Shown here piece after piece: positions 1-64,000 of a stretch of 64,000 nucleotides of DNA. Both the position numbers and the translations under genes were made by a program. This stretch comes from Liolophura sinensis (taxonomy: Eukaryota; Mollusca; Polyplacophora; Chitonida; Chitonidae): contig NC_088306.1 in the NCBI RefSeq assembly GCF_032854445.1, forward strand, positions 15,743,386 through 15,807,385, read 5' to 3'. Every line of letters begins with the position of its first letter. The first letter of the stretch is position 1. The notes beneath the pieces were generated by a model that searched no databases, had not been told where the DNA came from, and saw only the letters and a list, made by a program, of their open reading frames with translations.

Positions 1-184
1 ACCCACCGATGTACAAAAGTACCTTCTCACTGGCTCACATCTGTTATAGGGACTACCCTAATTCCTCAACATTTGCGCATTTGATTGGTGCTTTAAGCCG
101 TATGAAAGAGCAAGTATCAGTACAATTTATGTTAGTCCGAATAATCTGACAACCTTACAGCAGATATTGTGAGAGGTCTGACGA

Positions 185-790
185 AAAAAATGTGAAAAAA
201 ATGAGACTTTCCAAGCAACACTGCTGGTGCTAAATTACCAACCTTACCCTCTTGTTTTAGCTACATTCACGCATCTATAGTTCTTCTCGCCTCCACTCCA
301 GTCTAATTCTCCCATGTTTGTCCGCAGCCAACAATATTTTGATGAATAGCAAAGTGTTTGCACCAAGGACATCTGGACAAACACGACCATTCCCCGGTTT
401 ATCTTTCTTGGAATTGTTTCTGGGGTGATTTGTTACCCTCAATTGTCTCTGTCCACCAGCGTTTTTTTTTTTTTTTTTGGTCTGCAGTGCTCGTGTTTGT
501 TCGGATGTTCTTGGGCGATGTCTACGACTTGTGTGACGTAGGGAATTCGAGCTAACACATTGGCGGCCATTGCGATAAGAGTGAAAGTGTGAATAGCCAA
601 GAGTTGTGGCAGAATCTGTTTGTCAAAATATCCATGACAATGGGCAAACAAGGTAGAAATTAGACTGTAGAGGAGGACACAAGGATCACAGGTGCACGAA
701 TGTAGCTAAAACAAGACGATAAGGTGGGCAATTTAGTGTTAGCAATGTTGTTTGGAAACACTTTTTTCACATGGAACGGCCTATCATAAT
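185..790. repeat. Long imperfect inverted repeat with a poly(T) centre
   Basis: The + strand at about 190-340 and the reverse complement of about 630-785 match over well over 100 bases with mismatches and small indels. Shared landmarks are a GTGAAAAAA tract, 'CTTGTTTTAGCTACATTC', an 'AGTCTAATT' block and an 'ATATTTTGA' block. The centre holds a 16-base T run (about 464-479). Open frames of 65-70 codons lie on both strands, but neither resembles a family I know. It may be two oppositely oriented copies of one old mobile element, or one palindromic element. Confidence 0.55.
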
Positions 791-1037
791 ACCTGCTGAA
801 AGGTTTAGTCAGAATATTCAGACTAAATTTATGCATGTTTTTAGTTTGAATTTGGAGACAAAACTACATTGATTGGATTGGCCAATAATTTCCGGACTTC
901 ACAAAAAGTATAAATTTATCAGTTTACACAGAACAAAGTCCTCAGAATTTGCTTGAATAAACACCTTGTAACCTTGCGAAAAGGTTGAAGAATTACAGTA
1001 CATGTGTAAAGAAATGGGCCTTTATTAGGGGACTCAC

Positions 1038-1127
1038 CTCATGGCCGGACTCACGCCCGATGTCACCATGACGACCAATTTGCGAGTTGTCCTTACTCGC
1101 CGCAACGAGCGGCCTAACGTCAGACAT
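1038..1127 (-). CDS. Possible 5' coding exon of a gene leaving the window on the left
   Basis: On the - strand an ATG at 1,127 opens 30 codons (MSDVRPLVAASKDNSQ, then HGDIGRESGHE near the end). They end exactly at a GAG|GTGAGT donor at 1,037-1,036. The segment is CpG-richer than its surroundings, as first exons often are. I found no convincing following exon in the remaining 1 kb and recognise no family, so this rests on the open frame and donor only. Confidence 0.3.
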
Positions 1128-1429
1128 CCTATACTGTATGCGTCATTTGTCGCTAAAGTCACAAACGCTTCTGGAAGAGAAAGAAAAGAAAGACATCAAA
1201 AACTGTCTACAGATAATAAGCTGTACCCACAAATATGCAAATGGGGTAAATAACTGATATTACTGAACTTAAAACAATATAATGAAATGGAAGTCAGCGA
1301 CAGAAAATGCAGCTAAATCCTGTATCTAAGGTTTCATCTTACATATACTCTGGAATAAATGCATAAAAATTTCACAAGCACAAGAATTTTAGATCTTTGT
1401 GATGATTTATTTGGGCAGTACACAATATA

Positions 1430-1927
1430 CAAGTGCATGTACACTATATGTACACTGTACGTGTACCAGCAGGATACATGTATCACTTCATGTACATTGT
1501 ACCTACCAGAACGATACATGTATCACTGCATGTACACTGTACATGTACCAGCACAATACATGTATCACTGCATGTACACTGTACATGTAACAGCAGGATA
1601 CATGTATCACTGCATGTACACTGTACATGTACCAGCATGATACATGTATCACTGCATGTGCATTATTCGTGTAACATCATGATACACTTATCACTGCATG
1701 TACATTGTCTGTGTACCAGCATGATACATGTATCACTGCATGTACACTGCACATGTACCAGCACAACACATGTATCACTGCATGTACATTGTCTGTGTAC
1801 CAGCATGATACATGTATCACTGCATGTACACTGCACATGTACCAGCAAAACACATGTATCACTGCATGTACATTGTCTGTGTACCAGCAGGATACATGTA
1901 TCACTGCATGTATGTGCATGTACACTA
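1430..1927. repeat. 42-bp minisatellite, near-palindromic unit
   Basis: About 11-12 tandem units carry ATACATGTATCACTGCATG and TACACTGTACATGTACC. From about 1,690 a higher-order 84-bp period appears, with the two half-units alternating CATTGTCTGTGTACC and CACTGCACATGTACC. Because 42 is a multiple of three, long open frames run through both strands (101-174 codons). I read these as by-products of the repeat, not genes. Confidence 0.93.
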
Positions 1928-2084
1928 ATAACAAATAATGGTGATATTGTACAATAATTTGCGTACACAAGGAAATGCTTACATACACAAAGAAATATTT
2001 ATGTATGTGAGTGTCATTCTCTTCCACCTTATACCAAGGTACCAGCTTTGTGAGTGGAGAAGGCCTGCAGAAACCATTTATGTA

Positions 2085-3345
2085 CATTTTGGTGAGTTAC
2101 CTGCATGTACATGTAGCTAGTTCGGTTAAACCCTTTAATATTTTCTTAACTTGGTGGGTAGAGTAAACCGCTGACATTTTGGAGAGTTACAGTACCTGGG
2201 TGTATAGGGTAAACTTAACTGACATCTTGTTGAGTTTATCTGGGTGTCTAGGGTAAACCACTGACATTTCAGTGAGTTACCTGTATGGGTAAAGCAAAGC
2301 ACCGACATTTTGGTGAGTTACCTGAGTGGTTAGAATAAACCACTGACATTTTGGTAAGTTACCTGGGTGGGTAGAGGAAACCACTTATATTTTTAGTGAG
2401 TTACCTGGGTGGGTAGAGTAAACCATGTACATTTTTAGTGAGTTACCTGGGTGGGCAGAGTAAACTGCTCAATTACATTTCAGTGACTTACCAGGGTGGC
2501 TAGGGTAAACCACTGACATTTCAGTGAGTTACCTGTATGGGTAAAGCAAAGCACTAACATTTTGTTGAGTTACCTGGGTGTCTCGAGTAAACCATTCACT
2601 GACATTTCTGCATGTTACCAGGCTGGGTATGGTAAACAACTGACATTTCAGTGAGTTACCTGGGTGGCTAGGCTATGCTACTGACATTTTGGCGAGTTAC
2701 CTGGGTGGCTAGGGTAAACCACATTAACTGACATTTTGGCGAGTCACCTGGATGGCTAGGATAAACTACTGACATTTTGGCAAGTTACCTGGATGGTTAA
2801 GGTAAACCACTGACATTTTGGCAAGTTACCTGGACGGCTAGGGTAAACCACTGACATTTTGGCAAGTTACCTGGATGGCTAGGGTAAACCACATTAACTG
2901 ACATTTTGGCGAGTCACCTGGGTGGCTAGGGTAAACCTCTGACATTTTGGCAAGTTACCTGGGTGGCTAGGGTAAACCACTGACATTTTGGCAAGTTACC
3001 TGGATGGCTAGGGTAAACCACTGACATTTTGTGAGTTACCTGAGTGGCTAGGGTATACTACTGACATTTTGGCAAGTTACCTGGATGGCTAGGGTAAACC
3101 ACTGACATTTTGGCAAGTTACCTGGATGGCTAGGGTAAACCACTGACATTTTGGCAAGTTACCTGGATGGCTAGGGTAAACCACATTAACTGACATTTTG
3201 GCGAGTCACCTGGGTGGCTAGGGTAAACCACTGACATTTTGGCAAGTTACCTGGATGGCTAGGGTAAACCACATTAACTGACATTTTCTCGAGTCACCTG
3301 GGTGGCTAGGGTAAACCACTGACATTTTGGTGAATAACATGGGTG
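2085..3345. repeat. About 42-bp minisatellite carrying donor-like sites on the - strand
   Basis: Close to 28 units share CTGACATTTTGGCAAGTTAC, CTGGATGGCTAGGGTAAACC and variants, with some units lengthened by a CATTAA insertion. Read on the - strand, most units contain CAGGTAACT, a good match to a 5' splice site. No exon is recognised next to it. The right end abuts a SINE tail fragment. Confidence 0.92.
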
Positions 3346-3347
3346 GG

Positions 3348-3400
3348 TATATTCTTGAGTACAGCGTAAAACACTCATCAAATAAATAAATAAATAAACT
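3348..3400 (+). mobile_element. SINE 3' tail fragment
   Basis: The sequence ATTCTTGAGTACAGCGTAAA, then AACACTCATCAAATAAATAAATAAATAAA, is the 3' end of the tRNA-derived SINE that recurs in this window, with its tail on the right. The tRNA-like head is missing. It directly follows the donor-bearing array. Confidence 0.75.
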
Positions 3401-5305
3401 TCTCTCGGCCGCTAAGCCAATCAGGTTTTACCTGTACCTCTACATGTGGTTTATCCTACAACTGTAAATAAAACGTCAGTAAATATTATTTAATCACATT
3501 TCGGTGATTTTTTAAGACAAGCCAGTACATTATTTTTCTTGCTGCACATCTTTTCAGTAGCTACATACAGTCATAAAATCCTTCTAGTGACGGTCAGGGT
3601 GGTAGCCAAATGTACTTGTACACTCAGCACATTGTACTTGTACACTCAGCACATTCACGGTATGGGAGTACTAACCCAGATATATATACATGGTGGCATT
3701 TTGCCCCAGGACTCACAGAACATTGACATCTCTGCTGGCTATTTTTTGCACACCCCAGTACAAGCATGCAGCCACAGATATACATGTGGATTCAACCCTA
3801 GACAGATGTACAGAAAACACTGCTTGATTGTAGAAAGTCAATGAACAGTACATGGATCATGGCTACTAACTTCTTATCCATGCACTATAAAGCATATTTG
3901 TTAATCCAGGCAAATACATGCACATCATCAGGGTTCATAGACACTGAAATGTTAACTTCTCGGTCAGAAATACTGACTGTTTTAAAGGTCGTTTTGAGTG
4001 TTTTTTCAGATCTAACTGCCCTGTAATAGTGCTAAATTAAGTTTTTTTTCAATATCTAACTACCCTTGGCCAAAATTAAACTACCGTTTGCTTGATGTTA
4101 GACGCCCTTTATAACAAAAGAGGTATTTTTTTTATATATTAGGTAGGGATTTTTTTTGTTTTTTTTTTTGGTAGAAGGGAAGAACAATCGTAGAATCCTG
4201 TTCAAATGATTGATCGCGATTAAACTTCCTCAACATTGATCAGAATGCAGTAGTGTGCTGAATTATGTAACCCAATATCTGGCAATTCACAAAATAAATA
4301 TCATTAAACCTTTCCAGTAAAACTAACAAGTAAACATTAGTTAAGCATATTTATGAGATTAGAAAAATCTATACTGAGATTCCTGCTTTCATTTTCCTGG
4401 ATTTCCTAACTTTAAATAAACTTTGCCAGATTTAGGGGATTCTTCCTTCATGTGAAGGATCAAACATTTTTGTCCTCAACACATTATTCAATGTACCCGC
4501 TTGTCATATCCATATCCATTTGAATACCTGTAAAATAGTGTTGCCATATTTTTCACCTATAATCACGGTTACAAATTGATACCGAACTTACATCATAACT
4601 TTTCTCCCTGTCAAAACCCTATGCTAGGGAGCATGTAGCTGGGAATATATTGGTATAACTTCTTGAACTGTCATAATATCAGCCCTGCCAGATGCTTTTG
4701 TGGGTAGAAAGTGTATCTGTTTACTGATACATTGTTGTGAAGTGGAAACATTGGTAGTGACAATAGATAGGGCATGTGCATTTTAGATGCAAAAATGCAA
4801 GACAAAGCTGATATGTTCCATCTTTTAATCTTCATGTAACACGACGTGATTTTGGCTTTCCTCTTCCTGGTGTGTAAATGTTTAGGATAGTGTAAATTGC
4901 GTGGTGATGTGAGTTGGAACTTGCTTGGGTGCTTACAACTGCTCATACTTTTAGACACTTCACAGGTAGGCCCATCTAGATCTACGGGTATCTGATATGA
5001 TATGCCCGTCAAAGCCGTCACAGCGGGAGAGGAAATTATATCTCGAAAGAGTACCTGTCACCTGTTCACCGAGTGACATTTTAATCAATCAGCGACAAAA
5101 AAAAAACAAACAACAGAAATTAAATTAAGCAGAATAAAAATATTTGGCATCTGTAAAAAACACAAAAAAAGAATTTCCATCAGGGCTTCTTCGAAAGGTC
5201 GGTCATGACACATCAAACATACTGTATAATATTTTAATTTGGGCCCTATAGAATTAAAAAGACAAACTAATATTAATTTCCATGTCCCACCACACTAGAC
5301 TTATG
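3401..5305. other. Non-coding AT-rich stretch
   Basis: No convincing gene. It holds a 24-bp direct duplication (TGTACTTGTACACTCAGCAC..., near 3,610-3,655), several T-rich runs near 4,050-4,170, and short open frames up to 116 codons with no recognisable motif. Confidence 0.5.
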
Positions 5306-5311
5306 AAGAAT

Positions 5312-5385
5312 CAGCTGCCCCAGTAGCTCAGTCTGTAGAGTTTCCACTTCGGAGCAATGAGATCCAAGTTCAATCTAGTCAGCTA
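5312..5385 (+). mobile_element. tRNA-like SINE head fragment
   Basis: The segment GCCCCAGTAGCTCAGTCTGT, then AGAG, resembles a tRNA 5' half with an A box. AAGTTCAATCTAG, about 35 bases later, resembles a B box. The cloverleaf is degenerate, so a tRNA-derived SINE fragment is more likely than a working tRNA gene. Confidence 0.45.
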
Positions 5386-5623
5386 TTTATACGAATGACG
5401 TAAATGACGTGAATACATAAACAAAGAATATCAAATGTAATGTAATGATTAATATTTTAATTAACACCATTTCCTTGCTAACATCAATATTAAAAACAAT
5501 GTATATACATGACAATTCTCTGTATGAATTTTTCCTTCAAATGGGATAAAACCTGATACTTTTAAAACGAAGAAAACATATAGCTTGTAAAATGTCAAGA
5601 GTCCTCTATCAGTACACTGATTG

Positions 5624-5624
<1 letters not shown>

Positions 5625-5676
<52 letters not shown>
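5625..5676. repeat. (AT)n microsatellite
   Basis: About 25 uninterrupted AT dinucleotides. An overlapping - strand open frame encodes a tyrosine-isoleucine run that is only this repeat. Confidence 0.97.
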
Positions 5677-5678
<2 letters not shown>

Positions 5679-6017
5679 AAGAGTTAACTCCATGGTCATT
5701 TATTTCTCTGTAGTCAGTTGGAGAAGTTAATACATAGGTTTGGGGTTCCCATACCCCTTTCTAAAGGGTGATGTCACCCAGATTTACATAGAAGTACGAA
5801 GAAAGCTGTAGTTCATGTACAACTTGGAGCAGAGATTATGATGGGGTGATTGCCATCTTAGCAGGGGAGCGTGGTGCAAACACGTACTCAAAACAAAAGT
5901 TTCAGACAGAACTGATTCAGATGTCCTGCTCTCCGCATATTTCAAAAGAAGTGTCTTTTTCAGAATTGAGTTTTACTGAAATATTTTCAGTTTTTCTCTA
6001 GCTTATAGTATACTTTT

Positions 6018-6292
6018 GATTTATTTATTTATTTATTTGATTGTTGTTTTACGCTGTACTCAAGAATATTTATCTTATACGATGGCAGCCAGCATGATGG
6101 TGGGAGGAAACCGGGCAGAACCCGGGGGAAGCCCACAACCATCTGCAGGTTGCTGGCAGACCTTCCCACTTAAGGCCGGAGAGGAAGCTAGCATGAGCTG
6201 GACTTGAGCTCACAGCGACCACATTGGTGAGAGGCTCCTGGGTCATTACGCTGCACTAGCGTGCTAGCCAACTGAGCCATGGAGGCCCCTCA
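6018..6292 (-). mobile_element. tRNA-derived SINE, near full length
   Basis: Read on the - strand it begins GGGGCCTCCATGGCTCAGTT, then GGCTAGCACGC (A-box-like), followed by TGAGCTCAAGTCC (B-box-like). The body includes the conserved stretches around CTTCCTCTCCGGCC and CATCGTATAAGATAAATATTC. It ends CAATCAAATAAATAAATAAATA. This is one of about ten copies of the family in the window and a good reference copy. Confidence 0.85.
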
Positions 6293-6889
6293 GCATACTT
6301 TTGAGTTTTTAAAACTCCGTATTCAGTATTCTGAGGTCTATAAACCCCTCATGATCATGTACAGTTTATCATTTACAGGGAAAACATTGTTCAAAAAGTT
6401 TGTTGCAAAGACCTAATATTATTCTTTTATTAATATTTCATCATTACCACCATCAAGGAGGTTATCTTCTTGTCAATGTTTCTTTATCTGTCTCAGCAAC
6501 TTTTCAAATAAAGTTATTCAGGCATTAGCCAGCAAATCTACTGTATGCACAGCTTGGTCTTGGGCCTTGCACCAAGCATCAATCTACTACATTCTTTGGG
6601 GTATAAATGTACATTGTAAATGTGGATCGACTTTTTAAAATGACTCTTAACCACTGCCAGATAGGACACAAATGCATACTATTTTTTTCCTGTACCTGTA
6701 ATACCATACTTCACAGAGTACTGTCCCTTTACTGAAATTCATCATATGCCTGAGGGTGACTGTGCAGTTGTGTGGGACTTGGCACTTTTAGCTTTGGTGT
6801 TGGTTTGTGTTCTGAGAGTGTTTTCAAGTCTGTTGTTTTTTCTTGAGAAGTGAACAGCACTTCTAAATTTGACTTCTTAACATGAGCAT

Positions 6890-7128
6890 TAAATTTATTT
6901 ATTTATTTAACTGGTGTTTTAAGAATACTGCTCAAGGACATTTCCCTTATATCCCGTTTGGTGGGAGGAAACTGGGCACGGGGAAACCTACGACCCTCAG
7001 CAAGGCTGCTGGCAGAACTTCTCACGTACGAACGCAGAAGATGCCAGCAAGAGCTGGACTTGAACTCACAGTGATCACATTGGTGGGGGGCCCCTGGTTC
7101 ATTATATCATGCTGGTGTGCTCCCTCAA
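6890..7128 (-). mobile_element. Diverged tRNA-derived SINE copy
   Basis: It has the same order of blocks as the 6,018-6,292 copy, with indels: AAATAAAT tail, reversed ACTCAAGAATATT block altered to ACTGCTCAAGGACATTT, GGTGGGAGGAAACTGGGC, GCTGGACTTGAACTCACAG, and the head GGGGGCCCCTGGTTCATTA. It is more diverged than the other copies and so probably older. Confidence 0.7.
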
Positions 7129-7254
7129 CCTAATTGTGTGTGCTTCATTCATCATTTTTTAATTCAAACGCTGGTCTGTATACGTACTGTCCTGTCGACA
7201 GTTCCTTGGAGATGCACGAAAAGACCAAAATAGAAAAATAAGATACATGGGATT

Positions 7255-7715
7255 GAGGATTGTCTGAAAATGTGGAAGGCCTGTCTACAAAGGTAGGAAA
7301 AGTAGGACAGGTGGAAGGCCTGTCTGAAAAAGTAGGGAAAGTAGGACAGGGTGGGAGATTTGTTTGTTGAAATAAGCAAAGCAGTCAGGTGGGAGGCCTG
7401 TCTGAAAAAGTAGGCAAAGTAAGACAGGTGAGAATGAGGTTGTGTCAAAATATAAGAAAAGTTGGACAGTTTGGAGGCCTGTCTGAAAAAAGTAGAACAG
7501 GTGGGCGGTCAATCTGATAAAATAAGAAAAATAGGACAGGTGGAACGCCTGTCTGAAAAAGTAGGAGAGGTGGGTGACCTGTCTGATAAAAAAGAAAAGT
7601 AGACAGGTGGGAGATTTTGTCTGATAAAATCATAAAAGTAGGACAGGTGGGAGATTTGTCTGATAAAGTACTTGCGGAAACTAGGACAGGTGGGAGGGGG
7701 GGGGTCCGTCTTAAA
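7255..7715. repeat. About 42-bp minisatellite
   Basis: About ten units of GGACAGGTGGGAGGCCTGTC plus TGAAAAAGTAGGAAAAGTA, with variable spacing. On the - strand each unit reads as a pyrimidine-rich CTACTTTTTCAGACAGG, which looks like a 3' splice site. Overlapping - strand open frames of 60-94 codons are repeat artefacts. Confidence 0.9.
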
Positions 7716-9364
7716 CCATAACCTACATGTACATGTATACACTTGATAATTAATAAATTAATAAACTAATTAAAAATGCATTTAGAGATATAGCAATTCC
7801 ATGTAGTTGTCAAACTCAAGCATTTCTTCTTTAGTATTAAATCTCGAAGGGGTTTATTTATGAAATACCAGTATGAAATCTTGCATATATATACATGTAC
7901 ATGTACATTATTGGTAAGACAACACATTTACATTAATGGCATGACCTGACACATTTAGTGTAAATCAGGTACTGAGGTCAAGGGGAAGAACAGCTCCTCC
8001 CCTACATACCAGACCATGACATTTCCCTCAAACTCAAGTACAATGGGAGCCCCACCGTGCCTGCCGCCCATATGTCAGCCAGAAGTCTGGGCATACATCT
8101 CTACAAACTGACAATATGATGTGGACGTGATATCTCTGTAGACCAGATGTCAAACACCTACTGAGGTCAGGCTGTAACAAGCAAGGGTATGCAAGTACAT
8201 GTGATGCACATGTAGGTAACCATGCCAAGGTTACATGTAAATGTCAGGTCAAAGGCCAAAGGTTACAGACAGATTTGATGGTTGATACAGGGTATAAGCA
8301 TGCATGGTGTTCCTACAAACATATAATTTAAATGTATGGTTGACAGTTTCTTGAAGGGAAAGACAGCACCTGACTAACGTTTATGTCCACTGAAAGACTA
8401 CCATTCACAGTAATATCTTAAAAACTGAAACTTCGTCATGACACAATACCTCTCCATTATCGAGGTCAAGGTGACATCACATTTACTCTAGCTCTCTAAC
8501 ACAGAAGGTATTTTCTTTTGATAGGTTAAGCAGTGGCAGATAAAGTTGTGGACTTAGCGATGAAGGCACAAGTGATAAATAGCCTTCTCAGAAATTGGAC
8601 ATACTGTATATAAGGATAGTTCTTTCACTGCTTGATCTGTTGATACAGTAGGCCTACTATATCATTTACAAGGAACTGCAGTGACCCTGTTTAAATAGCC
8701 TGCAGATGCACAGCCGGGGTATTCCCGGTTTAGGTCTTAGGGTCGTAGCCTCCAGAGGGGGTTGTGCTGGTGATTTTGTTTACAAATTTACAATAAGATT
8801 GTTGTACAACTAGATTCATCCTCAATTCTAAAACAAGCAGAAATAAATCTAAGCACTACTGGGGCTGCATGATTCCAGCAATCGACTGTCGCTGGGTTTT
8901 ATGTTTCAACTTTGTAGCGGTGGTTTGTATGAGAGAGCAGTGCTAACCTAGTTATCACGGACGTCAGAGAAAGCACCTAGACTGGAACAGGGTGTTTCAA
9001 TAAATTTACTGTATTTTTATGAAAGAAAAAGAAAAACAAAAAAAAAAATTCCTTGTATGCGAAAAAGACAAATTTCAAATTCATCAGTCCTAATCAATTA
9101 AGAGAAAAAAAAAAGATTTATATAATTTCAAACGTTATGCAGTGAGTCTTCTCATTCCCACAAACCTTTGGCATCCCCAAAGAATTTTCAGTGTCTCTGA
9201 TGTAACATTAATATCATCACACTAAAATCAACAGGAGCTCATGTCTACATGAACATGTATGACAATTAGAACTGACTACAGCCAATGGCTATGTAATGCC
9301 AAAAATACTGGTTGCCACGGAAGATACGTGCACATAACGTTACGTGCGCTTTGTGAAACCAGTC
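7716..9364. other. Non-coding stretch, no gene seen
   Basis: AT-rich sequence with TACATG runs (near 7,725 and 7,895) and poly(A)-rich patches near 9,025-9,115. A - strand open frame at 8,034-8,228 has no recognisable motif and no supporting splice structure. Confidence 0.5.
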
Positions 9365-9935
9365 CCTTGTCTACACGTATGATAACCAGTGTTGACTGGA
9401 ACTAATGCCTGTGATAATCATTCAGTTTTTGACTAGAGCTCATATCTTCATCTATGATAACCAGTGTTGACTGGAGTTCATGTCTGTGATAATCATTCAG
9501 TTTTGACTAGAGCTCATATCTTCATCTATGATAACCAGTGTTGACTGGAGCTCATGTCTGTGATAATCACTCAGTTCTGACTAGAGCCTCATGTCTACAT
9601 GTGTGATAACCAGTGTTGACTGGAGCTCATGTCTGTGATAATCATACAGTTTTGACTAGAGCTCATGTCTACATGTGTGATAACCAGTGTTGACTGGAGC
9701 TCATGTCTGTGATAATCATACAGTTTTGACTAGAGCTCATGTCTACATGTGTGATAACCAGTGTTGACTGGAGCTCATGTCTGTGATAATCATACAGTTT
9801 TGACTAGAGCTCATGTCTACATGTGTGATAACCGGTGTTGACTGGAGCTCATGTCTGTGATAATCATACAGTTTTGACTAGAGCTCATGTCTACATGTGT
9901 GATAACCAGTGTTGACCAGAACCCATGCCTATGAT
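9365..9935. repeat. 74-bp minisatellite built from two related halves
   Basis: About seven units alternate GTGATAACCAGTGTTGACTG, then GAGCTCATGTCT, with GTGATAATCATACAGTTTTG, then ACTAGAGCTCATGTCT. The two halves resemble each other, so the 74-bp unit looks like an amplified dimer. The central units are nearly identical, while the first and last are diverged. Confidence 0.93.
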
Positions 9936-11266
9936 AGTTTTTTGAGAGCTGAAAAAACATGTGATGGCCTCACACTCAACCCCACTTCCCCAATATTCTT
10001 TTACAGTGATATAAATGGAATATAATACATTTCACACCATTAAATCTCATGGGTGACCTCACTTTTTGTTGAGGTCATCACTCTCTCTCTAAATATCAAC
10101 CATTCTGACCCAGATGGTCAGTGATTTACAACCACGGTTTCACAGTTACAGTGTACACTTTATGCATGTAAATTTATGTAAATCCTTGATATCCATGTTT
10201 AAGTCAAGCTTAAGCTTACTATTTATTTGTCATCCTGTAGTATCACCACTGAACCCCCTCCTCATCCCACAGCTTGTCTCCTGGGAAATCAAATGAATTC
10301 ATCTCTCAAAGGCCTGACTGCTAACATGTACATCAATGCAGACCTGCATGCCCAGATTAGACAACCATACAACACACTGCATGTCAATACAGTGTACATA
10401 CAGTAGTTATACAGCAGTCATGTACACTGTAGGTATAGAAGTCAAATATAATTATTCATCCAAAACCACTATATTGAAAATACATGTGCAGGTTGATGCA
10501 CATACTTAGGCAGTTTATTCACAGGATCAAAGTCTTTAATATCTAATATGTAACTGAGATTATTTGACCTAAATAGCCACTCTGCACTTTGATTTTACTA
10601 ATTTCCCAAAAAAACGATTATCAAGACAGAATCAAACTGCTGGTGAGTAGTCAAAATCAAAAGTTCTATGCAACCATTAAACAAATGATATTTCTGTGTT
10701 ACAATGTAGTTTTGCTGAAAACCTTCAACAATCTTCTAAACTTTGGTGTGCTGTTATAGCATTCACAGAGCATCAAAGTTTGCAAATCCCACTGAATTCC
10801 AATGAAAACCGTAGCAGCTCATTATGGATCATGAATTTTACAGTACATGTATGTGTGTCAGAATCCAGATTAGGTACAGTACTGACATTAAAACTACATG
10901 TACAGATGTGCATCTATAAAACTGCACAATTTAAGCTGGATTATCTGTAGTAGAAACACCCCCGTCCCCATCCTAGGCAGCTCACAGACATTATCCAACT
11001 ATTTAACTCTGGACTTTGTTCCTCTTTACTTCCTGTACCTACATCGAAATTTCACTGAAGAATAAGCGCCATATGCAGACAAACATAACATCAGGATACA
11101 AAACAACTCCAGGTAACCGTGATGTTTAAATGATTCCATAACAGGGTGCCTCAATTCATCCAATAGCCAAAGAGGACCAAGCAATGAAAACACCAAAATT
11201 CTTTATGTCTTATCAATTCCATGATATTTGCATTAAAGTTGTACCATGTGACCCTGAAAGGATAGA
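9936..11266. other. Non-coding stretch
   Basis: No gene recognised. Small open frames of 60-84 codons on the + strand lack motifs, and no flanking splice sites were matched. Confidence 0.45.
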
Positions 11267-11272
11267 AGAATG

Positions 11273-11921
11273 CAGGCAGCGAAATTTGGCCTGCCGGCGA
11301 AACCCAGAAATCGGTTACGTCTTTTCCGCCTCGCCTAACCGATCATTCGGTTACGCCATGTATGTTTATCAACCCGATCGGTTACGCTAATTGTTTACGT
11401 GGTTTATGTTTCAGGCATCATTCTGGATCATTAATAAAAGTATTCAGCTCAATGTTATGTTTGTTTTTCTTTTCTATATCTAGCAGCTCATACCGTAAGG
11501 TTGGTGAACATAAGAAAGAGAAATTTTACACTCACACGGTGTTTCAACGTTGTGTGTTGCCTGGTTGGTACTTGACTCCTGTGGCACATTTTTACGTGAA
11601 ATTCCGTTATACAGGCTTATATGTGAAAAGATAAGTCGAAATGAATAATTTGAGTATTATCTCAAAGCCTATAAAGCATATATGAATGATTACATTTCCA
11701 TGTGGCCAGCACAGGCAGCTGGCTGTGGCTGACCGCATACTGGCCGCGTTGTGATTATGAAAGCTGTTCAGTCCAGTTTATCTGTAGTTACCTAATGCAC
11801 CCTGACTCTAAGGACGTTCTCGTTGGACAGTTGGCCTAACCGATTTTCCGGTTAGCCAAATTGAACCGCACGTAACCGTTGCGCGACCGACGGTTTCGTT
11901 CGCGCCAAATTTCGCTGCCTG
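11273..11921. mobile_element. Non-autonomous DNA transposon (MITE-like) with terminal inverted repeats
   Basis: The left end CAGGCAGCGAAATTTGGC (11,273-11,290) is the exact reverse complement of the right end (11,904-11,921). Weaker inverted similarity continues inward through a CGAAACC block and GGTTACG/CGTAACC motifs. The hexamer AGAATG occurs directly outside both ends (11,267-11,272 and 11,922-11,927) and is a candidate target-site duplication. No transposase frame is present (longest open frame 90 codons). The ends are CpG-rich relative to their surroundings. The superfamily is not assigned. Confidence 0.82.
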
Positions 11922-11927
11922 AGAATG

Positions 11928-13590
11928 GCAGCCTAAGAAGCTGCATTTGACCCAGAATGTGTTAAGTATTCTTTTCACACCTTTTGAAATACCAAAACCA
12001 AAATCTTCAAGTGGGTTTTACAATGCGTTATTGCTAGACGGATTATATAATCTAACGGATAATGGGATTTAACGTGTCTTTCGTAAAATGTTGGAGCACA
12101 TTGCCTTAATATGGCTATGTGGATGTATATAAGACAGTAAATAGTATTTACGTTATGTAGCTTCTCTGTATATCAGATGGGTAAGTTATACAGGTTTACG
12201 GTTTCCCATACATCTCTCTAGAAAGCGGCCTAGCTCAGGTAACAGAACTGTAAGTTTGGAAAATTAGTCCAAATAAGGAAACAGAAGTGGCATCCCATAT
12301 TAAAGGACTGTATGTATACCCAAGTATCTTACACTTCACGCTTCATGCCAGCAAAATTTCATTTTGCAGAAAAAAATGCAACAGGTTAACTAACAAAACA
12401 TAACTTCGTTGAAATCAAATTTTCCCAAATATTGTTTTTAAAAAATTCAAACTGTGTTGCAGGATTTGTTTGACTGATAGAATTAAGAATATCTGTAATA
12501 TTGGTATGGTACATGGAAACTTTTGCAATGCTGACAAAATTTCTTCCTTGTTTAATACATTAGCCACATTAATGACCATCCTGTTCTATATCTAATATAC
12601 ATGCATACCAATATTATACATGAGTTAGTTACAGCCCTGAGTCCCCATTCATTGTGGCAGATTACCAGAACAGTGTTTTCAGGTAGATTTTGCTTTCAAA
12701 CTTGCATTTGTTCAACACTGGAAACCATTTGGATCCAAAAATTTTAATATCAAGTACTTTTTTGCAAAAAAAAAAAGAGAGAGAGATCATCCAGTTATGC
12801 AAGATATATATATATATTCAGTCTAGGATCTACCAAAAAATCATGGTATATGTCAGCCTTATTGCCTTGTACTTCTGCACCACCACTCCCCTCCACCCAC
12901 CCCGACTCACAACATGCTTCAAATCAATGGACTCTTAAAATGCTGATTCAGCTTACTTATATGTTAAACTAGCCTACATGTACACGTTTGTTCTCTTTGT
13001 AAACCAACATCATCAAAAATTCAAGACACGATAAAAAGAGTTCTCAGCCAAGTCTGTTCCGTTTTTGTTACCTGACAGCAGAGTTGCTACACAAGGCATA
13101 ATTTAAACTATGTTACTACTTTTAACATGTATGTGTATGACATGTCATCAACATGTCATTGATCAGTTACAACTTAGTACGTGATGCAGTCCTACATGTG
13201 TCTTAATCCAAAAAGATGCACGTGGTAAGGATAAGTATTACTATTAGTAGACTACTAGCCAGTTGTGCCTTTTGAATGACACTATAATTTGGAGATTACC
13301 ATTGCAGCATTAGCAAAACATGAATTTCAACGGCAAATTTGTGCTTGTTTGTGTCCAGCTTGAGAACAGCTGTATGACTGTACAACGTGGAGTACGTAGC
13401 CTTATAAGTCAAGAAAAGGCTGGTCGGGATTTTCGGAGGTAGGGTTCCACTAAAACTAGGCATGCCAACTTGACACAGGTGCAAATGACATTATATCGAT
13501 CCGGTACAATCTGAAATAAAGTGTAGTTCGTAACAGATAAGACATATCGAGGTGAAATGAAGAAAAGCGATTCTGTGAAGCAATAATTTA
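11928..13590. other. Non-coding stretch
   Basis: AT-rich sequence with no recognised gene. It contains an A/AG-rich patch near 12,767-12,786 and a short AT run near 12,806-12,816. Confidence 0.45.
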
Positions 13591-14130
13591 CCTGTTTCAA
13601 CCGCAGCCATCCTCTCGATCACTTTCGTGTTCAACAAGGCCGTCTCGTGACCGCGCGACCTTCACAGTTTTCAGCCAATCAGCGTTAAGGACATTTAGTC
13701 ATGTGACCGGTAGTAGTTTGAGTTAAAATGGCCGCCCGGCACGGAAGATTTTCGTCACGTAACCATCGGAATTTGCTAAACAGTCACGCATGTGTGAGTT
13801 GTGACCGTTACACTTGGTATCGGCTGTTACAATAGCACATTTCCCACACAAAGACAGTGGTAAAATCACACAACTACCCAGGAAATTGTGGAAAAGTAGG
13901 TAAACATTCACGTTACTATCGACGCCGTTCTCATTGAACACTAGGTTGTTGTTGACACATCATGTCTACGGTGCCCTCTTTGATGCGAAAAAGCACCAAC
14001 TATCATTGGTGTGCCTATTTGCTCAGAATATCACATAAGTTTTAGTTCACGCCGTGATCAAGTTGAGCCATCACAGTATCCATTCCATTCCATTCATTGT
14101 TTCAACATGGTGGAGATGTCGACGTTCCAG
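13591..14130. promoter_or_regulatory. CpG-richer block, possible 5' region of the CCDC160-like gene
   Basis: This block has more CG dinucleotides than its neighbours (TCTCGTGACCGCGCGACC, GGCCGCCCGGCACGG, and CGTCACGTAACC). It lies 1.7 kb upstream of the first recognised coding exon. A TGT|GTGAGT donor-like site occurs near 13,792. A non-coding first exon here is possible but unproven. Confidence 0.25.
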
Positions 14131-15214
14131 GGCTGATTGAGTGATGTGCAATCAGCTAATTTAGTTTTAGTTTTACTTTTAGATAGAGGTCCAAACATAC
14201 ATGACTTAGAGATCAGCTGCTGAAAACCATGTATGCACAAGCTCTTAGTTTAAACCTTTTGGTAACCCTGCATAGCAGTGGATCTAGGTTACGTCTGTAA
14301 ACCCAGTATATGACCCAGCCCCCTACATATCTATAAGAAGTAAAGGTATGAAACGACTTTCGACCAGCATCCCACAATGTCTCCAAAATTTAAGAAATAA
14401 AGCCTTCAACCTCCAGTTTTTCCACTTGTTTCCCTACCTGGAGCTATTATCTGCTCATGTCTGTCGTTAATGTTTCTAAATCAGTTTTATTTTGTCCCAT
14501 GGGCACTTATATACTGAAGAAAAATATAAATGCAACACCCAATATTTTGATAAAATTAACTGCATTATCAAATTCCTTTCAATACCGTTTTTCAGGAGGG
14601 CATAAAATGGTCTCTTAGTTATACATTTTGTTAACTGTTTGAAACAGACAACTGATGGTAATGATGAGGCATGTTTATAGGAATCGGGGGTGGGTTCATT
14701 TCGTGAGATTCCACACTGGAGTTCGGTGTATGTCTGCCATTTGCCTGCTGCACTGCTACACATCGTCAAAGCGTAGAGCTGATGAGATGGTCAATTGTGA
14801 CTTGTGGATTGAATGTGGCAGCCTTGCTCGAGGATCGCTACACCTTGTCGGCGGGCAAACTCTGCAATCTATAGACAGCCTGCATTGACAACTCAAGGCA
14901 GACAGATTCCAAAGTTAGAATGTTAACTCTTAAGTGGGTTAGCAGGGTCTCGAATCTAAGAGACTCCACTGCCCTCAGGATCACCTGTTATTATGGCCAG
15001 GATTTACTTTCTGCTCGCATTTGTATGACCCGTTCAAATTCAGGATAGTTATGTAGGCTGCCATTTTTTATTTATGATCTCTGAAAATATCATGAAAATT
15101 ATAATCCTCTAAATCTTTTTAAATACTAGCAGTTCAAGTTTAACCTGACCAGCTACTGACTGTTCATTTTCTCTCTTTTTTTTTTTTTTTTTGGTTTTGC
15201 CTGCTTTTCTCCTT
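14131..15214. other. Non-coding stretch, probably intron or upstream region
   Basis: No recognised coding exon. A - strand frame at 14,476-14,769 and a + strand frame at 14,655-14,888 overlap each other and carry no known motif. Confidence 0.4.
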
Positions 15215-15770
15215 AAGCTGGCCCCTAACATGCCTTGCTACCCCTGACATGCCTGAATATCCTGCCCTCTCAGGAACATCAAACTGTTTGACATGTCTCC
15301 CTAACCCTTGAATATACACTGCTCCCAGAAGCATCTCAAATTGATTTATGTCTCTGGTTAAGCCCTGAATACCCTGCACTCTCAAGCACCTCACACTGTT
15401 TTACATCTTCCTAACCCTTGAATATACACTGCTTCCTGAAGCACCTCAAACTCATTTACGTCTCTTGTTACCCCCTGAATACCCTGCACTCTCAAGCACC
15501 TCAAACTGATTTATGTCTCTTGTCTCATGTAATTTACAAAAGCCTGCAATGTTCTGTCTCTGTCTCTGGTTAACCCCTAAATATTCTGCACTCTCAAGCA
15601 CCTCACACTGTTTTACATGTCTCCCTAACCCTTGAATATACACTGCTTCCTGAAGCACCTCAAACTGATTTATGTCTCACGTTACCCCCTGAATACCCTG
15701 CACTCTCAAGCACCTCAAACTGATTTATGTCTCTCGTCTCATGTAACTTACGAAAGCCTGCAATGTTCTT
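15215..15770. repeat. About 57-bp minisatellite ending at the CCDC160-like exon acceptor
   Basis: Eight or nine units alternate two types: CCTGAATACCCTGCACTCTC, then AAGCACCTCAAACTG; and CTTGAATATACACTGCTTCC, then TGAAGCACC. The block TCTCATGTAATTTACAAAAG, then CCTGCAATGTTCT, at about 15,531-15,556 recurs as TCTCATGTAACTTACGAAAG, then CCTGCAATGTTCT, at about 15,737-15,769. The second copy runs straight into the polypyrimidine tract and AG of the coding exon. The array therefore includes a copy of the pre-acceptor intron. Confidence 0.88.
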
Positions 15771-15781
15771 TTTTTTTCTAG

Positions 15782-16051
15782 GTGAGATTGTAGTCAAAGT
15801 AGAAGGGAAAGCAATGTCTGAAGAAGAGGAGAACCCTAATGCCCACTGGGTTGAGTCACTCTTTCCTCCTGCTTATGGAGTGACACTGAACGAGGTCTTG
15901 GAGGGGAGAATGCCAGATGATGAGGAGCATGAATCCAGGAGGGTTCAGAGGGTGTCTGCTTACAATCCTGAAGCTATTCAAAATGTCTATGAAAAGGTCC
16001 GCATGACTATGGCTCTCGGGAAAGAGATTAAGAAACAAAATCAGCAGTCAA
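15782..16051 (+). CDS. CCDC160: CCDC160-like exon with start codon
   Basis: A T-rich tract ending CTAG (AG at 15,780-15,781) precedes the exon, and coding starts at the ATG at 15,814. The donor is ambiguous. TCAA|GTAAAG ends the exon at 16,051 and AAAG|GTCTGT ends it at 16,057. Both leave phase 1 and differ by two residues, and both join correctly to the next exon. Confidence 0.8.
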
Positions 16052-17724
16052 GTAAAGGTCTGTCTAAATCCACTAAATTTGTTCACAGTTTTGTGGTTGA
16101 ATTCTCGATGCATGTATAGATATAATGTACATGGTACTGTGTTTATTTATTTATTTGATTGGTGTTTTACGCCGTACTCAAGAATATTTCACTTGTACGA
16201 CTGCGGCCAGCATTATGGTGGAAGGAAAACAGGCAGAGCCCGCATTGTACCGTGTGTCTGGATTATCTACCTGTAATGTCTGGATTATCTAAATGCATAC
16301 TGTAAATTTCTGTATGGCGTAACCCAGCAATCAATCATATAAATTCCTCAAATAATTTGACATGATTATTTTTAGGATATGCTGGAAAATTTTTGGCAAA
16401 AAATCCATAATTGCTAATCGAATCAAATTCCCTCCCCTTACTCCTACGTGTACTGTTTATATTGTTAAATTGATTCTAAATTTTGAGGAAGTTAAAAAAT
16501 TTATTTCCAATTTTGAACATCAACACATACACAGATGAAGTTCATATTTTGTGAAAGGTAATTAATAATAACAATAATTTGATTGGATTTGTGCTGATTG
16601 ATTTTTTTTTGCTAAAATCTCTGGTATAGTGTCTTGTATATTTATTTATTTATTTATTTGATTGGTGGTTTACGCCGTACTCAAGAATATTTCACTTATA
16701 AGACAGCGGCCAGCATTAAGGTGGGAGGAAACTGGGCAGAGCCCGAGGAAAACCCACGACCATCCGCAGGTTGCTGGCAGATTTTCCCACATACAGCCTG
16801 AGAGGAAGTCAGCATGAGCTGGACTTGAACTCACAGCGACTGCATTGATGAGAGGCTCCTGGGTTAGCGCGCTAACCAACTGAGCCACGGAGGCCCCGTG
16901 TCTTGTATAACATGTATGAAGAGGTTTTAACCTTTCAGACATTTACAGTGTAAGCAATGCATGTAATATTTGTGTTCTTGTTGCCTCTAACAGGAACTAG
17001 AGATGTTTCACAATCCAGTAACAACCGGTCTCCAGAACAAGGCACCACGGACAGAATGGAGAAGCATGTTGATCTGAGTCATTCTTGTATTTGGGACACA
17101 GAGGAGATATCTGTGCTACGCAAAGTGTACAAGGCAGCCAAAGAGGAAATAACTCAGTTAAAAGTCAGGATTCATGAAATAGAGGATAGAAATAAGAAGC
17201 TGGAGCAAAGGGCAGTAACTCTTGAGACTCAACTTCAGGACAAGACATCCAAGCACACCGAGGCCAAGAAGGCAAATCGCCGACTGAAAATTCACTGTGA
17301 TACGCTTCAGGAAGAAGTGGGAAAAGCTACAGCCAAAGTTAAAATGCTTCATGAAATGTACGAAGAAGCTAAAAAGGAAAGGGCTCGTTATATGATGGAA
17401 GCTCATGAGGCCCGGGTGGATCTGGACAAGGAAAGGCTGAAGAGAAAGGCTTTACAGGTGCAGTTCAGTAGTCAGAATCAGAAATTTGCTGTAGATAAAG
17501 TCCTGGCAGAAGAAAACATCAGGCTATCTTATGAACAAGAAATGGCCAATTTACAAAAAAGACTGGAAACTGTCTCCACTGATTTGGAATGTGAAAGAAA
17601 CCAACATTCTGTGACCAAGAAAGGACTGGAGCAATTACAGAAACATTTTTCCTCTTTACCTTATCAGGCAGGAGGCTTTCCTAATGCTGTAAGCAAGGAC
17701 GAGATCAAACGATTTCAGTATTAG
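15814..17724 (+). CDS. CCDC160: CCDC160-like coiled-coil protein, spliced gene
   Basis: Two coding exons (15,814 to 16,051 or 16,057; 16,994-17,724) give a protein of about 322 residues, close to the roughly 325 of vertebrate CCDC160. The N-terminus carries an acidic lead and then HWVESLFPP...LNEVLE, which matches the family's HW-x-E-x-x-F-x-P start. The C-terminal half is a long charged coiled coil. It ends in a block with EENIRLSYEQEMANLQ and LEQLQKHFSS, which lines up with the conserved CCDC160 end (EEMKSYYELEMAK, LELLRKHFAS). The first ATG in the exon (15,814) is used; an in-frame alternative at 15,727 lies in the upstream intron. Cellular function is poorly known for the family and I infer none. 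Confidence 0.85.
16139..16250 (-). mobile_element. Truncated SINE copy in the CCDC160-like intron
   Basis: It contains the AAATAAAT tail, the ACGCCGTACTCAAGAATATT block and the CAGCATTATGGTGG block, then stops within the body. The tRNA-like head is absent. Orientation is opposite to the host gene. Confidence 0.75.
16636..16898 (-). mobile_element. Full-length SINE copy in the CCDC160-like intron
   Basis: All blocks are present from the TTTATTTATTTATTTATTTG tail to GCGCGCTAACCAACTGAGCC plus ACGGAGGCCCC (the head on the - strand). It ends about 95 bp upstream of the second coding exon. Confidence 0.88.
16994..17724 (+). CDS. CCDC160: CCDC160-like terminal coding exon (coiled coil)
   Basis: The acceptor TTGCCTCTAACAG ends at 16,993. 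Phase 1 entry continues the frame as TRDVSQSSNN. The exon encodes about 243 residues dominated by Glu, Lys, Gln and Leu with heptad-like spacing. It ends ...DEIKRFQY before TAG at 17,722-17,724. Confidence 0.85.
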
Positions 17725-17942
17725 AACTTATGTGTTGGATGGGTGTCCAATATAGGTAGCATGCATGTTGATTTACAAATGTGGGATTTTTTTATGACAT
17801 ATGTAAGGCCGAAAGCATAGGAGTCAAATAACTATAGTTATATGGGTTTTGCCATGGTGTGAGGATTGTTATTCCTCTCTTCCTCATATAGGAAAATTGG
17901 TATGCATATAATGAAGTATAAATATTCGATGCATAACTGGAG

Positions 17943-17948
17943 AATAAA
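17943..17948 (+). terminator. AATAAA polyadenylation signal for the CCDC160-like gene
   Basis: A canonical AATAAA lies 219 bp after the stop codon, followed within 15 bases by T/G-rich sequence. It is the first canonical signal I see downstream of the stop. Confidence 0.5.
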
Positions 17949-18074
17949 CTTGTTCCATGGGATACCGAAAGTTATTTTGTGATTTTTCCAGTAGTGAGGA
18001 AATCTATTTGTAGATGTATGAGTATTTCCTTGACACACACATCTGCTCTAAATCACAACTGAGTTTGCTAATTG

Positions 18075-18240
18075 TTGTAAGGAGATGGTTATGGCTAAGT
18101 GGTTAAAACGGTTGTTTTTGAATTACTTGACTCACAAGATGCGGGTTCAATCCTGGCTGTGGACAGCCAATTTGTAGAATCTCTTCTCATCCTGCATACT
18201 TGTAATAGTTAGCGGCTGTTTGAATTGCCTTTCCCTAGCA
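18075..18240 (+). mobile_element. Second type of tRNA-derived SINE, fragment
   Basis: ATGGCTAAGTGGTTAAAACG (A-box-like) is followed about 45 bases later by GCGGGTTCAATCCTGGCTGT (B-box-like), then unrelated body sequence. The spacing is that of a tRNA. The cloverleaf is imperfect and no CCA or tRNA 3' half follows, so I call it a SINE head. Confidence 0.5.
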
Positions 18241-19869
18241 TGGTGTACATATCAGTATATTACATACGAGAAACATTATCAGTAACTTTACAGCTCTTAT
18301 GCCAAAAACTATGCTTTTTCTCCAGACTCTCCAGTTTTTTGCACCAGAATTATTTCAGCATCATTTGATGATACTAAGAACTAGTATAGTAATCAGTCTT
18401 ATTAAACGTCTTAAACCTTCTTTGATTTATAGAAATACATGCAACTCATACCTGACCGGTGAAAACTGATAACATGGTAGTGCTTTAGATTGTCTTGTGC
18501 ACTATTTTGCTTACATTGAAACAGTGAAATCTCTGTCGCTGTTTAAATTGATTATGATATTTTATGTATGTGACGTGAACATTATGGTTGTAAACTGAAT
18601 GACAAGATGAAAATTGGCCCAAAGGACAAGGTCATGCAGAAATTTTGGGTGAAAATGGCTTTGTTCATATTTCCTCAGTTTTCTGTCCTTTTGCCTATTT
18701 CATGTGCGTGGTCAGTGTGTTTCTTTATTTCATATCTGTGACATTGACCTGGTTAGTTTGTATCATGCATGTCATTCTGAGGTTACAGTTTCAAGGTAAC
18801 TCATGCTTGGTATTGCCGAATGTTTTAAATTTCATGGAACTGGGTATGAATCATCTATACACCAAGGTTGCAATCGGACTGACTTTCTGACGAACATTTG
18901 TCTAAAGGTCACGGTCATGCAGAAGTGAAAAAAATCTGAGGACTGCTTTAGTGTTTGCCATTCGCAAAGACATTTTCTAGTTTTGCATCTATATATATTC
19001 TTGGTTCACTGTAGTGAGAAGTTGTTAGAACCATGGTAAATGGTCAGCTACATTTGAACAGTATACATGCATCTACAGATGATGTATCATAACATATATT
19101 TAACGTCATTTGTAACTATCTTCATGCTATACCTGTATGTGCACATACATGTATGTTAAAACTGCAGTGTGAAACCAGCCAAATGTTGAAGAAGCAGGAA
19201 TTTATTTTTATACCATATACATAAATGCAGAATGACATTAAACTTCATACATATACTTTTTGTCAGTGTTCACATGTATAAGTCTCATTTAAATGTAGAA
19301 GACATATTACAGTGCGTTTTAAGTATATCCTTGGAGAAAAATACAGGGCCAGGTTGTTTAAAAATGTCTTAAAGTAAAGCCAGGCTTGCTTTATGTCTTA
19401 ATACGAGTCTTATCCTAATACAAAATCAATGCCGCTTTAGTCTGGTTAATACAGGGTTTAAGTCCTAATACTGTTTTGAACAACTGAGCCCTAGACTATA
19501 TATGTACATGGATATCAGAATGGAGTGTTTGTTAACATTCATTTCATCACACGTCAGTTCTGTAAAGAAAACAAATAAACGTTATTGAATTTAAACTCAT
19601 TTTCCTTAACTTATGACTTCTTGTTTTTTGTGTGTACTCATATTAAAGAGGGTCTAAGTTTCATTTAATATAAAGCTTTATACCATATATTTCTTGACTG
19701 TGTGTTGTGTGCAGTGAACACATGAAGCTGGTGCATCAACTTTTACCATTGCTTTTATTCCTCTTTCATAGTTTTGATTTGCATTCCCCCTTTGTTGTTG
19801 GGATGCACTTGTTTTGTCTTTATCTTGTCTCTCATGCTCTTCATCTATTGATATGTCCTGCTTCCTAAT
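18241..19869. other. Non-coding stretch between convergent genes
   Basis: No gene recognised. The 81-codon + strand frame at 18,645-18,890 is hydrophobic but has no family match that I know. Confidence 0.4.
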
Positions 19870-20245
19870 CACCTTTGTCTCGTTTCTCACTGGGATGGTC
19901 TTCTTCCTCACCAGCATTGTCTGGTTTCTGACTAGGATGGTCTTCTTCATCACTGGCATTGTCTGGTTCCTCTTCAGCATTGACTGGTTCCTCACTGGCA
20001 TTGTCTGGTTCCTCACTTGCTTTGTCTGTTTCCTGACTGGCTTTGTCTGCTTCCTGACTGGCATTGTCTGGTTCCTCACTTTGTCTGGTTTCAGACTGGT
20101 GTTGCCTGGTTCCTGACTGGCTTTGCCGGGTTCCTCAATGTGTATGGTTTCTCTTTTTGTCTGATTCTCAAGTGCGTTGTCTGGTTCCTCACTGGTGCTG
20201 TCTGGTTCCTCACTGGTGCTGTCTGGTTTCTCACTGACTTTCTCT
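19870..20245. repeat. 21-bp minisatellite with open frames on both strands
   Basis: About 18 units of TTCCTCACTGGCATTGTCTGG and variants. The 21-bp period encodes a heptad repeat on each strand: MPVRNQT-like on the - strand (133-codon frame) and FLTGIVW-like on the + strand (100-codon frame). With no flanking domains, I treat both frames as by-products. Confidence 0.9.
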
Positions 20246-20915
20246 GGTTCATGACTTCATCCCTATAAGGACTGGCGTTTTTCTGGTGGCACCATTGCTT
20301 TGTTTATTTTTGCTGTTAGTATGGACTCCTCTTTGTGTTATTGCATAATGGCTTTGTCAGATTCTGCACCGGTTTAGTTTGATTGCTTCACTGATGTTTC
20401 ATAGCTTCTGCCTGGTTCTACAGAGTGCCTGGAGCAAACAAGTACCTGACCCAACTCCTTACTTAAAACAACATGGAAAACAGCAAGATTCACTTTACAA
20501 ACATCAGTAACAAGACATGGTGTGTGTTTTACACGCTTTCATCACAAAGCACTTAAAATTCGTGTCATAGATCTTCTATTAGAAATTCCATGTGAAATCC
20601 TGTATGGTTAGTAAAATGGTCAGGAAGTCTGCACGAGGTTATAGCTCACTGAGTTGTTCTCTGTGGCATGGCTTGGACTCGTTTTTAACTGCAGATTGTT
20701 GGCTGGTGTAATTGCCATTTTTTGCCAATCTGCTAGCGGATTGTCCGCAGGCCCTCGGATAACTCCCCACTTACCCGGTAAAGTCATGATTCTGGTACTG
20801 CACTTCTATACTATAGTGCCCATGTGAACCATGAAATACTGCCAATGTGGAGTTAAGCCATAATGATTCATTCATGAAAACCAAGTGACACCATGAAGCC
20901 AACACAACGGATAGT
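20246..20915. other. Non-coding stretch
   Basis: No gene seen. It lies between the 21-bp array and the likely 3' end of the ITM2-like transcript. Confidence 0.4.
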
Positions 20916-20930
20916 TTTAACCCAGACGGT

Positions 20931-20936
20931 TTTATT
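20931..20936 (-). terminator. AATAAA polyadenylation signal candidate for the ITM2-like gene
   Basis: On the - strand this is AATAAA, about 3 kb beyond the ITM2-like stop codon. I noticed no other canonical hexamer on that strand in between, so the transcript may carry a 3' UTR of about 3 kb. An ATTAAA variant occurs near 21,855. Confidence 0.35.
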
Positions 20937-20939
20937 CGC

Positions 20940-23900
20940 ACAAAAGCAGATCCTTACAACGCAATTAACATGCAACACTAAACAATATCTTCACAGGATT
21001 TGTGGAATCCAAACATGGCAGAGCTGCTAAAATCAATTTAAGTACACATCACCATCTGTGTATACATTCATGTATATCACTAAACGCTGAGGTGGGAGAG
21101 GGGAGATTATGACCAAAGATATCCCCTGTGCATATGAAGAAACAATTACATTTGCAAATACAACCTGGGTGGTCTGGGAGAGTTTGAATTAACATTGGAA
21201 TAATTACACTGATAACTTGTGCCATCATTTTGAGTCCACAAATCCGTGAACTACAAGTACAACTGGTCGTAAGCATTGATGTCATGCCATTATGACACCG
21301 ATGGTAATCATTACACTAATGTTGTCATTACAGTGACTTGAATCTTTACATTTGTTACCAATATAACACTTCGGATACTCCATGAATTTCAGCATTGTAG
21401 GTAATCCATGAATTACACTTACAGACCTCTTTGTAATCCATGAATTACACTTACAGACCTCTTGGTAATCCATGAATTACACTTACAGACTTCTTGGTAA
21501 TCCATGAATTACACTTACAGACTTCTTGGTAATCCATGAATTACACTAGCAGACCTCTTGGTAATCCATGAATTACACTTACAGACTTCTTGGTAATCCA
21601 TGAATTACACTAGCAGACTTCTTGGTAATCCATGAATTACACTTACAGACTTCTTGGTAATCCATGAATTACCACTACAGGCTTCAAGGTAATCCATGAA
21701 TTAGAACTAAGACTTCTTGGTAATTTATGAATTACAACTACAACATTGGTGATGTACATCCATTTTGACCCTCAGGTAATTATTATCAAGTACATCTACC
21801 ACGACATTACCTGTAGCCCTGAACTTGTCATAACAACATTGGTATAGTGACCTCTGATTTACTATTTAATAACCTTAAGACTGTAGTCTGTGTATATATA
21901 GCCTGACACATTGAAACTAACAAAACTATCCAAGTAGCTGTCAGTATACAAATTTAAACACTGGTATGACACTTTATACCTGATGAGCAACGAGCAATGG
22001 CAAAGTCCACCCTTTCTCCTCACCATTCACAAAATTTCCCTCCTTTTCATACAACAATAACTTCTCATAGTGCGTTCTACTGAATAGTTTGCATGACCTA
22101 ATTCTCATAGAATCAACGTTCACCTTTCATTCTTTGTATAATGAAGAGTTGGCTGCCAAAGAGGCTTTCCCGTAATCCTTAGGTACATCACTCATGTCAA
22201 TACACTAAGAAGCTTAATTTGTTTATATATGCAGCTAGCACACAATGATAATCACCTTTGTTCACTACCGAATGAGATTTGATTGTGCGCTGCATGTTTA
22301 AACTACAAATCAAATTGTGTGAATAGAGTTCGTACATGTAGATCTGTCTAAAACTTCAGGATAAAATTCATTCTCTTGGATAAATCAATTGCCAAAAACA
22401 TCTCATTACACACTTCTGACTGACAAGCAGCCATCACAAGTACAACAGTTTTCTTATGTCTGCGACTTTTTCTTGCCAGCATAGTTCAAATATCCTAGCC
22501 CAAACCTAATCTGACAGTAAAACAGTAAACAATTACAACACAAATCACAGTTACAAACAATACATTTATCATGTCTGAGCTATGTACAAGGGATTAATAA
22601 GAATTACTTATCATTTAAATTTTTCCATAAAACATAGCAAAAAGAAACAATAGAGAAAGCACTGCTATTTCTGACTGAAATGTTCAGAGCTAGCCTGGCG
22701 TGATTAACTTCCTCACAGGCTTTAACATAATCAACATAACCAGTCAGTATTTTAAAACAGCTTGTTCATTAGGCCACATTACAATGCCTGTAACTGTTAC
22801 AATCAACTCCTTGGAATTTGGGGGGGAAAAGAACTCAAAAACATTGAATTATTCCACTTCAATTCATATCAGACTGTACAAAAACAAGTTAACAACGGCA
22901 ATGCCCTCTCAACTATATCCAGTAAATCAGGGTCTCTAAGCCAATCAAACATAAGCTGCAGTTTCTCAGGCTGCATTCTATTTACTGGGGATTCCCCTTT
23001 TGCTCACAGACATGTGACTAAACATCCTGCAATGATTGGTCAGTGGTGATGTTGCAGGTTAACATAAGCTACTGAACATAATGTGCCAGGGAAATACATG
23101 TGCCAGGTGGGTATAAGTTTGTTGTCAGCAGAACAGCTTTCTAAGCCACTTCTGATTAAGATGCACCCATTTCCTACACGCATTCCAAGAAAAGATTATT
23201 TTGATACCACCGTAAACCATTACATTTATGACCGACAGCTGACTGCTTGTTTCCAAAAAGGTTCTTGCGTCATGTCAGCTTTTGTAAAATCTGGTTGTGT
23301 TCGGTGTACACATGCCTAATTTCCTGCACATACGACGTGTACTATGAAGCCCATTTAACTATTTGTAACTCTCGGAAACCAAACAATCTTCAGTGGCACA
23401 CACTCAATGTATACTTGTGCGTTAATATGCTTTCACAATTCAGGGAGGTGCACTAAAATGTTCAGTTCCTGCGTACATGCAGTACGGATCTGTAGCTGAT
23501 AAAAGGGGGAATTATACATGTAGAAAATGATGGAAAGAATAAAATATTTATCCCTTAAAAGAAAAACTGTAGTTCTTATTCTCTACCTCATCACTCCCAA
23601 AGCTTAAAATGAATACAAAACACTTCCATTGCAAGTTAATAATGCACTGAGCTGTTGTGATTTTCTACGTTCCTAAAAAATAACAAACATATCAGTGTTA
23701 GGGGTAAAATGTTGCAAATGGTATATTCATAGAGGTTTATAAAATGAAATCACAAACACAAAACAATATTGTCAACAACAAAAAGAAGTAATTACAAAAG
23801 GCATCATTTACATTTGGCCTTCTTCAAAATAGTGTTTGCCACAGTATTTAAAATGTAACGATAAAAACCAAAAAGAACAACATTTACAGGTGTTTTCCAG

Positions 23901-23942
23901 GAATTTAGACACCTGTCAATCAATCTACAGGCATCGCCCACT
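20940..23942 (-). other. Probable long 3' UTR of the ITM2-like gene
   Basis: AT-rich sequence without recognised coding exons, lying directly downstream of the ITM2-like stop codon and ending at the AATAAA candidate. It contains the 32-bp array at 21,375-21,745. UTR status is an inference from position and signal only. Confidence 0.35.
21375..21745. repeat. 32-bp minisatellite with GTAAGT donor-like site in most units
   Basis: About eleven units of GGTAATCCATGAATTACACT, then TACAGACTTCTT. On the - strand most units read AAGAAGTCTGTAAGTG, which contains a strong 5' splice-site core. The ITM2-like gene is transcribed on that strand, so these sites would lie in its 3' region. Confidence 0.92.
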
Positions 23943-24073
23943 TTAAAACACGATCTCAAATTTGGCTAGGTTGAGTTCGTGTGCCCCCTTGTCCATCTGT
24001 CCTCCAAGGAAGCCATAGTAATGCGTTTCTCCGTGCACACCCGCTGTACCCACTGCACTGCGCTTCCATACAC
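23943..24073 (-). CDS. ITM2: ITM2-like exon 6: cleavage site and released peptide
   Basis: The acceptor TTCATCAG ends at 24,074. The split Arg codon is followed by VWKR, then 38 residues beginning SAVGTAGVHG and ending NLAKFEIVF before TAA. The peptide contains no cysteine, whereas the ITM2B peptide has a disulfide-forming pair. Confidence 0.85.
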
Positions 24074-27000
24074 CTGATGAATACAACACAAGTCACATAC
24101 AAACCGTCTGCATTTTGTTTTACTATGCAGTTTTCAATACAAAACTGGAAAATCCAGTCCAGAGACATTGTTTGCACACAGGTATTTCAAAAGCATTGGA
24201 ACTGGACAGTTTACAAATAGAGAGGCTGAAAACCCAAATACCTTTCCCATCTCAACGGGAAACTCGAGGACGAGCTACACAGGTCCCAGTTGCAGTAGAA
24301 CACATTATTTTCTTCTGTGATGTTGTTGCATTGCTTGTCTACTTCACATATGCTCAGCCCACATGCTTCAATAATTGTGTTTAACAAAGACAACAACAAA
24401 AGAGTTCATAGCCTTGGACCGTTTTTGTTAAAGACTGAGTTTTATGAGGTCTCTATTGTCCTTTGATATGTCATCGTTTGGAATTGGTAACATTTGTTTT
24501 TTGGTTTTTTTTCCTGTTATCTATGCAGGCGTACATGTTGTCACAACTAATGATGTTGGTACTTTTAACCTTCTTCCATATACTTACGTCTATTGCCGAC
24601 GATCCGCTCTAGTTTGTAGGTGCGCAAGCTGCCGCACTCCACTGCAATGTTTGGTCCCAGCTCGCTGAGGTCCTTCATGGGTGGGATACGAACGCGGTAC
24701 TTATGACGGACAATCACAGCATCCGGCACATAGTACCCACTCTGCAGAAATAAACATACAACATGACTGACCACCAGTGTGACTAAGTTTTCACTGATTC
24801 CCATACGCCAGAGCCCATTATAATCAAACATCTTAAGTCAAAAATTCAAATACAGCTACAAATAGAACTGTTTGCTCTAGAAAGCTACAACTTGTAAACT
24901 GATTCTTTATTGCAGAATGTACCAACCACAATTTAAGCCCTTTCCTTTGCTGATTTTGGCTTTTTAAGGATTTACAAATTATGATTTAAGTCTTAAGTTG
25001 GCTGATAAATACACCTCCAGAAAGCATTTTTTGTCTTGAATGAAAAGTGTAAATCTGAAACACAATCATTGATTTCAATGCTTTTGGTGAACATTCCTAC
25101 AGTGGTTCAAGAACAATACAACCTATACAACATTATCATGACACACTTAAGTAGCAGTCTTGTACAGAGAGAAAAACTTAAAGTTTGTGTAAATCTAAAT
25201 GGGATAAATAACATATATGGTGACCAATTATATCACTGTTCACAAACAATGCTACAAGGACCACTGTAATGTGGTAGTCATGAAAAGCAGTCGAGAGAGA
25301 CAACTTTAAATTCTGAATGTACCGACATACTGAGATAAAATTTAAAATGAATTCATTGGAATTATTAAAATGCAGTGTATCATTGTGAGCAAACAAACAA
25401 GGAGTAAAAATCTGTGTCAGTAATATAAGACATAAGAAGTTGTCAGTATACTTTAAACTATCTGCCATGCTGCATTCCTTTTATCAATCTCAACTTCAGA
25501 CACTGGATCTGACCTGCAGAAGTTGGTGCTGATTAAATGACCAGATTGGCATGTTCTGTGATTTATTATAGGATTGTCCAGTTTACATCAAAGCTGAAGG
25601 CAAAACCAGTTTATTTCCTTATTGCGAAGAAGTTTAGTTACCTTTGCAATTGAATGTTTGTTTCTCTGTGTAGGATAAAACATTGCCTAGTTGTCATGGA
25701 TTTACAGAAAATCCCATGTACTATTAATTATACGATGAAATTTAATCTCCAACAATACTTTTATTATTTTTTTTTTCCTTATTCATGTACAATTTGTGTG
25801 ATTAAAGTCCTGTCAGACTACCTAAATTCTAAAAACGTAAAAGTTCTCGCCTTACCCTCAGTTTCCATATCAGGTCAATCCAGTCCTTAGGGGGCGCCAC
25901 TAGGGTCCTGTTCAGATGCATCACGAAACATCGCTGCTTGTCTCGGTCCACAATGGCAGTGAAGTTCTGCAAATACCATGTTAAACATATTACATACAAC
26001 TTACATACTGGACTACAACATAGTTCTGCAGAAATTTGGAAATCAAATGCAAACGTATAAGATTTGATCTTACAGTATTAAATGTATGTGTTCAATGTGG
26101 AACTAATGGCTGTTATACAGACACATCTAAAACCACACTGCTGCAATAGGCCTCCTCTGAATTACCTCCCTTGTTATACCACGGCCATTATGACGTAACA
26201 GGCGTTTGAGGCATGAAACTGCGAGAAGTGGGACCTCACCTATTAAAGCATGCAGTATGTACAAGTAGCTCATGTCACAATAGTGACAAATACTTTCTGG
26301 GCAACAGAATGTAAAAACGCAAGTCTCACAAACGTCGCAAGATCTTTAATGAAGTCCATTTTTTTCCCATTGAAACTGTCTACTGTATTTAATTAGCACA
26401 ACGATTTAAACATTACCTCTGAATTTTGCAAAATTAAAATCTGTCATAAAGCTAGGTCTTCCAATAGTTCCTGCCCCTTTATCTCCACGACTTGCCATTA
26501 GCCATTTCCTGATGTCCCACCAAACCACAGCTTACTCCTTACAACCCACTTTGTAAACAGCAGTGACCTCAAGGGAGGTGCAACGGGTATCTAGAAGGAC
26601 ACATACTTACACTTTCAAAATCATGCAGTACCAGTGCCTTTTCGCACTCATCAAACTCCGGCACCTCAATCTTCTCCAGTCTGTTGTTGGTCACTTCTAC
26701 TGACTCGCTCATGTAACGATACTTCTTCTGCTTGTGATTTTTCTGCTCCTTCATGCGATGGTATTCTGACTTGGGTTGTCCGTCCTGTTCTAGCTCAAAT
26801 TCACTTTGGTCATAATATCTCACTCCATATACACCATAGGTAGCCTGCAAATGGCAATGAATCAATGATAGTGATCAAAACCAGCCTTAAATGCTCTACC
26901 ACATGTACATACCCCATCCCGATGTCACCAAACCAATGTTGATAGCCACACTTCATACCCACCAAAAGTAACATGCAAATCTGAATGAATCAATCAATGA

Positions 27001-30000
27001 CAGTGATCAAAACCAGCCTTAAACATTCTATCACATGTACATACTCCATCCTGATGTCACCAAAACAATGCTGAAAGTCACACTCCATACACACCATATG
27101 TAGCCTGCAACTGGCAATAAATCAATGACAGTGATCAAAACCATGCTCCTTCATGCGATGGTATTCTGACTTGGGTTGTCCGTCCTGTTCTAGCTCAAAT
27201 TCACTTTGGTCATAATATCTCACTCCATATACACCAAAAGTAGCAATAGCATGCAAATGGCAATTAATCAATGACAGTGATCAAATCCAGCCTTAAACGC
27301 TCTAGCACATGTACATACTCCATCCTGATGTCACCAAAACAATGCTGAAAGCCATACTTCATACCCACCAAAACTGGTCTACAACTGACAATAAATCAAT
27401 GACAGTGATCAAAACCAGCCTTAAACGCTTTAGCACATGTACATACCCCATCCCGATGTCACCAAAACAATGCTGAAAGCCACAATTAAAACACACCAAA
27501 GGTACCCTACAACTGGCAATGAATCAATGACAATGATCAAAACCAGCCTTAAACGCTCTACCACATGTACATACTCCATCCTAATGTCACCAAACCAATG
27601 TTGAAAGCCACACTTCATACACACCAAAAGTAGCATGCAAATCTGAATGAATCAATCACAGTGATCAAAACCAGCCTTAAATGTTCTACCTACAACTGGC
27701 AATGAATCAATGACAATGATCAAAACCAGCCTTAAACGCTCTGCCACATGTACATACTCCATCCCAATGTCACCAAATCAATGTTGAAAGCCACAATTAA
27801 AACACACCAAAGGTACCCTACAACTGGCAATGAATCAATGACAATGATCAAAACCAGCCTTAAACACTCTACCACATGTACATACTCCATCCCAATGTCA
27901 CCAAACCAATGTTGAAAGCCACACTTCATACACACCAAAGTAGCATGCAAATCTGAATGAATCAATCAATGACAGTGATCAAAACCAGCCTTAAACACTC
28001 TACCACATGTACATACTCCATCCTAATGTCACCAAACCAATGTTGAAAGCCACACTTCATACACACCAAAGTAGCATGCAAATCTGAATGAATCAATCAA
28101 TGACAGTGATCAAAACCAGCCTTAAACACTCTACCACATGTACATACTCCATCCTAATGTCACCAAACCAATGTTGAAAGCCACACTTCATACACACCAA
28201 AGTAGCATGCAAATCTGAATGAATCAATCAATGACAGTGATCAAAACCAGCCTTAAATGTTCTACCTACAACTGGCAATGAATCAATGACAATGATAAAA
28301 ACCAGCCTTAAACGCTCTGCCACATGTACATACTCCATCCTAATGTCACCAAACCAATGATAAAGTTCACACCATAGGTACAAGTACCTATGATCCAAAC
28401 CAGCCATAAACCATCTGGCAAGTCTGGTACAAATGTACATCGTACTACATCCGGGTGTAGCTAAAATAAAGGTGAAAGTCACACTCCATGCAACACACAC
28501 GTGCAAGTGAAGAGGAGATATCCAAGGCACCTGGAGAAATTTTCTTTACTGCCTTCCAACATGTACATGTGTAAGCAAGACAAATGTAAAATAAACATTT
28601 TAAGAAGCCTATTCTTCCATAATAAAAGTAAACCAAAATGCACACAAAACATCAACGATGGAACATCCCATTCGTAGCATTGTGTTTTACATGTATATTT
28701 TTGTTTTATTCCTTTCGGTATTATTAGCTTTTAGACTGAATTTTTCCAAATTATCTTATGTTTCAGAAAATCATTATGTGAGGCTTCCAATCAACAACCC
28801 TGAATGTCATCGTATATGACACAAATTCTTCACCTCAGCATTATACACAAGCACCAAGTTTAAAATACCTCCGTAACTAAAAATAAACAAACCAGCACAC
28901 GAAGACTTTATACATGAATGTTCGATTCATTTCCACATACTGTTTCCTGTAGATCTTATATTGTATAGCATAATCAGAAGTCGCTAGTCACACACATCTA
29001 TGTACAGACATACGTGTGCACTGGCCTTAATTCTTCTAAAATTTGGGACAGACATTAGTAGTGTTGAAAGTAGACTATTACAATTCTTTACCACCCTTTT
29101 GGAACAGTTAAGATATGAGTATGTTATTTATTAGATTGTCTGACCAGGTGAGAAAAAAGAAACTCAATATTTCTGCTAGAATTACATACATATTGGCTAA
29201 AATGGGTACACCAGGTGTCCCAAATAGGATAAGAAATACGGTAGTGTGCAGTTTATAGTATTTATTGTGTAACATTCATATTAAAACTACATGTAAACAC
29301 TACACATCTGATGAACCAGTACTTTTTGACGTACATGTACTACTAGGCAATCCTAACAAATATTTCTTATTGGTCATAACCTGACAACCTATCACAAAAA
29401 TTAGGTTTCATGGTACCTAGGAAATTCTTTTTTTATTATTTATCCTATTATTCTGTCTAATGAAACAGATAGGGATTTTAAAGAATTAGATTTCATCATA
29501 CATGTAAACATGCAGAGAATAATACATGTAGGCTTAGGTTATACACATGTAGAGTTCTACATGTATCCACATCCCAATAAAAACTTTAGTTAGTTATCTT
29601 TTTAAAGGATCTGTTGCGTTACATATACCAAACTGAAACAAACATATTTTTAATGATGGCCACAGTAATGTCAAGCCACAGCATACAGTGTGTTGGTTAT
29701 GAATAAGGTGCATGAATGTTACAGGAGAATGTCAGGTTGACTAGCATGGACTGGGACTGCTGACAACAAATGCTGGGTTACGGCATGTAAACAACAGACT
29801 AAAACATGCTCTTACAGCAGGACCTATAATCAATGTATGTTAGCATTCTTTACAGGCTTGTACAATGTACGGTGCATGCATGGCTGTTATATAAACAGCA
29901 ATTGTATGGGCAGTATGTTGAGTCATGTACATGTATACACATACCTACCTAATGGCCCTTTCATGTACTCGTGTTATGTTAATACATGGCTTGCATAATA

Positions 30001-33000
30001 TCTGCACAAAGTGTAACAGACCCTATATTATGCTAATAAGTGTATACGCAGTGTAACAAACCTGGTGTTATGTTAATAACTGAACGCATAGTGTAACAGA
30101 ACAGGTATTATGCTAACAGGTGTCCCACATAGTGCAACAGAATGTATTATGTTATTACGTGTACATGCAGTGTAACAGAATGTATTATGTTATTATGTGT
30201 ACACGTGGTGTAACAGAATGTATTATGTTATTATGTGTACACGTGGTGTAACAGAATGTATTATGCTAACATGTGTACACAGTGTAACAGGACCTGTATA
30301 ATGGTAATACGTGTTCATGCACATGATCGTGTATGTGCACGTAAGTTACATTACACAGCAAACTGCTACAAATGTACATGTTTCTGAAATCTCCCAGTTT
30401 CTTCTGATGCTTTACTTCGCTGGCAGGCCATTTAAAGTTGGTTGCCACGATCCTTAGTGCGGCCATACCTGGGAAGGTCTGCCAGAAACCTGCAGATGGT
30501 CATGGGATTTCCTGGGCTCTGCCCAGTTTCCTCCCACTATAAATGATGTTGGCCATCATCGTATATCAACGTATTGAAGTGAAATATTCTTGAGATCGGC
30601 ATAAAAACACCAATCAAATAAATAAATCCTTAGTTCAGTATCCAGTAACATAAAAAATTTCCCATGATAAGGTTGTACATTTTACCTCATTCTGACAGTT
30701 CTACTGATCTTAGAAAGGTGTATTAAAGTTCATTTGCAAGGTAGGATGATTTAAACAATAAAATTTCCTGACATTTTATTTTAAGTTTCTAAAAATGCAC
30801 TTTTTATTATTAAATTTTAGGTTATTTACTGTATGTACTGTCAGATAAAAGATATTCTTAGTAAGCTTCCTACATCATAAACATTTTGCTGAGTGTAAAT
30901 GTAACTTTTGCAACTTCTGGAAAATGTGCGGAAAACGGTTTGTTTTCTGCCTCAGCCTCAGCATTAGCCTGCCACAAGGTGTACAAGGTACAAGTATGTC
31001 CCATAAGGACACATCACAACATTCACTGATGATACCCCACTGGATGCCTTACTCGTAACTCAGGATTTATTGCCTTGGGCAGTAATTCAATGAGTGAAGC
31101 TAACAAATGCTTTGGCATTATTCCAGCAAAACTGCACAATGTACATATACAGAAAACCTCTATGCTGACATCATACAGTAATCTGAACCTGTGTCATTCA
31201 ACATCACATCGGGCTACTTGTTGTAGAGAACTTTATAGAGAAGACTTTGTTCTGGAGGGTGTACTAGTTATCAAAAGGATTGACAGCATTCTAAACATAC
31301 CTTGTGCAGAATCTGAAATCTTTATTATTAAACTGGAGTGTCATTACGCTTCTTTAAATTTTCTTAATGGTCTGCCATTTAAAAGTTGCATCTCCGGCTT
31401 GACCACACAATCTATCAGTCTATCATTCAGGGAGATACAGTCAATTTAAATATGCTTATTTAAAATGTCTTTCATCCGACACTCAAAAATTATTTCAACA
31501 ACACTCACATTTACATGACGTATGAGCAAATAGTAAAATTTGGCTGAAGTTCCCCAAATATGAAAGATCTTAATAGTTAAATACCAAAGTTTTTGGGTTA
31601 GCCCCCACTTACATGTATGCCCTCTTCAAAATTAGGGGTAGAAAATGTAGAGTAACATCGGTACATGTACACTGTTTTTAACTTGAAGTATGTTCTTTTG
31701 AAGAGCTTCATGATTCTTTCGAGTCGGTGAAGTTGATGATAAAACTTCCAAAATTCATGATCATTACATTTTGTGTCCTTACAAACTAGTAAACCTTCAC
31801 CATTGCTGCTCTCAATGCATCTAAAGGTCCTCAGGGTTATCCGACATTTAGTTGTGGTCTGCCATTTAAAAGTTGCATCTCCGGCTTGACCACACAATCT
31901 ATTAGTCTATCATTCAGGGAGATACAGTAAGTGATGATGTAGGTATGGCTATAAACTGACTGACCTTGTTTACCAAGTGTCTATACAGGTACACAATATC
32001 TAAAGTACAGTTAGTAAGTTGTGATGTTGGTATGGCTATAAACTGACTGACCTTGTTTACCAAGTGTCTATACAGGTACACAATATCTAAAGTACAGTTA
32101 GTAAGTTGTGATGTTGGTATGCCTATAAACTGACTGACCTTGTTTACCAAGTGTCTATACAGGTACACAATATCTAAAGTACAGTTAGTAAGTTGTGATG
32201 TAGGTATGGCTATAAACTGACTGACCTTCTTTACCAAGTGTCTATACAGGGACAGTGTCTATACAGGGACACAATATCTAAAGTACAGTTAGTATGTTGT
32301 GATGTAGGTATGGCTATAAACTGGCTGACCTTCTTTACCAAGTGCCTATACAGGGACACAATATCTAAAGTACAGTTAATAAGTTATGATGTAGGTATGG
32401 CTATAAACTGACTGAGCTTGTTTACCAAGTGTCTATACAGGTACACAATATCTAAAGTACAGTTAGTAAGTTGTGATGTTGGTATATCTAGCTGACTGAC
32501 CTTGTTTACCAAGTGTCTATACAGGGACACAATATGTAAAGTACAGTTAGTAGGTTGTGATGTTGGTATATCTAGCTGACTGACCTTGTTTACCAAGTGT
32601 CTATACAAGTACACAATAAAGTAAAGTACAGTTAGTAAGTTGTGATGTTGGTATATCTAGCTGACTGACCTTGTTTACCAAGTGTCTATACAGGGACACA
32701 ATATCTAAAGTACAGTTAGTAGGTTGTGATGTTGGTATATCTAGCTGACTGACCTTGTTTACCAAGTGTCTATACAAGTACACAATAAAGTAAAGTACAG
32801 TTAGTAAGTTGTGATGTTGGTATGGCTATAAACTGACTGACCTTGTTTACCAAGTGTCTATACAGGTACATACTATCTAAAGTACAGTTAGTAGGTTGTG
32901 ATATTGGTATATCTAGCTGACTGACCTTGTTTACCAAGTGTCTATACAGGTACATAATATCTAAAGTACAGTTAGTAGGTTGTGATATTGGTATATCTAG

Positions 33001-36000
33001 CTGACTGACCTTGTATTCCAGGACAAGGTGTCTGTACAGGTACATAACATCTAAAGTACCGTTAGTAAGTTGTGATGTTGGTATGGCTATAAACTGACTG
33101 ACCTTGTTTACCAAGTATCTATACAGGTACACAATATCTAAAGAACAGTTAGTAAGTTGTGATGTAGGTATGGCTATAAACTGACTGACCTTGCTTACCA
33201 AGTATCTATACAGGTACACAATATCTAAAGAACAGTTAGTAAGTTGTGATGTAGGTATGGCTATAAACTGACTGACCTTGTTGACCAAGTGTCTATACAG
33301 GTACACAATATCTAAAGTACCGTTAGTAAGTTGTGATGTTGGTATGGCTATAAACTGACTGACCTTGTTTACCAAGTGTCTATACAGGTACATAATATCT
33401 AAAGTACAGTTAGTAGGTTGTGATATTGGTATATCTAGCTGACTGACCTTGTATTCCAGGACAAGGTGTCTGTACAGGTACATAACATCTAAAGTACCGT
33501 TAGTAAGTTGTGATGTTGGTATATCTAGCTGACTGACCTTGTGTTCCAGGACGAGGTGTCTGTACAGGTACATACTATCTAAAGTACAGTTAGTAGGTTG
33601 TGATGTTGGTATATCTAGCTGACTGACCTTGTGTTCCAGGACGAGGTGTCTGTACAGGTACATACTATCTAAAGTACAGTTAGTAGGTTGTAATGTTGGT
33701 ATATCTAGCTGACTGACCTTGTGTTCCAGGACGAGGTGTCTGTACAGGTACATACTATCTAAAGTACAGTTAGTAGGTTGTAATGTTGGTATATCTAGCT
33801 GACTGACCTTGTGTTCCAGGTGTCTATAAAAGTACATAATATCTAAAGTACAGTTAACTGACTTACCTTGTGTTCCAGGTGTCTGTAAAGGTAGATACCT
33901 CCAATGATCCCAGCTGCCATGACAACCAGTGCTAGGAACACCACGATGACATTTGCACAGGCACGGGAACGGCGAGGTCGCACGAAGATGTATGCAGGCG
34001 TTTGGGGTGCAGCCTCTTTGTTCTCATCAGTCTACAGAAAAAACAAACAAACAATCTGTGAACAATAAAGTTTGACTTCAGTTAGAATCACTTTTGAGAT
34101 GGAGCACTAGAAATTACATGTACATGTACATGTATACATGGAAGCCTCTGTGGTTCAGTTGGTTAGCGCGCTAGCCCCTCACCAATGCAGACACTGTGAG
34201 TTCAAGTCCAACTCATGCTGGCTTCCTCTCCGGCTGTACGTAGGAAGGTCTGCCAGCAACCTGTGGATGGTCATGAGTCCGCCGGGCTCTGCCCAATTTC
34301 CTCACACCATAATTCTGGCCGCGGTCGAATAAGTGAAATATTCTTACGACGTAAAACACCAATCAAATAAGTAAATAAAATAAACATACATACTTAAAAA
34401 CCTTTACTTTTACCTTTGCCTTTATTCACTTGGAGCTTCAGTATGACATCATATGCAGAGGAATGTAAAAGCTTACTGTTCATGACATGTATTATGACGT
34501 AATACGGCTAAACTCAGATTGGAACATCATGAAACAAACATTTCTTTTTCCACATCATAGCATCTAAGTGTAAAACATCAAAAATGGAAGAAGAAAAAAA
34601 AGCGATATCCATAAATTGTGCGAAGTAGCACGTTATTCACTGAAGGAAATTCTGATAGTTCACCTTTACATTATAGACCATAGAAGTCAATCTGACGTAA
34701 ACAAACACAAATTCTTTTAATTATAGAAATAAACGGCATGAAATGACATCATTCGGGGAGGTGAATGTACCGTCTTGTGTGTTGCGTGCTACACTTGAGA
34801 CTGTTTGAAAGGTCATCACTATTTAACATGTATATTTGCAAACAGCCCACAGCTAAGATTGGGGTAAAACTGAAAAAACCTGGCTACACTGCATACTGAC
34901 AACAAAGTTTGCATCTTCAATGAGATAAACAAATCATGTTAGCATCATTTTCATAATCATCATATGCACATATATCCCACTGTGAAAAGTGCTTTAGTGA
35001 TTGAAAAGGTTGAATATTTATTTAGTCTCTTGTTTTTCTGTCAATTCAGCGGACTCCTGGTACAGTATGTTTAATAACGTTGAGCACTGACATGATTATA
35101 ATACTGACACATTTCTATTGCATTACATTCAGCATTACATAAAAATGCATCACCAAAACAGGGCTAACTTGTTCCCTATACAGACACATGTACATGTTGT
35201 ATATGTATCACACATATACAGTAAGACCGTCACATTTGAAGCATAACAAACATTGGACATAAATCACACAACCTTGTAGAAGCGTGTCCGTCTGGTTTCT
35301 GTGTGTACATTGTATATTAACAGTTATAACGTGTACCTGTCCTATTTTCATGTATATGTATGTACACACACACACAGCAGCTGTCCTGTTTGCCACGAGA
35401 GGACAATTTATTTATTTATTGGATTGGTGTTTTATGCGGTACTCAAGAATATTTCACTTATACAACAGCAGCCAGCCAGGATTATGGTGGGTGGAACCAG
35501 GCAGAGCCCGGGGGGAAACACCCACAACAATCTGCACTTAGATGGCAGATCATCCCACTTATGGCTGGAGAGGAAGCCAGCATGAGCTGGACTTGAACTC
35601 ATACTGGCCGCACTGGTGAGAGGCTCCTGGGTCATTGCGCCCATGTTGGCGTGGTAACCTCCTCGGCCATGGAACGCCCCCCTACTTATTTCAGTCAAAT
35701 TTTTACATATCTACAGGATGACATTTGTGGCTCTGGTAGAATTCATGATTAACTTCCCCATATTGCACACTTAACTACACGTCTCAAAATTAAACACGTG
35801 TCTATCTCTCCCAGTTAGGCGCAATTTCCTTGTGACAGAGCTACAGCTGAAGAGATGACTGCTCTGGGACTTCATTTCTACAATTCTAACATGGAGAAAA
35901 ATAGTTTTATTTTGTGGACAGTTAACAGGTAAAGGAGTTGTGACAACCCAATTGAAAATTTAATTCTGAGCCGTGTTAACCCTCCAGGTATTTACTGTAC

Positions 36001-39000
36001 ATGTTATTAAAAGCTGATGCTTTCTTCAGATGACTGAAGCACATTACACACTGTATGGACACTTTATAAATATACATGATGTACACCTTTTCTTATTACT
36101 AAGTAAGCTAATTATATATTTAATTATTTCATTGATGAAAAGTGACATTTCTTCATCCATGTTCTACTTGTCACATTCAGGGGTACATTAACATGCACTG
36201 TAAGCTTCCAAAGTCTACTCCTTAGAGGGGAAAACAGCTTTATAGAGCTCCATCAACTTGCAGCTGTCAGCATGAAAGTTAGTGCCCTGGACACAGTTCA
36301 CGTTCAAAAGTGTATTAGCTAATACTGGTAGTCATATTTCAGATTCAAGATTTTAGCCAAATTCAGCAGCCAATGCAATTGTCTGATCAGAGTATAAAAG
36401 CAGAAGATGTTCATACTTAATGTACTGCTGTATAATTTTTTTAGGCAAAGTACAAAACTGAAGACTTAGTCTAAACTTACATGTAAATCTTCTTTTATTT
36501 ATATATTTCATTGGCGTTTTACGCAGCCAGTACTCAAGAATATTTCACTAACACAACAGCGACAAGCAGTATGGTGGGAGGGCAGAGCCAAGGGGAAACC
36601 ACAATCTGCAGGTTGCAGTTAAAACTGGTATTACGTCCTCACTTGTAAAACAGTTCTGAACAACCACATGTAGGCCACCCAGCCATTGACCTAGATGTAC
36701 ATTGCGAACACTGTCAAAATAACTACACGCGAAATAAATGTGTACACAGCTATTGCACCCTTGTGATGGACAAAGAGATCAAATTTAATGCTGTAACATA
36801 AATTTGGGTTCTATAGGGGTGCAAAAATTGCGCTGCCCATGGCAATGAATAGAAAATATTCTTCTATCCTGCACACATGCCTGGTTACACAGAAAATGCA
36901 CAGTCACCGAGGTCACCAAGATATGAAAGTGTTCAGTGTTAAATCTCATATTTCATGAATACAGTACTCCACCAATTATTTCTACGAAATTTGCATGAAT
37001 TTAATATGCATCCTACTTCAGATGTGATTTAGAAAGGTGACTCACTGGTGGAAACTCATGTGAAGCGATCTGTGAATTACTGCAAATTTTGTAATTTCCC
37101 GTCATTTTTGCATCAAGTTGGTGTGCATACAGTAGCACGGTGGTTAGTTGGTGAAAAAATTGCAAGAAATATTAGGTGTTTTTCTCTAATCTTTGTTCAC
37201 CAGAAAAAGGCCAATTTACAGTGCACATATTTATGTCATTTATTTGCAGAGTAAAATTTTGAAGGTGTAGGCTCTGGGGTCGGCCAACTTTTAAATAAAG
37301 TTCAAATAAACTGATTGAAAAAAACTGTTTCAGATAATGAAAATAAAGACCGCCTTCTTTTGCACTTAACAATGTCAACAATTTAAATACGCATTATTGC
37401 CGTATGCACCTTCTATAGTATGTCAAATTTTGCTCAAACTGGAAAATCAAGCTATAAACGTCGAGGCTGTTTACACGTGAGGTGTTTTTTCACGAGAAAC
37501 TCCTTCATCCCAGGTGTTTGAATTACAACGATTAATTGGTCATTGATTGTAGAAATCATAACATATTGACACCCTGCTGTGAATCCTCAATATTTACTCA
37601 TCTAATTCTGAGCACCCAGGCTTTAAGTCTACATTGTTTACAGTTACATTTTTTGAAAATAAATGTAGCCTCAGAAGGATAAAACTGAAAATGTCCATTT
37701 CAGTGCCCTTAAAAACAAAAACAGACCAACTGATTGACCTGTAGGAGTGAGTGCTTAAGAGTTTAACCATTTTTCAGTCATATGACGACCAAGCCAGGCC
37801 TCAAATTTAACAAGAAAATGGTCAAGGCCAGTTTGGCGTTGGGTAAGTGTCAAGTGTTTAGGGCATCAAGGCCATTGTGAAAGCCATGGAGGTCAAATAC
37901 ACAGTGATAACCAGGCGATCAAGGTCAAATGCGCAATCATGAGGAGGGATTTCAGCAACCCATAATGACACTGCCTCTTTGTCTTTTATGACTGCTTAAG
38001 AACCTTAAGCTGTATTACGATTGATTGATGTTTAACACTGGACTCACATTTCACTTTCATGACAGCAGTATGGTTTATGGCTGAAGGAAACCAGACAGAG
38101 CCCAGAAGAAACCACCATACAGAACATCTCCATTATGACTGATTGCCATGTGACGGCATGGTTGACAAAAAATAAAGTTTCTCATTGGCGCCATTCCACT
38201 AACCAAATGGTGAAAATATTAAAAACAGTCTTTAGAATCAGAATAAAGTGCTCTGCTTTCAGGCAAGATAGTCTATAATCTATCTCTTTATTTTCCTTTA
38301 ACTAATTATCGTACATGTATATGTATATGTATATGATGAAGGATGATTTTTAAATTCAGCAAAATCCAAATGATCAATATGAATTAGAAAAAAATGCAGG
38401 ACTTGCTCGTGTGAGTCCTGCAGTGGGCTAAAGTTACCATTTACACCTAATAAATACATGAAATGGGGGAGGAGGAGGGGGAGGGCTGTACCTTATTTTT
38501 TATTTGTAGTGGAAAGTTAAGACAACCACATTGTTCTGACATGTGATGGTCGTGTTTAAAGATGTTATCACCACCTTACTGTACTGGTCATTTCCAAGGT
38601 TGCCAAATTAAAGCCAATACAAATGTTGTTGTTGAAATGAAATTAAAGTATATACATTTAAAACAGAAATAATTTACCTGGTTATACGAAAAAAAGCATC
38701 CAGATTTGGGTTCTTTTGTGCTCCTTTTATCCACGTTTTGAATTTAATTTGCTTTAGTCTCTCGTGTGACGGCATTTTCCCAGACGAACAGTTTCACAGA
38801 GCTCTATACTTCATCCTACAGCCACGCCGTGATTCATACATTGCTCCCGCAAAGGAAAGGTAGTATCGGAAACCTTCATGTGTACACACTCACAGTTTAA
38901 CTTAAGAGGGCATGGTTTCCGGATCCAGGCTAGTAAGGCATTGACGTAAATTATTGAAAAGATCAACTTACTGTGAGAGGTAAATGGTGCGAGAACAAAA

Positions 39001-40223
39001 CACAAAATCAGACAGACGTGATAAAAAGAAATCGATCCTTTTATTGTCAAGGGCACGTAGGCCTGTTTTACGGCAGCCAGATAGTGGCCGTTGATTAGGC
39101 ACCATTTTCAGGGACATTACGGCCATGTGACAGGGCAGTGGCGGCAATGGCCGTTGTGGCTGCCGTTAAATTCGAAAGCTGCAAAGCAGTCTTTAAAGTG
39201 CACATGCGTTTACTATGCCTCCTTGTTGCAGGACGGATTTCCACTGCTCTTTTATCTAGTGCTGCTTCACTGAGACAACTTACCGCAGGCAAGTAAGCCG
39301 CTCAACCAAGCCATTATACTGATATGGGTCAACCAGTCAAAGCACTATTGCTGAATGCCAGGCTGGAAAGCTGCAAATTCCCTTTTTTATAAAGTCTTAG
39401 GTGTGACCTGACCCAGGATTGACCCTGGATCTACTGCCTCTGAAGTAGACGCTCTACCAATAAGTGAATATTTCACTTATACGTCAGCATCCAGCATTAT
39501 GGTAGGAGAAAACCTGGCATAGCCTTGGGGAAACCCACGACCATCCGCAGGTTGCTGAAAGACCTTTCCACGTATGGCCAGAGAGGGAGGAATGGATAGG
39601 ACTACGTCAAACCATGATGCCATCAAATAATTGAATTTGACAAATGTAACCAAGTTCTTGGATGACACAGACAGATGGTGTTCTTCTCAAAAGGCAAAGC
39701 CTGGATTTCTTTACTACAAAACGCAAACTATAACATCAGCAGAACACATTCTAACTTTTAAGTCAAATTACAAGGGAGGTCTGACTTTTCCAAACAAGGA
39801 ATGTAAAACACAGCGCAAAGCCTTTTTTTCTTGAGGTGTAAGTTAAGTGACATCACCCATCAGTTTCACAGCAACCGTCACTTGCACTACTGGCAGAACG
39901 CATCCTTACTTGATAGCAAAATAACACACACGTAATGGTTTAATAAGGCATCGGGAATTGATTTGTTAATATACTATCCATCGTGTGAAGCAAAATGTTG
40001 ACATTATCACTTCAGAATTAGGCCATTGTGGTTAGTTGACACCAGTGGTAATTCCTAGAACGTAAAAGCAGAAACAGAAAGAAAGTCTCCATGTCAAGCC
40101 AAAACCATACGATTTTCGTCAAACATAACAGCGTTTCCTTACCAGTGGAACCGTGACTACGTCTGCAAAGTCGTCTTTCTTTTCGGGCTTCTTCTCGATC
40201 GTCGTGAACTTGTAAATAGTCAT
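23943..40223 (-). CDS. ITM2: ITM2/BRI family BRICHOS protein, spliced gene
   Basis: Six exons join without frame breaks into 291 residues (human ITM2B is 266). Order: cytoplasmic N-terminus 1-52; one membrane segment about 53-76 (VIVVFLALVVMAAGIIGG); linker; VPEF...VLHDF motif; BRICHOS domain about 145-240; C-terminal propeptide. The BRICHOS cysteine pair appears as C173 (QRCFVMHLN) and C233 (VECGSL). An N-R-T sequon at 179 sits where ITM2B has its glycosylated N-T-S. A dibasic VWKR at 250-253 matches the furin-site position of ITM2B (IQKR) and would free a 38-residue peptide. In the family this is a type II Golgi/plasma-membrane protein whose BRICHOS domain acts as a chaperone. Which vertebrate paralogue it matches cannot be told; invertebrates often have one. 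Confidence 0.92.
24588..24741 (-). CDS. ITM2: ITM2-like exon 5: second half of BRICHOS
   Basis: A TTTCTGCAG acceptor and GTAAGT donor bracket 154 bp in phase 0 to 1. It encodes SGYYVPDAVIV...VECGSLRTYKLERI, parallel to ITM2B's ...YRLCHDKETYKLQRRE. Confidence 0.92.
25856..25966 (-). CDS. ITM2: ITM2-like exon 4: first half of BRICHOS
   Basis: A TTTGCAG acceptor and AGG|GTAAGG donor bracket 37 codons (NFTAIVDRDKQRCFVMHLNR, then TLVAPPKDW...). This matches the LTAYLD...KCYVIPLN block of ITM2B, including the first BRICHOS cysteine and the sequon. Confidence 0.92.
26611..26844 (-). CDS. ITM2: ITM2-like exon 3: linker and VPEF motif
   Basis: The ATTTGCAG acceptor ends at 26,845, and AGT|GTAAGT closes 78 codons in phase 0. 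A charged linker (KEQKNHKQKKYRY) is followed by EKIEVPEFDECEKALVLHDF, the ITM2 signature. An exact 93-bp copy of its 5' part sits 400 bp upstream in the intron. Confidence 0.92.
26850..28365. repeat. About 130-bp minisatellite spreading from the ITM2-like exon 3 acceptor
   Basis: About a dozen units carry CAATGACAGTGATCAAAACC, AGCCTTAAACGCTCTACCAC, ATGTACATACTCCATCC, TGTCACCAAACCAATG and CACTTCATACACACCAAA. The last block plus TAGCATGCAA matches the exon start and acceptor region (TACACCATAGGTAGCCTGCA). The unit thus includes a decayed copy of the exon 3 acceptor. Confidence 0.88.
27144..27236 (-). pseudogene. Exact partial copy of ITM2-like exon 3 in the upstream intron
   Basis: These 93 bp are identical by eye to 26,744-26,836, a shift of exactly 400 bp. 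The upstream acceptor AG is lost (TTTGCATGC), and the copy lacks the 3' part of the exon and its donor, so it should not be spliced. Full identity implies a recent duplication or gene conversion. Confidence 0.88.
28366..29989. other. ITM2-like intron 2, no exon seen
   Basis: AT-rich intronic sequence with several TACATG motifs. No coding exon recognised on either strand. Confidence 0.5.
29990..30300. repeat. About 38-bp minisatellite in ITM2-like intron 2
   Basis: About eight units of GTGTAACAGAATGTATTATG, then TTATTATGTGTACACGTG. Left units are more diverged and the three central ones nearly identical. Confidence 0.88.
30458..30627 (+). mobile_element. SINE copy lacking its head
   Basis: It contains GGGAAGGTCTGCCAG, CATGGGATTTCCTGGGCTCT, then GCCCAGTTTCCTCCCAC, GTGAAATATTCTTGAG and the AACACCAATCAAATAAATAA tail. 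The tRNA-derived head is missing. Orientation is opposite to the ITM2-like gene. Confidence 0.8.
30628..31367. other. ITM2-like intron 2, no exon seen
   Basis: A + strand frame at 31,075-31,449 (124 codons) spans the first copy of a 73-bp direct repeat and has no recognised motif. I do not call it a gene. Confidence 0.4.
31368..31440. repeat. 73-bp direct repeat, left copy
   Basis: It runs from TGGTCTGCCATTTAAAAGTT to GGGAGATACAG. It differs from the copy at 31,855-31,927 by one base that I can see. The two copies enclose 414 bp of unrelated sequence. Confidence 0.88.
31855..31927. repeat. 73-bp direct repeat, right copy
   Basis: Near-identical partner of 31,368-31,440, directly abutting the ITM2-like exon 2 donor array. 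This suggests that the segment at the array's edge was duplicated, with the intervening 414 bp inserted or co-amplified. Confidence 0.88.
31928..33866. repeat. 84-90-bp minisatellite made of the ITM2-like exon 2 donor junction
   Basis: On the - strand each unit starts with a copy of the exon 2 end (TACCTGTACAGACACCTGG, then a HLEHK- or HLVNK-coding stretch) and reads straight into AAGGTCAGTCAG. This parallels the true junction AACACAAG|GTAAGTCAG at 33,867. The rest of the unit is intron. About 22 units are present, in three lengths of 28, 29 and 30 codons. As units are multiples of three, a 355-codon - strand frame crosses the right half. Confidence 0.93.
33867..34031 (-). CDS. ITM2: ITM2-like exon 2: membrane segment
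   Basis: A TTTCTGTAG acceptor and AAG|GTAAGT donor enclose 55 codons in phase 0. PRRSRACANV precedes the hydrophobic VIVVFLALVVMAAGIIGG, and IYLYRHLEHK follows. This corresponds to ITM2B's GQRRAWCW...GGAYLYKYF. Confidence 0.92.
34138..34382 (+). mobile_element. Full-length tRNA-derived SINE
   Basis: The head GGAAGCCTCTGTGGTTCAGT, then TGGTTAGCGCGCTAGCC, supplies an A box, and GTGAGTTCAAGTCC a B box. The body ends AACACCAATCAAATAAGTAA. This copy is in the + strand orientation and shows that the family is tRNA-derived. It lies in ITM2-like intron 1. Confidence 0.88.
34383..35400. other. ITM2-like intron 1, no exon seen
   Basis: AT-rich intronic sequence without recognised features apart from a short CA run near 35,367. 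Confidence 0.5.
35402..35685 (-). mobile_element. Full-length SINE copy in ITM2-like intron 1
   Basis: It has the tail TTTATTTATTTATTGGATTG, then body blocks GAATATTTCACTTATACAAC and GAGGAAGCCAGCATGAGCTG, then GACTTGAACTC, and the head around GTGGTAACCTCCTCGGCC, then ATGGAACGCCCC. Head and tail mutations mark it as an older copy. Confidence 0.85.
36490..36612 (-). mobile_element. Truncated SINE copy
   Basis: Tail and first half only: TTTATTTATATATTTCATTG, ACTCAAGAATATTTCACTAA, AGCAGTATGGTGGGAGG. It is lost within the body after GGGGAAACCACAATCTGCAG. Confidence 0.75.
36613..38015. other. ITM2-like intron 1, no exon seen
   Basis: Non-coding. Near 37,744-37,795 a short piece (GAGTGAGTGCTTAAGAGTTT, ATTTTTCAGTCATATGACGA) matches the other SINE-like family better seen at 43,115. 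No other structure found. Confidence 0.45.
38018..38125 (-). mobile_element. Diverged SINE-like fragment
   Basis: The pattern GATTGATTGATGTTTAACAC, ACATTTCACTTTCATGACAG, GAAACCAGACAGAGCCCAGA follows the SINE body order, but with only moderate similarity. It may be an older subfamily. Confidence 0.45.
39400..39466 (-). mobile_element. tRNA-like SINE head, a further subtype
   Basis: On the - strand CTTATTGGTAGAGCGTCTAC, then TTCAGAGGCAG, resembles a tRNA with an A box, and CAGGGTCAATCCTGGG resembles a B box. It adjoins a body fragment of the main SINE family on the + side. Confidence 0.45.
39467..39595 (-). mobile_element. SINE body fragment in ITM2-like intron 1
   Basis: GAATATTTCACTTATACGTC, CAGCATTATGGTAGGAGAAA and CCCACGACCATCCGCAGGTT match the main family, without head or tail. 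Confidence 0.7.
40143..40223 (-). CDS. ITM2: ITM2-like exon 1: cytoplasmic N-terminus
   Basis: The ATG at 40,223-40,221 (context CAAAAATGA) opens 27 codons, MTIYKFTTIEKKPEKKDDFA then DVVTVPL. They end at CTG|GTAAGG in phase 0, which joins exon 2 exactly. The acidic/basic N-terminus resembles the MVKVTFNSA...KK start of ITM2B. Confidence 0.85.
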
Positions 40224-40540
40224 TTTTGCAACTTTTTGAAGGGCGACAATTTACCTTCCTTATCAAATGTTATCATCAAAACACCAACAATGTTCGGATA
40301 AAATCGGACGGTGAGATGAAAACTTCCGACTAAGCTTTAATATTGAAAACCCATTATTCATACATCACAAAATATGATTTTTGGGGTCAAAAATATATAG
40401 AAAATATCTTTCTGTAAATTGAAGTAACTGAGTTTCATCTGATAAAGGTACAAAGACGGATAAATATGTTTGATCCTGAATCTTTATTCCCGGTTTTGCA
40501 GTCAGGTTATTACAATGTGTCAGTCCGAGTGGTCAGAGTA
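40224..40540. promoter_or_regulatory. Probable ITM2-like 5' region
   Basis: Sequence directly upstream of the ITM2-like start codon on the - strand. It also separates that gene from the + strand gene that follows, so it could serve both. No TATA box or initiator is convincing. Confidence 0.3.
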
Positions 40541-40544
40541 GCAC

Positions 40545-40605
40545 TGGGCTGCCTACATCCATGAGCAGCACGTCCACGAGGAGAACGGACATCCATGAGC
40601 AGACT
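40545..40605. repeat. Outlying fragment of the 53-bp minisatellite family
   Basis: CCTACATCCATGAGCAGCAC, then GTCCACGAGGAGAACGGACA and TCCATGAGCAG, resembles the main array to its right. A matching reversed fragment lies at about 48,272-48,312. Confidence 0.7.
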
Positions 40606-40854
40606 GGAACATATAACTTGTTCGTTTACAAATAACTGGGCAAGGTACGAGACTATAAGCCTGTATATTTATATAGGCCTACATCCGAGCAGATCAATTC
40701 TCAACATTTTAAACCCCTTAATATCAGATAACACAGACATTACTATAACCTTGTAGACCTTCTTTAATGTGTCATAGTTAATTAATAACCTAATAATCCT
40801 CCATCACTAACTGGAAAAAAAGATATTAAAGATCCACGAGGAGGACCTTGCCTA

Positions 40855-41546
40855 GTTCACCTACATCCATGAGGAGGACGGTGGCTAATTTACCTTCCTG
40901 CAGGTATAAGGTACAATATCCATGAGGAGGACGGTGGCTAATTTAACTTCCTACTGGTATAAAGTACAACATCTATGAGGTGGGCGGTGGCTGATTTACC
41001 TTCCTGCAGGTATAAGGTACAATATCCATGAGGAAGACGGTAGCTAATTTAACTTCCTGCAGGTATAAGGTACAATATCCATGAGGAGGACGGTGGATAA
41101 TTTAACTTCCTACTGGTATAAAGTGAAACATCCACGAGGAGGACGGTGGCTAATTTACCTTCCTGCAGGTATAAGGTACAATATCCATGAGGAGGACGGT
41201 GGCTAATTTAACTTCCTACTGGTATAAAGTATAACATCCATGAGGAGGACGGTGGCTAATTTACCTTCCTGCAGGTATCATGTACAATATCCACGAGGAG
41301 GACGGTAACTAATTTACCTTTCTGCATGTATAAAGTACAACATCCATGAGGAGGGCGGTGGATAATTTACCTTCCTGCAGGTATAAGGTACAACATCCAC
41401 GAGGAGGACGGTGGCTAATTTACCTTCCTGCAGGTATAAGGTACAATATCCATGAGGAGGACGGTGGCTAATTTAACTTCCTACTGGTATAAAGTATAAC
41501 ATCCATGAGGAGGACGGTGGCTAATTTACCTTCCTGCAGGTACCAG
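40855..41546. repeat. 53-bp minisatellite carrying an acceptor junction (forward array)
   Basis: About 13 units of CCATGAGGAGGACGGTGGCT, then AATTTACCTTCCTGCAGGTA, then TAAGGTACAACAT. The middle part is a good 3' splice site (ACCTTCCTGCAG). The last unit merges into the first recognised exon of the downstream gene, where GAGGAGGACGGT becomes coding. Confidence 0.93.
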
Positions 41547-41639
41547 GTACAACATCTATGAGGAGGACGGTTCCATCCAACATGCATTGGTGTTCCTGAA
41601 ACCTACGAGCCGGATGTATTTGTTTGACCAAGTTGCACG
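41547..41639 (+). CDS. Unidentified gene, first recognised exon
   Basis: It encodes YNIYEEDGSIQHALVFLKPT, then SRMYLFDQVAR, and ends at CG|GTAAGT in phase 2. Either of two nearby AGs (41,539 or 41,546) can serve as acceptor, and both keep the frame. Its first about 28 bp are the template-like end of the 53-bp array. Confidence 0.6.
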
Positions 41640-44600
41640 GTAAGTTCCACTAGAAAACATGTCAATGCATGTCAATGCTAAAACTGTTAAAAACCGTCTT
41701 TGACGTATCTCTACATAATGTGAGGTTTGGACACTTACGTCTGGCATAAGATACACCATCTTTTAAAACAAGCCCCTAAAGGGCATGATTTCCTGCAAAT
41801 TACCTTTAGTTTGTCAAAGCCTTTATTTGTGATTATTTTGTGTGTTTATATATATGGTAAAAGTGAAATGAATTGGATATTAAAAAGCAAGGTGCATGAC
41901 AACGTTTATTATGTATTATATTTTAATGACCATATCTATGTCTCTGTTTACAGAAACACCAATCCCCAGCAAAGCTTTGATTTGGGGAAAATGGACAACT
42001 ATGTTGTATCTGCAACAAAGCGTAAATGTGGTGTAAATTATGGGATATTCTTTTAAATATTCCCAACTTTTTTACGGCCAGCCATCGTTGTTCGGCAACA
42101 TTCCATTCTGAATGAATTTTATGACTGATTACTGAGATATCAATTCTTTAAGCAAAACAGATATCGTTGGTGAAGTGAGAGGATGCTCACAGTTATGGAG
42201 CTGATTATTGATGTTTGCTCTTCAGGACATATTGGCAATGTAAAGCCTGTGCAGAGTGGTTTCACCCAGACTATATGGACGACAATGAAGACGGCAACCC
42301 TACCAATTTCATCTGCGATACCTGTGTGGTAACTATACTTGCTTTATAAACTCATGCATGAATATAATTTATAAAAATTTTCTCCCAATCCACCAATATC
42401 GTCAATGCCAAAAAGAAACATTGCATTCCACGTTTCGTCATTTAAAGTTTTCTACCTTTTAATCACAATCTACCTAAAAAACCAAGGCAGACGAGGAAGA
42501 TCGGTAGATCTGCAGTAGTACAAGTATGTATACATCCAATGGTTCACTTACTTTCCTGCGCATTACTGTATGGAACTCTAATTCAGTTTTCTCATATATT
42601 TCATAATTTTATTAGGGAACCCTCCTCCGTACATGCGTTGACTGTAATTGAGACCTCCACAACACATACAAAGCATTTCCAACTAATTCGCAGTGAGGAA
42701 AAATTATGCACAATATAACAGATGACAAAGAACAAAGTTGCATATTGCAGGAATTTTTTGACAGTTTTATGTTTGTTACACAGGTGCCCTGTAGAGAAGA
42801 AGATGACAAAATAGCATCACATGAGCTACACGAAGGGCTCCCACAGCAAGGATAACCTTATTACTACACGTAGCGCAGCGCAATGACCCAGAAGCCTCCC
42901 ACCAATGTGGGGTCGCTGTGAGTTTAAGTCCAGCTCATGCTGGCTTCCTCTCCGGCCGTAGGTGGGAAGGTCTGCAGCAACCTGCGGATGGTCATGGGTT
43001 TCCCCTCGGGCTTTGCCCGGTTTCCTCCCACCATAACACTGTCGTATAAGTGAAATATTATTGAATACGGCGTAAAACACCAATCAAATAAATAAATAAA
43101 TAAATATTACTACACGCTGATTGAGTGAGTGAGTGCTTTGGGTTTAACGTCGTACTGAACAATTTTTCAGTCATATGACGACGAGGAGTCCTTCTAGGGT
43201 ATGCATATGTAGTGTGTCTTCTTGTGATAGGGTGAGTTCATGCCGCCAAAGTTTGCCGCCACTAGAACATCATGCCGAAGACACCAAACGTGACACCCCC
43301 TCCAGTCACATTATACTGACACCGGGCCGAACAGTCATGTTTCCTTGCTCTAACCTCTCAATGCTAAACGGCAAGCGAGGCAGCAACAAGTACCGTTGGT
43401 ATGACCCGACAAGTAGAAAAATACAAGTAGAAAAATACCATTAAACTATGTCTGATAACTTTTGGATTTTTAATCTTAGTAAACACAATGTTTGGATTGT
43501 ATATATATGCCGCATAATGTTGATATTTCAGGGTGGTGTGATAGACCAGTATGTGGAGGGCTTGTTGACACACAAAGACTCAAAGTGGTATTTTCAGCTT
43601 AAGTCTGTACATTTCATTTAATTTCTTTGTCTTTTACATATTTTTCTATATTTCCTCATATGCGTACGCGCATTGTGGAGTTTCGCACAGTCAATGGTGT
43701 GAACAACAATTAGCTTAGGAATACCTACACATTTTACTGTGAAATTATAATTTACAGACACAGTGTATTTAATTGACACTTGTATTTGACTACATACAGT
43801 AGTTTTAAACATATGATCATCTCTGCATTTCCCATTTCTTCTATATTGACGCGCAGCACGCTGTACATTCATGTCACACAAACTCGAAAGATTTCGCTGC
43901 TATTTGAGGAATAATTGCTGGGGTACAAATAATTAATTTGTTACATGACATATAGTTTAATGTATTGTTTCACATCATATAGCCTGATGGTAGCATGTGA
44001 TTTCATAAAGATCTTCATGCTCTTCATCGCCCGGGATATATTATAATGTATCTAAAAAGAGTGGTTTAGAGTGTTTTATTGTGTTATATTGATATTTTCT
44101 CATAACCCCTTGCTCGTACAACTGTGTACATAATTATGTGTTTATCTAGGCCCGAGAGCTCTGAGCTGGAGATTTTCTTGACAAATCCGAGAAGGGAATT
44201 TCTAACCGGCTTTGGTTTCGGTTATGTCCTCGACTTGGTACGTAAAAGTGTGATTTCGGTGTATAAGTTGTTTATAAACTGATATTGACTTAGCTTGATC
44301 TATATGTACTAAAAATACTCTTTGCATGGAAAAAGTTTTTCGTTTCTTGTTTTCATCCAGTTTTCATCCTTATCTACTTCTGGCTGAAAGCACATTTGCT
44401 TATTGGGCAAGCCCTGTTACTATATTTATGTATGTTTTACGTACCAAAAACAACGCTGCAGGAGTTTGGAATTTTGTAAATGTTTTGTGAGTAAATTATG
44501 GTAATTCTGGGTGTTATTTCCAACTGGTATGTGTATGGTACTTAGTAAGATTTTCTCTTTTAGGCTTATACATATCTCGAAGCCTATGTGGCAAAAAGTT

Positions 44601-45717
44601 CTTCAAAATGAAGCTTAGGGACAAAAGGTACGTATAGGTACATGTAGGTAGGGTGGTTACCAGTAATCCCGGTCTACTNNNNNNNNNNNNNNNNNNNNNN
44701 NNNNNNNNNNNNNNNNNNNNNNNNNNNNNNNNNNNNNNNNNNNNNNNNNNNNNNNNNNNNNNNNNNNNNNNNNNNNNNNNNNNNNNNNNNNNNNNNNNNN
44801 NNNNNNNNNNNNNNNNNNNNNNNNNNNNNNNNNNNNNNNNNNNNNNNNNNNNNNNNNNNNNNNNNNNNNNNNNNNNNNCTACTCCATGCATGTTTCAAAT
44901 AATCATGCCTATAAGGGTTTTTTGTTACAGTACAGAAATGGGGATGTTCTGTTTGTTTGATTGTCACAGCTTAATTTGGTTCAAGAGTGAAGAAGAAAGT
45001 GACTGATTCATTGCTGCTTTCATGGAGCGTGATTAAATTGTGCGAAACATTCTGTTTATGCTTTTGTATACCTTGTCTGTAGATGTGCATTGGAAATGGA
45101 TCCTGATTATCTCTCACTGTGTGATTATATTCTTGTGTGAACATTGCTTCAGGCGCCCCGCCACATTTGGATTTGTACACATGCTAGTCCAGCTACCAGG
45201 AACCAGGAATTCAGAAGATTATAAATGTGGATGGGTTTGTATTTACCTTGTATTTTATCTGTTTGTTTTTATTTTTTATTTTTTGGTATAATACGATTTG
45301 GCTATTATGGCTCCAGTTATGCATGGAGTAGTATCGGAATGGCTTTCCAGCTTGATAATCAAGTAGTCTATACACAGACTGTTCAAATGTGTATAAACAT
45401 TTGACAAGACTAAAGTCATAAAAAACAAGGAAGGTAACTCAGAATACCGAAGTCACCAAATTGTCATTTACATTTAGATGTGTGTTTAATTATTTATCAT
45501 TATAATTTCATAATTTTGTCCCACGCATGACTTGCTAAAAAGTGCGCAGGCATATATTTTTAACTAGTAGCAATCTATATACATTTCCAGATTTCAGTCT
45601 TTTACAAATGAATAGAAACCCTTTGACAGGATTACATTCGGTTCACATTTTTTCTTTGAAGGTACGAAGGGACAGTCAGGAGTAGGAGATGTAAGGAAGC
45701 TTTGGTTTGGGATGTAG
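41547..45717 (+). CDS. Unidentified spliced gene with a PHD-like zinc motif
   Basis: Seven exons with good GT/AG sites chain in frame into roughly 215 or more residues. The second exon carries YWQCKACAEWFHPDYMDD, then FICDTC after a short gap. This has the C-x2-C, W-F-H and C-x2-C layout of the second half of a PHD finger, but with Tyr where the sixth ligand is usually Cys. Later exons encode LEIFLTNPRREFLTGFGFGY and CGKKFFKMKLRDKR, which I do not recognise. The true start is not seen: the first exon has no ATG, so upstream exons may lie in or before the array. A 200-N gap interrupts an intron. The C-terminus is uncertain. Confidence 0.6.
42226..42328 (+). CDS. Unidentified gene, PHD-like exon
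   Basis: The acceptor TTGCTCTTCAG and donor GTG|GTAACT give phase 2 entry and phase 0 exit. It contains the four cysteines and one histidine of the PHD-like motif in about 30 residues. Confidence 0.68.
42870..43110 (+). mobile_element. Near full-length SINE copy in the unidentified gene
   Basis: From CGCAGCGCAATGACCCAGAA through GTCGCTGTGAGTTTAAGTCC, CTTCCTCTCCGGCCGTAGG and GTTTCCTCCCACCATAACAC to the tail CACCAATCAAATAAATAAAT. Only the first part of the tRNA head is missing. Confidence 0.87.
43115..43420. mobile_element. Second interspersed repeat family (GAGTGAGTGAGTG...)
   Basis: GAGTGAGTGAGTGCTTTGGG, then TTTAACGTCGTACTGAACAA, CAGTCATATGACGACGAGGA, and later CGAAGACACCAAACGTGACA and CAGTCACATTATACTGACAC. 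This layout resembles a SINE-like repeat I associate with lophotrochozoan genomes, and a fragment recurs near 37,745. Overlapping open frames are part of the repeat. Polarity is not assigned. Confidence 0.65.
43532..43587 (+). CDS. Unidentified gene, exon c
   Basis: The acceptor TTGATATTTCAG (AG at 43,530-43,531) and donor TG|GTATTT bracket GGVIDQYVEGLLTHKDSKW. Phase 0 entry and phase 2 exit fit both neighbours. Confidence 0.6.
44150..44241 (+). CDS. Unidentified gene, exon d
   Basis: After acceptor TTTATCTAG, the frame reads PESSELEIFLTNPRREFLTG, then FGFGYVLDLV. Of two donors, TAC|GTAAAA at 44,241 keeps the frame into the next exon, while TTG|GTACGT four bases earlier does not. Confidence 0.6.
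44564..44627 (+). CDS. Unidentified gene, exon e
   Basis: The acceptor TCTCTTTTAG and donor AG|GTACGT bracket LYISRSLCGKKFFKMKLRDK. It sits 51 bp before the N gap. Confidence 0.55.
44679..44878. other. Assembly gap of 200 N
   Basis: Exactly 200 undetermined bases, probably a scaffold gap of nominal size. It lies in an intron of the unidentified gene, so an exon could be hidden. Two open frames that span it are artefacts of translating N. Confidence 0.99.
45153..45234 (+). CDS. Unidentified gene, exon f
   Basis: The acceptor CATTGCTTCAG and donor TGG|GTTTGT bracket RPATFGFVHMLVQLPGTRNS, then EDYKCGW. Phase 2 entry is consistent with exon e across the N gap. Confidence 0.6.
45670..45717 (+). 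CDS. Unidentified gene, possible last exon
   Basis: After exon f, which ends in phase 0, an acceptor at ACGAAG|GGACAG gives GQSGVGDVRKLWFGM and stop. A stronger-looking acceptor 8 bases earlier (TTCTTTGAAG, exon from 45,662) reads a longer frame to a stop at about 45,865, but needs a different entry phase. I cannot choose from sequence. Confidence 0.35.
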   Translation, partial: GQSGVGDVRKLWFGM

Positions 45718-45869
45718 TCTCACTACCTGTATCCAACAAACTGCACATATCTTTACGAGAAGCAAGGCGAAGATGCTGTCAGACTGAACATTCATCGTTA
45801 CACACGGCCCCTAAAATAAGTGAACAATTAAGAGCACACCGCTTAATCAGCAGTACTGAATCGTAACTG

Positions 45870-46495
45870 GCGTGCTGTGTACGTAAATAATAGATGACTG
45901 ATGCGATTGACAATGTGTATTTTATATCACTGTTATCTTTGTATCGTGGCTATATGCCTTGTACATATAGCCTACACCTATAATCTATTTTCCATTCCAC
46001 CTCCATACCATTCATTGCTTCGCTTACATATGTGTAGAATCTTAGAATGTACAAGAGAGTTTATACACTAATGAACTTGCTTAGGGTACTGCAGCAAATG
46101 CATTGAAGCACAACTTTTGTCCGTACATCCCAGTAATGCGTTCTTCAGTTTATAATAGTCTTTCTGTAAAGGTTTTTGCAAACCGGATGAATACAATACT
46201 GTAACATTTTTAGGAAAGGGAACTTGTTTAATTAGAGTTTCTGTTTGCAAACTCTCCATGGGCAGTGGGTTATGGCACTGCGTCAGGGCTCCTTAAAATA
46301 CATATATTTAGTCTAGAATTTGGTTGTTGAATTTTTTTATTCAACTGTCCGGGATTGGTGGTTACTAGATTTCTCATACTCGATAATTCGTGGATTATAT
46401 TCTAAGGTACTGTGAATCCTTTCTCATACACGTACGTGAAAGGCAAACTGGGTTTGTCCTCGTTAATGTTGGTCTTTACTCATCTGCTGGGGAAA
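45870..46495. other. Non-coding stretch
   Basis: No gene seen. A 63-codon - strand frame at 46,068-46,259 has no motif or splice support. Confidence 0.45.
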
Positions 46496-46497
46496 AG

Positions 46498-47885
46498 GAT
46501 GGTAAATTAGCCACCGTCCTATCCGTGGATGTTGTACCTTATACCTGCAGGAAGGTAAAGTAGCCACCGTCCGCCTCATGGATGTTGTACCTGATACCTG
46601 CAGTAAGGTAAATTAGCCACCGTCCTTCTCGTGGATGTTGTGCTGTATAGCTATTGATAGGTAAATTAGCCACCGTCCTCCTCATGGATGTTGTACTTTA
46701 CACCTACAGAAAGGTAAACTAGCCACCGTCCTTCTCGTGGATGTTGTACTTTACACCAGCAGAAAGGTAAATTAGCCACCGTCCTCCTCGTGGATGTTGT
46801 ACTTTACACCTGCAGGAAGGTAAACTAGCCAACGTCCTCCTTGTGGATGTTGTACTTTACACCTGCAGGAAGGTAAATTAGCCACCGTCCTCCTCATGGA
46901 TGTTGTACTTCACACCTGCAGGAAGGTAAACTAGCCAACGTCCTCCTTGTGGATGTTGTACTTTACACCTCCAGGAAGGTAAACTAGCCACCGTCCTCCT
47001 CGTGGATCTTGTACTTTACACCTGCAGGAAGGTAAACTAGCCACCGTCCCCCTCGTGGATGTTGTACTTTATACCAGTAGGAAATTAAATTAGCCAACGT
47101 CCTCCTCATGGATGTTGTACTTGACACCTCCAGGAAGGTAAACTAGCCACCGTCCTCCTCGTGGATGTTGTACTTTACACCTGCAGAAAGGTAAATTACT
47201 CAGCGTCCTCCTCGTTGATGTTGTACCTTATGCCAGTAGGAAGGTAAATTAGCCACCGTCCTCCTCATGGGTGTTGTACTGTATAGCTATTGATAGGTAA
47301 ATCAGCCACCGTCCTCCTCGTGGATGTTGTACTTTATACCTACAGGGAGGTAAACTAGTCACCGTCCTCCTCGTGGATGTTGTACTTTATACCTACAGGG
47401 AGGTAAACTAGTCACCGTCCTCCTCGTGGATGTTGTACTGTATAGCTATTGATAGGTAAATCAGCCACCGTCCTCCTCGTGGATGTTGTACTTTATACCT
47501 ACAGGGCGGTAAACTAGTCACCGTCCTCCTCGTGGATGTTGTACTGTATAGCTATTGATAGGTAAATCAGCCACCGTCCTCCTCGTGGATGTTGTACTTT
47601 ATACATACAGGGAGGTAAACTAGTCACCGTCCTCCTCGTGGATGTTGTACTTTATACCTACAGGGAGGTAAACTAGTCACCGTCCTCCTCGTGGATGTTG
47701 TACTGTATAGCTATTGATAGGTAAGTCAGCCACCGTCCTCCTCGTGGATGTTGTACTTTATACCTACAGGGCGGTAAACTAGTCACCGTCCTCCTCGTGG
47801 ATGTTGTACTGTATAGCTATTGATAGGTAAATCAGCCACCGTCCTCCTCCTGGATGTTGTACTTTATACCTATATGAAGGTAAAT
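46498..47885. repeat. 53-bp minisatellite, reverse-oriented array
   Basis: About 26 units of GGTAAATTAGCCACCGTCCT, then CCTCGTGGATGTTGTACTTT, then ATACCTGCAGGAA, are the reverse complement of the unit at 40,855-41,546. The right half shows a higher-order pattern in which units with CTGTATAGCTATTGATAGG alternate with TTTATACCTACAGGGAGG types. No exon is found at its edges. Confidence 0.94.
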
Positions 47886-48271
47886 TAGGCACATTTTATA
47901 TAGATGCCGGGGGAAACCACCGTCCTGCACCCGATACCAAGTACCTGTATATTGTATAGTCCTATAGGCCTATGGACCCCATGTCGGGAAAACGGGTCTG
48001 GAGAGGCCGTGGGCTGTTGTATTCTTATGATATAGAATACCTTGTCTTATTCATCATCTGTCGTTGATAGTTCGATAATTTATACCGATAATTTACCTGT
48101 TGTCGATAGTTCGATAATTTGGAGAAGCGCTGTAGTAAATAAAATTTAAGTTAATGGTATGAGATATACAGTGATATAATCCGTATGTCTTTTTAATGAA
48201 CACAAATGTGTAACTATAATCATCCCACTACTTTGCATTTCGCGCCATATGTGTGGTCATGCGCACTACAC

Positions 48272-48312
48272 CGTCCTCCTGATGGATGTCCGTTCTCCTG
48301 GTGGATGTACTT
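48272..48312. repeat. Outlying reverse fragment of the 53-bp family
   Basis: CACCGTCCTCCTGATGGATG, then TCCGTTCTCCTGGTGGATGT, is the reverse-complement counterpart of the outlier at 40,545-40,605. The two outliers extend the mirror arrangement beyond the two main arrays. Confidence 0.7.
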
Positions 48313-49420
48313 TCGTTCCCGTAGGGATGTAGGCTGACGAGTACTGTTGGGTGGTCACGGACATTACCGAAGGTGTAAATGACTTTCCGCCGGAAGTGAT
48401 CTTGAACTCGCGGGAAATGTAAGGGTAATCTTTGAGTTATGTAACTCAGGTATTTTAGTTCATGGCTAATTTTCTTGTACTACAGTGTTTACTTGTCGCC
48501 CAGAAAACGGTACTTTTGAGAGGTAATAGGAGGTAAGGATTATGGTCATGTATCAGTCCATGATGCCTAGTCGGAGTGATTGCAAACGTATTTCGTGCCA
48601 GCGCAAATAAAGTGGATATAGCTCTGACCGGCCGTCTCTTCATCTACATAAACGATAACGGCTCTGATGCCAACAGTACTACCTGTCATATAACCGTACC
48701 AGCTTTGCGTGCAGTACGTCACACATCGGTGTTGGGGCGGATAAAATGTGTCTGTCCGTACTCGTAGTTGACCGAAATGCTCTTAATTTGTTGTCTATCG
48801 AGACTGTTTTGACTCAAAATGACTGTGCCCATGATAACCTTGAACATGTCGATGTATAGGGAGACAATTTTTGCGGTAGCACTTCTAGTATGAAATAAAT
48901 TTATTCCACACACCGCATATTTCTCATTACAGCCACGTCCCACGTTTTTAACTCCTGTCAGTGTCAATAACGAAGATGGAATCTGATTGGACCATGAAAT
49001 TGTGAATGCATATTTACGAAGGAAAGTTCAGGGCGTTGAAGAGTCAATAGGTCTCATTAAATCATGTTAGATGATGTTAGACACCCCCAGCTTGATTAAA
49101 TGAAGATGAGTGTTATGGACTCTGATCACGTTTATTGTATGATGTTCTCTCACCCTGACAGTGAAGTTAGGTGCCATAGAATCTGATTTGTCTAATTGCA
49201 TGATGCTCTCTTGCATTGACAGTGAAGTTAGGTGCCATAGAATCTGATATGGCTTGCTGGATGCTGTTCTGTCACACTAAAGTTAGGTGTCTTTTTTTTT
49301 TTTGTTCACAGTTTACAACCTCTGTTTGATTTGAATGTATGTAAGCAAAAGTAATGCATGTATAATTTCTGTGCTGCAAACAACAGTTCATTTAATGCTT
49401 CCCTGTACATTGTTTTTCAG
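48313..49420. promoter_or_regulatory. Upstream region of the photolyase gene
   Basis: No coding exon recognised. Near 49,130-49,290 a roughly 66-bp unit (CAGTGAAGTTAGGTGCCATA, then GAATCTGAT) occurs twice and partly a third time. A GTTTTTCAG acceptor at 49,420 suggests that the sequence to the ATG is the end of a spliced 5' UTR exon. Promoter elements are not evident. Confidence 0.3.
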
Positions 49421-49507
49421 GACATTGAGAATTACGCAACACCGGTGTACGTGTACTCAGAATACCATAGACATAACTTGAGGCATAGTTTTGGTGGGTA
49501 GGGTTTC

Positions 49508-49922
49508 ATGAGTATTCTCTATGCTTTGTTTTCATCAAGTGTGAACTTTTCAAGCCATTTAATCAGAGCAAGTCGCTTATCTACACATAGCTTTCTTTCA
49601 AAAGACGCAAGAGCTGTCTGCACAATGCCAACCAATGAGAGGAGTAAAAAACAGACAGGCAGTAAAAAGCGAAAAGCTGAGCCAAGAGTCGATGGTCAAT
49701 CCCCTCCTAAAAAGATAGCGCCCACTTCGTCAGATAAAGAAACAAGCAACCCTTCTGAAAACTTGGTGAAAAAGATTGAAGAGGCACGGAAAAATGTTGC
49801 CCGATCCATCGCTGATTTCAAATTCAACAAGAAGCGCGTGAGGATGTTGTCGGAGGCAGTGGAATTTGAAGAAGACAATGGAGCTGTTGTCTACTGGATG
49901 TCACGTGATCAACGTGTACAGG
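49508..49922 (+). CDS. Photolyase exon 1
   Basis: The first ATG follows an in-frame TAG (49,499-49,501) and lies in a weak context (TTTCATGA). The second, at 49,625, has A at -3. Residues 1-39 are Ser/Leu/Arg-rich with one acidic residue. Coding runs to ...MSRDQRVQ. The expected split Asp codon needs the exon to end at 49,922, but the next bases are GG then TATT. Four Gs stand where three would give G|GTATTG. Confidence 0.85.
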
Positions 49923-52900
49923 GGTATTGTAATTTGCCACTTTGCAGCAAACTTTTCTCCCTTTTTTAACGTTGTTAATCATGTACTTGACTCCATTCGG
50001 ACTTTGTGTCTCTTCCCCTGCACTTTGCTCGTTTTCCTCCCACCATAATGCTGGTCAAAGTCATATAAGTGAAGTACTTTAGAGTAGGGCGTAAAACACC
50101 AATCAGATTAATAAATATTTGTACCTTCACACCTCTCAAAGACAACCTCCAACCCTCCCTCCCTCCTCCACCTCTAAATCTGACGTGTGCTTCTGTGTGA
50201 TTGTCTCTCTTTAGCTATAAAGCTGTGTTCTGTTTTATGACAGATAACCTGGCCTTCCTCTATGCTCAGAGACTTGCCCTCAAAATGGAGGTTCCCTTAC
50301 AAGTGTTTTCTGTGTGATTGTCTCCCTTAAGCTAAACTAGGCCTTCCTCTACACTCAGAGACTTGCCCTCAAAAATGGCGGTTCCCTTACACGTGTGTTT
50401 CTGTGTGATTGTCTCCCTTTAGCTATAAAGCTTTGTTCTGTTTTATGGCAGATAACTAGGCCTTCCTCTACGCTCAGAGACTTGCCTCAAAATAGAGGTT
50501 CCCTTACACATGTGTTTCTGTGTGATTGTCTCCCTTAGCTCTAAAGCTTTGTTCTGTTTTATGGCAGATAACTGGGCCTTCCTCTACGCTCAGAGACTTG
50601 CCCTCAAAATGGAGGTTCCCTTACACGTGTGTTTCTGCTTGGTTTCCGAAGTTTCTGAAGCAACTATTCGACACTTCGGCTTCATGTTGAAAGGCCTACA
50701 AGAAGTTGAGCAGGTACTATAGATTACTGTCATTATCTGAAAAGGGTATGGAAACAGTAAGTTGTAATGGTTTGTATATGAATGTAGATATTTCTTGAAA
50801 CAGGCTCTAGGTGTTTGTACATGTATTTGATTGACAGGAATGCCAACGGCTTGACATTCAGTTTCATCTCCTGATTGGCTATGCTCAGGATGTCCTGCCG
50901 GACTTTGTAGTCAGTCACAAGATTATGGGCGTGGTCACAGATTTCAGCCCCCTGAGGGTTCCCATGGAGTGGGTGGAGAATGTGAGGAAGAACCTGCCAA
51001 AGACTGTTCCGTTTTGTCAGGTAAGATAGCTTTTGGATGCTATTTAATAAGATCACACTTTGGATGTGAAAATTAACATATTGCATCATCCAAACACACG
51101 ACTTGAAATAAGCTGCCAACGATCGTTCACATTTATACAGAGAGGTTACTCGATGACAAATTTTCTGTGAACGATCTTTTGTTCGCTGAAGGCAAACTGA
51201 CTAAACGGTAGAAAAACAAAATACTATATACTTTGAATGACTAAATCTGTTGGAAGAGCTGGGCTATGCTATGTGTCGACAATTAATTTCCTATTCTAGT
51301 CGTAATTTTCTTTCCAATCAAAAGGGTGGTAAATCCAAGTCCTGGTGATTGAAAACTTTAACTTAAAAGTTGATGCATCAAGCAACTATTATGAGGCACT
51401 GCAACTGGACTTTGTGATGCCATAGAAAGGAGATTAAAATCAAATTAATAAATGCAGTTACCTTCATGTATCGAGACATTTGTCTCTCGATAATTAACTT
51501 CCTGCTTTTCGAATCTTCTTCACAGTCAAAGTCTCTTATAAAATCCTAAACCGCATTGTTTGAAAACTAGAACGTGGTGCATGAGGCCAGTGGCGTGAAG
51601 CACATCTAACACGTGGTCAGTCAACTAGTTTAATATTTACATCGTCACAAGACCTAGTTAAACCATTCCGGAATATAACTTTTTATTTTATGGTTTTCTG
51701 ATATCAGTATAAAACATAAGATGAAATAAATTTTACATACATCACAAAAAATTAACATTTAAAATAAAATTTAAAAATATAAAAGCCAAATAACTCTGAG
51801 AAAATAATTTCCAACTTATGTAAGTACTTGGTGTTTAACGTCATACTCAAGAGAATTAAGAATAGAGATTAAATGCCATATCATTGGATGCTATGTTATC
51901 ATACCCTCGGATAATGGGGTTTAATTAGGCTGTTCAATTAATCTAACATACGGGGTTACAGGTGAACATAATGCTGTAACCTACAAATAGGGTACTGGTG
52001 TGAGGTCTTATTTCAAGATGTACAAACAGTGCCTAATATTTTTAACTTGATCGGAGCAACCCCTGTAAGTATATTTATGAGATGTCAGCAGTTGTAAAAT
52101 TTTGGCTCTGGTAAACTGATTTCAGCGTTGGACTGCCATTTTAAACTCTGAAATAGGAGTGAGAAAAAAAAAAAAAAAAACCCATAAAAAAGGACATAAA
52201 CCAGCTTCAACATAGAATTAAGAACTGATGTAGTTCAACATGTACAATGTTCATGTCAAAAAGATCAATCAATGATTATCTTCTCTTTAACATTCATTAA
52301 AACTGACACTCTCAACTCCCACTTCCTTTACCTTTCATTACAGATCTGACCAGTGTAAGTACATGTAGTACCTGGACTGTTAAAACTTTTTAGCAGTAGT
52401 ATCTTTCAGAACTAGATTCCCACAATATTGCATCGAAACTGGCTATCAGTCAGTTCAGGTGTCATTCTCTCTCACCGATAGATGCCCACAATATTATACC
52501 TTGCTGGGAGGCCTCACCTAAACTGGCTATCAATCAGTTGAGGTGTCATTCTCTGTCACAGGTAGATGCCCACAATATAGTGCCCTGCTGGGAGGCCTCG
52601 CCTAAATTGGCTATCAATCAGTTGAGGTGTCATTCTCTGTCACAGGTAGATGCCCACAATATAGTGCCCTGTTGGGAGGCCTCACCTAGACTGACTATCA
52701 ATCAGTTGAGGTGTCATTCTCTGTCACAGGTAGATGCCCACAATATATTGCCCCGCTGGGAAGCCTCACCTAAACTGACTATCAATCAGTTGAGGTGTCA
52801 TTCTCTGTCACAGGTAGATGCCCACAATATATTGCCCCGCTGGGAAGCCTCACCTAAACTGACTATCAATCAGTTGAGGTTTCATTCTCTCTCACCGATA

Positions 52901-55900
52901 GATGCCCACAATATTGTGCCCTGCTGGGAGGCCTCACCTAAACTGGCTATCAATCAGTTGAGGTTTCATTCTCTGTCACCGATAGATGCCCACAATATAG
53001 TGCCCTGCTGGGAGGCCTCATCTAAATTGGCTATCAGTCAGTTGAGGTGTCCTTTTCTGTCACCCATAGATGCCCACAATATAGTGTTGCTGGGAGGCCT
53101 CACCTAAACTGGCTATCATCAGATGAGGTGTCATTCTCTGTTGCAGGTAGATGCCCACAATATTGTACCTTGCTGGGAGGCCTCATCCAAACTGGCTATC
53201 AGTCAGTTGAGGTGTCATTCTGTCACCGATAGATGCTCACAATATAGTTCCCTGCTGGGAGGACTCGCCTAAACTGGCTATCAATCAGTTGAGGTGTCAT
53301 TCTCTGTCACAGGTAGATGCCCACAATATCGTACCTTGCTGGGAGGCCTCACCTAAACTGGCTATGAATCAGTTGAGGTGTCATTCTTTCTCAACGGTAG
53401 ATGCCCATAATATAGTGCCCTGCCTGGAGGCCTCGCCTAAACTGGCTATCAATCAGTTGAGGTGTCATTCTCTGTCACCGGTAGATGCCCACAATATATT
53501 GCCCTGCTGGGAGGCCTCATCCAGACTGGCTATCAATCAGTTGAGGTGTCATTCTCTGTCACAGGTAGATGCCCACAAGATTGTACCTTGCTGGGAGGCC
53601 TCACCTAAACTGGCTCTCAATCCGTTCAGGTGTCACTCTCTATTACAGGCAGATGCCCACAATATAGTTCCCTGCCTGGAGGCCTCACCTAAACTGGCTG
53701 TCAGTCAGTTCAGGTGTCATTCTCTGTCACCGATAGATGCCCACAATATAGTGCCCTGCTGGGAGGCCTCATCTAAACTGGCTATCAATCAGTTGAGGTG
53801 TCATTCTCTGTCACAGGTAGATGCCCACAATATCGTACCTTGCTGGGAGGCCTCACCTAAACTGGCTATCAATCAGTTGAGGTGTCATTCTCTGTCACAG
53901 GTAGATGCCCACAATATAGTGCCCTGCTGGGAGGCCTCATCTAAACTGGCTATCAATCAGTTGAGGTGTCATTCTCTGTCACAGGTAGATGCCCACAATA
54001 TCGTACCTTGCTGGGAGGCCTCACCTAAACTGGCTATCAATCAGTTGAGGTGTCATTCTCTGTCACAGGTAGATGCCCACAATATCGTACCTTGCTGGGA
54101 GGCCTCACCTAAACTGGCTATCAATCAGTTGAGGTGTCACTCTCTGTCACAGGTAGATGCCCACAATATCGTACCTTGCTGGGAGGCCTCACCTAAACTG
54201 GCTATCAATCAGTTGAGGTGTCATTCTCTGTCACAGGTAGATGCCCACAATATAGTGCCCTGCTGGGAGGCCTCATCTAAACTGGCTATCAATCAGTTGA
54301 GGTGTCATTCTCTGTCACAGGTAGATGCCCACAATATCGTACCTTGCTGGGAGGCCTCACCTAAACTGGCTATCAATCAGTTGAGGTGTCATTCTCTGTC
54401 ACAGGTAGATGCCCACAATATTGTTCCTTGCTGGGAGGCCTCACCTAAACTGGCTATCAATCAGTTGAGGTGTCATTCTCTGTCACAGGTTGATGCGCAC
54501 AATATAGTGCCCTGCTGGGAGGCCTCACCTAAACTGGAGTACGGAGCCAGGACCATCAGGAAGAAAATTCACGACCAGTTGTCTGGTTATCTGACAGGCT
54601 TCCCTCCAGTTTGCAAGCATCCCTACAAGGCAGAGTTCAAAGCTGAGGTAAGTGAGGATGTCTTTGTTGTCAGCCAGTTTTACCTGGCCAAGATACTAGC
54701 AGCATGAGCTGGACTTGAACTCACCATCACCACATTTGTGGGAGGCTCTTAGGTCTTTGCGCCGCGCTGGTACGCTCAAATGGTCATTCACTTTGTAGCT
54801 GCTTGATGAAAACAGTGTGAGATGTTAAGGGCTCAACTTTAAGGGTTGTCTGGTCATCAGAGACAACTGAATTCGCCTGCAGACAACCATAAAGTCCCGT
54901 CACACATGTAAAATAACCTGCGCTAGACGAAAAATCAAACCTGAGAAGCTACATGTATTTTTGCAGGTGTCACGGCCATTTTTGCGGGAGTCACGGCCAA
55001 TATGACAGAAGCATGTTCAGATTTACCATACATTGCTGTGTTGCCACCCTCCACCATGTTAAAACAAAACTGTCCTCATTAAAGTTTGGTACTAACCGTG
55101 ATCCCAACTCTCCTCCCACCTGGTATCCCCGTTCAAACACCCAGCCTGGATAATTATGTTCACGCCCCCATGTCCTGGTGAACAACCCCACGTTGTCTAG
55201 AGTGGACTTCATGATGTTGTCCTCTGATGACAGGGCTTCAGATTACACACCACATGTACTTTCCAATGTAAATGTTATGCTCGAACAACTCTCAGCTCAG
55301 CACAAATTGAGTCACCAATAACCAGAGCCCTCTTATAAACAGTTACAAATCTCTCTTTGTTTATAAAGTTAAATTTACGAAATCAAATTCAGAATATTTT
55401 TGTGCTGGACACAAAATTTTGATGGGCAAATTTCACTCTTCCCATGACCATCATGTTATCCTGGTTCACAGGCACCATCACTACATTATGCTATGTTAGC
55501 TGGGAGACACATGGTCCTTTTGGTCAGTAAATAAACCCAGCAGGAGCCAACCAGATGTCTTCAGAAAATGAGTTTCTTAGACAGGGCTCACTGATAATGC
55601 CATTACGGATTAAACAGTGAACTCGCCAAGTGTTGCAATCTTATCAAAGCTCACGTGTTAGAAAAAGTGTTCACAAGTTTGAAATTTACATGTAGTTTTC
55701 AAAATGTTTAAGTGGGATTTAAGTGCGAAATTATTTTTGCCACAAAGTCATTAATGCTATAATTTATGGTCGGCTTCACTGAAGTTGTCATCACCTCTGA
55801 ATTTCTGTTTCAACAACAACATATACATGCGACTCATGCCTTCATCTGTAAGCACTGGTTTCACTTTCAGATGCACAAGTGTTTTACATGTAGCACTAGC

Positions 55901-58900
55901 CACTCAAAAATATCACTGTGCAGCCTGGTGTCATGTGATATATTTCAGACACCAGAACACTCACTTGTAATAAGTGTAAATTTTTTTGTTGTTGTTGGTT
56001 ATTTGGTTTAATACCATGTTGGGAAAATAGGTATACATGTATCAATCTATTGTGCACAAAACTGTCCAGGCAACCAATTTCTGTGTCAGTTTCAAAGACA
56101 GACTATGGTTTGTCCAGGAAAAATCCTTAAAATTGAGCCCTGGTTATTGTTTGCTTGTGAATTCTGTCTCTACAGAACTGCAGAGTATTTCATCGATGAA
56201 AGCTGTTTTATGATATCTCCACAAAGCCATATTATCCGCTGATATCCTTACCAACAGAACAGTGATATTAAAAAGGCCAGTATAAGGTGCCTCTTGTACG
56301 GGATAAGCTTCCAGTAACTTAACAGAATTTTTACTTAATGGTATTATCCACTGATATCCTCACCAACAGAACAGTGAAAGTAAAAAGGCCAGTATAAGGT
56401 GCCTCTTTGTGCAGGATAATCTTCCAGTAACTTAACAGAATTTTTACTTAATGGTATTATCCACTGATATCCTTACCAACAGAACAGTGATATTAAAAAG
56501 GCCAGTATAAGGTGCCTCTTTGTGCAGGATAATCTTCCAGTAACTTCGCAGAATTTTTACTTAATGGTATTATCCACTGATATCCTTACCAACAGAACAG
56601 TGATATTAAAAAGACCAGTATAAGGTGCCTCTTTGTGCAGGATAATCTTCCAGTAACTTAACAGAATTTTTACTTAATGGTATTATCCACTGATATCCTT
56701 ACCAACAGAACAGGGAAAGTAAAAAGGCCAGTATAAGGTGCCTCTTTGTGCGGGATAATCTTCCAGTGACTTCACAGAATTTTTACTTAATGGTATTATC
56801 CACTGATATCCTTACCAACAGAACAGTGAAAGTAAAAAGGCCAGTATAAGGTGCCTCTTTGTGCAGGATAATCTTCCAGTAACTTAACAGAATTTTTACT
56901 TAATGGTATTATCCACTGATATCCTTACCAACAGAACAGTGATATGAAACATGTCAAATGAGGATAAGCGTTCAGTACCTTTGCGGAATTTTGACTGAGC
57001 CTGTTATTAAAACTATTGTGTTTTCCTTAAATCACATACGTGAAAACCATCTGAAATTTGAAATATTAAAGGGTAGACCATAAAATCCCAGTGAAACCAA
57101 TAAATAAGTGGGTCTTACTTTGTTAGCTGTTCATAAGGCTGTCCTTTAAAAAATTTTCATTTTGTATAACCTAAAAAAAGTAGTGTGGGTTGACAAAAAC
57201 TTAAATCAGTAGGGCCTTTTTTGGAGGGTCAGTGGGATTACGCCCATTAAAATACATTTTTAATGATGGTCCCAGATCTGAGTTTAATCAGCCTTGTTCA
57301 TTTTCAGCCCATTGACTGGGAAGCTGCAGAGGCAAGTCTAGAAGTGGACCGATCCGTTACTGAGGTGGATTGGGCCATTCCAGGGACAGAGGGGGGACTC
57401 AGAATGCTGGAATCTTTCTGCAATAAGAGGTTGAAATATTTTAATGCTGATAGAAACAACCCAAACAAGGCAGCACTGAGTAATCTGTCCCCATGGATAC
57501 ATTTTGGTGAGTGCCTGAAAGTTACTTTTCCTGATGAAAATATTTTTAGCTCATATTTGAACAAAAGTGATGCTTTTGGTTGCAGGGTGTATTTTATGTA
57601 AAGCCCCCCCCCCCCCCCCCCAACCTAAAAAAAATCTTTAATGTGCTGCTTGTTCAATACACGTAGATCTGTATTTGAGACTGAAAGAATGGATGAGGTG
57701 GTTAACCTGCCAGCACAGCGCAATGAACCAGTTCAAATCTGCAGCAACCTGTGGATGATCTTGAGTTCCCCCCTGGCTCTTTCCGGTTTCTGGCCGCCAT
57801 CGTTTGACGTGAAACATTCTTGAGTATGACATAAACACCAAGGAAATAAAGTAGACTGAAAGGATAGAAACTGTATTCTTTAAAAATTCTTTCCCCTTAC
57901 GAACACTTCTTACAGTTTCCCCTTCCAAAGTTTCTTTTCACAAACTACTCTTTACCTACAGTTTATCCTTCCAAAGTTTCCTTTCACAAACTGTTTCTCC
58001 TCACATAAAGTTCCCCTTTCAAAGCTTCCTTTCCCAAACTGCTCCTCCTCACATAAAGTTTCCCCTTACAAGGTTTCCTTTCCCAAACTGCTCTTTACAT
58101 ACAATTCCCTTCCCAAATCTTCCTTTTTTAAACTGCTCCTCCTTACGAACAGTTAACTCTTCGAAAACTTTGTCTTTCAAACTGCTCCTATTACAAACAG
58201 TTAACTCTTCAAAAACTTTCTCTTTCAAACTGCTCCTCCTTGCGAACCGTTTACCCTTCCAAAGTATCCTTTCACAAACTGGTCCTCCTTACCCATAGTT
58301 TACCCTTCCAAAGTTTCCTTTCACAGACTGCTCCTCCTTGCGAACAGTTTACCCTTCCAAAGTGTCCTTTCACAAACTGCTCCTCCTTACCTATAGTTTA
58401 CCCTTCCAAAGTTTCCTTTCACAAACTACTCCTCCTTGCGAACAGTTTACCCTTCCAAAGTTTCCTTTCACAGACTGCTCCTCCTTGCAAACTGTTTACC
58501 CTTGCGAAGTGTCCTTTCACAAACTGGTCCTCCTTACCTATAGTTTACTCTTCCAAAGTTTCCTTTCACAGACTGGTCCTCTTTGCGAACAGTTTACCCT
58601 TCCAAAGTTTCCTTTCACAGATTGCCCCTCCTTGTGAACCGTTTACCCTTCCAAAATGTCCTTTCACAAACTGGCCCTCCTTACCTATAGTTTACTCTTC
58701 CAAAGTTTCCTTTCACAGACTGCTCCTCTTTGCAAACTGTTTACCCTTCCAAAGTGTCCTTTCACAAACTGCTCCTCCTTGCGAACAGTTTACCCTTCCA
58801 AAGTTTCCTTTCACAGACTGCTCCTCCTTGTGAACTGTTTACTTTTCCAAAGTGTCCTTTCACAAACTGGTCGTCCTTACCTATAGTTTACCTTTCCAAA

Positions 58901-61900
58901 GTTTCCTTTCACAGACTGCTCCTCCTTGCGATCTGTTTACCCTTCCAAAGTGTCCTTTCACAAACTGGTGGTCCTTGCGAACAGTTTACCCTTCCAAAGT
59001 GTCCTTTCACAAACTGCTCCTCCTTGCGAACAGTTTACCCTTTCAAAGTTTCCTTTCACAGACTGCTCCTTCTTGCGAACTGTTTACCCTTCCAAAGTGT
59101 CCTTTCACAAACTGGTCCTCCTTACCTATAATTTACCCTTCCAAAGTTTCTTTTCACAGACTGCTCCTCCTTGCGAACAGTTTACCCTTCCAAAGTGTCC
59201 TTTCACAAACTGCTCCTCCTTACCTATAGTTTACCCTTCCAAAGTGTCCTTTCACAAACTGGTGGTCCTTGCGAACAGTGTACCCTTCCAAAGTGTCCTT
59301 TCACAAACTGGTGGTCCTTGCGAACAGTGTACCCTTCCAAAGTGTCCTTTCACAGACTGGTGGTCCTTGCGAACAGTGTACCCTTCCAAAGTGTCCTTTC
59401 ACAAACTGCTCCTCCTTTTGTACAATTTCACCTTACCAACTGCTTCTTTGCCGTTTTGTTTGCAGGCCAGATTTCTGTCCAGCGATGTATTTTGACAGTG
59501 AAGGAATATCGCAGTAAATACAAGGAGAGTGTGGACGGCTACATTGAGGAGGCTGTTATTCGTAGAGAACTGGCTGACAATTTCTGTTTTTACAACAAAA
59601 ATTATGACAAGATTGAAGGTACATTTACTGGTAGATGTATTACCTGAGGTGTGTGATTCCAGGCCTTAACAGTCGATTTAATTGGAATCAGAGTTTTGGA
59701 AATTGCCGTAAAATTTTTTTTGAAAAAAGAGGTAAATAAATTTCATTAATACCACTTTCATGCTGAATATTTTTGTCGACAAAATATCATCTTAGCAACT
59801 CTCTAAGATGGATAAAACTCTCAGATCAATCAATAAATTTGATTGATTAATTGATTGAAAGCATGTTTGTTTGTTGTTGTTTTTTTAATAGATGGGAAGT
59901 GATGTTTGTTCTTATTTTATTTTTATAGGTTTGTTTTTAAATTCAACCTTTGTATATGTCCAGTTAGCTACTTGAAGGAATCATTATCATGAAGTTTGTC
60001 TACGATGATGTTTGTCTACGATGACGTTTGTCTACGATGTTTTGCTGTCAGGTGCTTACGACTGGGCAAAGAAAAGTCTAGAGCTGCACAAGGGAGATAA
60101 GCGTGAATATTTGTACAGTCGAGAGAAGCTGGAGGCGGGCAAAACTCACGATGATCTCTGGAACGCTGCTCAGGTATTATACATGGAATAGTAGGGGAGC
60201 TCTGAGAAACGTGAACTTATCAACTCGAGGTCAAATTTTAAACAATAAGTGTTTAAATACTTGTGAGGAACTAGCTACATCTGAAAGGCACTTGTTAGGC
60301 TTGAAAGCCAGGTAATTTGAAGCTGGAATTTTGTAGATGTCCTCGCTCTCATGGTTTGTTGTATTTTGGTGAAAATAAGCGTTGTACAACAGTTGTAAGG
60401 GTGTGTGTGTGTGCAGTCTACCATGTGTTAAAGACCACTTGTCTTCCACCAGTATGGTGAGCTTATCTGTACCTCACGTGTGGGAAAGTTTGTCAAAACT
60501 TGCCAAAGGTCAATCGCTTGTGCCTAACATTCCAGGTTCCTTCAATTATCAAACTGTCCAAATTCATCTGTTTCACTCAAGCATGAAAACAGTGTTTTGT
60601 TTTATTTTTATCCGTATCATGTAAATATGTGAAGGTTGGAGATCAGAAATGCTCAAGCAGGCTGAATGGTTTTGTTTCTCAGATCCAGATGGTTAGAGAA
60701 GGCAAAATGCATGGCTTCCTGAGAATGTACTGGGCCAAAAAAATCTTGGAGTGGACTGAGAGTCCTGAACAGGCATTGGTTGAAGCAATTTACTTGAATG
60801 ACAAGTACGAGTTAGATGGGAGAGACCCGAATGGTTATGTGGGTGAGTACTGAACAGGTGTTGTTAGAAGTGATATATCTGAGACCCGAATGGTTATGTG
60901 GGTGAGTACTGAACAGGTGTTGTTAGAAGTGATTTGTGTGAATGACAAGTATGAGTTAGACGAGAGATACCCGAATGGTTATGTGGGTGAGTACTGAACA
61001 GGTGTTGTTGAAGGTGATTTGTCTGGATGACAAGTATGAGTTAGATTAGAGAGACCCGAATGGTTATGTGGGTGAGTACTGAACAGGTGTTGTTAGAAGT
61101 GATTTATCTGAGACCCGAATGGTTATGTGGGTGAGTACTAAACAGGTGTTGTTGAAGGTGATTTGTCTGGATGACAAGTATGAGTTAGATGGGAGATACC
61201 CGAATGGTTATGTGGGTGAGTACTGAACAGGTGTTGTTAGAAGTGATTTGTGTGAATGACAAGTATGAGTTAGACGAGAGAGACCCGAATGGTTATGTGG
61301 GTGAGTACTGAACAGGTGTTGTTAGAAGTGATTTATCTGAGACCCGAATGGTTATGTGGGTGAGTACTGAACAGGTGCTGATAGAGGTGATTTGTCTGAA
61401 CGAGGAGTTAGACAAAAGAGATTGTATTTTGAGGTTGTGTGTGGTTTGTCTGTAGTGATTACTTTTTTATTTGTATTTTCAGGTTGTATATGGTCTATTT
61501 GTATCATTGACAGAGAATATGTATTTTCAGGTTGTACAGTACAGCCAGATCTTAACCATCAATCTTACGCCCATTGTGGCCGGTCGGCGTATGATACACA
61601 GACCATGCACCTTCGTGCGCCTAGACCGTGACGCAATCTTCCAGCCATCATATGCTGACCCTCGGTGAACTGTTAGCGGCCATCGGCCCATAATCATCAA
61701 ATGTTTTAAAGCTAAATACAGATCGATTTCCTGTAAACTGTCATGTCTGTTAAGAACACAGTGATGGCTCGCAGCATATTTACTTGCACACAAATTTCAC
61801 ACAAAGGTCGAGTTTTAATAGCTTACTGTTTGGGAACCCTGCTGTTTTGGTCTGCCACCCATATAGATGTACATGTACACCGTTCCTTTGAGGACAGGGG

Positions 61901-63366
61901 GATTCACGTTTGTACTATGCATCTCAAGTATACAATATTTTGTTTTAATATAAATTACTTCACTAATTATTAAATAATAAGCCTACATAGAGGCATTTGT
62001 GGCTGTTTTATGTGCCGACATATATATGTATATGCAACTCATTGATGTCTCTGAAGTCTGCACTCTACACGGTGGCTCTATACAACCGTGACGGCGTTTT
62101 AGAATTTGGAAACGAACTTGAGTTCTTTCACTTATCATAAATTTATCACAGTTTCATGTTGGAGACAAAATTGTGCTGGAATATTTGACTTTATTGTGTG
62201 ATGTGTGTCAGTCTGCGTGCTTATATATTCTTAAAAAACCTCTGTTGAAAATGTATATGTAATGAGTTATATCAGTACACCATCAAGACCTACAATTTAT
62301 AAAAGTCGAACTGCTGATGCGTATAAACACCAGCAAGTTAATATTTTTCCCTTTAATCTTGAGTCCCTAAATTGAATCCCTGGTTTCATAATTGTCGATC
62401 CTATCGTTTAATAATTTTATATGTACAAAAGCGTGTTTGTTATATGACAAACATAATCCTATGTAACCTTTATATACGCATGAAGACATGCGATGTAAAC
62501 CCTAAGCCTGTATATATAGATGCACCCTAAATCTTGCATAAAATGAAGCTATAAAATGTATTACATATTTTGAGAATATTCCTCCACCATTCATACATTA
62601 ATTATGAAAATACACCCAGGAAAGTAAAAGTCAAAACTGAAGATTTTTGGTACCGGTAAAAAAGAAATCTATTGGCACAGTTACAGTCCAGTTTTTTGCT
62701 TTTTACTTAAGAATAGCCTAATTAAATTGCCTTTCATGAAATATCAGCCTCGTCTGTGCACACGTTATATTCAAAATCTGTAATAAAGTTGTAAAAATTT
62801 ATAGGAAAAGTTAGGCGAATAATGCAAGGCCTACACTGCACATGTACATCTGATGTTGTTACATCAAACTCCAGCGAGTGAATAAATGACGTAATATGAT
62901 ACACTAACCATGGTGCTACGATGTATGGACTGTCTGCAGACTGGGGCCGACCCTACGCCAATGGTAGGCAGAGGGTGATGGTGTGTTTGATCAGGGACCA
63001 GCCAGGGTTGGGGTATAGTGGGCATCTATACATGTACCGTCGGACCACAATGGGCATAGGATTGATGGTTAGGATCTGGCTGTACTGTATTTGTGGTATT
63101 CGCATGGTATTTGTATTTTCATGCTATATGGGGTTTATTTGTGGTGTTCATGGTAGTTGTATATTCAGGTCATATGTGGTCTTGTTTGTGGTATTCACAC
63201 AGTATTTATATTTTCAGGTTGTATGTGGTCTATTTGTGGCATCCACGACCAGGGCTGGGCAGAGAGACCTGTCTTTGGAAAAATCAGATACATGAACTAC
63301 AATGGCTGTAAGAGGAAATTTGACGTCCCTGAATTTGTCCGTCAATACAAGGCAAAGAAAGCTTGA
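49508..63366 (+). CDS. Class II CPD photolyase, spliced gene
   Basis: Nine exons give 561 residues from the first ATG, or 522 from the second (49,625). The enzyme uses FADH- and light to split cyclobutane pyrimidine dimers in DNA. Class II landmarks in order: WMSRDQRVQ (about 130), [22 protein letters not shown] and EYGARTIR (FAD and lesion region), [30 protein letters not shown] (tryptophans seven apart, probably the electron-transfer pair), and [16 protein letters not shown] with FGKIRYMNY near the C-terminus. Exons 2 to 9 join in frame. The exon 1 donor has an extra G (see findings). A basic [11 protein letters not shown] region after the second ATG looks like a nuclear signal. Several introns carry junction arrays. 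Confidence 0.95.
50030..50115 (+). mobile_element. SINE 3' fragment in photolyase intron 1
   Basis: TTTTCCTCCCACCATAATGC, ATATAAGTGAAGTACTTTAG, then GGGCGTAAAACACCAATCAG and ATTAATAAAT match the last third of the main SINE family. Confidence 0.8.
50195..50567. repeat. About 118-bp repeat made of the photolyase exon 2 acceptor junction
   Basis: Three imperfect copies precede the true exon. Each holds GTGTGATTGTCTCCCTTTAG, usually TTCTGTTTTATGGCAGATAA (intron end, acceptor and first exon bases), and then CCTTCCTCTACGCTCAGAGA plus CTTGCCCTCAAAATGGAGGT, which is exon coding sequence. The second copy lacks the acceptor segment. Copies carry frame-breaking changes. Confidence 0.88.
50568..50713 (+). 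CDS. Photolyase exon 2
   Basis: The acceptor TTTTATGGCAG and donor CAG|GTACTA enclose the rest of the split Asp codon and 48 codons, [20 protein letters not shown] then CFCLVSE... Phase 2 bases enter and phase 0 exits. Confidence 0.93.
50838..51020 (+). CDS. Photolyase exon 3
   Basis: The acceptor TTGATTGACAG and donor CAG|GTAAGA enclose 61 codons in phase 0. [15 protein letters not shown] and [11 protein letters not shown] are typical of the class II N-terminal alpha/beta domain. Confidence 0.94.
51021..52412. other. Photolyase intron 3, left part
   Basis: AT-rich intronic sequence with an A run near 52,165-52,180 and a short SINE-like scrap near 51,823-51,860 (TTGGTGTTTAACGTCATACT). No exon seen. 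Confidence 0.5.
52413..54488. repeat. 84-bp minisatellite made of the photolyase exon 4 acceptor junction
   Basis: About 25 units. Each has 48 bp matching the start of exon 4 (GTAGATGCCCACAATAT, CTGCTGGGAGGCCTC, CTAAACTG) and 36 bp matching the intron end (GCTATCAATCAGTTGAGGTG, then TCATTCTCTGTCACAG). Almost every unit keeps the AG. The unit equals 28 codons in the exon's frame ([20 protein letters not shown], then LRCHSLSQ) and is open across 53,289-54,488 and on into the exon. A block near 53,060-53,290 has indels that break the frame. Confidence 0.96.
54489..54647 (+). CDS. Photolyase exon 4
   Basis: The last acceptor of the array (TCTGTCACAG) and donor GAG|GTAAGT enclose 53 codons in phase 0: [20 protein letters not shown], then [11 protein letters not shown]... 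Only from EYGA onward is the sequence unique, because its first 48 bp are the array motif. Confidence 0.94.
54648..56209. other. Photolyase intron 4, left part
   Basis: It contains a SINE head fragment on the - strand at about 54,698-54,780 (GCATGAGCTGGACTTGAACT, then CACCATC, and GCGCCGCGCTGGTACGCTC). Otherwise non-coding, with no exon recognised. Confidence 0.5.
56210..56945. repeat. 113-bp minisatellite in photolyase intron 4
   Basis: Six to seven units of CACTGATATCCTTACCAACA, GAACAGTGATATTAAAAAGG, CCAGTATAAGGTGCCTCTTT, and TTAACAGAATTTTTACTTAA. It ends about 360 bp before exon 5 and shares no sequence with it that I can see. Confidence 0.92.
57308..57506 (+). CDS. Photolyase exon 5
   Basis: The acceptor TTCATTTTCAG and donor G|GTGAGT enclose [46 protein letters not shown] and PWIHF. 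Entry is phase 0 and exit phase 1. Confidence 0.94.
57700..57850 (+). mobile_element. Diverged SINE fragment in photolyase intron 5
   Basis: GCACAGCGCAATGAACCAGT, TCTGCAGCAACCTGTGGATG, GGCTCTTTCCGGTTTCTGGC, and ATTCTTGAGTATGACATAAA, then CACCAAGGAAATAAAG, keep the family order with losses. Confidence 0.65.
57890..59420. repeat. About 49-bp pyrimidine-rich minisatellite ahead of photolyase exon 6
   Basis: About 30 units of TTTACCCTTCCAAAGTTTCC, then TTTCACAGACTGCTCCTCCT, then TGCGAACAG. Each contains CTTTCACAG or a close variant, which looks like a 3' splice site. It stops about 45 bp before the true acceptor TTTGTTTGCAG. Long + strand frames (up to 197 codons) in all three frames result from the lack of stops in the unit. 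Confidence 0.94.
59466..59618 (+). CDS. Photolyase exon 6
   Basis: It encodes [30 protein letters not shown] and [10 protein letters not shown] between TTTGCAG and [19 protein letters not shown] is a class II hallmark. Confidence 0.95.
60000..60051. repeat. Short 18-bp tandem repeat abutting the photolyase exon 7 acceptor
   Basis: TTTGTCTACGATGA and close variants occur three times. The last runs into TTTTGCTGTCAG, the acceptor of exon 7. Confidence 0.8.
60052..60173 (+). CDS. Photolyase exon 7
   Basis: Acceptor TTGCTGTCAG and donor CAG|GTATTA. It encodes [20 protein letters not shown], then [20 protein letters not shown]. Phases fit both neighbours. Confidence 0.94.
60174..60682. other. 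Photolyase intron 7
   Basis: Non-coding, with a short GT run near 60,401-60,413. No junction-derived array seen here. Confidence 0.5.
60683..60842 (+). CDS. Photolyase exon 8
   Basis: The acceptor TTTGTTTCTCAG and donor G|GTGAGT enclose [40 protein letters not shown], and [14 protein letters not shown]. The two Trp residues of YWAKKILEW are seven apart. Confidence 0.95.
60843..61400. repeat. About 84-bp (and shorter) repeat made of the photolyase exon 8 end with its donor
   Basis: Seven copies follow the exon. Each matches its last roughly 75 bp (TGAACAGG...GAATGACAAGTATGAGTTAG, then GAGACCCGAATGGTTATGTG) followed by GGTGAGTAC. Every copy therefore carries a complete 5' splice site. Some copies lack the central part and measure about 50 bp. 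Reading through the true donor meets a stop within four codons (GTGAGTACTGA). Confidence 0.93.
61435..61533. repeat. Copies of the photolyase exon 9 acceptor, distal block
   Basis: GGTTGTGTGTGGTTTGTCTG and TTGTATTTTCAGGTTGTATA, then TGGTCTATTTGT, followed by TATGTATTTTCAGGTTGTA, repeat the intron end and first codons of exon 9, about 1.7 kb upstream of it. At least two AGs follow good pyrimidine tracts. Confidence 0.82.
61535..61590. repeat. Inverted repeat in photolyase intron 8, left arm
   Basis: TACAGTACAGCCAGATCTTA, then ACCATCAATCTTACGCCCAT and TGTGGCCGG. It pairs with 63,036-63,089 as a reverse complement with few mismatches. Confidence 0.8.
61670..62920. other. Photolyase intron 8, between inverted-repeat arms
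   Basis: AT-rich and non-coding, with no exon recognised. A 76-codon + strand frame at 61,743-61,973 has no motif. Confidence 0.5.
63036..63089. repeat. Inverted repeat in photolyase intron 8, right arm
   Basis: CCGTCGGACCACAATGGGCA, then TAGGATTGATGGTTAGGATC and TGGCTGTACTGTA, is the reverse complement of 61,535-61,590. Confidence 0.8.
63090..63217. repeat. Copies of the photolyase exon 9 acceptor, proximal block
   Basis: Two to three diverged units (GTATTTGTATTTTCATGCTA, then TATGGGGTTTATTTGTGG; TATTCAGGTCATATGTGGTC) precede the true junction TATTTTCAG|GTTGTATGTGG at 63,217. They repeat both the intron end and the CMWSICG-coding start. Confidence 0.85.
63218..63366 (+). CDS. Photolyase exon 9, C-terminus
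   Basis: It encodes [40 protein letters not shown] and RQYKAKKA, then TGA. The block is strongly typical of class II enzymes. Entry phase 1 fits exon 8. Confidence 0.96.
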
Positions 63367-63890
63367 GAATGGATGAATCGTGCACAAAACAGGCTATTCA
63401 GATCCTTGTTACCTCTCAGTCTGTGGAGAACTCCATATAAGCCTGCCCATTTCTATAGTCGGAAACACTACATCCAAATTTATGCTATGTTTAACAATCA
63501 CAGCTGTAAGTCAGTATCCAGTATATCATTTGTTTTGTGTACTTTAATACCTTAGTACAATCAGTGTATTACATGTTCCAGTATAAAATGTTTCATTTTG
63601 TCTGTTAGAAAATATAAAGTAAAATAATATTCATATTGAAAGATGTTACAGTTTGCTCCCTGTCATTTTGTCCACATCTTACGGAAAGTGGCCTTAAGTC
63701 TTTATCTATATGTGAAAGGACATCTTTTGATACATTTTATACACCTTTATTGTTTTTGTTTTGTTTTTGGATTTTAACCACATTGGTTATTTTGAGAGCA
63801 GTATTTCTCTTCTGGACATGATAATGTCCTCAGTCTGTTAGTATGTTATCATGTTAGCATGTTATGGAAGGAGATTTCAGAAGTCCTGAA
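63367..63890. other. Photolyase 3' flank
   Basis: AT-rich. I see no canonical AATAAA; AATATAAAGT near 63,610 and TATAAA near 63,582 are possible weak polyadenylation signals. Confidence 0.4.
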
Positions 63891-63894
63891 ATAT

Positions 63895-64000
63895 TCATAG
63901 ACAAACCTGGACATTAACAAACACCGGTGATCCTTAACGTTCACAGACACACCTGAACAATAACAAACACTGGCGATCCTTAATGTTCACAGACACACCT
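63895..64000. repeat. About 46-bp tandem repeat running off the window
   Basis: Two and a half units of GTTCACAGACACACCTGAAC, then AATAACAAACACTGGCGATC and CTTAAT reach the right edge. The full extent is unknown. Confidence 0.8.

Follow-up and report, generated by a model that had tools for sequence, protein, structure and literature searches.

Tandem copies of exon-intron boundaries have been described in lancelets under the name "mirages". Two reports (PMC3087553, PMC3902484) place amphioxus mirages in Adh3, TnC, the globins BflGb6 and BflGb9, and PGBD5. Features associated with mirages include homogenised internal copies with more distinct copies at the edges, undisturbed regular splicing, and length polymorphism with somatic instability, the last reported for lancelet Adh. 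Related ideas link tandem duplication to intron gain, as in the Rogers model, where AGGT-bearing segments are duplicated (as cited in PMC3087553), and in potato RdRp, presented as a case of such gain (PMC4974935). In nematodes, PMC4039745 describes minisatellites that are intronic and lie near alternative exons, and that are not junction copies.

Here, we describe arrays of this type in a 64,000-nucleotide stretch of the genome of a mollusc, the chiton Liolophura japonica (hereafter, the window). Six arrays in its host genes have a unit spanning a splice junction together with exon sequence: two in an ITM2-like gene and four in a class II CPD photolyase gene. An earlier note on this DNA had claimed at least seven such arrays, spread over all four genes of the window, and knew of no named system that produces them. 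Six of the seven stand and are confined to two host genes, the seventh belongs to the end of a mobile element, and the lancelet literature does provide a name. By the same reports (PMC3087553, PMC3902484), amphioxus mirages and the chiton arrays are alike in being minisatellite-like tandem copies of exon-intron boundaries, in affecting donors and acceptors, in having units of tens to ~160 bp, and in keeping intact splice dinucleotides in many copies. They differ in taxon, although occurrence in cephalochordates is not part of the definition as read, and the literature matches listed held no report of mirages in molluscs. In the chiton, moreover, two genes of a single window have six between them, 8 of 156 myosin match ends carry others, and the arrays reach 25 copies and 2.1 kb. 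Like Rogers-model intron gain, they involve tandem duplications carrying splice signals; unlike it, they multiply existing junctions, and a new intron is not evident.

We consider it probable that the junction arrays are mirages in this sense, i.e., minisatellites that are born frequently, whose units by chance took in the boundary between an exon and an intron, and which are purged from exons and tolerated at junctions.

Junction arrays in the ITM2-like and photolyase genes

Array bounds were taken from TRF, and junction copies were counted by a 50-base junction scan that includes the copy in use. Both 5' and 3' boundaries are affected, with two donors and four acceptors among the six arrays. 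By TRF and the junction scan, the copies are tandem, minisatellite-like and in register, and most retain their splice dinucleotides. As the earlier note observed, the used copy is always the terminal one in the junction arrays, which follows from geometry, since no other copy is continuous with the unique part of the exon.

The ITM2-like gene (24567..34031, minus strand) has four recognised coding exons and a BRICHOS domain (Pfam, E 2.6e-15). The array at its exon 2 donor occupies 31926..33907 on the minus strand, with a unit of ~87 bp and a higher-order period of 174 bp; TRF ends it at 33856, and this end was moved by hand to 33907 to include the used copy; exon 2 was read at ~33867-34031. 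Of 16 junction copies, 15 have GT. The used donor reads GTAAGT and nearly all copies read GTCAGT, so that the used site looks better than the others and site strength may matter there. Compared with the decoys that passed a 66% threshold, the used copy shows 66-74% similarity, and three synonymous and three nonsynonymous changes set it apart from the decoys. The second array, at the exon 3 acceptor (26744..28359, minus strand; TRF periods 128, 131, 183 and 402), holds seven junction copies, five with AG, and its used copy differs from the decoys by two synonymous and three nonsynonymous changes.

The photolyase gene (49625..63366, plus strand) has nine coding exons, and its spliced reading of 522 aa matches PDB 3umv at E 1.5e-145. 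All of its arrays lie on the plus strand. At the exon 2 acceptor (50180..50640; TRF 50335-50637), a 117-bp unit provides copies at 50244, 50452 and 50568, all three with AG, and one synonymous and one nonsynonymous change separate the used copy from the decoys. The exon 8 donor (60760..61400) has eight copies spaced 59 or 85 bp apart, every one with GT. The exon 9 acceptor (63088..63239) has three copies of a 46-bp unit, two with AG, and related copies also occur at 61422-61536. A further array in this gene, with a 113-bp unit, is wholly intronic (56230..56942, intron 4; TRF and exon model).

The largest copy number is found at the exon 4 acceptor (52436..54537), where an 84-bp unit is present in 25 copies, 17 of them with AG. 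Here, the decoy consensus differs from the used copy by two synonymous codon changes and no nonsynonymous ones, and the used copy lacks two changes that are common among decoys. Exon 4 encodes a QVDAHN.VP stretch common to PDB 3umv which, together with the purely synonymous differences, indicates that the exon is older than the array. This synonymous-only pattern was not seen in photolyase exon 2 or in ITM2 exons 2 and 3. Around the splice site, many of the copies at photolyase exons 2, 4 and 8 have exactly the sequence of the used one (a comparison of sequence, not of site scores), an indication that the choice of site depends on exon context and not on site strength.

The exon 4 array also raises the question of function, either in splicing regulation or in the production of in-frame protein length variants. 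It has a long open frame (53211-54707) in phase with exon 4, so use of an upstream copy would insert multiples of 28 residues, and exon-frame stops are rare both here (1 of 24 copies) and in the ITM2 exon 2 array (0 of 15). However, such stops are present in the arrays at photolyase exon 8 (3 of 7 copies), ITM2 exon 3 (3 of 6) and photolyase exon 2 (1 of 2). In our own tally of 15 junction arrays from the window and the myosin genes, unit length is divisible by three in about one third (117, 84, 87 and 66, and also 129 by one of two TRF readings), as chance predicts. An array-versus-array comparison found no match between the units of different host arrays. Selection for function is a very improbable explanation.

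Misassembly, to which tandem repeats are classically prone, has also to be considered, and HiFi coverage is ~14x (PMC11068029). The HiFi reads nevertheless average 8.3 kb (PMC11068029), longer than any array in the window (at most 2.1 kb by TRF), copies within arrays differ from one another, and other genes, the myosins, have junction arrays as well. We regard an artefact as extremely unlikely.

A foldback-like element and arrays beside junctions

The array at the first recognised acceptor of the gene that the earlier note left unidentified has a different origin. This gene lies within a foldback-like mobile element at 40552..48333 (ends placed by eye and approximate). The left array of the element (40863..41571, plus strand, TRF) comprises 13 units of 53 bp, the last of which holds the acceptor (exon from 41540). 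An inverted counterpart (46496..47892, minus strand, TRF and blastn) is 81-86% identical to it by blastn. The 53-bp unit is dispersed, with at least 849 matches (40 scored of 149 first-look candidates), and the interior of the element is present at 12 further places in the genome. Its only domain signal is a PHD-like finger scoring below its cut-off, and inspection of its ends revealed no clear target-site duplication. The foldback transposons Galileo (PMC3573991) and Tetris (PMC4079207) share with it inverted terminal repeats with internal repetition and a dispersed distribution; in the element at 40.5-48.4 kb, no transposase was identified and no target-site duplication established. The dispersed unit, inverted pair and multicopy interior rule this array out as a host-gene mirage.

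The insertion of mobile repeats beside exons is thus true of one array. As an account of the host arrays it is very improbable, because their units contain sequence of the adjoining exon. For exon 4 it is refuted, as genome-wide matches to the unit are confined to its own array. For eight of ten arrays, neither the rest of the window nor 276 kb of other sequence gave a match, which is a weak check, given that the dispersed 53-bp unit also gave no match in the 276 kb; for the two exceptions, the 53-bp array and that of exon 9, all further matches lay inside the window. The earlier view that the arrays are not one mobile repeat thus holds genome-wide for the exon 4 unit, has this weak local check behind it for the others, and fails for the 53-bp array. 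Scans of the window for Rfam families (gathering scores) and tRNAs returned no match. A tRNA-derived SINE, of a kind regarded as mollusc-like, was noted.

Three further arrays had been noted directly upstream of acceptors, and their adjacency was confirmed; at each of them, the scan detected no junction besides the one in use. The first (15252..15769, plus strand, TRF) abuts the first recognised acceptor (exon from 15782) of a coiled-coil gene likened to CCDC160, a name that was not confirmed, as no Pfam family scored above its cut-off. The others lie in the photolyase gene: a 49-bp array 48 bp upstream of exon 6 (57912..59417) and a 16-bp array 12 bp upstream of exon 7 (59989..60039), both on the plus strand by TRF.

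Array placement in the window and in myosin genes

In the window, junctions fall within six of 14 gene-span arrays, where random placement would give 1.4-1.7 (P 0.0009-0.004; TRF bounds, mobile array included). Restricted to the host genes, the count is six of 12 against 1.5-1.7 (P 0.0007-0.0018; ITM2 exon 2 array extended). These P values are optimistic, as it was this pattern that led to the choice of the window.

An independent sample was chosen by Pfam Myosin_head matches rather than by repeats, giving 60 stretches with 78 matches, 156 match ends and 41 arrays; three of the 81 myosin matches found in all lie outside the sampled stretches. Exon ends here are HMM match ends rather than annotated ones, and because two matches may share one exon, the true number of junctions may be lower than 156. 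Mirages were found at eight of the 156 ends (~5%), six donors and two acceptors (L035, L039, L050, L055, L062, L070, L077 and L085), in genes on five contigs. At first, seven array-exon overlaps had been flagged, of which two were removed after the sequences were read: L034, whose copies proved to be without exon sequence, and L054, dropped as doubtful because its acceptor resembles a degraded unit. L045 was left uncounted, as its copies resemble the junction but its TRF array begins ~50 bp into the intron. Array density varies widely among these genes, with arrays making up 53% of one 10.3-kb myosin segment and absent from one 7-kb segment. Chaperonin exons yielded 50 matches in the genome.

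These data allow a rival idea to be weighed outside the window, namely that tandem duplication has true hotspots at splice junctions, e.g., because DNA breaks or R-loops coupled to transcription or splicing arise there, and that arrays nucleate on them preferentially. The myosin junction arrays amount to 1.3-2.4 times random placement of local arrays (P 0.01-0.23, depending on the null). With seeds placed anywhere, the eight compare with 3.3-4.0 expected (P 0.010-0.034), and for the first 110 match ends, five compare with 0.9-1.2 (P 0.002-0.009) under an array density from one chromosome (20 systematic stretches, 200 kb). However, the excess falls to eight against 5.0-6.1 (P 0.08-0.23) once wholly exonic placements are excluded, having been five against 2.1-2.5 (P 0.04-0.08) in the first 40 stretches. 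Local copies are more frequent at intronic positions near exons (189 of 1165) than at junctions (5 of 110), and several arrays lie only near junctions, including L043 (on both sides), L053 and L060. Hotspots are thus an unlikely account. The excess in the window and, slightly, in the myosin sample suggests preferential nucleation at junctions, and random placement may not explain everything.

In the myosin sample, no array lay wholly within an exon against 5.0-9.6 expected (P<=0.003), and junction-crossing arrays were not depleted. The earlier note had offered either a process that amplifies junctions or tolerance of amplification; these results favour tolerance, and a junction-targeted process was not shown.

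Proposed origin and implications of chiton mirages

As mirages, the arrays could arise as follows. Short stretches (~30-130 bp) would often be duplicated in tandem, roughly anywhere in chiton genes, and would then expand and homogenise through slippage, unequal exchange or conversion. Where the first duplication was wholly exonic, the protein would be damaged and the variant lost. Where it spanned a junction, every copy except the one at the exon body would fall in the intron. Splicing machinery pairs splice sites across the exon (exon definition), so it would use the copy adjoining the exon body and the intronic copies would be harmless. Judging from the sequences, the array-bearing genes are probably spliced correctly, with decoys ignored. 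A more far-reaching view is likewise unlikely: chiton and lancelets would share a process, coupled to transcription or splicing, that makes junctions genuine hotspots, and the arrays would continually give rise to new introns, to shifts of exon ends or to in-frame insertions.

In summary, mirages were formerly an oddity of a small number of lancelet genes, and their occurrence in a mollusc, at ~5% of the exon ends sampled in one gene family, suggests a distribution beyond the cephalochordates. Those of the chiton form a natural large-scale test of how splice sites are chosen among many near-identical ones, and they fit exon definition as a buffer. They also provide a warning for gene predictors, as up to two dozen decoy sites may adjoin a real exon, and supply starting material of the kind that intron gain by tandem duplication, as modelled, would draw on.

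Junction copies in the host genes

Mirages, tandem minisatellite-like copies of exon-intron boundaries, have so far been described in lancelets. A scan of every array with the 50 bases around each junction (copies at ≥66% identity) found junction copies in six arrays of the window's host genes. Including the used copy, which adjoins the unique exon body, 17 of 25 copies at the photolyase exon 4 acceptor keep an intact splice dinucleotide, as do 8 of 8 at the exon 8 donor, 2 of 3 at the exon 9 acceptor, 3 of 3 at the exon 2 acceptor and, in the ITM2-like gene, 15 of 16 at the exon 2 donor and 5 of 7 at the exon 3 acceptor. The position of the used copy follows from geometry and is no evidence by itself. 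A seventh such array claimed in the earlier note belongs to a mobile element. Three further arrays (CCDC160-like gene, photolyase exons 6 and 7), placed there directly upstream of acceptors, do neighbour junctions, and the same scan found no junction copy in them beyond the used one. The exon 9 unit recurs in a second patch at 61422-61536, which precedes the main array by about 1.5 kb, in a layout that suggests a split array.

Two gene identities are secure. One is a class II CPD photolyase with nine exons, whose 522-aa spliced reading matches PDB 3umv, a rice protein (E 1.5e-145); the other is an ITM2-like gene (BRICHOS domain, E 2.6e-15). The Pfam search gave no name for the CCDC160-like gene. 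Photolyase exon 1 ends in a run of four G (49919-49930), where the sole GT donor is shifted by one base from the frame of exon 2. A sequencing error, a polymorphism or unusual splicing could account for this.

Tandem Repeats Finder (TRF) returned 53 rows for the window, and arrays (period ≥10; n=25 after merging) occupy 24.5% of it. In twenty 10-kb stretches taken at intervals along this chromosome the share is 11.3%, so the window is array-rich without being out of character. Junctions lie inside 6 of 12 host-gene arrays against 1.5-1.7 expected, in a window chosen for this pattern. tRNA-derived SINE copies, which we take to be of a type typical of molluscs and their relatives, were read by eye at 16140-16905, 34140-34400, 35430-35710 and 42870-43110. 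The assembly comprises 609,464,459 bases in 632 contigs; for the chiton Liolophura japonica the published assembly is given as 609.5 Mb (609,495,693, a slightly different total) in 632 scaffolds, from PacBio HiFi reads averaging 8,347 bp at ~14x (PMC11068029).

An independent sample of myosin genes

To escape the choice of window, a sample was drawn by Pfam Myosin_head, which has at least 81 matches in the genome (65 scored among 213 first-look candidates). The 60 stretches read hold 78 matches and 41 arrays (TRF score ≥40, period ≥10). Eight arrays cross a junction, with copies carrying both exon and intron sequence, at donors (L035, L039, L062, L070, L077, L085) and acceptors (L050, L055); they lie on five contigs, L035 and L039 in one gene. 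None of the 41 lies wholly inside an exon.

With one unit per array placed at random, 3.3-4.0 junction arrays (P 0.010-0.034) and 5.0-9.6 wholly exonic arrays (P≤0.003) are expected. Once placements that fall entirely within exons are left out, the expectation becomes 5.0-6.1 junction arrays, against the eight observed (P 0.08-0.23). The first 110 match ends gave 5 junction arrays against 0.9-1.2 expected from the array density of the 20 chromosome stretches (P 0.002-0.009); in this comparison genic and intergenic DNA are mixed, as are a single chromosome and several. Within the first 40 stretches, 5/110 junction cores, 189/1165 intronic cores and 3/324 exonic cores had a local copy. Arrays across junctions are frequent rather than depleted, and exon-internal arrays are missing. 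Of the earlier proposal of local amplification or tolerance, tolerance is supported; a process targeted at splice junctions is only hinted at.

Array density differs strongly between myosin segments: that of L088/L035/L089/L039 (G000:C12:677001-687264) is 53% tandem arrays, and another gene, on C1, has a 7-kb segment without arrays.

A mobile element around the 'unidentified gene'

The array of the 'unidentified gene', the seventh of the earlier note, has CAG ends in 8 of 13 units. The 53-bp unit of 40863-41571, whose inverted partner lies at 46496-47892, has at least 849 genome matches (from 40 scored among 149 first-look candidates). Those listed span 11 contigs, and some form inverted pairs separated by a few kb, such as C1:65515024-65516749 (+) with 65521032-65524417 (-) and C12:25492257 (+) with 25497358 (-). 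The DNA between the arrays recurs at 12 other places, 87-95% identical and some partial, at least five of them close to 53-bp arrays. The interior matched elsewhere takes in most of the gene's first three exons, as read by eye. The stretch 40552-48333 is a foldback-like mobile element that carries 53-bp tandem arrays, inverted relative to each other, near its two ends; the gene is probably its own. The gene's sole domain signal is a PHD-like finger below its cut-off; the element has many dispersed copies, this gene being multicopy as well.

Direction of copying and likely origin

The exonic part of the photolyase exon 4 unit encodes 14 residues aligned to a conserved stretch of 3umv, and the used copy differs from the consensus of the other copies (decoys) by 2 synonymous and 0 nonsynonymous codons. 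The exon therefore came first, the array being copied from it. This synonymous-only pattern was not seen in the other host arrays compared (synonymous/nonsynonymous: photolyase exon 2, 1/1; ITM2-like exon 3, 2/3; ITM2-like exon 2, 3/3; exon 8, none). Part of the exon 4 array (53211-54707) stays open in the reading frame of exon 4; upstream acceptor copies, if used, would thus insert multiples of 28 residues. By hand tally, unit length is divisible by three in about one third of 15 junction arrays, with L070 at 129 or 140 depending on the TRF run.

Adh3 and troponin C cases are cited in the lancelet mirage papers PMC3087553 and PMC3902484. No mollusc mirages were found among the matches listed in a literature search that lay mostly outside subscription journals and named molluscs or chitons in part. 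Mirages are likely new for molluscs. The simplest mechanism would combine tandem duplication, frequent anywhere in genes, with exon definition, a general feature of splicing that would make intronic copies harmless.
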